From Platanthera guangdongensis (lineage: Eukaryota; Streptophyta; Magnoliopsida; Asparagales; Orchidaceae): a DNA stretch of 64,000 bases. Positions 1-64,000 of this stretch are shown piece after piece. The translations under genes and the position numbers were made by a program. A model generated the notes under the pieces. The model was given only the letters and a program-made list of their open reading frames with translations. It searched no databases and had not been told where the DNA came from. The stretch spans positions 23,554,208 to 23,618,207 of the forward strand of contig CM077151.1 of NCBI GenBank assembly GCA_039583875.1. Reading direction: 5' to 3'. Within the stretch, counting starts at the first letter, position 1; each line of letters begins with the position of its first letter.

Positions 1-1279
1 TTAGTTCAGCACAATCCCGAAGTAAGTATAATCAGGTTAAGCGTGAATAATCATCAATAAAAGTGACATAATATCGATAGCCAAACATACTAGGGGTTTT
101 ATAAGGGCCTCAAATATCACAATGTACTAATGAAAATGGATCACTTCAAGGACAAGTAGGAAAAAAAGAAACACGATGTTGTTTGTCAAATATACATGAC
201 TCACAAGAAAACTCATGTAGAGAGATATCTGAAAGAGCCTTCTTGAGAATCTGGAGGGGAGCATGCCCGAGACGACGATGTCAGTCTGTAGTAGAGACAA
301 CAGAAAAAGCTGAAGGAGGGACATCGAGGAGATAGAGTTCATTTGACAACCGTCTCTTACCAATGATATTCTGCGTGTTCTGATCCTGCACAACAAAGGT
401 AGAAGGTGAGAAAGTAACACAACAATTGAGGTCTTGTCTGAGGCTGCTAACGGAGAGTAAGTTAAATGGGGAACCGGGAACATGAAGAGCAGAAGTCAGA
501 CAAAGTGGGTGTGAGGGGTATATCAGCAGCACCAGAGACGGAGATGGTATCACCATTTGCCATAATGATGAACTTGGGGTGAGCAGTCACTGAATATTGT
601 GGAGGGCGTTACGAAGTAATGTAATGCGTGGCACCCGAGTCCACAATCCAGTGAGAGCTTTGCGAGAGACAAGAAATACCTTCATTGGAAATAGATGTGA
701 CAGAGCCAGATGAGCGAGAGATCGCCCCTTGCGGGTGTTGGAGCTGAGTGCGTAGAGCATCAATGTCTGCCCGAGCAGAGGCGGCAGAGTCCAGGGCAGG
801 AGCGGCAAGAGCAGCAGGACGATCAGCCAGAGCAGGAGCAGCAAGATGTGGTGGTAGACCTAGCAGGTGTCCTCAAGATGGTCATCTCGTCTGCAATAGG
901 TGCACTTAAACAGAGATTTGTCATACCGACCTCGTCCCCGAGACGTGTTACGGCCCCCATGGGTTGAGGACCCCCGAGTATGTGGAGCTGGTGAAGAGTG
1001 TTGTAGAAGCGCTGGGGAGAGAGTAACAGGAGTATCCGGGGGCGGGGTGATCTTCAGAAGCATGGAGCACACATCAGATAAAGATGGGGTGGTAACAGGG
1101 GAAGCCGCAGCGAGTAAAGAGGAACCCGTGACGGAAAGAAACCCTATCCGCACGGGAGTGGGGTCCACGTGCCAGAGTGAGAAAAGACTATAAAAGAGCG
1201 TATGAGAGAAGGAGGAGGTGGATCCACGGGAGAGGGGACGGAGGCGGGGAGAAATAAGAGAGGCCGCAAAACCGAGCAA
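1..1279 (-). pseudogene. Copia gag/protease/integrase remnant
   Basis: Fragments in several frames match Copia proteins. A CCHC knuckle (CTYCRRDDHLEDTC) lies near 870-910. A protease motif HWIVDSGATHYITS near 610-660 is followed at once by a stop. Pre-integrase sequence (SPFNLLSVSSLRQDLNCC) lies near 400-480, and the start of integrase runs into position 1. The protease DSG triad is intact here, whereas the sibling element reads DSA. Frameshifts and stops make it non-coding, and the capsid half of gag is missing. Confidence 0.75.
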
Positions 1280-1363
1280 TTAGGCAGAAACGTAAGCCGC
1301 CCGGTTAACAGGGGAACTGGGTGGTTGGAGAAAAACTGGCCGGACCGTACAGCTTTGATACCA

Positions 1364-1544
1364 TGTAAGGAAAGGTCCAAACCTTGTATATACTTCTTGA
1401 ATACAAAAATACAAGTATGTGTACAAATATATAGGAGAGAGGAGATGAAAACTTAACTATACAAACAATGTGGGACTAAACACTAAATCTTATATGGGTC
1501 ATATTAATGGGCGAATACATCATGTTTCCTAATATTCTCTAACA
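1364..1544 (-). repeat. 5' LTR of Ale-type Copia (181 bp)
   Basis: Read on the minus strand the LTR begins TGTTAGAGAATATTAGG and ends CCTTTCCTTACA, matching the 191-193 bp LTRs at 5626 and 10673 along its length. The adjoining PBS on the minus strand (1349-1363) reads TGGTATCAAAGCTG, complementary to the 3' end of initiator Met tRNA. The 5 bp beyond (AACAC) would be the target duplication, whose partner is off the window. Confidence 0.83.
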
Positions 1545-2088
1545 AACACCAACGACTTGAACAAATGAACATTGAGCACCATCCTCTTATCCTATAATAG
1601 AAAATGTCTACACGCAGCCTAACACATTTATAGACTTAGTCAACTGTTGAGCACAGATTAACTAAGGCTTTGTTTGGGGCGGTGGTGGCGATAGAAATAG
1701 TGGTGGGAAAACAATGGTGGCATTAGAGCTGCCTAGAAAGCTGTTTAAAAAGTAAATAAAAAATAGTCTTACATCTAAAATAAGCACATAAGAAGCACAT
1801 AATTTTAATATTTTTGTGAGCATCTGAAAAAGAATACCATGTTTCCGCTTTATTTTCTAAAAGCCAATGTCAGGCTTCTTAAGCAAACCATACAACTTCC
1901 AACAAGTATGTGAAATCAGTCATCTTAAAAGTGTATATCAGCCTTTCAATTTCATGCTTGGAGCACTGTGTTTTCCAAGGTATGCTGGGCTATTGGCGAA
2001 GGTATTTAAGTTTAATGTCTTGCGATTATATAGAAATGGCTTTTCTTAAGTATCAACAAATAAAATAGTTCAGAATAGATGTAGCTAC
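1545..2088. other. Intronic sequence downstream of exon F
   Basis: No coding similarity was seen. A MITE-like end, GGCTTTGTTTGGGGCGG, begins near 1667. It resembles the GGCTCTGTTTGG termini at 3739 and 32094, but no partner end is visible. Confidence 0.5.
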
Positions 2089-2165
2089 CTCCTCCCTCTT
2101 GAATGCTTTAGCATTTGGACAGCATGAGTGATTCATGCAACTTTGTAGAGGGAAGAATGCAGTCC
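2089..2165 (-). CDS. ATXR2: ATXR2-like exon F (SET-domain NHS motif)
   Basis: This 77-bp exon lies between acceptor GTCTAACAG and donor GTAGCT. It starts with two nucleotides completing Gly, then encodes GTAFFPLQSCMNHSC followed by CPNAKAFKREE. NHSCCPN is the conserved SET-domain motif that contributes to the S-adenosyl-methionine pocket. The next expected segment (starting DRDGQ in this family) is absent between here and position 1, so the gene continues past the left edge through an intron holding an Ale-type Copia. Confidence 0.86.
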
Positions 2166-2333
2166 CTGTTAGACAAGTAGATGGAAAGAATCAGGAACAA
2201 CACTGAGAAAGGATTATAGCAAGTTGATAATTAGAAAAAGTAATTGCAAAAAAGGGTAATTTAGTCCCTCAAGGGTTAATCAAAACAATAAAATGACCAA
2301 CTTTTTTTTTAGTTCGACTGTAAGGGGTTGTTA

Positions 2334-2618
2334 TGTGCACATAAATCAAAATGGATTTTTGGGTCTGCCCTCTCTGATGTCTTTGGCTTTGATTTGAGGG
2401 CATGATTCCGCAGCAAACGTGATGGTATAGGGGTCACTATTTCAGTGGTATCAGTGAGCAGCCACTTTGTGCGTTTATTGTCAAAGGTTAGGTCTTTCTC
2501 CTCTGAGAGAAGCCACTTTGTGCATAGTGTCAAAGGTTAGGTCTATTTCCAATCTTCCCCCGCCCATACCCCCAATGATTGGGGAATATATGGGTTCTGT
2601 TGTTGTTGTTGTTGTTGA
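2334..2618 (+). mobile_element. (TTG)n-tailed retroposon (RTE LINE 3' end or TS-like SINE)
   Basis: This 285-bp insertion is flanked by a 17-bp target duplication, ACTGTAAGGGGTTGTTA at 2317-2333 and ACTGTAAAGGGTTGTTA at 2619-2635 (one mismatch). Its 3' end, with CCCCAATGATTGGGGAATAT and then GGGTTCTG followed by (TTG)n, resembles the shared 3' end of plant RTE LINEs and TS-type SINEs. No clear Pol III B box was found, so a 5'-truncated RTE copy is as likely as a SINE. A segment of about 40 bp (GCCACTTTGTGC to GGTTAGGTC) is repeated inside. Confidence 0.75.
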
Positions 2619-3738
2619 ACTGTAAAGGGTTGTTAAGGAATTGATCTAAAGTTGATTAGACCTCAGCTCATGATCGACACAAAATCATTAAATCTGATCT
2701 TAATCGAGCTAATTCTTGTTAGGTTAGTTTGATATGATCCTGATTGTAGTAGGGTATATGGTTTGTTAACTTGGATTAAAGCTAAATTTGATCCAGAATG
2801 AACCAATTTTTATTGCTTTTGAATTTCCCAGGACAAATTATTAGTCCAATAGATTGGCGAGCACAACCACCGTGAGAGTGAAGAAGATACAGACACTAAG
2901 AGGGCGTACTCGAGACATGAAACCATGATGGATCCTGCGGAACCATCACACAACACCAACCAGCATGGGATCATTCTTCTATTTTGACTTTGACATCTTA
3001 ATTAATGCATATTAATTCTGTTATTACACTTATTATTTTGTCACTGGACTAGGGTTACGTAGAGTAATGTGTTGTAAGAACTCTTTATATTTGGAGTAAG
3101 ATTTTGGATCACAAGGCTGACAAAAAAGCAATCCTTCTATCACGCCATTGTGAACCGGGATACTCTGACTCATTCAGATATAGTTGCAGATATCGACCCC
3201 TAGGGCACAATGCCAATTAAAAAAATTTCCACTCTCTCCCTTCTCTCTCTCCAACACTGCTCTTCCTTTGATCTTTGAGACAATTTTCTTCACCCAATTG
3301 GGTAATGATTTGTAGTATTCATTTTTGGTGACAAATTCATTTGGAATACTCAATTTTTGCCTTATTTGACCCTTCTAGCGCCATAACTCGTATGGAAATT
3401 AAGCACATTGCGGACTGTTAAAGATCCAAATCTTAGTATATGCTTTTGGCATACGACAGCTCTAATTGATGAGAAATTGATATTTATGAGTTAAAATGAA
3501 AAAGTAAAACACTAGTGACATTGCTTGAAAGATAGAAAGTTTCAAGTTGTAGAGCAAAGATAGTACATGTAGTGTAATTTTAGTCAGGTGATATTAAGAA
3601 TTATCAATTTATCTTATTAAAATATAAAAAGACGCCTATGACTCTATGAGTGAAAAGTTTAAATATCTTGGATTAATTATTCAAAAGAATGAGAGTATTG
3701 TGAATTGATGATGATATAAGCACCAGAGTTAAGACAGG
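2619..3738. other. Intronic sequence, no gene seen
   Basis: AT-rich unique-looking DNA inside the 10.5-kb intron. A CT-rich patch lies near 3230-3255. No coding or transposon hallmark was recognised. Confidence 0.4.
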
Positions 3739-5328
3739 GGCTCTGTTTGGAACAGCTTATGCAGATGAATAATCTCTACTTAAAACGCAAACACAGTTTT
3801 TCAGCTGTTTGTTTGTGCATCTTATACAAAATCACTTATTTTAGAATGGACGATAAACTGATTTTTCATAAGCTAACAATGTCCAGCTTATGCTTTCTCA
3901 TAAGAGTTTATCCCTTAAAAAACTCAAAGTTGATTTTTTTCGCCCGGGATTGATTTTTTCGCAAGGGTGTGATTTTTTTGCCAGAGCTCATATTTTTCGT
4001 CCGATGGCGTATTTTTCGCCTGTGCACGAATTTTTCACTCGTGCGCGAATTTTCCACCCGGACGCGAATATTCCGCCCGTGTGCGAATTTTCTGACCCGA
4101 CACGAAATTTTCGCCTGGGCGCGTTTTTTTCCACCCGGACGCGTTTTTTCGATCGGGCGCAATTTTTTCGCCGGGGCGCGATTTTTTCGGTCGGGCGCGA
4201 ATTTTCGACCGGACGCGGATATTTTCACACGGGCGCTATTTTTCGCCCGGGCGCGAAATTTACGCCCGGGCGCGAAATTTACGCCCGGGCGCAAATTTTT
4301 TGTCGGGGCGAGAAATTTTCCGCACAGACGCGATTTTTTCGCACGGGAGCTGTTTTTTCGTCCTGACGAGATTTTTTTCGCTCGACAGAGATTTTTTTCG
4401 CCCGACAACAATTTTTTCACCCGAGCACGAATATTTCGCCCGCGAGCATTTTTTTCGGCCGGACGCGATTTTTTTGGCAGAATTCCTTTTTTCGCTGCTG
4501 TGCAAAAATATCGCGTGTGAGCAAAAATATCACGTACAGACAAAAATATCGCATCCGGGCCAAAAATCACGCCCAGGCAAAAAATTCGCTCTCGGGCGAA
4601 AAATTCGCGCCCGGTAGAAATTCGCGCCCGGATGGAAAATTCAAGCCCGTGCGAAACATTCGCGCCCGGTCGAAACATTCGCACCCAAATATCGCGTGCG
4701 AGCAAAAATATCGCGTGCGAGCAAAAATATCCCGTTCGGCTGAAAAATTGGCGCTCGGGCGGCGCGCATGGGCGGAAAATTCGTGCCCGGGTGAAACATT
4801 TGCGCCCGGGCGAAAAATTCGAGACCGGGCGAAAATTCGCGCCCGAGCGGAAAATTCGCGTCCGGGCGAAAAATTCGCGCCCGTGCGAAAATTCGCGCCC
4901 GGGCGAAAAATTCGCGCCCGTGCGAAAATTCGCGCCCGGGCAAAAAATTCGCTCCCGGGTGAAAAATTCGCGCTCGGGCGAAAAAACTGCGCCAAAGTGA
5001 AAATACCGCGTCCGAAAAAAAAACCGCGTCTGAGCGAAATATTTGCGCTCAGACGAAAAATTCGCGGCCGGAAGAAAAAATCACGCTAGTGTAAAAAATT
5101 CGCACTCATGCAACAAATATGTGTCTGAGTGAAAATCGCGTCCGGACGGAAAAAACGTGTCCAATTGAACGGACTTTTACGAATGAATGAAACTTTAGAT
5201 AAGCACTTATGGACAAACTATCCAAACAGTGTACTGCTTATTCATCATTGTTTTTATAAAATCTCTTTCAAAGCATCAATTTTCAATAAGCAGCTTATTC
5301 ATCATCATAAGTTGTCCCAAACAGAGCC
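3739..5328. mobile_element. TIR DNA element (Harbinger/MITE-like) carrying a GC-rich array
   Basis: The ends are inverted repeats. The left end reads GGCTCTGTTTGGAACAGC, and the right end read on the other strand GGCTCTGTTTGGGACAAC. Similarity continues inward as CTTATGnnGATGAATAA for about 35 bp. The same terminal sequence occurs in the element at 32094-33319, which has a TTA target duplication. No target duplication is clear here. The interior is almost entirely the array at 3930-5165, and there is no transposase, so the element is non-autonomous. Confidence 0.65.
3930..5165. repeat. GC-rich ~19-bp tandem array that reverses strand at its midpoint
   Basis: From about 3930 to 4495 the unit reads ATTTTTTCGCCCGGGCGCG on the plus strand. 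From about 4500 to 5165 the same unit is reversed, reading GCGCCCGGGCGAAAAATTC. Roughly 60 degenerate copies are present and many CpGs are retained. Because the unit rarely yields stops, long overlapping reading frames appear on both strands; they are artefacts. The two arms could fold into an imperfect hairpin of about 1.2 kb. Confidence 0.85.
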
Positions 5329-5625
5329 AAGGTGGTTAAAATAGAGTAGTGTCCTCGGAGTACTACGAAATGAGATAATAATATTATGGAGATTTAGAGA
5401 TAAATTTTATAAAACCGTACATACGACCAAGATGATGTTGAATGGCTTTAACTATTAGAGAGTAAAAATACCATTGATATTTAAGTGGAGTGATAAATAT
5501 TAACATGATATGATAGATGTGTTGAAAAACTAGAAAACATAAATTAATGTATAATTTTACATTAGAAAAATAACGAAAATAGCATCTGCTAAAGAGCAAT
5601 ATACTTGTCTACGGATCATGAAAAC

Positions 5626-5818
5626 TTTAGAGAACTGGTGCAAACCTTATATATGGTTCTTAATTAATAAAATACAAGTATGAGTACAAATATATAGGAG
5701 AGAAGGAAGAGAAAGAATCTTATACAAAGGATGCGGGACTAAATAAGAGGATCAAGTGGGCTTATAAATGGGTCACACTAATGGACTTTTACATCTTTTT
5801 TCCTAATATTATCTAACA
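5626..5818 (-). repeat. 3' LTR of Ale-type Copia
   Basis: It matches 10673-10863 closely (TGTTAGATAATATTAGG at the minus-strand start). The outer end is slightly mutated, TCTCTAAA for TCTCTACA. The PPT next to it, GCAGGGGAG on the minus strand (5819-5827), is intact. Confidence 0.88.
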
Positions 5819-6188
5819 CTCCCCTGCAAGCGGGAGCATACAAGTCGTAGGCATCAAGCTTGGACAAGAACTGATAGTACATTTGCCTTGGTAATGTCTT
5901 GGTGAGAACGTCAGCAACTTGCCCAGAAGGCGGAACATGCTCTAACTCTAACTTCTTCAATTGAATCTTTTCCCGAACAAAGTGACAGTCAACTTCGATG
6001 TGTTTGGTCCGTTCATGAAACACAGGATTCTTTGCAATATGGATCGCAGCCTGACTGTCGCAAAACAGAGTTGCTGGTGAGGATAGAGTGACTTCCAAAT
6101 CACCAAGAAGACTCTCAAACCAGGTAAGTTCAGATACAACGACCGTCATTGCACGATACTCGGCTTCAGCAGAAGAACAAGCAACCAC
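5819..6188 (-). pseudogene. Copia RNase H
   Basis: Minus-strand sequence reads [20 protein letters not shown] near its start, then [30 protein letters not shown] and DVLTKTLPR, the canonical Copia RNase H series. The frame is open here for about 130 codons to a stop inside the LTR. The join to the RT segment upstream needs a frame change near 6190-6210. Confidence 0.85.
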
Positions 6189-6206
6189 AGATTGCTTCTT
6201 GCAACG

Positions 6207-7169
6207 TCAGGTGATAAGGTTCCCTCCAAAGTAGGTACAGAAACCCGTGGTGGAACGTCGATCATCAAGGGAGCCCGCATAGTACGCATCTGAATATGCA
6301 ACAAGAGATAGAGAAGAAGATGACTTATATACAAGCCCTTGTCCATGAGCTGTCTTCAAATATCTGAGGATATGTTCTACTACCTGGAGATGAGAAATCT
6401 GAGCATGCATTAACCGGCTGACCACTCCAACAGCAAATGAGATATCAGATTTTATAACCGTCAGATATATCAGTTTTCCTATAAGACGCCGATAGTATTC
6501 GGGATTCGTAAGCAGAGAATCTGAATCAGACCCATGAGCACATAACTTGTGATTGACATCCATCGAGGTTTTCGCGGGTTTGCACCCGGAGTAGCCTGCA
6601 TCTCGAAGGAGATCAAGACAGTACTTTCGCTGTGAAAGAACAAAATCATCAGGTCGTCTTGCAACCTCAAGTCCAAGGAAGTACCAGAGAGTCCCAAGAT
6701 CTTTTGTTTGGAAAACAAATTTTAAGTGTTGTTTGACTTGTTGTATCCCTGTGGAATCATCTCCAGTAATAAAAATATCATCCACATAAACCAGGAAAAT
6801 GACAGTTCCGGTTGATTGATGACGAGTGAAAAGAGATAAGTCAGTCGAGCTTCTTTTGAATCCAACTTGGCGAACGACCTTACTAAATTTGTCAAATCAA
6901 GTTCTGGGAGATTATTTGTGACCATAAATAGATTTTCGGAGATGACACACACGAGACTCCCATGTGGTCTCAAACCCGGGAGGTTGGTGCACGTAGACCG
7001 TCTCGAGAAGGTCGTCATTCAAAAATGCATTTTTGATATCCAGCTGATGGAGGGGCCAGTTGCGATGAACAACTAAGGAGATCCGGACCCGAACAGAATT
7101 TAACTTTGCGACGGGGGAGAAAGTTTCATCATAATCAAGACTTTGTTGTTGAGTGAACCCCTGGGCCAT
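6207..7169 (-). pseudogene. Copia reverse transcriptase, broken
   Basis: The N-terminal part (6912-7169) contains AQGFTQQQSLDYDETFSPVA and QLDIKNAFLNDDL. It ends at a stop just after KSIYGHK, where a Gln-rich LKQ is normally found. The C-terminal part (6207-6810) has the intact catalytic LVYVDDIFITGDD, LGLEVARRPDD and LIYLTVIKSDISFAVGVVS. At least one stop (near 6912) and one frame change separate the halves, so no active enzyme could be made. Confidence 0.85.
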
Positions 7170-7226
7170 AATACGGGCTTTGAGGAGGTCAACTGTCCCG
7201 TTCGTAGCATGTTTGACTGCAAAGAC

Positions 7227-8290
7227 TCACTTACAGCTGACACAAGATTGTCCCGGAGGAAGAGAGACGAGATCCCAGATCTGGTTGGACCAAATGGCTG
7301 TCATTTCCTCTTCCATAGCTGCACGCCACCCTGGGTGAAGAAGAGCCTCCTGCACCGAGTTAGGTAGAGAGATAGAAGATAAAGAGAGTGCAAACTTGAG
7401 GAGAGGTAGAGATAGGCGATGCAGAGATACATGATTTGTCAGGAGATGAGCGGTAGATGTTGATGTTGGATCGTCAGGCCGCAAGATAGCACTGATAGAA
7501 GGTAGCTGTTGTAGGGCCCCAGAGAGCGGAGTACGACGGGTGTATGCACGAAGAGGTGGTTTATGTGAAACTGATGCCGGGAGTGGAGTGGTAAGGAGGG
7601 GTGGTAGAAAAGACGTGACGGGAACGGTAGGACAAGGTATGGGAGGAGAGAGAAGAGGACCTGAAGGTGAAACATGAAATGGCTGATCTTCAAGAAAGAT
7701 GACAACGGCGGAGACTATCACTTTGTTAGTGGTGGGAGAATAACACACATAGCCCTTTTGGGCCTGAGAGTACCCCACAAACATATACTTGTTGGCACAA
7801 GGGACAAACTTATTTGTGGATGGACCCAGATTGTGGACGTAACAAGTACATCCAAATACACAAGGGGTGAGGGTAAACGGGGATTTGGAAGGAAACAAAA
7901 GACTGAACGGAGTGACAAAATCGATTATGGAGGAGGGCATGCAATTGATGAGTTGACATGTTGTGGACACAACAAAGTTCCAGCATAGGGTGGGTACCTA
8001 CACTGGTATTTGAATCATGAGTGATTGAGCAACATCAAGAAGATAACGATTCTTTCGCTCGGCCACCCCATTCCGATGAGGCGCATACGCACATGATATT
8101 TGATGTATACTGTCAAACTCAGTGCATAGATTAGAGAATGTCCGGCTAGTGTATTCGCGAGCATTATCAGTACAAATTATCTTTAAGGGTGAGGAGAATT
8201 GAGACGAGTTTCCGTAATAAATGCTCGAAATGTAGAGGTCAGTTCAGCACGATCGCGAAGTAAGTACAACCAGTTCAACCGAGAGTAATC
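7227..8290 (-). pseudogene. Copia integrase, broken
   Basis: Reading leftward from about 8120, the minus strand gives AYAPHRNGVAERKNRYLLDV, including the third catalytic residue (E of GVAER). After a frame change come the conserved C-terminal FGCTCYVHNLGPSTNKF and VGYSQAQKGYVCYSP. A Pro/Ser/Thr-rich linker to RT follows. The HHCC region and first catalytic residues lie in decayed sequence around 8290-8450. Confidence 0.8.
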
Positions 8291-8452
8291 ATCAATAAAA
8301 GTGACGGTAAAGATAACTAAACATACTAGGGATTTTATATGGTCCTCAAATATCAAAATGTACTAAAGAGAGGGGGAGTATCACTCCGAGTACAAGTAAG
8401 ATGAAAAAAAGTACGATGTTGTTTGCCAAAAATACAAGATTCACAAGTAAAC

Positions 8453-8964
8453 TCATGCAAAGAGACATCCGAAGAGCTTTCTTGAGAATCTGGAGGGGGG
8501 CATACCCAAGACGACGATGTCAATTGACAGAGGAGACAAAGGAGAAAGCAAAAGGTGGAAAATCCATGAGGTAAAGCCTGTTAGACAGCCGACCCTTACC
8601 AATGATATTCTGCATCTTCCGATCCTGCACAACAAAGGTAGAGGATGAGAATGTAACACAACATTTAAGATCCTGAGTAAGGCGGCTGACAAAGATCAAA
8701 TTAAATGGTGATCCCGAAACATGAAGGGTCGAAGACAGAGAGATTGAGTGTGAGAGAGATATCAGCAGCGCCGGACACTGGGGTGGTATCACCATTGGCC
8801 ATAGTGATGAACTTGGGATGGGCAGTCAGCAAGTATTGAGGAGGTCGTTGCGAAGTAATATGGTATGTGGCTGCTGAATCCACAATCCAGTGAGAGTCCT
8901 GTGCGAGACAGGATATACCTTCATTGGAAATTGATGCAACTGCTCCAGATGAGCGGGTAATCAT
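8453..8964 (-). pseudogene. Copia protease and pre-integrase region
   Basis: The protease motif reads HWIVDSAATYHITS at about 8855-8900. The usual DSG triad has become DSA. The flap-like FITMANGDTTPVSGAADI follows, then HVSGSPFNLIFVSRLTQDL and the pre-integrase stretch in a second frame. The frame break near 8700-8790 inactivates it. Confidence 0.78.
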
Positions 8965-9913
8965 CCCTTGGAGATGTTGGAGCTGGGTGCGTAGAGCATT
9001 GATGTCCTCGCGAGTGGAAGAGGTAAAGTACGTTGTGGGAGAATTTGGAGGCTCAGCTTTAGCAAAGGCAGCAAGATGTGGAGGCAGATCATGTTTGCGA
9101 CAGCAAGTAACCTCAAGGTGACCATCCCGTCCGCAATACGTGCATTTAAAGGAAGACCATCAAGTACGTCCTCGTCCCCGAGACGTGTTGAGACCCTTAC
9201 GGGCCGAGGAACCTCGAGTTGTTGGAACAGGTGTAAGTTGTTGTAGAAGAGCTGGAGAGAGGCACCGGAGCATCCAGGGGCAGGGTAACCTTCAGAAGCA
9301 TAGAGCAAACATCTGACAGAGAGAGAGTTATAGAGGAAGAGAGAATCTGAGCCCGAACGTTGTGCAAATGAGAAGGAACACGGGCCGTCATCATAGCAAT
9401 CCCGACTGTTTCATTCTGGGCCCGTTGGGTAACCAAATCTGTGGTAGGAGGCAGATGTTGTATCCAATCCTCAACGAGGGTCTTGGCCTTGGCAACAAAG
9501 GAGATCATATTGTCTGGTGCCTCGGGATCAAGAGTTTGAAGGTCCGAGAAAATGTCGAATAAGTGTTGAAGGTTGTTCTACCCAGAATAGAGGGAGTGGA
9601 TCTCCTCCCACATTGTCTTTATCGTTTCATGATACATAGTCATCATGTAAGGTTCGGTGTCCATTGTGTTTAGAAGCCATGATTGGACACGACCATCATC
9701 ATGAATCCACTCATCGGTGGGAGCAATAGAAGTAGCACGTGTCAGATGATGATGAAGGCCTTTCGTCTGCAACACCGTGCAAACAGAGTGCAGCCAAACC
9801 ACAAAATTCCGCTTCCCGCTAAGGGAGATGGTGGTAATCCGGAGTTTATCACGGAGTTCAAACGTGGGGGGAGAAGCACGAGCTGGTAGGGTGGAAGCAT
9901 CGGCAGGATCCAT
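8965..9913 (-). pseudogene. Copia gag, broken
   Basis: The start at 9913 gives MDPADASTLPARASPPTFEL, then LSGKRNFVVWLHSVCTVLQT and MWEEIHSLYSG, a UBN2-type Copia capsid. A stop or frameshift near 9578 breaks it. The middle (MISFVAKAKTLVEDW, QNETVGIAMMTARVPSHLHN) resumes at 9508. A zinc knuckle FKCTYCGRDGHLEVTC lies at about 9105-9155. Seven hundred and sixty bases of leader separate the Met codon from the PBS, which is long for the family. Confidence 0.78.
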
Positions 9914-9954
9914 GAGGAAGCGGACTGGGAGGATAGAACAGACGGTTAAAGGTT

Positions 9955-10660
9955 GCGGACTGAAGAGAGGAGTTGCGGCTAGGAGAGCACGCGGCTAGAC
10001 AAGGTCTCAGCGGTTAAATAGGAGACCGCAGCGATAAGAGAAGATTGCACCGATAAAGGCAAGACCGCCGCGACTAGATTAGATCGATGTGCCTAGATGA
10101 GAGTGCAACGGTTAGGGTGAGACCGTCACGCCTAGAATAGATCGCAACGATAGCGGCCAAGAGAAGATCGCAGCGGTTAAGGTTAGACCGCAGCGACTAG
10201 ATGAGAGTGCAACGGGTAGAGGCACAACGGGTTAAGGCGAGACTGCTATGAGAAGAGCAATCCGCAAGGAGAGCGGTTAGAAGACAAGTGCAGCGGGAAG
10301 AACGGCGGGGCGAACAAAGAAGACCACGACTGATCAAACTGGAACAGAGGCCGCAGCGGAGAGAGAAATGTCGGAGCGACAAGCAAGCAGATCGCAACGG
10401 AGAAGAGAGACCTTTGCAACAAACGAGAAGATCGCGAGCAGAGGGCGGTCAGAAGAATCTTAACCGCAAGCCCGATTGGAGAGCGGGTAGTATAAAAGGG
10501 GAGGCAGAGTAGGGAGGGGAAAGAAAGTGGAGGCCACGAGATTTTTAGGAGGCGGCGGCGGTTAGAAGAAGCCTAATCACGCTCTGTGCGAGAAGGGAAG
10601 GCAAAACCAAGCTGGCGGTTAAAAAACTCTTAACCGCAAGGGCCAAGGAGAGACCGTTTC
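9955..10660 (-). repeat. Degenerate repeats in the 5' leader of the Ale-type Copia
   Basis: The plus strand carries many variants of CGCAGCGGTTAAG, GAGACCGCAGCGA and AGATCGCAACG spaced about 20-35 bp apart, between the PBS and gag. They occur in the 5' untranslated leader. The sibling element at 1-1544 has lost the region. No fixed period was found. Confidence 0.65.
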
Positions 10661-10672
10661 GCTCTGATACAA
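10654..10672 (-). promoter_or_regulatory. PBS (tRNA-iMet type) of the Ale-type Copia
   Basis: On the minus strand, directly after the LTR, the sequence reads TTGTATCAGAGCGAAACGG. It matches the TGGTATCAGAGC initiator-Met tRNA complement with one change. Confidence 0.85.
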
Positions 10673-10863
10673 TGTAGAGAAATGGTGCAAACCTCGTATA
10701 TGCTTCTTAATTAATAAAATACAAGTATGAGTACAAATATATAGGAGAGAAGGAAGAGAGAATCATATACAAAGAATGTGGGACTAAACAAGAGGGTCAA
10801 GTGGGCTTATAAATGGGCCACATTAATGAGCTTTTACATCTTTTTTCCTAATATTATCTAACA
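10673..10863 (-). repeat. 5' LTR of Ale-type Copia (191 bp)
   Basis: TG...CA ended. The minus strand begins TGTTAGATAATATTAGG and ends ACCATTTCTCTACA. It aligns along its whole length to 5626-5818, with only scattered differences in the stretches compared by eye. Confidence 0.9.
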
Positions 10864-11032
10864 GAAACATAGGAGGATGACATCAAAGAATTTGTCAGAT
10901 GTGGCACTTGGTAGCTCAAGATGAAGAAAACAAAGTAAGCTTGAATCTCTCAACAAATGGAGAGGACAACACTCTTAAACTCATAAGAGGACTGCGGATT
11001 AGACAAATATTCTCATAACCTAATAACCCAAC

Positions 11033-12216
11033 TGATGGGGATCCATCAGATCATGCACCGGGAGGGGTTCGTCGGGGTTCGCCGCAAGGCAGGACCCACG
11101 TTCGTGTACTCGCGCAGGAATTGATCGGATCGCCGACCTGACTCCGCAGATGCGTCTAGATCCACGTCGCAAATTAATTTCATATATTACTTTATTATTT
11201 TAACATTTATTTTGATGTATTTGGGTAGCTCAACCACCGGTTAATCATAGTCGTCGATGGTGGGATGACCTAGTTGCTTTTTTATTATAAATATGATGTT
11301 AGTGGGCTATTGCAGGTTTTGGAGATTTCAATCCTGGAATCTCACGATCACCCCACGGTGCCGACTCTGTGGAACCCTAGGTGACGACTCCTAGGCGCTC
11401 ATCCTTCCGCCCAAGATACTACACAACCATAGCCCTCTTTTTCCCCACCTCCAATCACTCTACCACCGCCCGAAGCCTCCCCATACCGCTGGCTGAAAGT
11501 TGCCCCCTCTTTCCAACAGCAGTCAGACCTCTTCAACCCATCCACCGCCGCCCCAAGCCTCCCAACCACCCAACTTCACCGCCGACCCCCTCCTCCCCAT
11601 TTTGAAGCCACTGCCGCTCATATGCCCCCCTACAGTCGTCGGCTTCATATCTGGAAGCCTCCGCCAACCCCTCCTCCCCATGATTCATCCGCCCCCTTCC
11701 AATCCAACACCTCCCCCTTGTCACCAGCCACCCTCAGCAACACCCCCTCCTCTGTGGCACCACTCCCAGCCCCCCGTTGTCCGATCTACCTCCCACCGTC
11801 TGGATCCTCTCCCGCACACCCAGATTTAGTGCGAAAAAACTCTCTATTTGGTGAGTCACTTGTTGTATTGAACTATCATTTTCAGCATTACTTATTGAAT
11901 TAGGTATTATTATTTTGCTTGGATATATTGTCTGTGGAAAGAACGCTTCGAATTGCTTGTGACTTGCAGGTGGGTTCCATTTGCCGCGAGTTTTGCCTTA
12001 GCCCTCCGAGCGGAGGAAAGCCATTAATTGTTTGCTTCTTGAATGCTTATTTTGTTTTCAAATATTCTTGTGTGGGTTGACTATTATTGTTGCTCGTACT
12101 TAATTCGTCACCGTCACAGACGGTATCATTGCATATAGACTAAGACTAGCGTTCCTAGTCTTCATTTTCATCCCTAGCAGTCTAGGTTCTATGCACCCCT
12201 AGCCTACCCTACATCA
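11033..12216 (+). mobile_element. Solo LTR (1184 bp) with 5-bp target duplication CCAAC
   Basis: It starts TGATGGGGATCCATCAGATC and ends CTAGCCTACCCTACATCA, so the ends are TGATG...CATCA. It is flanked by CCAAC at 11028-11032 and 12217-12221. A homologous LTR in opposite orientation occupies 29665-31071. A TATA box (TATTATAAATA) lies near 11283. No internal domain remains, as expected after LTR-LTR recombination. Family unknown, probably Ty3/Gypsy. Pro/Ser-rich reading frames at 11381-11903 are not coding evidence. Confidence 0.92.
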
Positions 12217-12679
12217 CCAACAACAAAGTGCAGATGGTGAAAAGGTAAAATGAGCATACCATGGTGAGATTACTGGCAACATGAAAAAGAACCAACAATA
12301 TTAGAAAATAGACTTAGGTGATTTGTGTATGTGCAATAAAGATTAGAAAATGTACCAAATTGACAAGTGGATAGAGTTACTGCCAAAAATTTACCACCTC
12401 AGGCAACACTCGACAGAAACAGAGGGAAAATGAGGACAAATGAAAATTCATAAAACTGGCCCCAATTACTTGAATGGTCAGGATGAAAATAATGAGTCCA
12501 TTAGCTTTTTATAAACTAAGTTCATATAACTTAATGGAACCTTTTCTAGAATAATTTTTTTAAACATAAAATATGAATGATGTCAGATAAGTGGGCAATT
12601 AAAGAAAATGCAAATCTTCCTTATAGTGGTATTTTAAAACAAATTACTTCGGTAAATAAATCCAGTTTGAGAAGGAGAC
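12217..12679. other. Intronic sequence next to exon E
   Basis: Ordinary AT-rich intron DNA between exon E and the solo LTR. No further exon of the gene is visible here; the next one is exon F at 2165. Confidence 0.5.
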
Positions 12680-12749
12680 CTTCACAGCAAACTGAATAAT
12701 CATCATAAAGTTCATCTAGAAAAGGTCTAGTCAACTTCTCAGTTTCTTC
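12680..12749 (-). CDS. ATXR2: ATXR2-like exon E
   Basis: This 70-bp exon follows acceptor TTGTTGCAG and has donor GTCTCC. It encodes EETEKLTRPFLDELYDDY and then SVCCE, leaving one G. That G pairs with GG of exon F, 10.5 kb away, to give Gly, so the join reads SVCCEGTAFFPLQS as in the ATXR2 family. The donor is weak beyond the GT, which fits a junction dependent on exon definition next to a very long intron. Confidence 0.83.
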
Positions 12750-12817
12750 CTGCAACAAAAAAGTTTTTCATGAAGGTTTATGCAAAAACTTTTTGACCTT
12801 GGAAATAAATGTTCGAC

Positions 12818-12887
12818 CTTATTGGGAGATGGAAGATCATCAACATATATGAAGTAGTCCTCAACTGGTGATGCCACGACAAGACCA
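12818..12887 (-). CDS. ATXR2: ATXR2-like exon D
   Basis: This 70-bp exon lies between acceptor AATATTACAG and donor GTCGAA. One T completes Leu. Twenty-three codons follow, reading GLVVASPVEDYF and then IYVDDLPSPNK, ending in phase 0. It belongs to the family segment just before the SET core. The following intron is only 68 bp and ends TTTTTTGTTGCAG. Confidence 0.83.
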
Positions 12888-13023
12888 CTGTAATATTAAG
12901 ATCCAAATATGTCAACTAACTTTAACTAACATTAAGAGGTGATGAATGCATTCACAAACTTGCTTCACTAATCAAACTGATGAAACGACTTCATAACTAG
13001 CAGAACTAGAATTTGTTACTTAC

Positions 13024-13078
13024 AGATTATTGAGCTCAAACATGCCAATAATGTGGCCATATATTTCAAGTGAGAACA
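13024..13078 (-). CDS. ATXR2: ATXR2-like exon C
   Basis: This 55-bp exon lies between acceptor AATTCTGCAG and the strong donor GTAAGT. It begins with two nucleotides completing Leu, encodes FSLEIYGHIIGMFELNN and ends with CT of another Leu codon. The IGMFELNNL stretch is highly characteristic of ATXR2-type SET proteins. The flanking introns are 96 and 136 bp, normal plant sizes, in contrast with the two giant introns. Confidence 0.84.
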
Positions 13079-13174
13079 CTGCAGAATTAAGATGAATGAT
13101 TGTGAACTCTTGTTAAGGCATTAGGAAATAGGACAAACTCTGGCAATAATCAGCACTGAGACAATAGTGTTTAC

Positions 13175-13223
13175 ATGGTGCACACTCAATGTTGAAGATG
13201 GCTTCCTTCAGAAGTTGTAGAGA
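13175..13223 (-). CDS. ATXR2: ATXR2-like exon B
   Basis: This 49-bp exon lies between acceptor TTTCTTCTTCCAG and donor GTAAAC. It starts in phase 0 and encodes SLQLLKEAIFNIECAP plus one nucleotide (T). That T joins TG of the next exon to give Leu, producing the APLFSLEIYG transition expected in ATXR2 proteins. Reading straight through the donor gives an unrelated peptide and a stop. The upstream intron is the 40-kb one. Confidence 0.82.
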
Positions 13224-13713
13224 CTGGAAGAAGAAATGTAATAGAAAATGAGTTTCAAATAGATACAAACAATAGGGAGAGTAATGAAATAAAGGCAATG
13301 TTACAGCCAAAGAGAATAGTGTCTCAAAAAGAAAGATTCAAACACATTCCACACCAATACATCAATACACATATGTAGGAGATGAAATTTTCTTCAAAAA
13401 AATTTGTGCCTATCCTCATCCTCCCATCTTCAAATTTTAAAGAACATTATCTTCTATGACATGAAAATGGCTTACAGCTGAGCACATTCATTTTACTCTT
13501 CCATTTAATTAATTAAAGCCGTCAAATTCATATCACAAGATTGTCATTCATCAATAACTGGTGCGATGTGTCCCCAATCCGGGGTCCAATAACAACCCGT
13601 CAAGCGTAATGTATCGGGTCTTCTACACCAATAAGAGATCGCGACATGCTTCCCACCCGGGATTGTCCTCGCATGACGATATAATCTCCGCCGCAACGAT
13701 TTTTCGTGAAGTC
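13224..13713. other. Intron sequence upstream of exon B
   Basis: Ordinary intron up to about 13550. From about 13560 GC-rich sequence precedes the chromovirus LTR and is probably an older insertion that I cannot classify. Confidence 0.4.
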
Positions 13714-14031
13714 TGTTATGGGCCTACTCGGAGCAGTGGCCGGAGTAGTGGTCGGAGGCGGAGATGATGGTGGTGGAGGATACAACTGAGCTCTAACCGC
13801 GGCTTCCTAAGCAGGGTTGCTTGTTAGAGGAGAGAGCTACCAAGACCTCACACAAGAGAATAGGAAAATAGATTGATTTTATTCATGACATAAACAAGAC
13901 CCCAAGGGCCCCTTAAATAGACACATACAAGAGCATTACCGTAATTTGTCAGACACACAATAATAAAGCGAACAACATACAATTCGATAATAGACTATAA
14001 TAAAGATAACGATGTCATAAAAATAACACTG
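13714..14031 (-). repeat. Chromovirus 3' LTR, left part
   Basis: It begins TGTTATGGGCC on the plus strand and matches 28823 onward and 31337 onward. It breaks at 14031 where the SIRE element inserted. The final CACTG (14027-14031) was duplicated by that insertion. Confidence 0.88.
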
Positions 14032-15943
14032 TGAAAGTGCAGGTTAGATCTGAAATACTCTAGAGGGGGGTGAATAGAATATTGTGCTTACTTCAAACTT
14101 TTTACAACTTTTGTTGTAAGCCTAGGTGAACAGGTCAGCAAATAAGGAAAACAAACACAACAACCTATCTAATCACAGAACAACACAACCAAAACAAAAA
14201 GAAGGGCAACCAGACGACACAAGAAATTTTAAAGTTGTTCCCCAACCTGGGTACATCCACTCTTCTACCACCCTGGTAGGAATCCACTCAGGTTTTTGAT
14301 CAGGTGTCTGACACCAATGAGCTTTTGTTCAGGTGCTCAAAAACCAAACCTCAAGTCTTTTGGAAGGAGACTTGCAACCAGAATAATTTTGAAGGGAATT
14401 AAAACCTTGTACAGGAATTGGAAATAAGGGTGATGGGATCTTCTCTTTCTCAATATCAACTGAGAAGACTTGTGGATTGATTGTAGCAGATTTTGCTCCC
14501 CCTGAGATCTTGAGTGTATCAGCAAAACTGGAGCACTGCTTCAGGGTGATAGGTCTTCAAAGACCTAGAATGCCTGGACCAGAAATTGTTCAGGAACTTC
14601 TTTGACAGATTGAAATTTGTTGTCCTTTGAAGTTGTCCTGCAGAGTTGAAGGAAGAAGACTCTTGATAGAATTTGATTGTTCTTCTTCTCCTTCTTGAAT
14701 ATGTTCTCTGGTCAGGCTGATTGCATTAGAAATTTTGATTTGAGTATGATTGTTCTTCTGTGCAATCTGAGTGTCTGTCTTGCTTGTTGTTGTGTATTGT
14801 TACTGATTGATTCTTTTCTTTCTGTGTCTCTTTTTCTGACTGGGGAACATTCAAAATTTGAATGTTGAGCAGTAATTGCAGTCGGCCTTGGAAGGAAGCG
14901 GCAATCAATAATTTCTCTAACTGTCACATGGAAAAACGGCATGTATTAATCCAAAGTCAATGCGCGTTCCAACGGTAACATTCCGAGAAGATCTGGCATT
15001 AATAACTCTGGAATCATCGCCAAGAAACGGGACAGGAAACTGGAAGAAGACCTAGTCTGGAATCGTCGAACGAAGAACACAATTCGTCGAGCTGAGTTTG
15101 AGTTCGTCGAGCTGAGCTTGAGAGAGTTCGTCGACCAGACAATCTTCATTAGTCGAACAGACAATCTTCATTAGTCGAACAGACAATCTTCATTAGTCGA
15201 ACAGACAATCTTCATTCGTGGAGCTGAGAATCAAATTCGTCGAGCAGATAACAGTTCTGGACTTAGTCAAAATATTCTGCATCTGTTGATATTCAGTGTC
15301 GACATAAGCTGGTGTCGACTGATTGATCTTGGTGTCGACTCAAATCTTCTGGTGTCGACATGAGCTGGTGTTGACTGATATCCTGGTGTCGACACAAATC
15401 CTCTGGTGTCGACATAAATTGACTGGTGTCGACACATGCCCTAAGTGTCGACACAAATACTCTGAGTTCAGAAATCGTCGAGTAGAGTACTGCATTCGTC
15501 GACCTGAGAAGCTGACTTCGTCGACCTGAGGAGTTGAGAACTTGAGGTCCAAGTTCGTCGAGCTCAGAATCTAATTCGTCGACCAAAGTTTGAAGCTGGA
15601 CTTAGAAAAATTCTGAAGTTGTCCTGGCTTTAGCTTGATGTAGAAACTGAGTTCGTCGAACAGAGAACTAAGATCGTCGAGCTCAGCACTAAGAATTGTC
15701 TCACGATCGTCGAGCGCAAAACTCCTTTCGTCGAGCTGAGTTCGACGAACGTCGAACTCACTTAACTTAGTCTTGAAATCCTCTAAGTCTGGAGTCTCTG
15801 ATGGTCTTGTTGAAAGCTGGTCCATCTAAAGTTGAACCTAAGGACTTGGCCTAGACTCTAGGACACAAAATTGACCCTGGCTATACATGATGGGTCACAT
15901 CCTAAGTCAGTGAACCTAGCCCAAATCAACTAGGGATCCAACA
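14032..15943 (-). repeat. SIRE 3' LTR (1912 bp)
   Basis: The minus strand begins TGTTGGATCCCTAG and ends ACCTGCACTTTCA. It holds tandem blocks: four 22-bp units (GTCGAACAGACAATCTTCAT type, about 15132-15218), several TTCGTCGAGCTGAG units, and about nine GTGTCGAC-centred units (15290-15460). It differs from the 5' LTR in unit numbers and a few percent of bases. Confidence 0.93.
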
Positions 15944-15958
15944 ATCTCCCCCTATTTG
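15944..15958 (-). promoter_or_regulatory. SIRE polypurine tract
   Basis: The minus strand reads CAAATAGGGGGAGAT immediately before the TG of the 3' LTR, where plus-strand DNA synthesis is primed. Confidence 0.88.
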
Positions 15959-16137
15959 GGTGAGGTCACTAACAAAGACTCAAAAATAGAAACAAACAGA
16001 TAAACAAAACAAGAAAAGAGATATATCTGGCAGAGAATTACCAACACATGCAGTAGATATATATATACACAGTTTTGTTTAAACAGATAGCATAGTTTGA
16101 AAAACAAAAACGGACAGAAATAGAAACAACATGAAAA

Positions 16138-17658
16138 TTACTTCTTTTGCTTCTTCTGCTTGGACCTGTCTTCAGTTGGTTTCTCTCCTGGCTTCTTGAA
16201 AATGATTTCTCTCTTGGGATCTGAAGCATGAGCCTTTGTCATAGTCATATCAGCTGCCCCAATAATGTTCAATGATGTAGCTCTGGGGACAACTGCTTCT
16301 GGATGGAGTTTCATATAGTCATCAACATTAAACAATTTATTACCTTTGTCAAACTTTTTCAACTCTTCCCTTCTATACTTTGACATTGTTGTGAATCTTG
16401 ATGTATCTTTTCCTTCAGCCTTGGCTTTATTGATTAAACATAGTCCAATTAATTCCTGATATCTAGCCATTCTTGCAGTATTTGCAGTTTCAGGATCTTC
16501 AAAAGGAGTTGGAGGAGAGTAAGGTCTTTTTGGACTATCAGCTTTTTGTGCTTCAGAGGTTTGTTGTTGCTGCTGCTGATGCTTTTGTTGACTACCTGAG
16601 GATGGCTGCCTCTGCTGGCTGCTTCCAGATGATCTCCTTGACTGTCTCTGATATGTTTGCATGGGGGCAGATCTCTGGGAGCTAGAGCCACTGGCACCAG
16701 CTGCTGGAGGAGGAGGAGGAGGATCCTTTCTGAATCTGTGCACTGGAGGAGGGGAATATCTCCTACTTCTCTTTCTTTCCTTCTGTTGGTTCTTTGACAA
16801 CCACATCCATGCAGGCATTCCCTTGTAAGGTGCAACATTGTGCAGAATATAATAAGGGGTGTCAGCAGTGGGATTTGGCTTGGGAGCTGGAGGAGGAGGA
16901 GCCTTCCTTTTCTTAGATAACATCTTCTTTTTCTTACTGACAGCATCTTCATCTGAGTCATCATCATCATCATCTTCACTGTTAGAATCAGAACCCTGAG
17001 GGTTATCATACAAGGCATTCAAAGCTTTCAAAGCTTTATCAGAAACAACAGCCTTTTCTGTAGAAGCAGGGGCAGAAGTTGAGGATTCTGGAACTGGAGT
17101 TTCATCAACAGTAGAAGAAGTAACTGTACAGGAATCAGAAATGATAGAGGCAGAGCTTTCAGCTGCTGTCTTGTTCTCTTCTTCAATGTCAGCTAGTATT
17201 AGCTCATCCAAATCTGGTATAGGAGAGTCATCCATGACAAAGCTTGGGGCTGAGGTGTCTTCTGGAATGACTTCTGAACTGTCTGCAGAGATTGAAGCTG
17301 GGATAGCAAAACTGTCACAGAGTTGCTTAGCAACTTCTGGACTTACTGGAGAGGTGTAGGGTACAATGGCCAAATGTGGCTTAGCAGAGGGTAACTGTAC
17401 AAAAATAGTATCAAAATTTCTTAACAAAACAGATAAATTAACTGTGGGATTTAACTGGAAATCACCAACAGGTTTTATTTGCTCAACTGACTCATCCAAA
17501 TTAATGTCAGTGTCCATAAAATGAATTAACTCAATCATCTCAGAATCAAAAGCTGTCAAAATTTCTGTATCTGTATCTGAATCTGCATCTGTTGTAGAGG
17601 GAACTACTGCTGTGACTGCTGCTGCTGCTGCATCTGCTGCAACTTCATCACTGAGCAT
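16138..17658 (-). CDS. SIRE env-like ORF, C-terminal part (506 aa, open)
   Basis: This 506-codon frame is uninterrupted. It lies between pol and the 3' LTR, the position of the env-like gene of SIRE elements. The N-terminal 250 residues are acidic and Ser/Thr-rich. An acidic run follows (EDDDDDDSDED), then a Lys-rich patch KKKKMLSKKRK, Pro runs, a Gln/Ser-rich stretch (KHQQQQQQTSE) and a Lys-rich C-terminus (RSKQKKQKK). I see no convincing signal peptide or membrane segment, so an envelope role is unsupported. The basic patches suggest a nucleic-acid-binding or nuclear protein. It was probably joined to the frame at 17604-18791, from which it is now out of frame. Confidence 0.65.
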   Translation of the reverse strand: MLSDEVAADAAAAAVTAVVPSTTDADSDTDTEILTAFDSEMIELIHFMDTDINLDESVEQIKPVGDFQLNPTVNLSVLLRNFDTIFVQLPSAKPHLAIVPYTSPVSPEVAKQLCDSFAIPASISADSSEVIPEDTSAPSFVMDDSPIPDLDELILADIEEENKTAAESSASIISDSCTVTSSTVDETPVPESSTSAPASTEKAVVSDKALKALNALYDNPQGSDSNSEDDDDDDSDEDAVSKKKKMLSKKRKAPPPPAPKPNPTADTPYYILHNVAPYKGMPAWMWLSKNQQKERKRSRRYSPPPVHRFRKDPPPPPPAAGASGSSSQRSAPMQTYQRQSRRSSGSSQQRQPSSGSQQKHQQQQQQTSEAQKADSPKRPYSPPTPFEDPETANTARMARYQELIGLCLINKAKAEGKDTSRFTTMSKYRREELKKFDKGNKLFNVDDYMKLHPEAVVPRATSLNIIGAADMTMTKAHASDPKREIIFKKPGEKPTEDRSKQKKQKK

Positions 17659-18974
17659 CTCCCCCTGCCTGGGTTCAGGAGAATCTGGAGCCAGCCCCTG
17701 GATGAAGAGGGGACAGCAGATAGGGCAGAAATCTGGGCAGATAAAGAATTGATGGAGGTCACAAGAAGTGTGATGGCCTCTTGGATGAGAGATTTGATGA
17801 GGGGAGTGAGCAAGGATATGATGGTAGATGGATCAAATGGGGAAGTGGAAGAGGATGGAATAACATGAGTGTGATGAGTGGATGGAGATGAAGATGTAAT
17901 GGGGGCATCTGGCATGACAACATCTGTGGGTATGGTGTAAGATGGAATGGAGGATAAGTGAGGGGGAAGAGGAGACTGAGGAGGTGTAGGAATATGAGTG
18001 TCATGAGGTGACGCTGGAGGTGTTGGAATATTGGTGATGTCCAGAGGTGGAGATGGGGGTGGAGTAGGCATAGAGATATGTTGTGGTGATGAAGAAACAT
18101 GAGTGGGGGAAGTTGGAGGAATTTGAAGAGAGGTTGATGATGGAAGATGAGTTGCTGGAGGAGGTTGTGGAGATGGAATGACCTCTTCAGCAGGGAGGGG
18201 AGTGGCCTTTACAGCCCTGGTGCTCTCAGAAGTTTGGATGGAAGAGGAAGAAGCCTTTGAGGGCTTGGAGATAGTCCTCTCCCATCTGCCGAACAAGGCG
18301 CAGGTGAGGCGCTTGCTGGCATTTATGAAGATGGTCGGGGACACCATGCATTCACCAGCCTTCTCTTGAAGAAAAATTCCCAAAATTCTGTCGAAGCAGA
18401 CTTCCTTCTTGCTATTCTTTTTCTTTATCAACTCAAAGAAGATTGTGCCCCAGTTAACCTGTCTCTTGTTCACCACGGCGCACATAACCAGGAATTGGTA
18501 GCGGGTGATGTAGTCGTGCGCTGAGTGCTTTCCCATTAGCACTTTTCCTACAATGTCCGCCAGAAACTGGTACGCGGCAGACAGTTGCTTCTTCAACAGC
18601 TTATTAGGATTGCTTCCTGAAAAACCCATTAGCTTCAGCATATCACCAAACTCTTCAGAATCCATGTCCATATTATCTTCTCCATTGATTAGGCCAAAAA
18701 TCTCAGACAGAATTGCGGGAGATAATGAAACAACAGTACTCCCGATAGTTCCGGTCAAGGTATCATCCTCAGAAACAGACGATGTATACACTCATTCTCT
18801 GATTTCAGTTGAGTGCAGTTTAATTCGCCTGGTCATGAAATCCTTTAGATGAAGTTCTTCTAGCAGTTCCAAGATATAGAGAAAGATGGGGTCAGAAAGT
18901 TGAAACGAATCGAAGTCCATATCGAAACCAGTATCAAACTTCATTGCGGCGAGGGTGCTTGCTGGAATCGCCAT
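17604..18974 (-). pseudogene. SIRE env-like ORF, N-terminal part (broken)
   Basis: From the Met at 18974 (MAIPASTLAAMKFDTGFDMD) the frame runs 60 codons to a TGA at about 18792, then stays open for 395 more codons to 17604. The middle, with AAYQFLADIVGKVLMGKHS, RYQFLVMCAVVNKRQVNWG and FDRILGIFLQEKAGECM, resembles the putative plant transposon protein domain found in retroelement third ORFs. A long Pro/Ser/His-rich tail follows. The frame ends in a Gln-rich run overlapping the start of the 506-aa frame, so a frameshift lies near 17604-17660. Confidence 0.6.
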
Positions 18975-19380
18975 TGATGACCTGCAAGAAAATCACAGAG
19001 AAAAACGGCGATCAAGAGCAAAAGAACTGAAAGAGCGGGACGGAGGTCGAAAAAAACCTAGATATAAGATTTTCAGAATATGAATCGACAATCTCCGTTC
19101 CACGAAAAAGAAAAATTCTTCGAACTGAGCTCGACGAAATAAATTATAGACAGATAATTCGTCGATCTCATCCAGAAGAATCGAAAACAGTTCGTCGAAC
19201 TCCGTTCGACGAAACGTCTTCTGAAGCAAAGTTCGTCGATCTCCGGTCGACGAAAATTGTTTCCACACACAGAGAATTCGTCGATCTTCGGTCGACGAGA
19301 ATCTCTCAAACTTTCCTTAATTCGTCGAACTCCGTTCGACGAACTCTGGAAAATTCGTCGAATGCAGACAGAAGTTAATT
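18975..19380 (-). repeat. TTCGTCGA-motif cluster between pol and the env-like ORF
   Basis: About ten copies of TTCGTCGA or its complement TCGACGAA occur in 400 bp, often as facing pairs such as TTCGTCGATCTCCGGTCGAC. The same motif is repeated in the LTRs and inside pol (22780-23030). The block is largely non-coding. Confidence 0.75.
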
Positions 19381-19383
19381 TAA

Positions 19384-20814
19384 CTCTTCTCCATTAATCA
19401 TTCCCAGTTGATTTATAAAGAACAGATGAGTTTTCTCATCCAAGGGCTTGGTGAAAATGTCTGCTCTCTGTAAATCAGTAGGAATATGGATTAAGTTAAT
19501 TTTTTTTTTGTCTACATTATCTTTAATGAAATGATGTATTATTTCAATATGTTTAGTCCTAAAATGATGAACTGGATTCTGTGCTATAGCAATAACACTA
19601 GTATTATCACAAAATAATGTTGAATTATTTAAGTTGACACCATAGTCTAGGAGTTGATTTTATATCCATAACATATGTGAACAGCAGCTGACAGCAGCCA
19701 TGTATTCTGCTTCTGCAGTTGATGTAGACACAGATGTCTGCTTTTTACAAAACCAGGAGACAAGTCTCATACCAAGGAACTGGCAAGTTCCAGAGGTACT
19801 CTTCCTGTCCACTCTACATCCAGCATAGTCAGCATCTGAGTATCCAGTTAACTCAAATTCTGACTCTACAGGATACCAGAGTCCTAGATTAGGACAATTC
19901 TTTATATATCTCAAAATTCTTTTTAGGAAAATAAGGTGAGATTCTTTAGGGTTCACTTGAAATCTAGCACAAAGGCATGTGACAAACATTATATCAGGTC
20001 TGCTAGCTGTTAGGTATAATAGGGATCCAACAATTGTCCTATAATGCTTCTGATTTACAGGTTTCCCTGCTGCATCAGAATCCACAACAGCATTTGTAGT
20101 CATAGGGGTTTTCATTCCTGAAGCATCACCCATCCTAAATTTCTTAATAAGCTTTTTAGCATACTTAGCTTGGGAGAGGAAGATACCATCAGGGAGCTGC
20201 TTCACTTGGAGACCAAGGAAGTAGGAAAGCTCACTCATGCTACTCATCTCAAATTTAGAATGCATGAGGTCAGCAAACCTCTTGCACAATTTGGGATCAG
20301 TAGACCCAAAAATAATGTCATCCACATATATTTGTACTAACAATATTTGCTCCTTATGATGTCTAGTGAAAAGGGTTTTATCTATGGTTCTTCTTGTAAA
20401 TTTATGCTCTAAAAGAAAGCTTGATAATGTCTCATACCAAGCTCTTGGAGCTTGCTTTAAACCATAGAGAGCTTTATGCAATTTAAATACAAAAGAGGGA
20501 TAAGTTAGAGAGATAAAACATGTAGGTTGTTCTACATAAACCTCTTCTTGAATTACTCTATTCAAGAATGCACTCTTGACATCCATTTGGAAGACTTTAA
20601 ATCTCTTGTGAGCTGCATAGGCAAGGAAGATTCTTATGGCCTCTAACCTTGCAACAGGGGCAAAGGTTTGGTCATAATCAAATTCTTCCTCTTGCCTGTA
20701 GCCTTGAGCAACAAGCCTTGCATTGTTCCTCATTATGTTGCCTTGAGCATCCAACTTGTTCCTGTAGACCCATTTGGTTCCAATAACTGGGTAGTTATGG
20801 GGTCTTGGAACCAA
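19384..20814 (-). pseudogene. SIRE reverse transcriptase and RNase H
   Basis: Residues near the start read GTKWVYRNKLDAQGNIMRNN. Then follow RLVAQGYRQEEEFDYDQTFA, FQMDVKSAFLN, KALYGLKQAPRAWYE and the catalytic QIYVDDIIFGST. RNase H starts with GYSDADYAG, then STSTAEAEYMAAVSCC. The frame is open for 384 codons to a TAA at about 19660, just after the MLWI motif. Beyond that stop the same frame continues cleanly (LFCDNTSVIAIAQNPVHHF, RTKHIEI) to about 19384. A single nonsense change therefore truncates an otherwise intact RNase H. Confidence 0.88.
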
Positions 20815-20817
20815 ATC

Positions 20818-21952
20818 TCAAACTCTACATCTCTCAAACTGATTTAGTTCTTCTTGCATTGCAATGATCCAGTGGGGATCTTGCTCTGCTTCATGAATGG
20901 TGAGAGGTTCAATTTGAGTGAGAAAACAGACATGCATCAAGTCTTGGTTGAGTTGATGCCTTGTCTGTACACCTGCTGAAATGTCTCCAATCACTTGAGA
21001 TCTGGGGTGATCTCTAAGTGTGGCAAGATCAGTTGGTGGAGTTGGTTGAGCAACAGCTTCTGTAATTAATTCCTCTTGAGGAATAGTACTAGCTGTTGAG
21101 GGAAGCTCAGCCACTTCCTCTTGAATTTCTTCTTCACTATCTTCAGCAACCTGTGGAGTAGGATAGGTTGATACCTCTTGGGTAAGATTTAGTTCATCCA
21201 TAGACTCACACAGTGGTGGAACCTGCAAAAAGCTATTGGTAGAAATCTCTCTCCTTATAAGACATGTTAGCTTCATCAAAAGATACATGAATAGACTCTT
21301 CAATTTTAAGGATGGATTTATTAAAAACCCTATAGGCCTTGCTTACTTGGGAATATCCTAGAAAAATCCATTCTTCAGCCTTAGCCTCAAACTTTCTAAT
21401 GTATCTCTTGTTATTTGTGTGAATGTAACAAATACAACCAAAAACTTTAAAGTATGTGATTTTAGGTTTCTTCCGTTTAAGTAATTCATAGGGGGTCTTA
21501 TTTTTCAGTTTATGTATAAGGCTTCTATTCAGGACATAGTTGGCAGTATTTACAGCTTCTGCCCAAAAGGATAGAGGCATGTAAGCATCTGTCAATAATG
21601 TGCCTGCAGATTCAATGAGTGTCCTATTTTTACTTTCAGCAACCCCATTTTGTTGGGGAGTTCTAGGAGCTGAGAAGCACTGCCTGATATCTTCCTTCTC
21701 ACAGAACTCATGCATAAGAAGAGACTCAAACTCTGTGTCATGATCACTTCTGATCAATGCAACGTGAGTAGAGAACTCAATCTGTATGGTCCTGAGAAAA
21801 TCTGTAAGAACCTTGAATGTATCTGACTTAGTTCTCAGAAAGGCTACCCAACTGAATCTAGAAAAGTCATCAACAATCACTAAAGTATAAGACATCCCTC
21901 CTAGGCTTTGTACTGCAATGAGTCCAAATAGATCCACATGAAGCAGATACAA
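20818..21952 (-). pseudogene. SIRE integrase
   Basis: The frame at 21233-21952 has the catalytic triad in order: D of LLHVDLFG, D of ALIRSDHDTEF, and E of PQQNGVAESKNRT. The C-terminal KVFGCICYIHTNNKRY and FLGYSQVSKAYRV follow. The next frame (20818-21303) is the acidic linker to RT, ending DPHWIIAMQEELNQFERC. A frame change near 21240-21300 and a stop at 20818 break the polyprotein. The HHCC zinc region lies just upstream around 21960-22130, also across stops. Confidence 0.86.
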
Positions 21953-22129
21953 TATCCTAGGTGAATCACTTTTATTAATGGATTTAAAGCTAGTTTTTGT
22001 TTGCTTGCCTAACTGACAAACCCTGCATAGGCTTTCCTTCTTGTAGGGGCCAGAAGGTAAGCCTCTAACAAGGTTGTCATTAGATAACTTAGATATATTC
22101 TTAAGGTTTACATGTCCTAATCTTTTATG

Positions 22130-22546
22130 TCATAACTCATTTTGATTACTAGTAAGATTCAGTAAGCAGATATCAGTTGTGGCAGATATAAAATCTACTA
22201 GATATATGTTACCTTGTCTAAGTCCAATTAAAACAGTTTTGTTTTTATTATCAATAATAGAACATGAAGTAGAGTTGAAATGTACCTGATAACCTTCATC
22301 ACATAATTGACTTATGGATATAAGGTTATGTTTAAGTCCTCTTACGTATGTTACTTTCTTGAAGGTCATTGATCCAATCTTCACTGTCCCATATCCTTCT
22401 GATTGACCATTGTTGGAATCTCTAAAAATCACCTTTGGTCCTAGCTTGTGTTTGTAATTGGATAGATTGCCCTTGCTGTCTGTCATGTGTTTGGAGCAGC
22501 CACTGTCCAAGTACCAGGTCTGACTTACCCTTGGACAGCTCTTCAC
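22130..22546 (-). pseudogene. SIRE aspartic protease and pre-integrase segment
   Basis: One open frame of 138 codons carries the protease site QTWYLDSGCSKHMT with intact DSG, then YVRGLKHNLISISQLCDEG and LRQGNIYLVD, as in other SIRE elements. It ends at LTSNQNEL before the zinc-binding pre-integrase region. It is separated from the linker at 22695-23099 by stops and a frame change near 22550-22695. Confidence 0.85.
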
Positions 22547-22694
22547 ATGTACCTGTAATGAAAAACAAAACTCAATTATTCTTGACCCAGGTTATCTTGG
22601 GTCTTTTATTTGGTTGAAAGGAGAAACTGGATATAACTGATAATGCAGGTTGTGATTTGTAACCTAAGGGGTGGTATCTCCTAGGTGGAATAAC

Positions 22695-23113
22695 TCAATC
22701 AGCTACTAGATTGAATGACTTATTAGCTGATTTAAAGTTTCTGTAAGAGAAATAGTTTAAGTTTGGTCTTTCTGGGTTCGACGAATTGTTGTAAGTTCGT
22801 CGACCAGAGTTCGACGAACAGGGTTGAGATCGTCGATCTCTGCTCAGAGAATGACAATAGTCATTTTCTGTGCCCCAAGTTCGTCGACCTCTGCTCGACG
22901 AACCATACACAGTTCGTCGATCGCAGTTAGACGAATTGTTATATCTGAAGTTTGCGTTCAGCGTTCGTCGATCTGGGTTCGACGAACTGGCTACATTTTG
23001 TCGATCTGCGTTCGACGAATGCTGCTGAACTTTGTTTTTATTTGCTGTTTTCTGATTTCTGTTTCTCTTGTCTATGGGTCTTGGATTGCTTTCTGACATT
23101 GGTTTGTCTATTA
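22695..23113 (-). pseudogene. SIRE pol linker with SSNxDRR repeats
   Basis: A frame in -1 relative to gag runs from the gag end (KKIIIDKPMSESNP) through repeats such as SSNPDRRTLN, NSSNCDRRTVYG and SSNSGRRTYNNSSNPERPN. These repeats are what TTCGTCGA/TCGACGAA motifs encode in this frame. It ends at a TGA near 22695. The linker sits between the gag nucleocapsid and the protease. Its repeat content appears to come from the DNA motif rather than from a protein family. Confidence 0.7.
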
Positions 23114-24695
23114 TTATTTTTTTCCCTTTGCAGAAATAAACTTGATGGGGGTTGAAAGAATGTTTTTCTTAATTATGGGGGGTAAACTTGATGAAGGACC
23201 CAAGCCCAGCTTGTCATTTAATCTGGCATTCACTGTGCTTGTAATGTCCATCAGCTTGATACTTCTCTCATTGAGAGATTGCTCAAGTTGTTTGGCCTCA
23301 CATAATTCAGATTTTAGTTTAATTATTTGTTCATTAGCTAAGGTTATTTGATCTGTTAATTTAATGTTTTCTGAATTTACAGATTCAAGACTTACTAGTG
23401 TTTCTCTAAGAGTTTTTATTTCCTTTTCTGAATTGATTAAGTGTAAGCACATAGTTTTGAATTCAGCTTTAAATAAATCAGAACTAAAGTCAAAGCTAGA
23501 AATAACCTGATCTGCCTCTGAGTCTGAGGCACCTTTATCTTCAGATTCTTCTTCTGATCCAGAATTGCTCTTGGAGGCATCAATTGTCATTAGACACACC
23601 TTCTTGGATCTTGCTTCTTCCTCTTCTTCACTTGAACTGGAGGAAGATGTTTCTTCTTCAGTGTCACTCCAAGTCTCAGCAACAAATCTCTTGTCTTTCT
23701 TTTTATATTTGCTGGAGGAAGGTCTGCTGCTGTGCTTTCTCCTGGAGTCCTTTTCTCTGCTCTTGTCCTTCTTCTGGTTTTCTGAACATTCTGAGATGTA
23801 GTGTCCAGGCTTTCTGCAACCAAAGCACACAACCTCCTTGGTTGGTGTCTTGTCATACTTGGGCTTGTCATCCTGTCTGGATGACTTCCTTCTGAAATCC
23901 TTCCTAGCCATATTGTAGAACCTTTTTGCAAAGAGGCTCATGAGTTTTTCATTTGAAGTTGATGTCTCACTTTCCTCAGATGCTTTGAAGGCTATGTTGT
24001 GCTCCTTTCTAACTGGAGTTGTTGCTTTCTGCTCTGCTGCCTCTCTTGATTTGATCAGCTGCTCATAGGATTTCAATTTGCCTAGTAGAGATTCAGTAGA
24101 TATCTCATTTAGGCTTCTGGCTTCCTTGATTGGCCAGATTCTGGAGTCCCAAGAGCTTGGGAAGCACATCAATATCTTGTCATTCACCTCTGTCAAGGTG
24201 ATGTCCTTGTCCAATGTTTTGAGCTCATTGATGATTGTGCTCAACCTGTTAATACATGTCTGTCACTGATTCTGTCTCGTCCTTTTTGAAGTTCTCATAC
24301 AGGGAAATGAGATTGGATCTTCTGTCCTTTCTTTCATCTGCAGAGCCAGCTACCATTTGGTTGAGAGAGTCCCAAATGGCCTTGGCTGAGGTGCACTCAG
24401 CCACCTTCTGTAATATGTCATCTGACATAGTCTGAGCCAAGATATTCATTGTCTTAGCATCTGTCACCTTGGCTTTCTTGTAGGCATCATTGTTTTCTGG
24501 AGGAGGCACTGCAGTCATGTTGGTAGAAGTGCTGGTAGAAGCTGCAGGTGCTGGAGGTACACCTGTCAAGATAACAGAAAAAATATCTTCATCAATAGAA
24601 TTCATGTATAATCTGATTCTTGCCTTCCAGATGACAAACTTGTTGAGATTGCACACTGTAGGTCTGATGCTTGCATAGTCTTTGTTTTGGGTCAT
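23114..24695 (-). pseudogene. SIRE gag (one-base frameshift)
   Basis: The N-terminal frame (24249-24695, 148 codons) starts MTQNKDYASIRPTVCNLNKF and carries a UBN2-type capsid (ECTSAKAIWDSLNQMVAG). An extra T near 24250 shifts it into a stop. The second frame (23114-24244) resumes at once with STIINELKTLDKDITLTEVN and runs 376 codons. It has a zinc knuckle CFGCRKPGHYISEC, Arg/Lys- and Ser/Glu-rich tracts, and a coiled-coil-like C-terminus. It ends at GKK followed by three stops, next to a slippery run (see findings). Confidence 0.86.
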
Positions 24696-24811
24696 GTCTG
24701 TGAAGAAATAAATCTAATAACAAAAACAAATAAACAGATCTAACAAGATGGATCTTTGTGGTTCAGGTGTTAGCATGTACAACCACTAAGGTGTGGTATT
24801 GTTAACCAACC

Positions 24812-24827
24812 TCGCTTTGATACCAAT
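24812..24827 (-). promoter_or_regulatory. SIRE primer-binding site (tRNA-iMet type)
   Basis: The minus strand directly after the 5' LTR reads ATTGGTATCAAAGCGA. It matches the TGGTATCAGAGC complement of initiator-Met tRNA with one change. Confidence 0.88.
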
Positions 24828-26771
24828 TGAAAGTGCAGGTTACATCTGAAATACTCTAGAGGGGGGTGAATAGAGTATTGTGCTTACTTCAAACTTTTTA
24901 CAACTTTTGTTGTAAGCCTAGGTGAACAGGTCAGCAAATAAGGAAAACAAACACAGCAACCTATCTAATCACAGAACAACACATCCAAAACAAAAAGAAG
25001 GGCAACCAGACGACACAAGAAATTTTATAGTAGTTCCCCAACCTGGGTACATCCACTCTTCTACCACCCTGATAGGAATCCACTCAGGTTTTTGATCAGG
25101 TGCCTGACACCAATGAGCTTTTATTCAGGTGCTCAAAAATCAAACCTCAAGTCTTTTGGAAGGAGACTTGCAACCAGAATAATTTTGAAGGGAATTAAAA
25201 GCCTGTACAGGAATTGGAAATAAGGGTAATGGGGTCTTCTCTTTCTCAATATCAACTGAGAAGACTTGTGGATTGATTGTAACAGATTTTGCTCCCCCTG
25301 AGATCTTGAGTGTATCAGCAAAGCTGGAGCACTGCTTCAGGGTGATAGGTCTTCAAAGACCTAGAATGCCTGGACCAGAAATTGTTCAGGAACTTTTTTG
25401 ACAGATTGAAATTTGTTGTCCTTTGAAGTTGTCCTGCAGAGTTGAAGGAAGAAGACACTTGATAGAATTTGATTGTTCTTCTTCTCCTTCTTGAATATGT
25501 TCTCTGGTCAGGCTGATTGCAGTAGAACTTTTGATTTGAGTATGATTGTTTTTCTGTGCCATCTGAGTGTCTGTCTGATTGTCTGTCTTGCTTGCTGTTG
25601 TGTACTGTTACTGATTGATTCTTTTCTTTCTGCGTCTCTTTTTCTGACTGAGGAACATTCAAAATTTGAATGTTGAGCAGTAATTGCAGTCGGCCTTGGA
25701 AGGAAGCGGTAATCAATAATTTCCCTAACTGTCCCATGGAAAAACGGCATGTAATAATTCAAAGTCAATGTGCGTTCCAACGGTAACATTCCGAGAAGAT
25801 CTGGCATTAATAACTCCGGAATCATCGCCAAGAAACGGGATGGGAAACTGGAAGAAGACATAGTCTGGAATCGTCGAACGAAGAACACAATTCGTCAAGC
25901 TGAGTTTGAGTTCGTCGAGCTGAGCTTGAGTTCGTCGAGCTGAGTTTGAGTTCGTCGAGCTGAGCTTGAGAGAGTTCGTCGATCAGACAATCTTCATTAG
26001 TCGAACAGACAATCTTCATTAGTCGAACAGACAATCTTCATTCGTCGAGCTGAGAATCAAATTCGTCGAGCAGATAACAGTTCTGGACTTAGTCAAAATA
26101 TTCTGCATCTGCTGATATTCAGTGTCGACATAAGCTGGTGTCGACTGATTGATCTTGGTGTCGACTCAAATCTTCTGGTGTCGACATGAGCTGGTGTTGA
26201 CTGATATCCTGGTGTCGACACAAATTCTCTGGTGTCGACATAAATTGACTGGTGTCGACACATGCCCTAAGAGTCGACACAAATACTCTGAGTTCAAAAA
26301 TCGTTGAGTAGAGTACTGCATTCGTCGACCTGAGAAGCTGACTTCGTCGACCTGAGGAGTTGAGAACTTGAGATCCAAGTTCGTCGATCTCAGAATCTAA
26401 TTCGTCGACCAAAGTTTGAAGCTGGACTTAGAAAAATTCTGAAGTTGTCCTGGCTTTAGCTTGATGTAGAAACTGAGAGTTCGTCGACCAGAGAACTAAG
26501 ATCGTCGAGCTCAGCACTAAGAATTGTCTCACGATCGTCGAGCGCAGAACTCCTTTCGTCGAGCTAAGTTCGACGAACGTCGAACTCACTTAACTTAGTC
26601 TTGAAATCCTCTAAGTCTGGAGTCTCTGATGGTCTTGTTGAAAGTTGGTCCATCTGAAGTTGAACCTAAGGACTTGGCCTACACTCTAGGACACAAAATT
26701 GACCCTGACTATACATGATGGGTCACATCCTAAGTCAGTCAACCTAGCCCAAATCAACTAGGGATCCAACA
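24828..26771 (-). repeat. SIRE 5' LTR (1944 bp)
   Basis: TG...CA ended and closely matching 14032-15943. Compared with the 3' LTR it has more TTCGTCGAGCTGAG units (about four against two) and one fewer 22-bp GTCGAACAGACAATCTTCAT unit. The copies have therefore changed repeat number since insertion. Confidence 0.93.
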
Positions 26772-26776
26772 CACTG

Positions 26777-26800
26777 CCACAAAATAATCTTGACATAACA
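26777..26800 (-). repeat. Chromovirus 3' LTR, right part
   Basis: These 24 bp, ending TTGACATAACA, complete the LTR split by the SIRE element. Together with 13714-14031 they make 342 bp, against 339 bp for the intact copies. Confidence 0.82.
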
Positions 26801-28240
26801 TCAATCCTGTCGTCAGAAAAAGAGCTTGACCTCAAGCTCAAGAAAGGTCCTCAGTGGAGCTACATCATCTGAAGCCCTCGTCGTCAGAGTCTTCAACGTG
26901 CAAGTAGAAAAACCTGTTGCATCTGTGGCCGCGAGTGAACTGCTTGTCGTAGTTAAAACACAATCCATGGGCGCGTCGTTGCAACATCTTGGCCCGAGAT
27001 AATTGGCAGACTGGTGGGGATAGAGGGCCCTCGATACGGACTTGTTGAATGATGTGGTTGGTAGGCGGGTAGGCATCCTGTACTCGCTGGTGGTGACGAT
27101 CGCAGAGCCTAGCCAGGCTCATAGCAGTCACTGAGTTTGAAGGGGCCTCAAATTCGACATCCATTCGCAGTCAGTCGCGAAGTCCGGCAATGAAAATGGT
27201 GACCTGCATATCCGGGGAAAGAGCGACATGCGCTAAAAGAGGCTAAAAATATTCCTGGTACTCGTCCATGGACCCCATTTGTCATAGAGATTTGGCCGGT
27301 CGGTGAGGAGTCGAGAAGCCCACAAAAGAGCGGAGTCGAGTATGTGGGAGGATGCTAGATGTATTCGGTCTGCTGCTGGAGTTTGTTGATGGCCGAAGAA
27401 TTGCTCACACTTGGTGAGCCAGCCCAAAGGATCATTTCCCATCATAGGTTGGAAAGTCCAATTCGGTGTAGCGTGGCACAATAACAGCGTCAAGGTGCGT
27501 GAGGGCAGGCGACGGTGGCTTGTGGACGGTCAATGGCGGCGGCGCATGGAGGATAAGTGGCAGTGCCCGACTCTTGCTTGTTTGCTTGTGTGCAAGGCGG
27601 TAGAAAGATCATCGATGCGCTTGGAGAACGCAGTAATGTCCTCCTGATGACGGTCCGTGAGGACAGTTTGTTGCGCCAAGACAGCCTGTGGCATGGACAT
27701 TCTGACTCATTTGATCATACAAGTCACCCATAGTGCAAGATAAGGAACAAGAGGAGCGGGTGACAGGGCAGTTTGATTGTGTCGAGTCGGATGATTAGGA
27801 ATGGCCACGAAAACCGCGTCGTCACCCAATGATAGCAAAAACAAATACTCCATATCTACTGTGCGGGGCCCGTAGAGTGATGGGGAGGAAAGCCAGTTGG
27901 TAGCTTTAGAATGACGAGGGGGATAAACAAAATTGCTAGGGACAAGACTTCAATAAAAGAAAACTGCTGGATTCTTTATCCAGACTGCCGAACCAGATCT
28001 TCTTTACGCGAGCGGAAGCGGGAACGACAATGATGGCGCGGGGCTCGAAAAGCCAGTGTTGTGTGGCACTCGAAAAGGCAGTGTTGTGCGGGGCTTGATG
28101 AACGCACTGTCGTGCGTGGATCGATGAAGGCGCTACTGTGTTGGACGCTGCGGCCTGCGGAGATGATGCAGGTGAGGGAGGATAACGTCAAGGTAAGGCG
28201 CTGATGTGTTGTGATGGACGCTCGATGAAGGCGCTGGGGG
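26801..28240 (-). pseudogene. Chromovirus gag remnant with pol deleted
   Basis: The minus strand at 27233-27493 gives MGNDPLGWLTKCEQFFGHQQ and AADRIHLASSHILDSALLW, the retrotransposon gag capsid of chromoviruses. At 26865-27164 it gives the nucleocapsid GLCFNYDKQFTRGHRC. The second Cys of the zinc knuckle is Tyr here. The acidic VEDSDDEGF tail is followed within about 60 bp by a sequence like the end of pol and then the 3' LTR. Protease, RT, RNase H and integrase are all missing. Confidence 0.8.
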
Positions 28241-29330
28241 ATATCGACGATGTATGCGGTCTGCGGGTTCTTGAGGATGAGAGAAGAAGTCGCGGCAATG
28301 CGATTTGCTGCAGAAGACTTCCTGGACGGCGATCAAATGTTGTAAAGCGTCGATGGTGTCGACGCAGCTGCTTCTTTGGTCGTCGGCGTGGCGAGTAGAA
28401 GCAGAAGGGTGTTGGATCATCTGCTGGGTGTGTCGAAGATGCTCTGGGTTCGACCAACTGTCGAGGGGGGAATGGAGATAATGGTTGCTTGAGATGGTCG
28501 TGAGGGCAGTGGCTCTACATTGTGGAATTCGCTGACGACGACATGCAAATCAACGAGGGTGGCATCGACATTGTCGATACGATTGGAGAGGGCCTAAACA
28601 GAGGGGGAGATTGCAACAGAGTCCTTTTTGGGAGCTAGTAGGCAGGTGACGGGCATGCATGGGCACCGAAGAAGATCTGGAAGAAAAAGGAGATGACAAA
28701 GTCGGACGGCTCTGAGAGTGGCAGTGGGTGGGCTGCGATGGTGCTTTTGCGGCAGAAAATCGCAATGGAGGAGATATTGGCGTGCGTCGACGAAAGAGAA
28801 CTGAGAAGCACTGATACTAAGTTGTTATGGGTCAACTCGAAGCGGTGGCCGGAGTAATGGTCGGAGGTGAAGATGATGGTGGAGGATACAACAGAGCCCT
28901 AATCGCGACTGCCTAAGCGGGGTTGCTCGTTAGAGGAGAGAGCTACCAAGACCTCGCACAAGAGAATAGGATAGATTAATTTCATTCATGCCATAAACAA
29001 GACCCCAAGGGTCCCTTAAATGGACACATGAAAGGGCATTACAGTAATTTTCTCAACACACACTAATAATAAAGCGAACATCATACAACTCGATAATAAA
29101 CAATAATAAAGATAACGTTGTCATAACAATAATGATGTCATAACATAAAGTTGTCATAACAAAGACCTCCATCTCGATAGAAAGTTCTTGTTGTCTGCTC
29201 TCTTCTCTCTTCATCGCAGCCGCTCCGCCAGTAGAAGGTCTTCACTTCGTCATATGCAGTCCTTGCTTACGCGACAAGTAGTTCTCGCTCATCCGGTTTT
29301 TCTACCCCGCACTAGGAGAGCCACCGAAGA
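28241..29330. repeat. Tandem duplication, copy 1 (leader, 5' LTR and right flank)
   Basis: The block from GGATATCGACGATGTATGCG through the chromovirus leader, its 5' LTR and about 165 bp of flanking DNA recurs at 29339-31825. The second copy is nearly identical apart from the solo LTR inserted in it. The junction at about 29315-29338 holds a short filler (CCACCGAAGAAGAGCTCC). Confidence 0.82.
28823..29161 (-). repeat. Chromovirus 5' LTR (339 bp)
   Basis: It starts TGTTATGACAAC and ends TGACCCATAACA on the minus strand. Directly after it (28808-28822) the minus strand reads ACTTAGTATCAGTGC, an iMet-type PBS with a few changes. Confidence 0.85.
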
Positions 29331-29664
29331 AGAGCTCCGGGGATATCGACGATGTATGCGGTCTGCGGGTTCTTCAGGATGAGAGAAGAAGTCGCGGCAA
29401 TGCGATTTGCTGCAGAAGACTTCCTGGACGGCGATCAAATGTTGTAAAGCGTCGATGGTGTCGACACAGCTGCTTCTTTGGTCGTCGGCGTGGCGAGTAG
29501 AAGCAGAAGGGTGTTGGATCATCTGCTGGGTGTGTCGAAGATGCTCTGGGTTCGACCAACTGTCGAGGGGGGAATGGAGATAATGGTTGCTTGAGATGGT
29601 CGTGAGGGCAGTGGCTCTACATTGTGGAATTCGCTGACGACGACATGCAAATCAACGAGGGTGG

Positions 29665-31071
29665 TGATGTAGGGGTAGGCTAGTGGCCCTCGAAAGCTAG
29701 GACTCAACGTGCACGTGTGAGGGAATATGCGAATGCGATGCTACATGCAATGAGCAGTCGGAAAGCAATGACTAATAATGTAAGCAATGAAAGTCGGCAG
29801 CACCACGCAGTTAATCGAAATAAAAGCAGTTAAATAACTTTGGCAATTTGGCAACGACTTCCTCCGCACGGAGGGCTTGAGCAAGCGGCGGCGACTAATT
29901 CCACAATAATTATTAGCGTATAAAAAAAACAACAACTACCAAACTAGAATCACAGCACAAATATAGATAAACGACCAAGTGCCAATGTCAAGTACAAACA
30001 TAATACCATGAAATACTCACGATGCAGTGGGCTGATCCGAGGCGATGGAGGATTTGACGAACCAGATGCAAAACGAGCGATCGGAAGTGGAATCGGAGCG
30101 ACGCGGCGATGGTGGTGGCTGCCCTCGGCGAAGAGTGGCGGTAACGGACGGTAAAACGGCGGATCCGGCCACAAATGAGTAGATCCGGGCCGGGGAAAAT
30201 AGATCCGATGATTTGGAGCGGATCCGAACAAAATGGAAGGTTTGGGTGGAGGGGATAACGGATCGGAGTGTCGGTGGATAGATCCGCTAATTTTAGGACG
30301 GATCCGGGCTACGGGAGTGAGAATATGTAAGTGGAGGGTAGATCGGGGAAGGTAGTGCTAGATCAATTAGATCTAGAATTTTCGGAGTGTTGGGGGGGGG
30401 GGGGGGGTTGGATCCACGAGGGAAAGGAAAGGAGGGGGCGGGCAGGGCTAAAGAGGCCCTAGAGGAGATCGGATTTGGGAAAGGAGGGGCTGAGGGGGTG
30501 CTGGACCTGCAGCCAAGTCGGCGGAACTTGGAAGTCGGAAATCCCGACTTTTTACTGTAGCGGGGGGGGAGGAAAAGGCCTTCAGGGACTGTAGCAGCAG
30601 TCGGCTACTATACCGGTTTCTGGATGGGTTCCGGAGGCTGAAACAAGCTTTCGAGGGGTGGAAAATGAAGGTGGGGGAAAGGGGATACCTTGGGGGGAAG
30701 CTTGGCGGCCTAGGAGTCGTCACCTAGGGTTTCACGGCGTCGGCACCGGAGAGGGATCGCTGGAATCCGGGAATAGATCTCTCCAAATTCTGCAATGCCC
30801 CAAATCAGCCCTCTAGCATCTTATTTATAAGAAAACATGACTTAGGGCAACCCCAATCAACGGCTATGATTGGCCGGTGGGTTAACCCATCAAATACACC
30901 AAAATAAACTCAAAAGATATAAAGTAATATAGCGTTTTGACTCGCGGCGACGTCCCGGACGCAACCGCGGAGTCCGATCGGCGATCCGATCAAGTCTTCC
31001 TGCGCGAGTACATGTATGTGGGCCCCGCCTTGCGGCGAGCTCCACCAAGTGCATCTGATGGCTCCCCATCA
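29665..31071 (-). mobile_element. Solo LTR (1407 bp) with target duplication GGTGG
   Basis: Ends are TGATG...CATCA, flanked by GGTGG at 29660-29664 and 31072-31076. The undisturbed site is present at about 28548-28570, which proves the insertion. On the minus strand it is homologous to 11033-12216 (GATCGGATCGCCGA, CCTAGGTGACGACTCCTAGG, AGCCTACCCCTACATCA). A TATA box (TTATAAATAA) lies at 30821-30830 and a G16 run at 30392-30407. No internal domain is present. Confidence 0.94.
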
Positions 31072-31336
31072 GGTGGTATCGACATTGTCGATACGATTGG
31101 AGAGGGCCTAAACAGAGGGGGAGATTGCAACAGAGTCCTTTTTGGGAGCTAGTAGGCAGGTGACGGGCATGCATGGGCACCGAAGAAGAGCTGGAAGAAA
31201 AAGGAGATGACAAAGTCGGACGGCTCTGAGAGTGGCAGTGGGTCGGCTGCGATGGTGCTTTTGCGGCAGAAAATCGCAATGGAGGAGATATTGGCGTGCG
31301 TCGACGAAAGAGAACTGAGAAGCACTGATACTAAGT

Positions 31337-31675
31337 TGTTATGGGTCAACTCGAAGCGGTGGCCGGAGTAATGGTCGGAGGTGAAGATGATGGTGGAGGA
31401 TACAACAGAGCCCTAATCGCGACTGCGTAAGCGGGGTTGCTCGTTAGAGGAGAGAGCTACCAAGACCTCGCACAAGAGAATAGGATAGATTGATTTCATT
31501 CATGCCATAAACAAGACCCCAAGGGTCCCTTAAATGGACACATGAAAGGGCATTACCGTAATTTTCTCAACACACACTAATAATAAAGCGAACATCATAC
31601 AACTCGATAATAAACAATAATAAAGATAACGTTGTCATAACAATAATGATGTCATAACATAAAGTTGTCATAACA
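31337..31675 (-). repeat. Duplicated copy of the chromovirus LTR
   Basis: 339 bp, essentially the same as 28823-29161 including both flanks. It therefore arose by segmental duplication, not by a separate insertion. Confidence 0.85.
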
Positions 31676-32093
31676 AAGACCTCCATCTCGATAGAAAGTT
31701 CTTGCTGTCTGCTCTCTTCATCGCAGCCTCCGCCAGTAGAAGGTCTTCACTCGTCATATGCAGTCCTTGCTTACGCGACAAGTAGTTCTCGCTCATCCGG
31801 TTTTTCTACCCCGCACTAGGAGAGAAACAAGGTTCATTGCTCAGGGTCCTCATTCAACCCCAACTCACAAGATGTCTCCCTCACGCTCGACATCTTAGCG
31901 GTGACATAACAAATTCCCCACAGAGGCAATCACCGCATAAAGGCTACCTCACTTTTCTTAAGCCCGGCGTTGGCCTGCCACACAAAGATCTGTGAAGGGA
32001 ATATAATCGTTTCTTAACAAATTCATTAGTCCTGAGAAATATGTTGTCGCAGTCACTCTCCCTTTTCGGGATATACTACTATCATGACACTTA

Positions 32094-33319
32094 GGCTCTG
32101 TTTGGGAGAGCTATTGCGAATGCAAAAGCTCTACTCGAAATGCAAGAACTTTTTTAGACTATTTGTTTGATCAACTTTTTGAACAGAGCTTTTTATAAAA
32201 TAGCCTATTTTATGATTTTCGGTCAGCACCTCTCACCCCACGTCCGTGCATGAGATACGCAATTTTGGGCCTTCTCATCCGCATAAGTGAGAAATCCCGT
32301 GACCCATAAATCTTCTCTCTCGTGACTATTCTCTCCTCTCCTACTGGTCATTGTTGCCCTAGCGCCAGCATTGCCGTCGTCGTGTTTCTCCAGCAGCGCC
32401 TCCTTTCAACTCTCCGGTGACCCGTTCTCCTCTCTCGCGATTCTCCCTAGCTCCGCAACATTCTTCCAACAGTGCCGCCGTCATTCTTCTCCAGCAGCCC
32501 CGTTAGTGCCGTTGTTCTTCTCCACCGTTCTTCTCCATCAACTGCCAAAGCAACGACAGAGGCGCTCTAACTTTTCCAAACACAAATATCCCTCTCCCCT
32601 TTCTTCCCCAAATGACCTGGAAATGGAGGCCTATAGACCTATTTTTTCCTATTTTTCTGCATATCCAGATGAAAAAGTCAACAGGAGATTGGGTTTCTAG
32701 GGCTTGTGAAATGAATTTGCATTTTTTGTATTGTAAATTGTACTCATTTTTACAATCTGAATGCTTTATCAAGAATTGCCGTTCTTCATTTTTTTGGTCT
32801 CAGAGCCCACCACTAGGCATTGATGTAGGGTAAAGTGTCCATCTTTTGTCATGGTAAACAATTAGTGTATTTTTCTTATCGAGGCCACAAAAATGCTACA
32901 ATTTTGTTCCAGAATATAGCTATTAGAAGGGAAGCTCACACGCAGTTAGTTTGCAAATGAGAAATATATAGCAAAAGATCATACTATTACTGGAGTTTCT
33001 CTGAATGACAACATATAAACTTGTTGATGTTTTTTTATACATAATTAGATCAAGTGGGACATGTATGTGCTTGTGTACATTATTTGTCTAAAAATGTCTA
33101 TGACCAATATATATTTCAATGTTTTTGTTAAAAAAAATGACTTTCAAAAAATTGTTCTTCCAAACAGCTTAATTTAAAAAATTCTATTCGATCAGAACTT
33201 ATGCACAAACTCTCCAAACATTCTACAGTTGTTTCATTAATGATTCTCAAACAGCTCGATTTAATCAGCTCTATTCAATCAACAGTTTTTCATCAACAAC
33301 AGCTGAGCCAAAAAAAGCC
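32094..33319. mobile_element. Harbinger-like (Tourist-type) TIR element with a non-TE interior
   Basis: The left end is GGCTCTGTTTGGGAGAGC. The right end read on the other strand is GGCTTTTTTTGGCTCAGC. A 3-bp duplication TTA (32091-32093 and 33320-33322) flanks it, as expected for PIF/Harbinger. The interior from about 32330 to 32860 is CT-rich and GC-richer than the ends, and resembles a plant 5' UTR plus coding start. It encodes no transposase. It may be a captured gene fragment. Confidence 0.65.
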
Positions 33320-36300
33320 TTAGTGCCAGTTTGGGAGAGCGGTAGCGGTGGGAAAAGGAGTGGTAGCAAAAGGAGGGTAGGAAAATGAGCTATTGCAAAA
33401 GATCTATTGCAAATGGAGGGTTGTTTGGGTGAACTCCGTTTGCAGATCTTTCCAAAAAGTAGAAGCACACTATAAACTGTTTGACAAAAACGGGGGTTGT
33501 TTTTTTCTTTTGCCTCCGTTGTGGCGACTGTTTTAGGAAAACAGGTGAAATACTTTGTGTGATGCAATTTTTTAATATAATTATATAACCATAAAAAGTG
33601 CATTCATTTAGAAATAATAGTTGATAGTACATCGAAAGACAAATTTCAATAATTTTAAAACATGCAAACTATGTATTAGCTTGGTACAATTGTTATGTAA
33701 TTTATAAGTAAAAATTATATCAATTTTTAGTATATAATTTAATTTAATATTTAATATAAATTAGTTATATATTATGTATTTCATTTATAAATCGTTTCAT
33801 TTTATATTATTGTACGAATTTAAGTTTTATTTATTTTTGTAGGAATAATGTTGCGGCCACGCTCCTAAAATTGGAGAATGATATATTTTGCTGGAGTTGC
33901 AGCGTTAGTCGCATCCGTTCAAACTGCACACGTCCAAATAATTTATGTCGCCGCCACGTGCCCGCCCATGCTGCTGCCCGCCCATGTTGCTGCCCGCATT
34001 CAAGTTGTGACTCGGCCACATTTATGGTGCAGCTCTCGCCATCCATGCATGGATTTATTTTGAAGTTTAAAGTCGCAACCTCGTCCACTCCATGCAACCT
34101 CGCCAAATTATTTCCCATGCAAATCCCATCCACTAGTTCATCATCCACGTTAACCCTTCATGTTGTTGCCTGCCACCATGCAAAATGATTTAATATTGTC
34201 ACCACATCATTAAATATTCCGCCTATTCCTATTTTGTGGTGCAGTTCTCCTCATTCCATGCATGCCAGCCACCTATTCTCTTCCATCTCCATATTAAATC
34301 CCATGCAAATCAATGCATCATGCCGCCACCTCTTCTCATATTCCCATTTAATATTGGTTGCTAGCTATAACTCTCCCCTCTCTACATTCATTTCCCCACG
34401 CCACCTCCATAATTTTATTTGGCTGAATCCTAAACAACGCCGCCACTTTTCCATGAAAGCTATTCCATGTGAGACTCTTCATATGCTTCTCATTTATGCA
34501 TGGCCAAAAACCATCAGCTCCCCTATTTTATTTGACCGAGACCCTTCCTCGAAATGCCGCATCTCATCAGCCACCTCTCCATTCTCTCATTCAAGATGTT
34601 GTCACCTCTTGAAATCCCTTTTGAAATTAATCTCAGTTAATATTGGCTGCCTATATTCCTCATTATTAAATGTTGCCAACTTTCATCTCCCCCTAAAAAC
34701 CGTGAGCCATACATCCCCCTCCGGTCGGGCCTCACTTCAGTCCGACTGAATCGGACTGAAAATAGGCTCCCCCGAAAATACCCTCCCGCTTCTTCTTCGC
34801 CGCTTATTGCCTCGCAAAATCCCTCTCTTTCTCTCCCGCAGCCTCTCCCCCTCTGAGATTTCCGCGGAACAGCACCGGCCGCTAGGGCTCACCGTGGCCA
34901 TTTCGATCGTCATGCCTATCCTTCTCCTCCGCCAGAGTTTTGCCGGTCCAGACGAGAGCGATCTTTTCTCCTTTCTCCACTCCGTGCCCGTCCGTGCCCA
35001 TTTCGATCGTCATGCTCACCTCTACAACGATGAAGAGCGGAGCAGTCTAGTCGCGGCAGTTTCTCGGCGTCTCCCAGTCATTATCCGGCGCTCCAGTTTA
35101 TTTTTCTCCTCATCGTCTCGTCGCATGCAGTTTCTCGACTGTTTCTCCAGAACTCCAGCCTAACCATCTCCTGATCCACGCTTCCAGCGGCGTTCTTCCC
35201 CGTTCCCGTTCGCCAGTTCCGCCGAGCGCCTCTTCAACCCCGTCCGACTAGCAGGCAAAAACCAGCGGCCATTTTTCACTAGAGAAGAGAGTTGCAGCGG
35301 GCGATTTCTCTGCTCTGAATCGTAGATTCCGGCCTTCTTCCTCTTCATGCATTGGATCAAGGCGTCGACCTTCATTTTCTGGGTGTTTTGGAGGAATCGT
35401 CCCTAGTTACTGACCGCTTGGTTCATGGAGAAAGTTACAACTCCGGTCCCCATTTTATTTTACCACAGTTTTTCGAATAGGAAAAGATTGGAAGATCTCA
35501 TTTGTTGATTGCAGGTTCTCACTTTTTTTTTATTTCCTCTCCATTGACTGTTTGGAAAGCTGTTTGCACTTCAGGTTTTGGAGAACCGAGCCTTGCATAC
35601 AATTGGTAATCTCAACTTTTTTGTGGCTGTATGAGTTTAAGGTGAGGGTTTCATCTCGTTCTTTTGATATTGGTTTAATCACATCAAGAGGTAATCTAAT
35701 TGTGTATTAATTTCTTTGAAAGTCATGGAATATTATAAAATGCTCATGTTTACAATAAAATTCACGGTCCTCTAAGATGATTTGGTATATATTATTGAGA
35801 GAGCACTAGATGATAAATCCGGCTATTGGTGTTCTACATAGATTTTTGCAATGCTTGCATACATGACACGATCTTATGTATAAATGATTTTGATGTATTA
35901 TTATGATGTCGATTAATTAAAGTGATAATTTACTTGGCTTGTTATATTCCTTTATTAAATTATTTTCTAGGATATTTTCTAGAATTTGGATTGAATTGCT
36001 AATATAATTTTGAACTTTGGACCATGTGTAAATAAGGCTTCTAATGGGCAAAACGCCTTGAGAAGATCTCATTTGTTGATTGAATTACTAGCTTGATCGA
36101 TATTCAATCATCCTTTTTAGATTAGTGTAATGTTGTTGTTTTAATTTTTTAAACATCATAGTTATTGCTTTTTTAACATGTTCAGTTGATCGATATTCAA
36201 TCTTTTTTCTTAAGGCTTTGTTCATTTTGATGGAACTGGGGATTTAAAATTAGAAGTCGAGATCTATTTTCATTGGAATTGGACCTTAATTTCAATTTTG

Positions 36301-36617
36301 AATTCCCAATTTTGTTCAACCAACCGGACCGTAAAAGCTTGTCATTTACTGTTATCTAAGCCTTTTTTGTTCGCATTTCGAAGGAAATAACGATCTTGGC
36401 TAAGTCAATGTTTATAGTGATCTTGTGGTAGGTTATTGAGTGCTTATTTTATAATTTGATGCTCAAGTAGGTAGATATAATTGTAGTTTCCTTCTTATAT
36501 AATTTCTTGTCATGAATACTTCAAAGTTTGAAAAGGTAAACATTTGTGTGTACAATAATTTCTTCAAAATTTGTTTACCAAAATTCTTTATTATACTGAT
36601 TCTAGAACACGAGATGA
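33320..36617. other. Long intronic stretch, mostly unclassified
   Basis: A second MITE-like end (GTGCCAGTTTGGGAGAGCGG) starts at about 33323. 33550-33830 is AT-rich. 33840-34760 contains many CCATGCA-type motifs without a fixed period. 34760-35400 is CT/GC-rich and has a 118-codon plus-strand frame (34807-35163, MPRKIPLFLSRSLSPSEISA) that I do not recognise; it looks like UTR-type or captured sequence. The rest is AT-rich. Confidence 0.4.
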
Positions 36618-37000
36618 ATTACTATGGTGCACCGTGCACACCATCGGTCTCGTGGCGGCGACGTTAGCATGTCAAAGGTGGCGGTATCGTTCACTCATAT
36701 AATTAAGAGCGGGGAGCCGACTTTCAAGATGAAATGTAGGTACAAACTTAAAAACAACTAGTGTTTAGCAATCCATGTGAAAGATTTTAAGGCTGTTAAT
36801 AGTCTCATCTGATCACAATTTTCAATCTTATTCGAATATGCATTTACCACCCATTTCAGCATATAGGTACATCAAATATATTCCCAAAAAATTGTTTCTG
36901 GAAGCTTAGAGTGAAATTTTTTGTATTGCTAAAATTTAGTTAAAACTGTAGGTACATGCAATGATATTTCACCGTGCACACCATGTAGTAAAATCTGATG
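36618..37000. mobile_element. Possible MITE with imperfect inverted ends
   Basis: The left end TTACTATGGTGCACCGTGCA and the right end read in reverse TTACTACATGGTGTGCACGG form imperfect inverted repeats about 380 bp apart. No clear target duplication was found and the family is unknown. Confidence 0.35.
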
Positions 37001-37196
37001 ATAATGGTTAGATGGAATAGGAATTGATCTTGTTTTCTTTTAGTGTACTTAATGTATTATTGATAGTTGTGTCAATTTAATGTGTCTCATTAACACGTGT
37101 TGTCTTCTCAACTGTCTTTGACAATCTACTATCCACCAAACCCTTACTTTTCTTGTTGATTCCATTCCAATCTCTTCCTCTGCGAACTAGAGAAAG

Positions 37197-37868
37197 ATGA
37201 CATCTCTGGAATTAGATCTTGAAACTATTGCTGATTCTATTCCTCAGCCTATTTCGGTCAAAACTATTGCTCATTCTTTGTTTCAAAGAGTCCGCACCAT
37301 CACAACACACCCCTGTACTTGGCGCTCTTGGACTGCAATCAATAGATACCCTTGTCCCGACTCCAACCACCTAACCATTAGGATCACCATTCATATTGTC
37401 ATTGAGCACGACAAGGGCTTGTCACTCGATAATCCTTCCTGCAACTCCTTCGCAGGCGACGAACGAGATCGCAGTCCTCTCACTGGAGGCTTCCCTCTCT
37501 GCTTGACTCCCAATGATCCTTTGCTCGCTCTTCTCACTTGGCGAGGACTTCCGCACTTCACATTTGCAACCCTAACACAGCGACAGCGAGGAGGCACGCG
37601 ACCGGACTGCGACGGCGACGAGGCACGCGACTTCTGGAGCGACGACTTCCGGCGCTTGCTTCTTCTACCTTCCACATCGCCTGTGAATATAATAAATCTC
37701 CCCTCCAGCACTCCTTCACCTGATTTACTGCAGCAGCCCCTCATCCAGCTCTCTTACCACAATCCACCATCTCACTACGACCTCTACATCACCTCCGCAG
37801 CCCACGACCACCGGATCTCCTCTCTCCATCTCCTACAGACCTCTTTACTAGCGGATTTTATTGTTTGA
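37197..37868 (+). other. 223-codon open frame, unrecognised
   Basis: Begins MTSLELDLETIADSIPQPIS and ends LLQTSLLADFIV. It has no domain I recognise, no hydrophobic segment and a shifting composition (Pro/Ser/Leu-rich C-terminal half). DNA downstream (38060-38215, ending CCTAGCCTACTCTACATC) resembles the 3' end of the solo-LTR family. The frame may therefore be LTR sequence of an old relative rather than a gene. Confidence 0.25.
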
Positions 37869-38215
37869 TATCCTGTTTTTCTTTGTTATTGTACCGACTA
37901 GATAATTTATATTTCTTATGAATGGGTGCCTATGTTAGTGTGATTTGTTTTCTAACTAATCATGATTTATTTGCTCACTCGTTTAACCCATAATTCTCCA
38001 ATTGCAGCATAACCAAACTTGTCTGATTGTTTGAATTATTTGTCTTTCTTGTTTGTGATAACTGTGTGGGATTTATGCTTTATTATTAATTGCAATTTAT
38101 TGTTGGATCACTGTCCAAATGCATACATCACTTTAGGTTAGGCACAGAATTATTTTACCATAACTACACCTAGGGTTGCATATTATGATTCACACTCACC
38201 TAGCGGTCCTAGCCT

Positions 38216-39940
38216 ACTCTACATCGCTTACTAGTAGAATCTTATTCTTTCAGTTTAATCAATGTTCTGATACTTATCAGTGACCCACATATGCTTAATT
38301 TGATTAAGTAAATCAGATGTGATTGTTATTATGGATGAAAGTGTGCCTTTGTTACCTTCAAACACGTTGGTTAATGCATGCACCACTACATTCACCCATC
38401 AATTTTCATTTTGTTTAATTTGTTTTGATTTTTATCCTTCTTGGTAGTCGTGAACTTGTGATGGTAACCTTTTTCATTTTGTTTAATTTGTTTTGATTTT
38501 TATCCTTCTTTTATAGTCAATTTTTTGTTTCATGGGTGTTCTCTGCAAATCATGTTTTGTGTAATCAAAATTTGATTTTATGTTGAGACTTGAGATGTTC
38601 GATGGAGCAGTTGGGGGTGAGAGGGAAGTGCTAGAAGGGCTATTTTGGCTAGCGATTTCACGAACAAGAGACTACATTGAGGTTTCAAGACCTGGATGGG
38701 GGTGGGAGGAGGTGTGGCTATTTGCAGGCTGAATGACAGGGGTTTCCACCTAGGCTGCAGAAGCATGAAATTAGTGATGACTTCCCTGTATAGAATGTTC
38801 TGCAAGGAATGTAACAAATGCCACCTTTTTCTGTATTGGAGATTAACAAGGATGAAGGCGGAGTTGGCTATGCAATATCCAAAATTTCAGCGACCTATCC
38901 GGTTGACGTCGACGACGACTTTCCTATTCCGTCAATCGGCAATTGGTTACCGCCTCTCCTATCTCTCCCGCTCCGACTTCCTATCTCCAAATACTAACTA
39001 TTTTGAACTTCTTGTAGCCAAAATTGGTTCAGTTGTTAAGTGTAAGTGTTTCTTTGGAATCCTTTGTTTCTCAAAAATCTTGCTTTGATGCGGGCGCAGT
39101 TCGCTTGCAAGCGGGCGAAGCTTGCCCGAGAGCATCAAGTGCGGGCGCAACCCACTTTGATACGTGCAAAATGGTTTACATCAAAGCATCTTAGGCAACT
39201 AGACTATATCAGTATTTGTATTTGCATGGAGAGGAACAAGGAGCAGTGGCATATGGGGCTTTTGCTCTTCAAACCCGAGGAACTGCGACCATGCTCGAAT
39301 GTTTGTTTCTCGTGTTATCAAATAAATTTGCGCTCTTTGATATATGTGGATATTTAATTCGTTGTTGGTGAGAGCAGCTATGATTCCTCGCAATTACATT
39401 CTTGATCAAACGAATGTTTACAAGTGTGCACGAATTCGTAAATTAAAGTCATTCGTGAAATATCTCAATGTGGTTCTGCAATAAGATATTAGTATATTAT
39501 GCTTGCAATTTTTAATACTGAAATTCATCTTATGGTTTAGTTATTTGATTGAAATTGAAAATACATGTTTGAATTGAAATGTGATAAGCTAGCTAAATTC
39601 CTTCACTTGGATGGATGGTATTGAAATCATTATGAGACGACTGAGAGCGACGAGGAAGATCGCAATGGTGAACTAATCCGCCCCCTGGCTCACACTTTTT
39701 CCTCTACGACGTCAACGGTTTCTCTGCTCACAGTTATAAGGTACAAAGATTTCTTTTTTCCTTCTTCTTCCTCTGCTTGTTTGGATTGCCATAAACTAGT
39801 CTCCGACTATAATGTTTTTGGAGGTCAGTAGAATTGCTTCTAATCTTGTTATCATTCATCCATTTTGTTTTATTACCTTAAAAGATTTGCTATTTATCTC
39901 TAATTGATTCTTCGTCTTCTAACAAAGCACTACTTTGAAG
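38216..39940. other. Intronic stretch with weak open frames
   Basis: A 130-codon frame (38696-39088) and a 103-codon frame (39046-39357) show no family resemblance. GC-richer DNA near 39655-39745 precedes a possible donor (AAGGTACAAAG) and may be an upstream exon or leader of the small gene at 39941. Confidence 0.3.
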
Positions 39941-40083
39941 ATGGTTTCAGACAAAGAATGGTGGGAAGCCACCGACAAGAAGTTCCAGGCCTGGCCTCGC
40001 ACCGCCGCACCGCCGGACCGCCGGTGGTGATGAATCCGATCAGCCGCCAGAACTTTATTGTCAAGTCGCCTGAGTCTTCTTAA
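39941..40083 (+). pseudogene. Small conserved-looking plant gene broken by an 8-bp duplication
   Basis: The ATG at 39941 starts MVSDKEWWEATDKKFQAWPR. The frame is then wrecked by an exact tandem duplication of GCACCGCC (39999-40006 and 40007-40014). Without the extra unit the frame would run to TAA at 40081, 44 codons in all. The part after the break encodes VVMNPISRQNFIVKSPESS, and the WPRTA...MNPISRQNFIVK pattern resembles a small plant protein family that I cannot name. The gene lies on the strand opposite ATXR2, inside its giant intron, and may be a transposon-carried or retroposed copy. A sequencing error could also explain the duplication. Confidence 0.5.
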
Positions 40084-41716
40084 AGAACCGAACCTGCTTC
40101 ATTTAATTATAGTTTTTTGTAAGCATACTTTTTTGTGTGAAATGTTTTTCACCACTTCATTTTTGTACTTCTGATGTTGTTTTGCCATGAAAGTAATGTC
40201 AAGGGCTTGATTCGATCGATCAAATGCCTTGAAGAACGCATATCAAGTGTAAAATAATCATCGAACTCGCTGTTTTTGAAGGAATGATTGAGTTTGGTTT
40301 ATTTGTTGTGTGTTGTGTCAACTATCAATTTGTCTCCTTGAGCTGTGTTGAAGCTTTCGTCATGCTATGATGCGCACGGAAATTGTTTAGTCTCGCGTTG
40401 TGGATGCGAATTATATGTTGGAGCTCGCCCATGAGATTCAAATTTTAGGACTGCATGAGTTTGATGACTAGATTAGTGATGCATCCTTAGTTATTATTTT
40501 TGTAGTTTTAGGTTCATTCATTTTCATAATTATTTGAGCTTCATCAAACTGATCGGAAATGTGATTTTATGGCCATTTTGAGCTTCATCAAACTAACCTT
40601 AATTTCATAATTATTTCAGACATCGGGCTTTGTTAAAATCCGATCAGACATTTATGTTTTTTTTTTGAATTTTGCTAGCGGTAAAAAACAGATCAGATGG
40701 ACAAAATCTCACTCACACGATTCTCACATACCTAAAAATCTATCCCTTAGCCTATGCACCTTTACCACACAATCTTTTTGTGTACAAAAGACGGGCCAAA
40801 ACCGAGCCTGCCAGACCCAGGCTTTATGAACCAGGGCTAGGCCTGACTTTTGCATGGCCCAGACCCTCCTTCAAAGGGAGGACCTAATAGAGGCTTGATT
40901 GCTTGAATATTAGGCACTACCAGTCATGAATCTCTCATTATTATAATAATCCTAGATCAAATTTGATTACTAATTTAGGCTTAAAATAAATTTAAATATC
41001 CGAAGTTTTTTTGTTTTAAATTTTGTATTGATTTGAGGGAAAAATTATGGTCATAGTCATACAACAATTTTCTTTTTGTTGTGAGCCGCAAATAGTAATC
41101 AAATATCACTATTAACACATGATAATTTTTCATATTTTATCACTCCAGTTGATTAAGTTTCATGGTGTATTAATTCATAGTGTTATAGCTATTTAGGATG
41201 ATATTTATTTCATTTTTATGGGGTTGAGTTGAGTTCTAACTCTATGGCCTATTCTCTTGATCCATGGATGCTTTGATTATTGCTCCATTTGGCATGAGAG
41301 CAGCGGTTGTGATCGCATTTGTTATGAATTGTATGTAATAACGCGAAGGTCAAACCTCGCCTAAGGATCTCGATTTACTTTTTTGTTCAAAATTATTAGG
41401 CTCTGTTTGGCATGGTGGCGGCGGTCGTAAACGCATGGGTTAAGCCGTCATTCGTTACGGATCTCATCTAACAAACATCATTTGCTTGAACATAAAAAAT
41501 GAATGAAGTTCATTAAGTGGATGCTAACGAATGACAATTTCTCCTTGGTTACATCTCCGTTTGGCACAGTGGCGACGGTGTTGAAAGAGGTGGTTTTGAA
41601 TTATAGTTCGTGAATGCTTGAACTAGTTTTGAATATAAAAGTGGATGAAACTTTCTTGTCTCCTCCACCTATAATCAATTGGTTTAAGAATGGATACACG
41701 CATACACATTCTAATA
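40084..41716. other. Intronic stretch with three MITE-like ends
   Basis: Mostly AT-rich. Near 41287, 41399 and 41559 three similar starts occur (CATTTGGCATGAGAGCAGCG, CTGTTTGGCATGGTGGCGGC, CCGTTTGGCACAGTGGCGAC), about 112 and 160 bp apart, like repeated MITE termini. No gene was seen. Confidence 0.4.
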
Positions 41717-43015
41717 TGATATCAAAATGGGATAAGCTAAACAACACACTTAGACGTCACCAAAATTATTTTAAAAAAATCACGTTTTAGAGACCAAATA
41801 CCTTTCACATAAGGGGTATAAAATTGTCAATATGGGCGTTGAAAGTGGGTCCACCGACCATAGAAAGGTCAAGGCCGATCATATAAAGGTCGACTTGTGC
41901 CCACAGCCCGACTGCAGTCGGTGCACCCAAATCCGCTCTTCGCCCCGCCCCCCTTTCCTTCTCCTCCCCTCTTTTTCTTTCTCTTCCCTCCCCCCTCCCC
42001 CCTTTTTCCCCCCTCATACTAGAGTAGAACCCGGCGCCCCCCCCCCCCCCCCTTGAATGCTCTCAATTCCAACTTTTCTCCTACCCTTTCACTTTTATCC
42101 TACTTGCCTATATAAGGTCAGTGGGTCCATGGTTGGAGACTACTGATACTTTTGAAGAGTTTAGGAGTGTTCTGTTACTGATTTTTTGTTATTGCTCTGC
42201 TTCTACATATTACTTGTAATTTTTTTCTTTTTGCACTTGTAATCCTTTTGCAATAACAATAAAATAGTTGTTCTTTTTTTCATTATCTAGTTCTTTACAA
42301 GCAATCTTTTTTACTTAGCAATGAATTCATCTACCACGATGAGTAACTAATTTTTCATTAGTACTCGATCGAGACGATCCGATAATGAGATAATCATGTT
42401 TTAATCGTTATTTTATTTTTCTCTTTGGTGGAATATTTTAGAATTGCCCTTGATTTTTATTGAATGAGATCATATCCTTGATATATGATTTTCATTTATG
42501 TTTTGTACTTTAGTTTGTTGAGAGGCTCTCGTACGAATTGATCGTTTAAGGGTAAGGAAAATTTGTACGCAACTTTTGAGAAAGGACGGCGTAATTCTTC
42601 CGATTTGCATGGTTCATAATAGAAAGCAAGTTTTAGGTGTTCGATTTGAAAACGATAGTTCAACCGATTAACTTAAACTCAGTTGGGTAATCCTCGAGAG
42701 AGGAGCACTTATACTTCGGGAACCCTACGGTCAAAATAATTTAATAAAGAGAATTAGAATTTTTACTTTTTATTGGTTATTTTCACACAGAGGTGAGTCG
42801 AGATCGAGTGCTAGTTTCTCTAAAATAGTTCAAATCAACTTTTTTATTTGTAATCTATTCTTTAACGCGCAAAACCAACTCAAATTCTGATTGATAAGAT
42901 AATGGCGATTTTCTCAAATCGACGCTCCCGAATTTAAATCGATAAGGTACGATTGTCTTTGTCGAATATAGAATCGGTGAACATCCTTTTTGTTAAATCT
43001 AAAAATTTGCTATCA
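41717..43015 (+). repeat. Athila 5' LTR (1299 bp)
   Basis: The right end, CTATCA, is fixed by the PBS 5 bp downstream. The left end at TGATATC was chosen because TGATA...TATCA makes the expected inverted termini. There is no second LTR to confirm it. It contains a C16 run (42037-42052) and a TATA box (CTATATAAGG, 42109-42118). Confidence 0.65.
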
Positions 43016-43020
43016 AATTT

Positions 43021-43039
43021 TTGGCGTCGTTGCCTGGGA
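43021..43039 (+). promoter_or_regulatory. Athila primer-binding site
   Basis: TTGGCGTCGTTGCCTGGGA matches the Athila-type PBS TGGCGCCGTTGCCGGGGA (tRNA-Asp 3' end) with two changes. Confidence 0.85.
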
Positions 43040-43379
43040 CTTGCGTCAATATTTTGAAACAAGGAATAACTATTAATTTTATCTTTTTTTCCTTTTATTT
43101 TTTCGTTTCCCGAAAAATCTTAAAGGTGCAATTATATTCCCAGAAAGGGTCGTTTGAGATTTCACCCGATCATACCGCGGGAAGACCACGGGTTAATAAT
43201 TTTTATTATCGTGGAAGACCCTATCATACCTCACAGGGTAGATTTCGGGAAGTTCAGGACTAACTTAAATCGCCTGAAAAAAATCCGTTAATAATTTTAG
43301 CTTTCCTTCTCATTATCGTCTCATTTCTTCTTCTTTTTTTCTCTTTTTCTCTTCTAGTGCATGACCTGATCAAATTCTT

Positions 43380-44735
43380 TGAATAATCGCAATATTGAAT
43401 TTGATTCAGAGGTCGAGCGCACCATTTGGCAACGCCTATGAACTCGTGATCAGGATTTAACTTTAGATCTCGAAGAGTCGATTGGAGACACTACACCAAA
43501 AATTATGGGTGAACCCAATCCCAGTATGAATGAGGCCTAGCAATAGACTATGTCGTGTTATGTGCGGCCGAACTTGGAAGGGACACAATCTAGTATTGTT
43601 CGTCCTACGATGACAAACAATAATTTTGAGATCAAATCTAGCATCATCCAAATGGTGCAACAATCGGTAACCTTTGATGGTCTGTCAGACGAAGATACAA
43701 ATTCCCATATTGCTAAATTTTTTTGAAATCTGCAACACATTTAAAATCAATGGCGTTGTTGATGACGTCATTCGATTATGTTTATTTCATTTTTCCTTGC
43801 GGTCAAAGGCCACTCCTAGAGGATCCATCACTATGTGGGCCGAAATGGCGAAAAAATTCTTAACTAAATACTTTCCTCCGGCAAAGACGGCTAAATTGCG
43901 CACTCATATCGCTTTGTTTATGCAAATCGGCTCGGAGACTCTCTACGATACATGAGAGCGCTTCAAGGAGCTTTTGTGTAGATGTCCTCATCATGCACTT
44001 CCTACTCGACAACAAGTACAAATTTTCTATAATGGTTTAAATTTCCAAACAAGACAAATAATTGATGCAGCCGTCGGGAGTACTCTTAATAATAAACCCT
44101 GGAGGCCGCTCAAGAGTTTTTCGAGAAAATGGCCATGAACGGTTACCAGTGAAATGTGCTCCGGTCGCGTCCTAATAAACCAGCCGGTCTTTTCGAAGTT
44201 GATGTGACGGCAGGTTTGGCCATGCAAATTGAGCGTTTAAGTAAGCACGTGACGGAGATGTATGCTTCCTTTGTCACTCCTTCGTTGAATTATAATAATA
44301 ATGTAAAAGAAAAGCAGATTGATTTCATGGGGAATCCGCCTTGGCATTTCTATAACCCGCCCAACGTTCCGTACAATAACGATTACACCTCGGGTTATAG
44401 GAACCACCCGAATTTCTCACGGAGCCACCAAAGTAATGCCCAACATCCTCCAATTATTAATCCACCAGGATTTCCACTAGCACCACAGCTCCTAAATCCC
44501 TCTTCAATTGAAGAGGCACTTTCAATATATGTTGCATCTAATGAGTCAAATATCCGGAATCTCACCGGATGAATTAAAACTTTGGAAAATCAAATTGGGC
44601 AACTTGTCAAAACGTTCTCCGAGCATCAGCATGGAGCCTTACCAGGGAATACCAAACCGAAACCGAGAAAAAGCGTGAGCGCCATCACCCTCCGCAGCGG
44701 AAAGAAGGTAAATATTTCAAATAAGATCGAGCCGA
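43380..44735 (+). pseudogene. Athila gag, copy A
   Basis: Reads VTFDGLSDEDTNSHIAKFF, then after a frame change EICNTFKINGVVDDVIRLCL and AKKFLTKYFPPAKTAKLRTH, the Athila capsid signature. After a stop come RCPHHALPTRQQVQIFYNGL and SIEEALSIYVASNES. Several stops break it. It ends at about 44731 in a join that removes the protease region: the sequence passes from AAATAAGATCGAGCC to TCTTATAAAGAACCACC, which lie about 1.2 kb apart in copy B. Confidence 0.78.
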
Positions 44736-44736
44736 C

Positions 44737-46335
44737 GTGTTACATCTTATAAAGAACCACCCTCTTTTGAACTAAAACAACTTCCCGACCATCTTAAATG
44801 TCTTTTTAGAAAAAATTCAAAACTTCCCGTTATTATTTCTTCAGAGTTAATTGATTCAGAAATTTTTGAATTAGTCCTTCATTCTGCACCCACAAAATAT
44901 TATTAGAAGATGATTCTCTCAACACGGTTCAGTCGTAACGACGACTTAACCCCAACATGAAAGACGTCATTAAGGCTGAGTTGATTAAGCTTTTAGATGT
45001 GGGAATAATCTACCTGTTTCGGATAGTACGCGGGTTAGCCCTGTACAGGTCGTGTCAAAAAAAGACGGAATAACGGTAGTGGCAAATGAAAACAACAAAA
45101 TAATTCCGACTCGTACTGTTACGGGATGGCGGATGTGCATCGACTATAGAAAACTAAACGATGTCACCCGAAAAGATCACTTTTCGTTACCTTTTATCGA
45201 TCAAATTTTAGAACGTCTTTTTGGTCACTCCTACTGTTTTTTCGATGGTCTCTCGGGATAATTTCAAATCCCTATTTCACCTAAGAACCAGGAGAAAACC
45301 ACATTTACTTGTCTATTTGGCACCTTCTCGTATCGAAGAATGTCGTTTGGCCTTTGTAACGCGTCAGCTACATTCCAAAGATGTATGTTGGCGATCTTTG
45401 ACGAGTTGGTAGAGGAGTTGATGGAGGTCTTTATGGACGACTTTTTCGTCTTCGGAAATTCGTTTCAATCTTGTTTATATAATCTTGATCGTGTTCTTCA
45501 ACGCTGTGAAGACACGAATTTAGCTTTAAACTGAGAGAAATGTCATTTCATGATCCGAGAAGGATTAAGCCCCGATCATAAAATTTTTAGTAAAGGGATT
45601 GAGGTTGATAGGTTCAAAATTGAAAATATTGAAAAACTTCCTCCTATGAACATAGAATCAATTAGAAGTTTTTTAGGCCACGCGGGATTCTATTGGCGAC
45701 TTATACAAAATTTTTCAAAAATTACAAAGTCGTTAACCTACCTTTTAGAAAAAGATTCTCTTTTTGTTTTTAATGATGAATTGTTATTTGCGTTTAATAT
45801 TATTAAAGAAAAACTATCAACTCGCCGATATTAGTAGCGTCAGATTGGTCCTTGTCGTTTGAAATTATGTGCGATGCGAGCAATTTTGCGATTGGAGCTG
45901 TGTTAGGACAATGCATAAACAAATATTTCCATCTTATTTACTATGATTGCCAAACACTAACATCCGCACAAGCCAACTACACAATGACGGAAAAGGAACT
46001 TCAAGCTATTATATTTGCATTTGATAAGTTTAGATTATATATTACTCTAACTAAAGTCATAATATTTACGGATCATTCTGCTCTCAGGTATTTACTAAAC
46101 AAGGCGGACGCCAAGCCCCATTTATTGAGATGGATTCTCCTTCTACAAGAGTTTGATTTGGAAATCTGGGACAAGAAAGACGTGAAAAACTTGGGGGTCG
46201 ACCATCTATCGCGTTTAGAGAATGATGTTGAGGATGCGCTAGTGGAGGCCGATATAGACGATAAATTTCCTGAAGAGCGCATCCTCGCTCTCGAAAAGAT
46301 AACTAATTCTTCTTCTACCCCTTGGTTCGTTGGAT
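44737..46335 (+). pseudogene. Athila reverse transcriptase and RNase H, copy A
   Basis: Carries IPTRTVTGWRMCIDYRKLND, LPFIDQILERLFGHSYCFFD, FGLCNASATFQRCML, the catalytic EVFMDDFFVFG, IRSFLGHAGFYWRLIQNFSK, then RNase H CDASNFAIGAVLGQ, TMTEKELQAIIFAFDKFR and FTDHSALRYLL. A TAA at about 45260 replaces a Tyr codon after GLSG, and a TGA at about 45533 replaces a Trp. The end (SSTPWF) runs directly into gag of copy B at about 46335, with no integrase. Confidence 0.85.
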
Positions 46336-47045
46336 TTTCTATAATGGTTTAAATTTTCAAACAAGTCAAATAATTGATGCAGTCGCCGGGAGTACTCTTA
46401 ATAATAAACCCTGGAGGCCGCTCAAGAGCTTTTCGAGGAAATGACCATGAACGCTTACCAGAGAAATGTGCTCCGGTCGCGTCCTAATAAACCAGCCGGT
46501 CTTTTCGAAGTTGATGCGACAGCAGGTTTGGCCTTGCAAATTGAGCGTTTAAGTAAGTACATGTCGGAGATGTCTGCTTCCTCTGTCACTCCTTTGTTGA
46601 ATTATAATAATAATGTAAAAGAAAACCATATTGATTTCATGGGGAATCCGCCTTGGCCTTTCTATAACCCGCCCAACATTCTGTACAATAACGATTACAC
46701 CCCGGGTTATAGGAACCACCCGAATTTCTCATGGAGCAACCAAAGTAATGCCCAACATCCGCCAATTATTAATCCACCAGGATTTCCACTAGCACCACAG
46801 CTCCTAAATCCATCTTCAACTGAAGAGGCACTTTCAATATATGTTGCATCTAATGAGTCAAATATCCAGAATCTCACCGGATGAATTAAAACTTTGGAAA
46901 ATCAAATTGGACAACTTGTCAAAATGTTCTACGAGCATCGGCATGGAGCCTTACGAATACCGAACCAAAACCGAGAGAAAGCGCGAACGCCATCACCCTC
47001 TGCAGCGGGAAGGAGGTAAATATTTCAAATAAGATCGAGCCCGAG
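46336..47045 (+). pseudogene. Athila gag, copy B (C-terminal part)
   Basis: It duplicates 44027-44735 nearly base for base, beginning at TTTTCTATAATGGTTTAAAT. It encodes LRSRPNKPAGLFEVDATAGL and STEEALSIYVASNES. It is cut into frames by a stop after IQNLTG, the same stop as in copy A. Confidence 0.82.
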
Positions 47046-47279
47046 ATAAATATTTCTGTTTCATCGTCACCTGTTTTATTTCCTGTTTTACCTTCTACTA
47101 TACCTGCTACTTTATCGCCACGCATACTGCAATCTTCTATTTCGTATCCGTCAAAGTTTAGAAACGAGCAAAACGAAAAATAATATAAGTAATTTTTAGA
47201 CATTTTAAAGCAAATTCAAATTAATGTACCTTCTGCGATGCACTATCTCAAATGCTCAAATACGCGAAGTATCTCAAGA

Positions 47280-48178
47280 AGTTACTCTCTAATAAAAAAA
47301 TTTGATGATATTTTGTGTGTTTCTCTCAGCACAGAATGCTTCGAGGTTTTACAAAATAAATTGCCCCAAAAATTAAATGATCTGGGATGATTCTCTATTC
47401 CGTATTTATTTGGTAATTTGCTAGTCAAACACACGTTGGGTGATTTGGGACCAAGCATAAAGTCATATTCATTATTTAAGAAGTTAGGATTGGGAGATCC
47501 AAGCCCAACAAGAATAAGTATCCAATTTACCGATCGTTCAGTTAAATATCCGGTAGGGATTGTGGAGGACGTGCTCGTTAAGGTTGACAAGTTTATCTTC
47601 ACGGTAGAATTTGTCATTCTTGACATTGAAGAATATGTCGAATTATCCCTCATACTCAGCCGCCCCTTCCTCGTCATATTCATTATTTAAATTATTCGGG
47701 ACGATTATCTAACCTGTGTTTATTTTGTAATTTGCTAGTCAAACACGCCTTGACCGATTTGGGAGCAAGCATAAATTTAATGTCATGTTCATTATTTAAG
47801 AAGTTGGGATTGAGAGATCAGAGCCCAACAAAAATGAGTATCCAACTCGTTGATTGCTCAGTTAAATATCTGGTAGGAATTGTGAAGAACGTGCTTGTTA
47901 AGGTTGACAAGTTTATCTTCCCAGTATACTTTGTCATTCGTGACATTGAAGAGGATGCCGAAGTACCCCTCATACTCGGTCCCCCCTTCCTCATCACCTC
48001 CCGCGCAATAATTGATGTGAGTAACGGAAAGCTCCTCTTTCGGGTTGGAGATGATGAAATTACTTTTCACATTAATCTCTCTATGCGAAATTCTCTTTCA
48101 AATGATCATTCGTTCTTTAATCTAGAAACCTCGTTTGATGGTTGTTTTTCTTGCTATGATTTTTTCTTCAACTTTTGA
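47280..48178 (+). pseudogene. Athila aspartic protease, two tandem copies
   Basis: The first copy (47418-47690) reads LVKHTLGDLGPSIKSYSLFK and VLVKVDKFIFTVEFVILDI. The second (47732-48178) reads LVKHALTDLGASINLMSCSL and PLILGPPFLITSRAIIDVSN. The catalytic DLGAS is intact in the second copy but DLGPS in the first. The two are about 80% alike over about 270 bp and lie about 315 bp apart. Confidence 0.75.
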
Positions 48179-48267
48179 GGATCCAAAAATTGTCACTATG
48201 TTTTGCGTTAAAAAGATAACTCGTTCATCACCCTTTGAGCCATTTAATTTAAAAGATTTCAAAATAA

Positions 48268-48965
48268 AAATCTCTTATAAAGAACCACCCTCTTTTGAAC
48301 TAAAACAACTTCCCGACCATCTTAAATATGTCTTTAGAAAAAATTCAAAACTTCCTGTTATTATTTCTTCAGAGTTAATTGATTCAGAAATTTCTGAATT
48401 AGTCCTTCATTCTGCACCCACAAAATATTATTAGAAGATAATTCTTGCAACACAGTTCAGTCGTAACGACGATTTAACCCCAACATGAAAGACGTCATTA
48501 AGGCTGAATTGATTAAGCTTTTAGATGCAGGAATAATCTACCTGTTTTCGGATAGTATGCGGGTTAGCCCCATACAGGTCGTGCCAAAGAAAGATGAAAT
48601 AACGATAGTCGCAAATGAAAACAACAAACTAATTCCGACTCGTACTGTTACGGGATGGCAGATGTGCATCGACTATAGAAAACTAAACGATGTCACCCGA
48701 AAAGACTACTTTTCGTTACCTTTTATCGATCAAATTTTAGAACGTTTTTTTGGTCACTCATATTGTTTTTTCGATGGTCTCTCTGAATAATTCCAAATCC
48801 CTATTTCACCTGAGAACCAGGAGAAAACCACCTTTACTTGTCTATTCGGCACCTTCGCGTATCGAATAATGTTGTTTGGCCTTTGTAACGCATCGGCTAC
48901 ATTCCAAAGATGTATGTTGGCGATCTTTGACGAGTTGGTAGAGGAGTTGATGGAGGTCTTTATGG
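48268..48965 (+). pseudogene. Athila reverse transcriptase, copy B (truncated by chimera)
   Basis: It duplicates 44745-45434. It encodes MKDVIKAELIKLLDAGIIYL, PTRTVTGWQMCIDYRKLNDV and LPFIDQILERFFGHSYCFFD, then the same TAA as copy A after GLSE. It continues to MEVFMD at the catalytic site, where it stops and Copia sequence takes over. Confidence 0.85.
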
Positions 48966-49859
48966 ATCTGATTAAGATTCTCTGCTTACGAATCATGAGT
49001 ATTAACGACGTCTTGTAGGAAAAATGATATATCTAAAAGTTATAAGACCCGATATCTCATTTGTTGTTGGAGTGGTCAGCCGATTTATGAATGCTCCGCG
49101 AATTTCTCATCTCCAGGTAGTAGAATGCATCCTTAGATATTTGAAGACAACTCCTGAACAAGGATTGGTATATAAGTCATCTTCCTCCCTATCTCTTATT
49201 GCATATTGAGATGCGGACTATGCGGGCTCCCTGGATGATTGACGCTCCACTACGGGTTTCTGTACCTACTTTGGAGGGAATCTTATCACTTGGTGTAGCA
49301 AGAAGCAGTCTGTGATTGTTCGCTCTTCTGCTGAAGCTGGGTATCATGCAATGACGGCCGTTATATCTGAACTCACCTGGCTTGAGGGTCTTCTTGGTGA
49401 TTTGAGGGTCACTTAATCCTCACAGCAACTCTGTTTTGCAATAGTCAGGCTGCAATCCATATTGCGAAGAATCATGTGTTCAATGAGCGGACCAAGCACA
49501 TCGAAGTTGACTGTCACTTCGTCCGCGAAAAGGTTCAATTAAAGAAGTTAGAGTTAGAGCATGTTCCTGCGTGAGCAAGTTGCCGACATTCTCACGAAGG
49601 CATTACCACGACAAATGTATCATCAGTTCTTATCCAAGCTTGGTGCCTACGACTTGTACGCACCAGCTTGCGGGGGAGTGTTAGAAAATACTAGGAAAGA
49701 TGATATATAGGCCCGTTAATATGGCCCACTTAGGTTTCTGTTTTAGTCTCGCATTGTTTGTATAGTTGTTTTTTTCTCTCCTCTCTCCTATATATTTGTA
49801 CTTATACTTGTATTTTGTAATTCAATAAGGATATATAAGGTTTGAACCATTCTTATACA
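48966..49859 (+). mobile_element. 3' end of an Ale-type Copia fused to Athila RT
   Basis: Plus-strand Copia sequence starts inside RT (CTGATTAAGATTCTCTGC) and continues through IRPDISFVVGVVSRFMNAPR, HLQVVECILRYLKTTPEQG, RNase H ([34 protein letters not shown]), a PPT (GCTTGCGGGGGAG) and a 3' LTR. It is the same family as 5626-10863. The 5' two-thirds are absent. Confidence 0.85.
49679..49859 (+). repeat. 3' LTR of the fused Ale-type Copia (181 bp)
   Basis: Starts TGTTAGAAAATACTAGG directly after the PPT and ends TTTGAACCATTCTTATACA, matching the Ale LTRs at 1364 and 10673. Confidence 0.82.
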
Positions 49860-52205
49860 AATCAACTAAACTGGGAGAATATTTGTTGTTAATCAGATAA
49901 CAGAAAATGAAGCATAAGAGAGTATACGAGTATAAGAGAAAATGATAAGTACGGAGATTTGAGATCCTATGGAGCTTTGAGAGCAGAAATGAATCAGAAA
50001 CTGAATCTCATACAAAAAAAAAACTATATTTCAATGAACATATAATCATTCCTATGAGCAAAATAGAAACCAAAATGCTTATCAGGAAATGCATAAACGA
50101 TCATTCCCAGGAAACAACAACGAAAAAAAATCTAAATCTGGAATAAGGAGCATTTCTGAAATGGGAGGGAAAAATGGAGAAAAAAACCTAGACATGAAAT
50201 GGGAGAAAAAAAACCTAGATATGAAATGGGAGAAAAAAACCTAGATATAAAATTGGAGAAACAAAACAGCAAAAAAACCTAAATCTGGAAAGGGAGAAGC
50301 AAAAACACATCGATACAAAGGGGAATGAGCATTTCTAGAATGGGAAAACGCAAAAAAACCTACATCTGAAGAAAATCGAAAAACTGGAAGGAGACGGGGA
50401 AGTGGATGGCGGATTCATACCTTTGAATCCAGATCTGGAAGGAAATCGACAAACAGGAAGATCGTCGGAAATTCGGGAGCAAACCGTTCAAATATGGAGA
50501 AGAAACTTAAGGGTTTCTGGGTCAATGGTGTCATAAGCCTCTGCGTAGCTTTGAGGTAAGATTACGCTCAACACTTCTAAAGAAAAATCGTGGCCCAACA
50601 CCTTAAAAGGTGTGGTAAGCGTGGAGAAGAGTGGAACTTGAAACCACAGAACATGGCAGACAACCGAGATCCTGAAGCTTCGGTGCACCGAATTCATCAC
50701 CGGGCGGGAGCTGACTACCATCCAACAGGTCGTGGTTGCCCTCGTTCAGGTGGTGCAAATCCTCAACCACTTCCACAGCCAAACCTCATCCCCACAACTC
50801 CCACAATAACCCACTCCCCTTTGGGTGAATCCGTATGCATCACCCAACACTGCTCCAATCCTTCTCCATACAACTCCACCAACATCCCACCAAATCCCTA
50901 AACCACTCCACTGAAAGAACAAGAGGGATTTTGCCACAAAAGCAGCAAGCTACTGTTACGGGGGTCCATGCGACTAGGGCACCCTGGCATCGGGAGGCAA
51001 CCAGGCAACCTCGGGGGCCCACGGCTGATTCTAGTGGTGGGAGGGTCCACGACTCAAAATTGGTTTAATTAAGAGATTGTAGTCAGGTCCAAGGAAAAGA
51101 GTAATTAACTAAGATATTAGGCTGGACATGAGTACATGGGAGGGTTCACGACTCAAAAAAGTTATTGGGCTAGCGTGGGGATCCATGCAGAAAGGCAAAA
51201 ACAGAGATCGCAATTGCTTTAACTGGAGCTTGGAAAGGGATATAACAGGTTGCTATGGTGAATAGTTCGAATGACGAAAATGAGAAAAGGTAAGGTAGGG
51301 ATGTGAAATGTCATCGTTCACAGCAGCGGATTATACTATTGGAAAGGACGAGGCGTGCACGAGTTGGGCAAGGAGAGAGTGGGGCGCTCGGAAACATAGT
51401 GGAAGGGCGGCACTTATTCAGGGAATGGGTGAATCTCGACATGTAGAAGGGATTGTGATGCGGGAAGGCGTCGGGGAGTTGGAGCGGATAGTGTACTGCA
51501 AGTTTTGTCGCAGACGAATGTGCGTACGTGGGTTGGGCTCTCGATAGAAGCTCGGTCTGCTCATCGACCGAGTGAACCTGGGAAAGTGGAGCTGATAGAG
51601 TTTGTAGTCGAAGATGTGGAGATATTTGCTCTGGCTATGATAGTAGAGTGAATAATGAGACTTAGTGGACGAAGATCCCGGGGCTGAGCCATCATTTTAT
51701 TACTGGGTCTGATCATAAAGGTCTGTACGAAAAAGAGGGTTAGCTCAGATGCACGATCATTTATGAGTTGTACTGGCCGAAGCATCTCTTTGTCATGATA
51801 TATCCGCGTAGCGACTGAGTGGTGAAAATCAGTGCGGATTTAGCGGATTTCAACGTGAATGGAGGCCATGTCATGTGGGGGAATTCGACACAAGAGAGAT
51901 CCATAACAAGGGTGTAAAATGACGTGGTGAGAGGGCTAGTTCTCGGCAAACCATAGAATGTTGGACAAGGAGCGGCAGGGCGGATCTGTTGATAGCTTCC
52001 GCTATCGTCGAATGAAAATACGTAAATTAATGCAAAAGAAGAGACAAGATTGCAAGACAGACTCGATCTAGTCTCTTGAAGGTAAGATCACTAAGAGTCA
52101 ACTCTCCTATGAGAGCCTAAACAAGACAATGCTCTAAGATAAGATAACTTCTCACGCTAAGGGCTCCTTATGTAGATGGTGACTCACTAAATGACAAAAC
52201 ACACA
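49860..52205. other. Unclassified intronic sequence, possibly an old Gypsy element
   Basis: Apart from the short repeat, a plus-strand ATG at 50653 begins MADNRDPEASVHR. After a frame change it continues with IQQVVVALVQVVQILNHFHS, which could be a decayed gag start. GC-richer sequence to about 51960 has no clear domains. I could not find LTRs or a PBS. Confidence 0.3.
50160..50300. repeat. Short tandem repeat, ~25 bp unit
   Basis: Four to five degenerate copies of ATGGGAGAAAAAAACCTAGA lie in AT-rich DNA after the Copia LTR. Confidence 0.65.
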
Positions 52206-53392
52206 ATTACGAATACAATATTACCCATAAAAAAAAATTCCGTCTGGAGAGAACTCTTGCGGAATGAGGTCGGTCGTCCAAATGCGCATGGTACGTGTTC
52301 GCACAAGAGTATTTGTAACAAAATACCATGACTACATCATATAATGATATTAAATGCTCTTGAGTGGTCATCTGGATCCCCAATTGCCAAAGGTGGTATT
52401 TCAAATGGTGTGTATACACATTATATGTGCATCAGTAATCTGGATCGATTTAGGCGTGCAAGAAGAGATTTGTATATGCATCCATGCATATTAGGACAAA
52501 TACACCTTAAAAATTAACCATTTTGAATATTTTTGGATGAAGGCGTTAAGGAAACTAAAGTTTGCAGAATATCATAGCTCGGAAAAATACTTACAAAGGA
52601 GTTAATAAATCTAGTTGAGATTCGATGGTATCAAATACGTAACTGGAATACACAAAAACCCCACAAAATCAGTGTCAAACAAACTAAACAAATGTGTCTA
52701 AAGTATACCTGCAATGAAACAGTAAATTCAGATTCATTTTGGAGTTTGTCGAAAACCGAATGCAAAAAACTATTTCTCTATTAGTATCCATGTTTGTAAC
52801 TCCTATGTAGTTTGTCCAACAACCCCGTGGAAGGAAGATATGTTTTTGATGCAAAGTACTAGCTTCGTCTCTTCTCGGAGACCTCCTCCAATTCTCACAC
52901 ATTTCTCTCTGCAATGTGGTTTTTCTTTTTTCTAATCCACACAAAAAGATAACTGACAATTTCATGTAGCGAGAGAGAGCGTTTTGAAAATACATTAATA
53001 GAGAAGTTACGAACTTTCGGAATTTGTCCATTCAGTTCCAAACGGAATTATTAACTCTAAATTAATTAAAACCCCAAATTAATAGTTCCAAAATCAATTG
53101 ATTAACTCTAAATTAATTAATATTCATTAAAACATTTTGTGGCCTGGGTTAAGTTAAATCCGACTTAAATTAAACCAACCCTATCATTCTTCCTTTTTCA
53201 GTGCCATCTTAATCATATAGGTATATATTATGTTGTCTGTGACGCTAATCTCTTGACTGTCCTAGAGCATAACCTCCAATACTAGCTAGAAAAAAAATCA
53301 GGAGCAAGTAGAAACTATTCCACATATTGTGGCAAGTCCCACTACCTACAATAAACAAATTTCTAAAAAATACTGAAACGGATAATGCTTAC
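52206..53392. other. Intron sequence downstream of exon A
   Basis: AT-rich. 53040-53120 repeats TCTAAATTAATTAA and similar motifs. A 115-codon minus frame (52684-53031) looks like LTR leader sequence rather than a gene. A near-copy of the exon A acceptor lies at 53328-53362 (see findings). Confidence 0.35.
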
Positions 53393-53480
53393 AGAGAATG
53401 CCAAGTCTCTTATTGAATTCCTAAATGATGTTTCCTCGCAACTATCCACATCAGCTGGTAAAGCAATACAGTCCCACCAC
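53393..53480 (-). CDS. ATXR2: ATXR2-like exon A (most upstream visible)
   Basis: This 88-bp exon is preceded by acceptor TTTATTGCAG and followed by donor GTAAGC. One nucleotide (G) completes a codon from the previous, unseen exon, which suits the Arg that usually precedes WWD. Twenty-nine codons follow, beginning WWDCIALPADVDSCEE and ending IRDLAFS, in phase 0. In the ATXR2 family this segment lies just before the SLQLLKEAIF stretch, and that stretch is exactly what the next exon, 40 kb away, encodes. No stop is present. Confidence 0.8.
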
Positions 53481-54726
53481 CTGCAATAAACATTATGAAA
53501 CTTGAGAACCGAATGTGATAAAATATGATTGATGGCGTACAAAGACAATGCAAAGAGCAAATTCAAATTGATGTGAAAATAAAGACCATAATGTAGAAGA
53601 TATATGAGATTAGCCCATTTTATAAACTAGTTACATTACAACATAATCCAAAGCAATTATACTTCCATTTCAAAAGAATACGTCCTGCTCCATGAAAGAA
53701 TGTACTATAAGCAGTATGTTAGCATCAAGAAACAAGTAAATATTAAACAACAAGCAATTTACCCATCAAAAGCTGAAGACATGAAGCAAAATGGTTAACA
53801 GGACCCAGATCAGTTAAATACTTGCAATTTAGAAAGAGAATAATCTGACCTAAATCCAATCTTCAAACAAATATTGGAAAAAGGTTTCAACTGCAACTTC
53901 AATAAAAAAGGGGTAGATAAATTGCAAGTCCCCCTCACTATGAATGGATGAAATAAGATTCAGCTTGAATATTCATAACCATAAACACTACCGAACAATG
54001 AAAAACAATTACTTCTACTTTGGGAAGGGCCAATCCTCCTCATAATAAAAATTTTTATATAATTATTTTAAAGAAGCCTGCATATCTTCTAGTTCGCCAT
54101 TTGACCATAATACTTTGATCCCTCCACAAAATGCTAAGACATGCAGCGACATTGCCACACGAGTATCTACTTTGTGCGAGTAAATCCAAGGCCTAGCAGA
54201 CGATTCCTTTGAATTGGCAAAAGTAGTTTCGATCTTTGAAGTGATCAAAGGAACCAAACAAGTTAAGATCCCCTCCTCACACCTGCCAACCATGTGCGCA
54301 CATCTCCATCCATGCCCCAGCACATGCATGCACCACCACCTTCTCATTGAACCACAATCCTACTGATGAAGCTCAATTTTATTGCTGTCCCAGCTCAAAT
54401 GTCTTACCACCCATGTTTCTCTGTATCTCAGTCAACTACTGAACCCAAATCAACATGAAACTGAACCACATCAGCTCATCAGGATGAAAACAGATGTCTT
54501 CAGTACTAGAAATCACTGCAGCAACTATTACTACAATAGATCTACTCATATACTGAACCTGCACCTGACCATTCTACATCATGAAGTTACAGACCTGTAA
54601 AGATGGATGTAAATGTAATGCATGTGTAATTTAATTTAAAAAGTATTATGGCCGGCTCAATACATCATACATATCATTAGTATCAGTACAAACAAAATAC
54701 AAATTGATAAGATCCATACATCATAC

Positions 54727-54786
<60 letters not shown>

Positions 54787-55223
54787 ATATTATATATATA
54801 TATATATATTATATATATATATATATTATATACGTTTCAATACACATTATTTCGAAGGTCCCAACTAGTGTTATGACAACATGATTATAGTGCTTTGAAG
54901 AGGCAGTCAAACCAAGACAACGATATGCATTTAGTAATTCCTACAGAGAGACAGTTAAACCAGTCCCTAACTGGAGCATTAATGCATTAAATTGATAAAC
55001 TATCAGCATAGAGGCAGAATTTCAAATAACTAATGTGGCTTACCACCTCATTAGCCTCTCAATCCCAAAACCTCCATTGCCACTCCAACCCCAGAATTCA
55101 TGCAAAAATTTTGTGATCCTACTATTATTAAGTTGAATACTTATAATGTGTGAACTAACGATATAGTATGTACAACGTACAGTGAATGAAATCGGATGAA
55201 ACTTTCAGTACAATTTTGAAATT
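53481..55223. other. Intron sequence upstream of exon A
   Basis: No further ATXR2 exon was recognised. A 94-codon minus frame (54063-54347) and a 72-codon plus frame (54382-54600) have no family resemblance. Confidence 0.35.
54731..54832. repeat. AT dinucleotide microsatellite
   Basis: About 100 bp of (AT)n broken by a few TT/AA slips. Likely polymorphic in length. Confidence 0.92.
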
Positions 55224-55779
55224 TAGTATCAGAGTGGGTACCTCACGGCCCGAAGAAGTCTTGTGTCGCTCCGATTATTTCATAACTCCTCATCAGCGCT
55301 AGAAGAGATCCCGTATAACTCGTCTCCGTTCCTAGCCGATCTTGATGAGCCTGTCATCGACCGCAATCGACCTCAACAAGCCCGTCTCTACCAGCAATCG
55401 ACTTCGCCGAGTATCCACCTGGAGCCGCTCTAGGCAAGCTCTCCTTTGCCCATGTTCTAGAAGAACTCATAACCCCTCACAACATGTCAAGAAGGCTTCA
55501 AAAACCTCCAACACTGCACCTCCAGAAGGTCCCTTCGCCACTTGCTGCCCCACCAAGAGGCCTCGCCGGAGCTCGCAGTACCTTGGGAGGTTTCATGTCG
55601 CAGTCAACCCCCTTTTTCGGTCGTCATCAGAGCCTTAGGCTCTTTGATTCAATTAGGTGGCCGTCGGAGCCACCTTATGGGATCCCCACAGGCTAACCTC
55701 TCCGACAAGTGAAGCTCTAAGGGGCTTTAAGATGGTGTGGTGAACAAGTCCTTGATTATCTTATTCTTTTGGATCCCAT

Positions 55780-56740
55780 CAGTGGTGTTCTACCATTCCA
55801 TCATTATGGGGGATTCTGCCAGTGACTTTTGTTTCTTCATCCTGCATTTAGGTTCCTAGTCATCAATTGTATGGATATATCGATGGGGCGGTAGTTTATC
55901 CCCAATGAACTGATACCTCACAAAGGAAATGAGATTCAGATAACTCATCGGTGGTCCCATGACTTCTCCACTATATGTTCCTTATTGTCTATTGCAGTTA
56001 CATGCTTATGAACTCTGCGTATGAGATCTGGACTCATGCGCGTAAGACTTCCTCGCAAATTGGGAGTTCTGCTCATGGGTATGAACTTAACGGCCGGGTC
56101 CTCAAGTTGAAGCAAGGAAACATGAATCCCTCTGCATATTTCTCTGGATTTGAGCAGTCGTATCAGGAGCTAAATTATTTCAATGACATTAATGTATATG
56201 CAATGGAGATGCAGTAAAATTGCGAAAGAAAGAAGATCACTTCTAAGTGTATGTTTTTCTTAAGGTGTTACACATGGAGTTTGATATTGTGCGAATTCAT
56301 TTCTTACACCGCACTCATTTTCTATCTTTCAGAGAGGCATTTGGTATGGTCCTTGGTGATAAGATATTATAGAGATCCCTAAGTGCTACTACATTGATTG
56401 AGTTTTCTACTCTCGTTGGCATTGGTCGTGGTCCACCTCCTTCTACATTAACTGAACATACCGGTATGTGTGCCCTCATCTTGCTCTGCCAGGTAGGGGA
56501 ATTGGCAAATGTGGTCAAGGTGTTGGTCGTGGTGTTGGCAGGTATTCGGTCCCTCGCCCTGAGTTTCTTGTCTGCACTACTGAGGTTCATGAGGATCGTG
56601 CTCCTACGTCCGTTTTTTTTTCTATTAACGAACTTGATGCCCTACAATGACTCTTGTGATCTCAAGGGATTCATACTCAGGTGCATAATCCACTGCATTT
56701 GTCACCTCAGATGTACCAAGTGCAAGCATTGATTCCACCT
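55780..56740 (+). pseudogene. Copia gag of the right-hand element
   Basis: Decayed UBN2-type gag. LYGYIDGAVVYPQ-like sequence lies near 55870. AYEIWTHARKTSSQIGSSAH and LKQGNMNPSAYFSGFEQSYQ follow at 55975-56217. A Gly/Arg-rich nucleocapsid-like stretch (GRGIGKCGQGVGRGVGRYSV) lies near 56490-56560. Frame changes separate the parts. Confidence 0.65.
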
Positions 56741-56749
56741 CCTTCCCTG

Positions 56750-57075
56750 AGAAGATTATTGACTCTGGCGCTACAAAACATGACTGAGTCATCCTCAGGT
56801 TTTGTGTCCTACATCACCTTCTACGATTGTGAGAAATAAATTGTTGGAAATGAATCATTGTCCCGTACTGTGGGCAAAGGACAATTATCAAGCTCCTATT
56901 ATTTCTCGTTCTTCTGATGTTCCTACCCTCGATGACATCCGGCGTCAGAACAAGTGTCTTGGGCATCCATAGCCTTCTTATTTGCAAGAACTATTTCCTA
57001 TTTCTAATTTTTTAGTTAAACAATTTACTTGTCATGTATGTGAACTTTTAATGTGTGTTCGTCATAGTCCCTTCA
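56750..57075 (+). pseudogene. Copia protease and pre-integrase remnant
   Basis: IDSGATKHD near 56758 is the protease site with intact DSGAT, followed by a stop. DDIRRQNKCLGHP and SYLQELFPISNFLVKQFTCH match the pre-integrase HHCC region around 56930-57060. The match ends at HSPFKSSG, where other DNA is inserted. Confidence 0.65.
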
Positions 57076-58199
57076 AGTCTAGTGGCGAAACTAGGATTTT
57101 ATCTCCGCCCAAGCACCACTTAAAATACAAACTTTATATTTAAACCAAACAATCCCAAAATTTGATAATTTAGATACAAACCATGAGAACAGCCCAAATG
57201 ATAAAAAAGGATTTTGGCAAAATTTGATCTTTTAATCCTTGTAATTAAAATTAGAATGAGAGGCATATCATCAAAAGATGTCAGTTTTTAAATATTATTA
57301 AGCCTCTAAAAATGCACATGGCAAGAAGGGTCTTTCAACAGAAGTGATAAAATATTAATCATCTTTATTCATATTTTACCTTTATGAGGGCATTTCTTGC
57401 AATCAAAAATTAGCTTTACTTATTTTAATAGAAGCCATATAAACAAATGAGAAATGAAAAAACATAGCAATTTTACTTCATTGATCATTTATAATCTCTT
57501 TATGTCATGAACTTGGATCTCTATTTTAACCGAATTGATTTACTGCAACAAGCTTTTGAGAGTTTGATGACCTAGAGAGAAAGTGGAGCTAACGGATCAT
57601 GTCTCTAATGCTGGAAACCACCCAGCCGGCGGTTTTGTGGAGTGTGACACGGGCGGCTTTATCGCGTGTGACGTCGGTGACATCGCCAATGAAGCCTCGT
57701 CCCTGGACTTGGTGATGGTGCTGGACTTTCACAACTTCTTGATTGATTCATCTGCGTCGATAGATATTAACCACGGTGAGATTGAAATCATGTCAAGACC
57801 AGAAGAACATCAATGAGAAAAATCTTCAGAGATAGGTAGAGAAGAGGGCATGGAGAGGTAGAGAGAGGGGCATGGACGTTTGAATTCGAGGGAAGAAGTT
57901 TGACAGAGCCACACCAGGACGCCGATAGACATCGAAGGGTAGAGTGCACATGCTCTCTGGTCGTGAAGCTGCCTGTTCGTGAAGCTCTGTGACTGCCTTT
58001 TTGATATCTATGGAAGAATCATACTTCTTCATAGGGATAAGTCTAGGGCTAGAACTATAGATCTACGATAGGATTAGGGCTAAGGCTAGAGATAGAAAAC
58101 TAGTGAGCTAGAGGATGAGGTAGACAGCTTCCATCATCATCATTTCACACAGCTAGAGAGGTCGTGGTAAAAATATTTTGAGCTAAAGGACATGGTAAG
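57076..58199. other. Unclassified insertion between Copia halves
   Basis: Starts GTGGCGAAACTAGGATTTTA. The first 450 bp are AT-rich, the rest mixed. A 77-codon plus frame (57583-57816) is unrecognised. It is probably part of an older insertion into which the 58200-63103 element jumped, since that element's target duplication lies at its edge. Confidence 0.35.
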
Positions 58200-58260
58200 T
58201 GTATAACCCGTAATTCGTCGAGATTAGAAGTACCTAAGAAGACAGCTATTCGCATACCAT

Positions 58261-58620
58261 TGGGCGAGCAGAGGCGAGCTTGGGCGGGCAGAGGCGAGCT
58301 TGGGCGGGCAGAGACGAGCTTGGGCGGGCAGAGGGGAGCTTGGGCGGGCAGAGGCGAGCTTGGGCGGGCAGAGGCGAGCTTGGGCGGGCAGAGGCGAGCG
58401 TGGGCGGGCAGAGGCGAGCTTGGGCGGGCAGAGGCGAGCTTGGGCGGGCAGAGGCGAGCTTGGGCGGGCAGAGGCGAGCTTGGGCGAGCAGAGTCAAGCT
58501 TGGGCGAGCAGTGTCGAGCTTGGGCGAGCAGTGTCGAGCTTGGTCGAGCCGTGTCGAGCTTGGGCGAGCAGTGTCGAGCTTGGGCGAGCAGTGTCGAGCT
58601 TGGGCGAGCTTGGGCACGCA
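58261..58620 (+). repeat. 20-bp tandem array in U3 (18 units)
   Basis: Unit TGGGCGGGCAGAGGCGAGCT, contiguous with no spacers. The first units carry GGGCGGGCAGAGG and later ones GGGCGAGCAGTGTCG, so the array is graded. Because 20 is not a multiple of 3, all three frames give the same 20-residue peptide repeat; this is not evidence of coding. Confidence 0.93.
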
Positions 58621-58738
58621 GAGGCGAGGTTGGGAGAGTATGGGCGAGTACCTCGCGAGTTTGGGCGAGTAGACACTTGTAACTCGCTAGCAGAGGCTGG
58701 ATACTCGCTTATACCCCCCCCCCCCCCCAGGATTTCTC

Positions 58739-58746
58739 TATAAATA
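58739..58746 (+). promoter_or_regulatory. LTR TATA box
   Basis: TATAAATA follows the C run by 10 bp and the array by about 120 bp. The same arrangement recurs at 62788-62795 in the second LTR. Confidence 0.72.
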
Positions 58747-59046
58747 GACCCCCGGGGTACTAGAAATGACACTTTTTGGAAGAGATTAAGGTCCCCCAAG
58801 TAGATACCCGTCAAGTCCATGTATGTCCAGTACCTCGCTCAGCTTTTTGGTTGTGGAGTAGAAGTTTCTCCCAAACTTCCGGCTACGTGGTGGGACCTCC
58901 TTGCTGGAGCACTTGGGGTGTGCTTATAGATAGTCTTCTCTCTCCCGCGATAGTCATTTGAATTGTGACGTCGGACCGCAGAATCGGTAACCTTAGGCTG
59001 TCTTGATCTGAATTTTGGAGTAGTGATTTTACCGGCTTCAACACTT

Positions 59047-59065
59047 TGGTGCGGTGTGCGTGGAT
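59047..59065 (+). promoter_or_regulatory. Probable primer-binding site of the LARD-like element
   Basis: TTGGTGCGGTGTGCGTGGA, 3 bp after the LTR, resembles the TTGGCGCCGTCTGTGGGAA PBS used by several plant Gypsy elements, with a few changes. Confidence 0.5.
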
Positions 59066-59099
59066 CGTAGCCGAGGAAGAAATTTTTGCGAGAAGACTT

Positions 59100-59660
59100 C
59101 ATAGCATAAGATGGCGAACTGGAGACCAAAGGCAGCAACTCGCGAGCATTCGGCAATGTGGGTGAGTTCTCGGCAAGGTGGGAGAGTTTCCTGGTTACTC
59201 GCTCATAGGCGACTTCATGATGACGACTTTCAAACTCGGCGGCTTCACGGGGCGAGCTTCCCTATTACTCGCCCATAAGTGAGTTCCAGATCGCGGCCTC
59301 CTTAGGCGGGTTCTAGATGATGACTTCAGTTAGCGAGTATATGCGAACGAGTTCATGTAGGCGAGTTGTAGATGGTGATATGCTTTGGCGAGCTCCATAT
59401 AGCAAGTTTTAAATCAATTCGCAGGTGTCCTACTCGCAGGTTGGTGAGTTTCCTTGTTACTCACTCATAGGCGAGTATAAGCGGGATTGATGACTTCAAA
59501 GATGCTAGCTTCCTTGTTACTCGCTCATAGGCGAGTATAGACAAGATTGACGACTTCAAAGAGACGAGTATCTTTGTTGCTCGTTCATTAGCGAGTTCTG
59601 TAGGTGACTTACTCGCAAGACCGAGAGACCTCAGAATCTGGGCGAGTTGAGAGTGAAAAA
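59100..59660 (+). repeat. Dispersed TACTCGC / GGCGAGT motifs
   Basis: About 15 occurrences of TTACTCGCTCATAGGCGAGT and variants lie in the interior just after the LTR. The GGCGAG core is shared with the LTR array. Confidence 0.65.
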
Positions 59661-60189
59661 TGAAAATTTTTCCTGACCCCGCAGGGGGCGCTGCCCCCTT
59701 GATCCCCCGAAAACTCTGTGTAGTGGTTCTAATGTCAGAAGTGACACTTACCCTCCGCCTAGATCATCTCCTTTTTCAATAATGATGTTTTTCATACATG
59801 TTCATACTTACGAGTGCATTGGTAAAGCCCATGAGTACTTTTTGTATGACAAACAAACATGACTGCTCTCTTTTAATTCTGCAAGTTCCAAACTCGCGAG
59901 GTGATCTCTTCAACAACTATGGTGCTCTCATTTAATTCCGTGAGTCCATACTCGCGAGATCACTACTTCAGCAACTATGACGTTCACTTCAATTCTGCGA
60001 GTTTATACGCGTGAGGCTATCGCTTCAGCAACCATACCGCTATGTTATTTATTTCATCTCCTCAAACACCAGGAGTTATGATAACCTGAAAGGGTTCTAC
60101 CCATAGGAGAGAATGGTACGCTAGTTCACACTTATACATCGATGATATTTCTCTAATACCCTGAAATATGGGGCTTTAGCATCTCTTCT

Positions 60190-60435
60190 TGAAAGCGTCT
60201 CAAGCAGGTGTAGTAGGCAGGAAGCGATCTCCATGATCGAGTTGGGAAATGAGCCTCCGAATTGATTCTCCTAAAAATCCCAGGGCGGACGATGTGTCGG
60301 GATTTAAAGCATCCTTGTAAGACCGAGGCCCTGCATTGACGGTCGAGATCAGCTCCCCCCTTGTATGTCGGCCTAGCTACCCCCGATTGCACCTCTCCTC
60401 TGACTGGAGGGACTATCAGGAACAAGTCTATATGT
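60190..60435 (+). repeat. Interior direct repeat, copy 1
   Basis: Block from about 60208 (GTAGGCAGGAAGCGATCTCC) to about 60430 (CAGGAACAAGTCT). It recurs at 60780-61005 with about 90% identity. Confidence 0.78.
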
Positions 60436-60779
60436 CAACCTCCCCAACTCGACGACGAGAATGTTGTTGTGCCTATCCTCTGTCATTAAAGGCATCATTG
60501 AGACAGTAAAAGTGTTATAAGCTCGGTGCGTGATCAGAAACTATCTTAGAAGTTTAAAGGCTTAACGTTGTTTTTGGTTTATGATAGCACACACAACTAA
60601 CTCTCTTTTGATTATTAAGTAACAGGGTGGGGAACCTCCTCGAGTGGAGCAGGAAAGGTGGACCAAAGGGTAGGATGGAGGCCTCGAGCGTGTGCGTCCT
60701 ATAGGACCCCACGAGAGCCATTTCCCTTCGCTTGTACCCTGGCCTTCGTATCCATGTGGTAGAGCGAGAGTTCATAGAG

Positions 60780-61010
60780 GTGGGCAGGAAGTGATATCTA
60801 CGATTGGGTTGGGAAACGAGTCTCTGACCTGATTCTCTTAAAAGCTCAGGGCGGACGATTGGACGATATGTCGGGATTTAAAGCTTCCTTGTAAGACCGA
60901 GCTCCTGCATTGACGGTCGAGATCAGCTCCCCCATTGTATGTCGGCCTAGGTACCCCCAATTGCACCTCTCCTCTGACTGGAGGAACTATCAGGAACAAG
61001 TCTGAACGCT
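60780..61010 (+). repeat. Interior direct repeat, copy 2
   Basis: Second copy of the block, with a short internal repeat (CGGACGATTGGACGATATG) not present in copy 1. Confidence 0.78.
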
Positions 61011-61319
61011 AACCTCCCAACCTGATGAAGAGAAGATCGTCATCTCCTTAGAAAGATCCTTCATCATGAAAGAAGTTGATACATCTAACTCTTTGGCAAT
61101 CTCTTAAGTAACAGGGCGAGTGACCTCAACACTCATAGAAGTCCTCGAGTCGTGGAGTTGTCGTATTTTGAGTCCCTGCACGAGCTCCTCTCCTGCATAT
61201 CGTCTACTAGCCCACTCGGGTGAGATAAAGTCCTCAAGTGTGTTGTTGTAGTAGTTCGGGCCCCTGTAGGAGCTTCCCTCCTGCATGCCGGCTACTTGCC
61301 CCCCGAGTGGACCTCTTCT

Positions 61320-62225
61320 CCACTACCAGTTGAGTTTGGCTCCTGCGAGGTGTCGACTCTCCTCTCCACCTTCAGTTGAGCTTGGATCCTGCGAGGTGTT
61401 GACTCTTCTCTCCACCTCCAGTTGAGTTTGGCTCCCACGAGGTGTCGAATCTTCTCTCCACCTCAAGTTAAGCTTGGCTCCTGCAAGGTGTCGACTTTTC
61501 TCTCCACCTCCAGTTGAGTTTCTCTCTTGTGAGTTGTCTACCTTCTCTCCACCTCCAGTTGAGCTCGGCTCCTGTGAGCAGTCAACCTTCTCTCCACCTC
61601 CAGTTGAGCTCGGCTCCTGTGAGCTGTCGAACTTCTCTCCACCTCCAGTTGAGCTCGACTCCTGTGAACTGCCGACTATATTCTTCACCTCTAGTTGAGT
61701 TCGGCTCCTGCGAGGTGTCAACTCTATTCTCCACCTCCAGTTGAGCTTCCTCCTGTGAGTTGTCGACCTCTTTTCCACCACCAGTCGAGCTTGGATCCTG
61801 CTAGGTGTCGATTATATTATCCACATCCAGTTGAGCTCCTCTCATGTGAGGTGTCGACCTCTTCTCCACCAACAGCTGAGTTTCCTCTTGTGAGGTGTCA
61901 ACTGTATTCTCCACTTCCAGTTGCGCTCGATTCCGGTGAGGTGTCGACCTCTTCTCTAACACAATTGAGCTCGGCTCCTACGAGGTGTCGACCTTTTTCC
62001 AACTCAGTTGAGCTCGGTTCCTACGAGGTATCAACCTTCTCTCCAGATCCAGGTAAGCTTGGCATGCGAGGTGTCAACCCTTTTCCACCACTTCCAGTTG
62101 AGCTTGCTCGCCTATCAAATGGCCTGGGAGGTGTCGAATCTTCTTCACCTCCTTCAGTTGAGTTCTACCTCTGGGAGGTGTCGACATTTTCTTTCCTCCT
62201 TCAGTTGAGCTCCACTCATAGGAAG
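61320..62225 (+). repeat. 45-bp tandem array (about 20 units)
   Basis: Unit TTGAGCTCGGCTCCTGTGAG plus a variable GTCGACC-TTCTCTCCACCTCCAG tail. The period is close to 45 bp in the first half and degrades toward 62200. Being a multiple of 3, it keeps one peptide repeat per frame (SSTGGGEKVDCSQEP on the minus strand, LSSAPVS-type on the plus strand). Neither looks like a real protein. Confidence 0.9.
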
Positions 62226-62303
62226 AACCGCACACAGCACATCGTCTAGCGGCATCTCTCTGAATTACGGGTTAAACATTGTTTTTCCAATCTCGCGTCG
62301 AGC

Positions 62304-62322
62304 TCGAAAAAAATGGGGATTG
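62304..62322 (+). promoter_or_regulatory. Polypurine tract of the LARD-like element
   Basis: GAAAAAAATGGGGAT lies immediately upstream of the TG of the second LTR. Confidence 0.7.
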
Positions 62323-63103
62323 TGTATAATACACAATTTGTCGAGATCAGAAGTACCCAAGAAGATGGTTATTCGCAGAACATTAGGCGAGCAGAGGCGA
62401 GCTTGGGCGGGCAGAGGCGAGCTTGGGCGGGCTTGGGCGGGCTTGGGCGGGCTTGGGCGGGCTTGGGCGGGCTTGGGCGGGCTTGGGCGAGCAGAGACGG
62501 GCTTGGGCGAGCAGAGGCGGGCTTGGGCGAGCAGAGGCGAGCAGATGAGAACTTGGGCGAGCAGAGGCGAGCTTGGGCGAGCTTGGGCGAGCAGAGACGA
62601 GCTTGGGCGAGCAGAGACGAGCTTGGGCGAGCAGAGACGAGCTTGGGCGAGCAGAGACGAGCATGGGCGAGCAGAGAGCTTGGGCGAGCAGAGAGCTTGG
62701 GCGAGCAGAGACGAGCTTGGGCGAGCAGAGACGAGCTTGGGCGAACAGTACTCGCCTATACCCCCCCCCCCCCCCCCAGGATTTCTCTATAAATAGACTC
62801 TCAGGGGTACTGGAAATGACACTTTTTCGAAGAGGTTGAGGTCCCCCCAAGTGGATTCCTGCCAAGTCCATGTCTGCCTAGTACCTCGCCCAGCTTTTTG
62901 GTTGCGGTCCTTATGGAGGGGAAGTTTCTCACAAACTTTAGGGTACGTGGTGGGACCTCCCTGCTAGAGCACTTGGGGTGTGTTTATAGAAAGTTTTCTC
63001 TCTCCCGCGATAGTCATTTGAATTGTGGCGTCAGACCACAGAATCAGTAACCTTAGGCTGCCTTGATCCGAATTTTGGAGTAGGGATTCTCCCGACTTCA
63101 ACA
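62323..63103 (+). repeat. 3' LTR of the LARD-like element (781 bp)
   Basis: Homologous to 58200-59043. Its array (62390-62755) mixes 20-bp and 10-bp units (GCTTGGGCGG repeated about seven times). It has a C17 run (62761-62777) and a TATA box at 62788-62795. Confidence 0.87.
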
Positions 63104-63129
63104 GTGAGGATTTTACACCTCAATTTTTT

Positions 63130-64000
63130 TCCAGAAATCTAACTCGAGTGTGCCTCTATTTAGTTCTACCCTTGCCTTCCATGCAACTCAACCGAGTTTA
63201 CTTCCTTTTGATGGCATTCACTCTCATGAATGGGTTCCTGATTTATCTTTAGGTATTTTTTAATACTTTTCTACTTTTATTAATTATTTTTCTCACATTG
63301 CATGGGTTTACTTGCTAATGAAAAAAAAGTGAAGTTTTGAATGCTTTAAAAATTTCACCAAATGGTTGTCCCATAATTTAGCAGTGGCATTCACATCCTT
63401 CTTACTGGAAGTAGCTTCTTGCTAAAATGCAGGATAAGGATTGCCCAAATTTCCCCCCTGTGGTGGGGCCCTTCCTCGGACCCTCACTGCGTAGGGTTGC
63501 TTTGTGCATCGGGTCCCCCCCCATTCACATCCTCCGTATTTATAATGGGGAATCTTTATGTGGTTTCAATGTTGCGCTACTTTTATTAATTGTTTTCTCA
63601 CACTACCTAGGGTTTACTTGCTAATGAAAAAAGTGAATTTTTGAGTGCTTCAAAGTTCATCACCAAATGGTTATCCCATAATTTAGCGGCGTCATTTGCA
63701 TCCTTCATAGTGATAATGAGGGATAATATGATGATCGGGAGCGTTTGGGTTTTATTTAACTGATGATGACATCATCCATCAAACTACATGTGTGCACACT
63801 TCCACACAGAATGGTGTTGCTAAACAAAAAAAACAAAAACCTTGTTGAGATTGCACGTTGCTTGCTTATTGCCATGCATTTCTCAAAATCCTACTGAGGT
63901 GATGTGTTACTACTACTCACTAAATCAACTGCCTTCAATCCAAGGTTCTTGGTTATGCTCCTCCCATAGCCTATCTTTCCACTCAATGCTTGGTGCACAT
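63130..64000 (+). pseudogene. Copia integrase with internal duplication and SINE insertion
   Basis: PFDGIHSHEWVP near 63205-63240 corresponds to the PFDLIHSDVWGP start of Copia integrase, with the catalytic Asp replaced by His. A segment matching FSRYTWVYLMKKKSEVFECF-type sequence occurs twice (63264-63399 and 63573-63708). Then LHSDNEG (second Asp) and DIIHQTTCVHTSTQNGVAKQ follow, the latter covering the third catalytic position, where Lys replaces Glu after VA. It runs off the window at 64000. Confidence 0.75.
63400..63521 (+). mobile_element. 5'-truncated Au-like SINE
   Basis: AGTAGCTTCTTGCTAAAATG, CAGGATAAGG, GGGGCCCTTCCTCGGACCCT and GCTTTGTGCATCGGGT follow the 3' half of plant Au SINEs (AACAGCCTCTTGCAGAAATG..., CCCTTCCCCGGACCC, GCTTTGTGCACCGGGC). 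It is flanked by a 12-bp target duplication CATTCACATCCT (63388-63399 and 63522-63533). The Pol III boxes are missing, and the usual T tail is replaced by a C8 run. Confidence 0.75.

Follow-up and report, generated by a model that had tools for sequence, protein, structure and literature searches.

We found that the orchid Platanthera guangdongensis carries an intact and apparently single gene for the SET-domain histone methyltransferase ATXR2, which probably still works and whose introns have very probably been swollen by inserted LTR retrotransposons and other repeats. The window, the stretch of 64,000 bp that we analyzed (C5:23554208-23618207; the genome totals 4,245,561,818 bases in 274 contigs), holds 6 of its 15 exons, and we located the others by a genome search and by using the ATXR2 protein of Platanthera zijinensis as query against a surrounding region of 264 kb. 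The whole gene runs along the minus strand from a start codon at C5:23701334 to a stop codon at C5:23551089. This span of 150,246 bp contains a coding sequence of 1,479 bp, a share of 1.0%. The initial annotation had described six minus-strand exons in exact phase, with introns of 40,169 and 10,514 bp and three short ones; AG/GT borders, continuous phase and intron lengths (96, 136 and 68 bp for the short ones) all agree with that description, and the gene is larger than described there. The two outer introns, given as longer than 2 kb and 10.5 kb, measure 4,952 bp and 19,160 bp. Within the window, the exons and the two long introns between them are as follows (window positions):

53393..53480, minus strand: exon 8, 88 bp, with AG and GT borders and phase kept
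13224..53392, minus strand: intron 8, 40,169 bp
13175..13223, minus strand: exon 9, 49 bp
13024..13078, minus strand: exon 10, 55 bp
12818..12887, minus strand: exon 11, 70 bp
12680..12749, minus strand: exon 12, 70 bp
2166..12679, minus strand: intron 12, 10,514 bp
2089..2165, minus strand: exon 13, 77 bp, which carries the NHSC motif of the SET domain

Over the whole gene, exons 1–15 measure 87, 76, 86, 350, 113, 32, 152, 88, 49, 55, 70, 70, 77, 57 and 117 bp, and introns 1–14 measure 14,272, 35,828, 195, 511, 260, 22,525, 19,160, 40,169, 96, 136, 68, 10,514, 4,952 and 81 bp, such that six of the 14 introns exceed 10 kb. All 14 acceptors are AG and 13 donors are GT; the remaining donor, in intron 1, is GC (C5:23701247-23701246, the first two intron bases). 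GC is a less common splice donor than GT. The P. zijinensis protein reads on across the junction that has the GC donor here. The 15 collinear exons yield a protein of 492 aa, the length of P. zijinensis ATXR2, with only eight differences from it, which rules out a chance series of exons. The region is rich in repeats, and a mis-assembly that moved groups of exons would make the intron lengths wrong; we consider this extremely improbable, since the 264 kb contain zero N and all 15 exons lie on one contig in order, orientation and phase.

We next consider the identity of the protein. The six window exons translate into 137 aa; of 108 candidates from a database search with this piece, 71 reached E<=0.001. 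The best match was an unnamed plant protein (P0001; E 9.3e-70, 80% identity, query covered to 100%), and the best match bearing the name ATXR2 was from Lathyrus oleraceus (E 1.7e-59), in agreement with the ATXR2-like identity first proposed. The piece scored 14.9 bits against the Pfam SET model, below the 22.4-bit cut-off, probably because the window contains only part of the domain. By contrast, the full protein has a SET domain above the cut-off (PF00856, E 2.1e-14, 54.3 bits); a candidate MYND-type zinc finger (PF01753) scored 21.3 bits, slightly below the cut-off of 22.7. An NHSC motif lies at residues 421-424 and a CxCxxC motif (cysteine-rich tail) at 480-485. The absence of stops noted for the window exons extends to the entire 492-aa frame, which has no internal stop. 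With the full-length query, 425 proteins matched at E<=0.001, led by 'Histone-lysine N-methyltransferase ATXR2 [Platanthera zijinensis]' (96% identical, 100% query cover, measured with a query whose gaps were written as X), followed by a Dendrobium protein (76%) and a Phalaenopsis protein (74%). Five of the first ten matches are named ATXR2, and query cover was 97-100% in all ten. Solved structures found by sequence match are SMYD and KMT2-type SET enzymes. Judged by its sequence, the protein is orthologous to Arabidopsis ATXR2 (AT3G21820).

The P. zijinensis protein (P0072) is also 492 aa long, with 484 of 492 residues identical and no gap; it differs at eight residues, the comparison being one of proteins. 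We aligned the best 120 of the 425 database proteins and computed column conservation on the 119 other than P. zijinensis. Of 158 columns at least 95% conserved among these plant proteins, the orchid protein deviates at two, both common to P. zijinensis, and none of the eight differences between the two Platanthera proteins falls in such a column. An intact frame that keeps the conserved columns is the pattern expected from selection for function, and a full ATXR2 transcript is presumably made and spliced. The initial annotation expected ordinary annotation to miss the small exons; this is contradicted by the 492-aa P. zijinensis record, which includes the amino acids that the 32- and 49-bp exons encode, although it is a protein record in which intron lengths are not seen.

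A genome search with an approximate ATXR2 query gave 13 matches, 10 of them at the gene described here. We rejected C5:59774843 as a second ATXR2, because the SET/MYND-like gene there, with one frame of 401 aa, is a different one; C14:106547047 (E 1.0) and C2:109181858 (E 9.9) are weak matches. No second copy was found within the reach of this search, which is that of the better-conserved exons: the query missed exons 1, 2, 6 and 14 of the known gene, which were recovered by the 264-kb search with the P. zijinensis protein. Among the findings that would speak against its reading, the initial annotation had named a second ATXR2 copy that is intact and expressed; the genome search offered no candidate for such a copy.

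The introns had been described as packed with transposons, including nested retrotransposons. We recognized LTR elements from paired repeats and then checked their borders for target-site duplications. Five elements have 5-bp duplications, in introns 1, 2 (two elements), 8 and 13, and a nested mosaic repeat lies in intron 8, in line with the description. The repeats that we delimited are listed below in window-based positions; the first three lie past the window end:

140655-146129: LTR element in intron 1, with a 5-bp target-site duplication
125184-129737: LTR element in intron 2, with a 5-bp target-site duplication
106147-109468: LTR element in intron 2; its duplication lies inside a TA run and is weak evidence
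44022..48966, plus strand: decayed Gypsy-like remnant in intron 8, with an RNase H domain on the plus strand
34715..42052, no strand assigned: recent mosaic repeat of 7.3 kb in intron 8
14032..26771, minus strand: Copia LTR retrotransposon of about 12.7 kb within intron 8, with LTRs of about 1.95 kb that are 95.0% alike and the duplication CACTG
5628..10863, minus strand: Copia element in intron 12, in the gene's orientation, with 191-bp LTRs 92.1% alike and RVT_2 and SH3 domains
3935..5079, no strand assigned: GC-rich fold-back array of 1.15 kb in intron 12
-2607 to about 1543 (window part 1..1543), minus strand: Copia-like element in intron 13, with 182-bp LTRs 91.8% alike and the duplication AACAC

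In a Pfam scan of 20 window frames, eight matched at E<=0.001 (two matches are below curated cut-offs), with domains of Copia reverse transcriptase, integrase and related types, and Gypsy-type RNase H. The 12.7-kb Copia element has RVT_2 and rve domains and lies in the gene's orientation. We looked for a target-site duplication at the borders of the intron-12 Copia element and found none; the intron-13 element is 77% alike to it over 2.6 kb. The Gypsy-like remnant has interrupted paired repeats that are 93.5% and 94.1% alike. A strict scan (perfect hairpin and CTRR) detected no Helitron ends in intron 8. Jukes-Cantor divergence between LTRs was 0.0315 for the 12.7-kb Copia element, 0.0714 for that in intron 12 and 0.0751 for that in intron 13, corresponding to insertion ages of ~0.95, 2.2 and 2.3 million years at a rate of 1.65e-8, which is from PMC9023349 and is taken here as per site per year, where the paper prints 'per Ma'. 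The matching short duplications that flank five insertions also argue against mis-assembly of the region.

The mosaic repeat has copies on C10 and C20 that are 98-99% alike, with nearly identical outer ends and ~4.35 kb extra in the middle, and C6 carries a relative of its uninterrupted flanks, 84-89% alike (39 of 10,584 candidates were scored in this search). The whole copies on C10 and C20, together with the uninterrupted flanks on C6, indicate that the mosaic repeat is nested in another repeat. We found no target duplication of 7-10 bp at its ends, no inverted repeat in self-comparison, no terminal repeat, and no Pfam match in the three frames scanned (34750-35163, 37191-37868 and 38681-39088). 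Four of its pieces (36985-37432, 37699-38461, 38446-39050 and 39047-42051) each match their own set of loci. The fold-back array at 3935-5079 consists of 19-bp units on the left and their reverse complement on the right, with a CpG observed/expected ratio of 2.08 versus 0.42-1.09 elsewhere in intron 12. Intron 7 contains GC-rich tandem arrays of 20-bp and 46-bp units, at 58260-58606, 61316-62106 and 62386-62748.

Very probably, LTR retrotransposons and other repeats inserted repeatedly into existing introns, so that 1.5 kb of coding sequence now extends across 150 kb. Such insertions were probably tolerated because the transcript is spliced, and selection kept exons and splice sites. Alternatively, ATXR2 could be silenced or a young pseudogene, its exons intact-looking while transcription fails across the transposon-filled introns. 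Three Copia elements, one each in introns 8, 12 and 13, share the sense of the gene, and their LTRs could end transcripts early; the intact frame, the conserved columns that are kept, the equally complete P. zijinensis protein and the failure to find another ATXR2 in the genome search make this explanation improbable.

To place the intron lengths of ATXR2 in the context of its own genome, we used matches to cullins (28 rows) and MCM domains (44 rows), assembled into 12 control genes. An overlapping weak cullin row (C7:282103304) was dropped, leaving 27 rows in four genes. Six MCM rows were dropped, namely the single matches C14:154199333, C9:91285289, C21:154171409 and C2:195282898 and a second C2 copy (184821059 and 184821222), leaving 38 rows in eight genes. 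Weak rows that we kept are C12:231010866 (E 0.017), C7:282032094, C11:24317891 and C4:10460450, and MCM rows 149228326, 149348166 and 149126348 on C16. A control gap is the distance between neighboring exon matches in the domain only, not in the whole gene, and may hide missed exons, making it an upper bound for each intron. The largest gap per gene was 27,136, 39,318, 22,532 and 87,544 bp for the cullins, and 301, 5,530, 11,035, 202, 423, 10,782, 33,264 and 119,774 bp for the MCM genes; four of the eight MCM domains have no 10-kb gap. Overall, the largest gap reached 10 kb in 8 of 12 control genes and exceeded 40,169 bp in two. Without the weak first exon of the C12 cullin, which then has no gap, these numbers fall to 7 of 12 and 1 of 12. 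The 119,774-bp gap on C16 is doubtful, as row 149348166 resembles a stray match on C9 (same model part and frame length); a 54,639-bp gap on C16 is bounded by firmer rows (E 4e-4 and 3.5e-6). Domain matches of this MCM gene (C16:149126348-149348285) are spread over up to 222 kb. On C2, two MCM exon matches recur as a pair with identical scores ~52 kb away (184821059-184821344 and 184872769-184873054), a local duplication inside an MCM gene region.

ATXR2 is at the long end, yet within the range of other genes in this genome, and the initial view of its structure as striking does not hold here, given the domain-internal gaps of the control genes. Gaps of equal size in other genes also speak against mis-assembly of the ATXR2 region. 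The swelling of the ATXR2 introns is real but ordinary for its lineage, and its class has already been described in orchids. Genes stretched in this way are frequent here, so that gene-finding programs have to accept introns that are tens of kilobases long or longer.

Giant introns might instead be adaptive, with a heterochromatic intron acting as a switch or timer for a chromatin gene. The precedent is IBM1, a chromatin gene with a long methylated intron whose transcript depends on methylation of that intron (PMC11265718). Orchid ATXR2 is likewise a chromatin gene with a long intron; the methylation-dependent transcript is a finding on IBM1. Comparable gaps occur in control genes unrelated to ATXR2, and there is no orientation bias among the insertions: by the letters of primer site and purine tract, three of six LTR elements are gene-sense (introns 8, 12 and 13) and three lie against the gene (introns 1 and 2), as does the RNase H of the Gypsy-like remnant. 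We therefore regard adaptive giant introns as very improbable. There is a similarly slim chance, by analogy with IBM1, that ATXR2 output is heterochromatin-dependent, with full-length readthrough needing intronic silencing and IBM2/EDM2-like machinery. If so, an H3K36 methyltransferase would sense the state of its own transposons, as IBM1 does for H3K9 demethylation.

Stretching by ordinary intronic insertion, the reading that we prefer, makes ATXR2 a well-delimited example of intron swelling in a flowering plant, with the gene intact and the insertions of different ages. Our literature search found no paper on the structure of the ATXR2 gene described here. Arabidopsis ATXR2 (AT3G21820) is described as an H3K36me3 methyltransferase in callus formation (PMC10199984); its activity was described in that species and the orchid protein is likened to it by sequence, such that the encoded enzyme may methylate H3K36 as in Arabidopsis. 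In Platanthera genomes, LTR content is 71.78% and 73.24%, in a paper whose main text does not contain the word 'intron' (PMC9023349). SET-domain genes of Dendrobium and Phalaenopsis have introns far longer than those of Arabidopsis and rice, in a study whose main text does not include ATXR2 (PMC6986063), and the same long-intron trend has been reported for Chloranthus and magnoliids (PMC8626473). A close parallel is MSH1, a different gene, in a study whose main text is without Platanthera (PMC10487979): orchid MSH1 genes are stretched by LTR elements to 55,035-225,727 bp, 85 orchid introns (26.98%) exceed 10 kb, and plant MSH1 introns reach 101,025 bp (Vanilla), with length tracking transposon content. 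ATXR2 matches this type of stretching, having several introns longer than 10 kb with LTR retrotransposons and an unchanged coding length.
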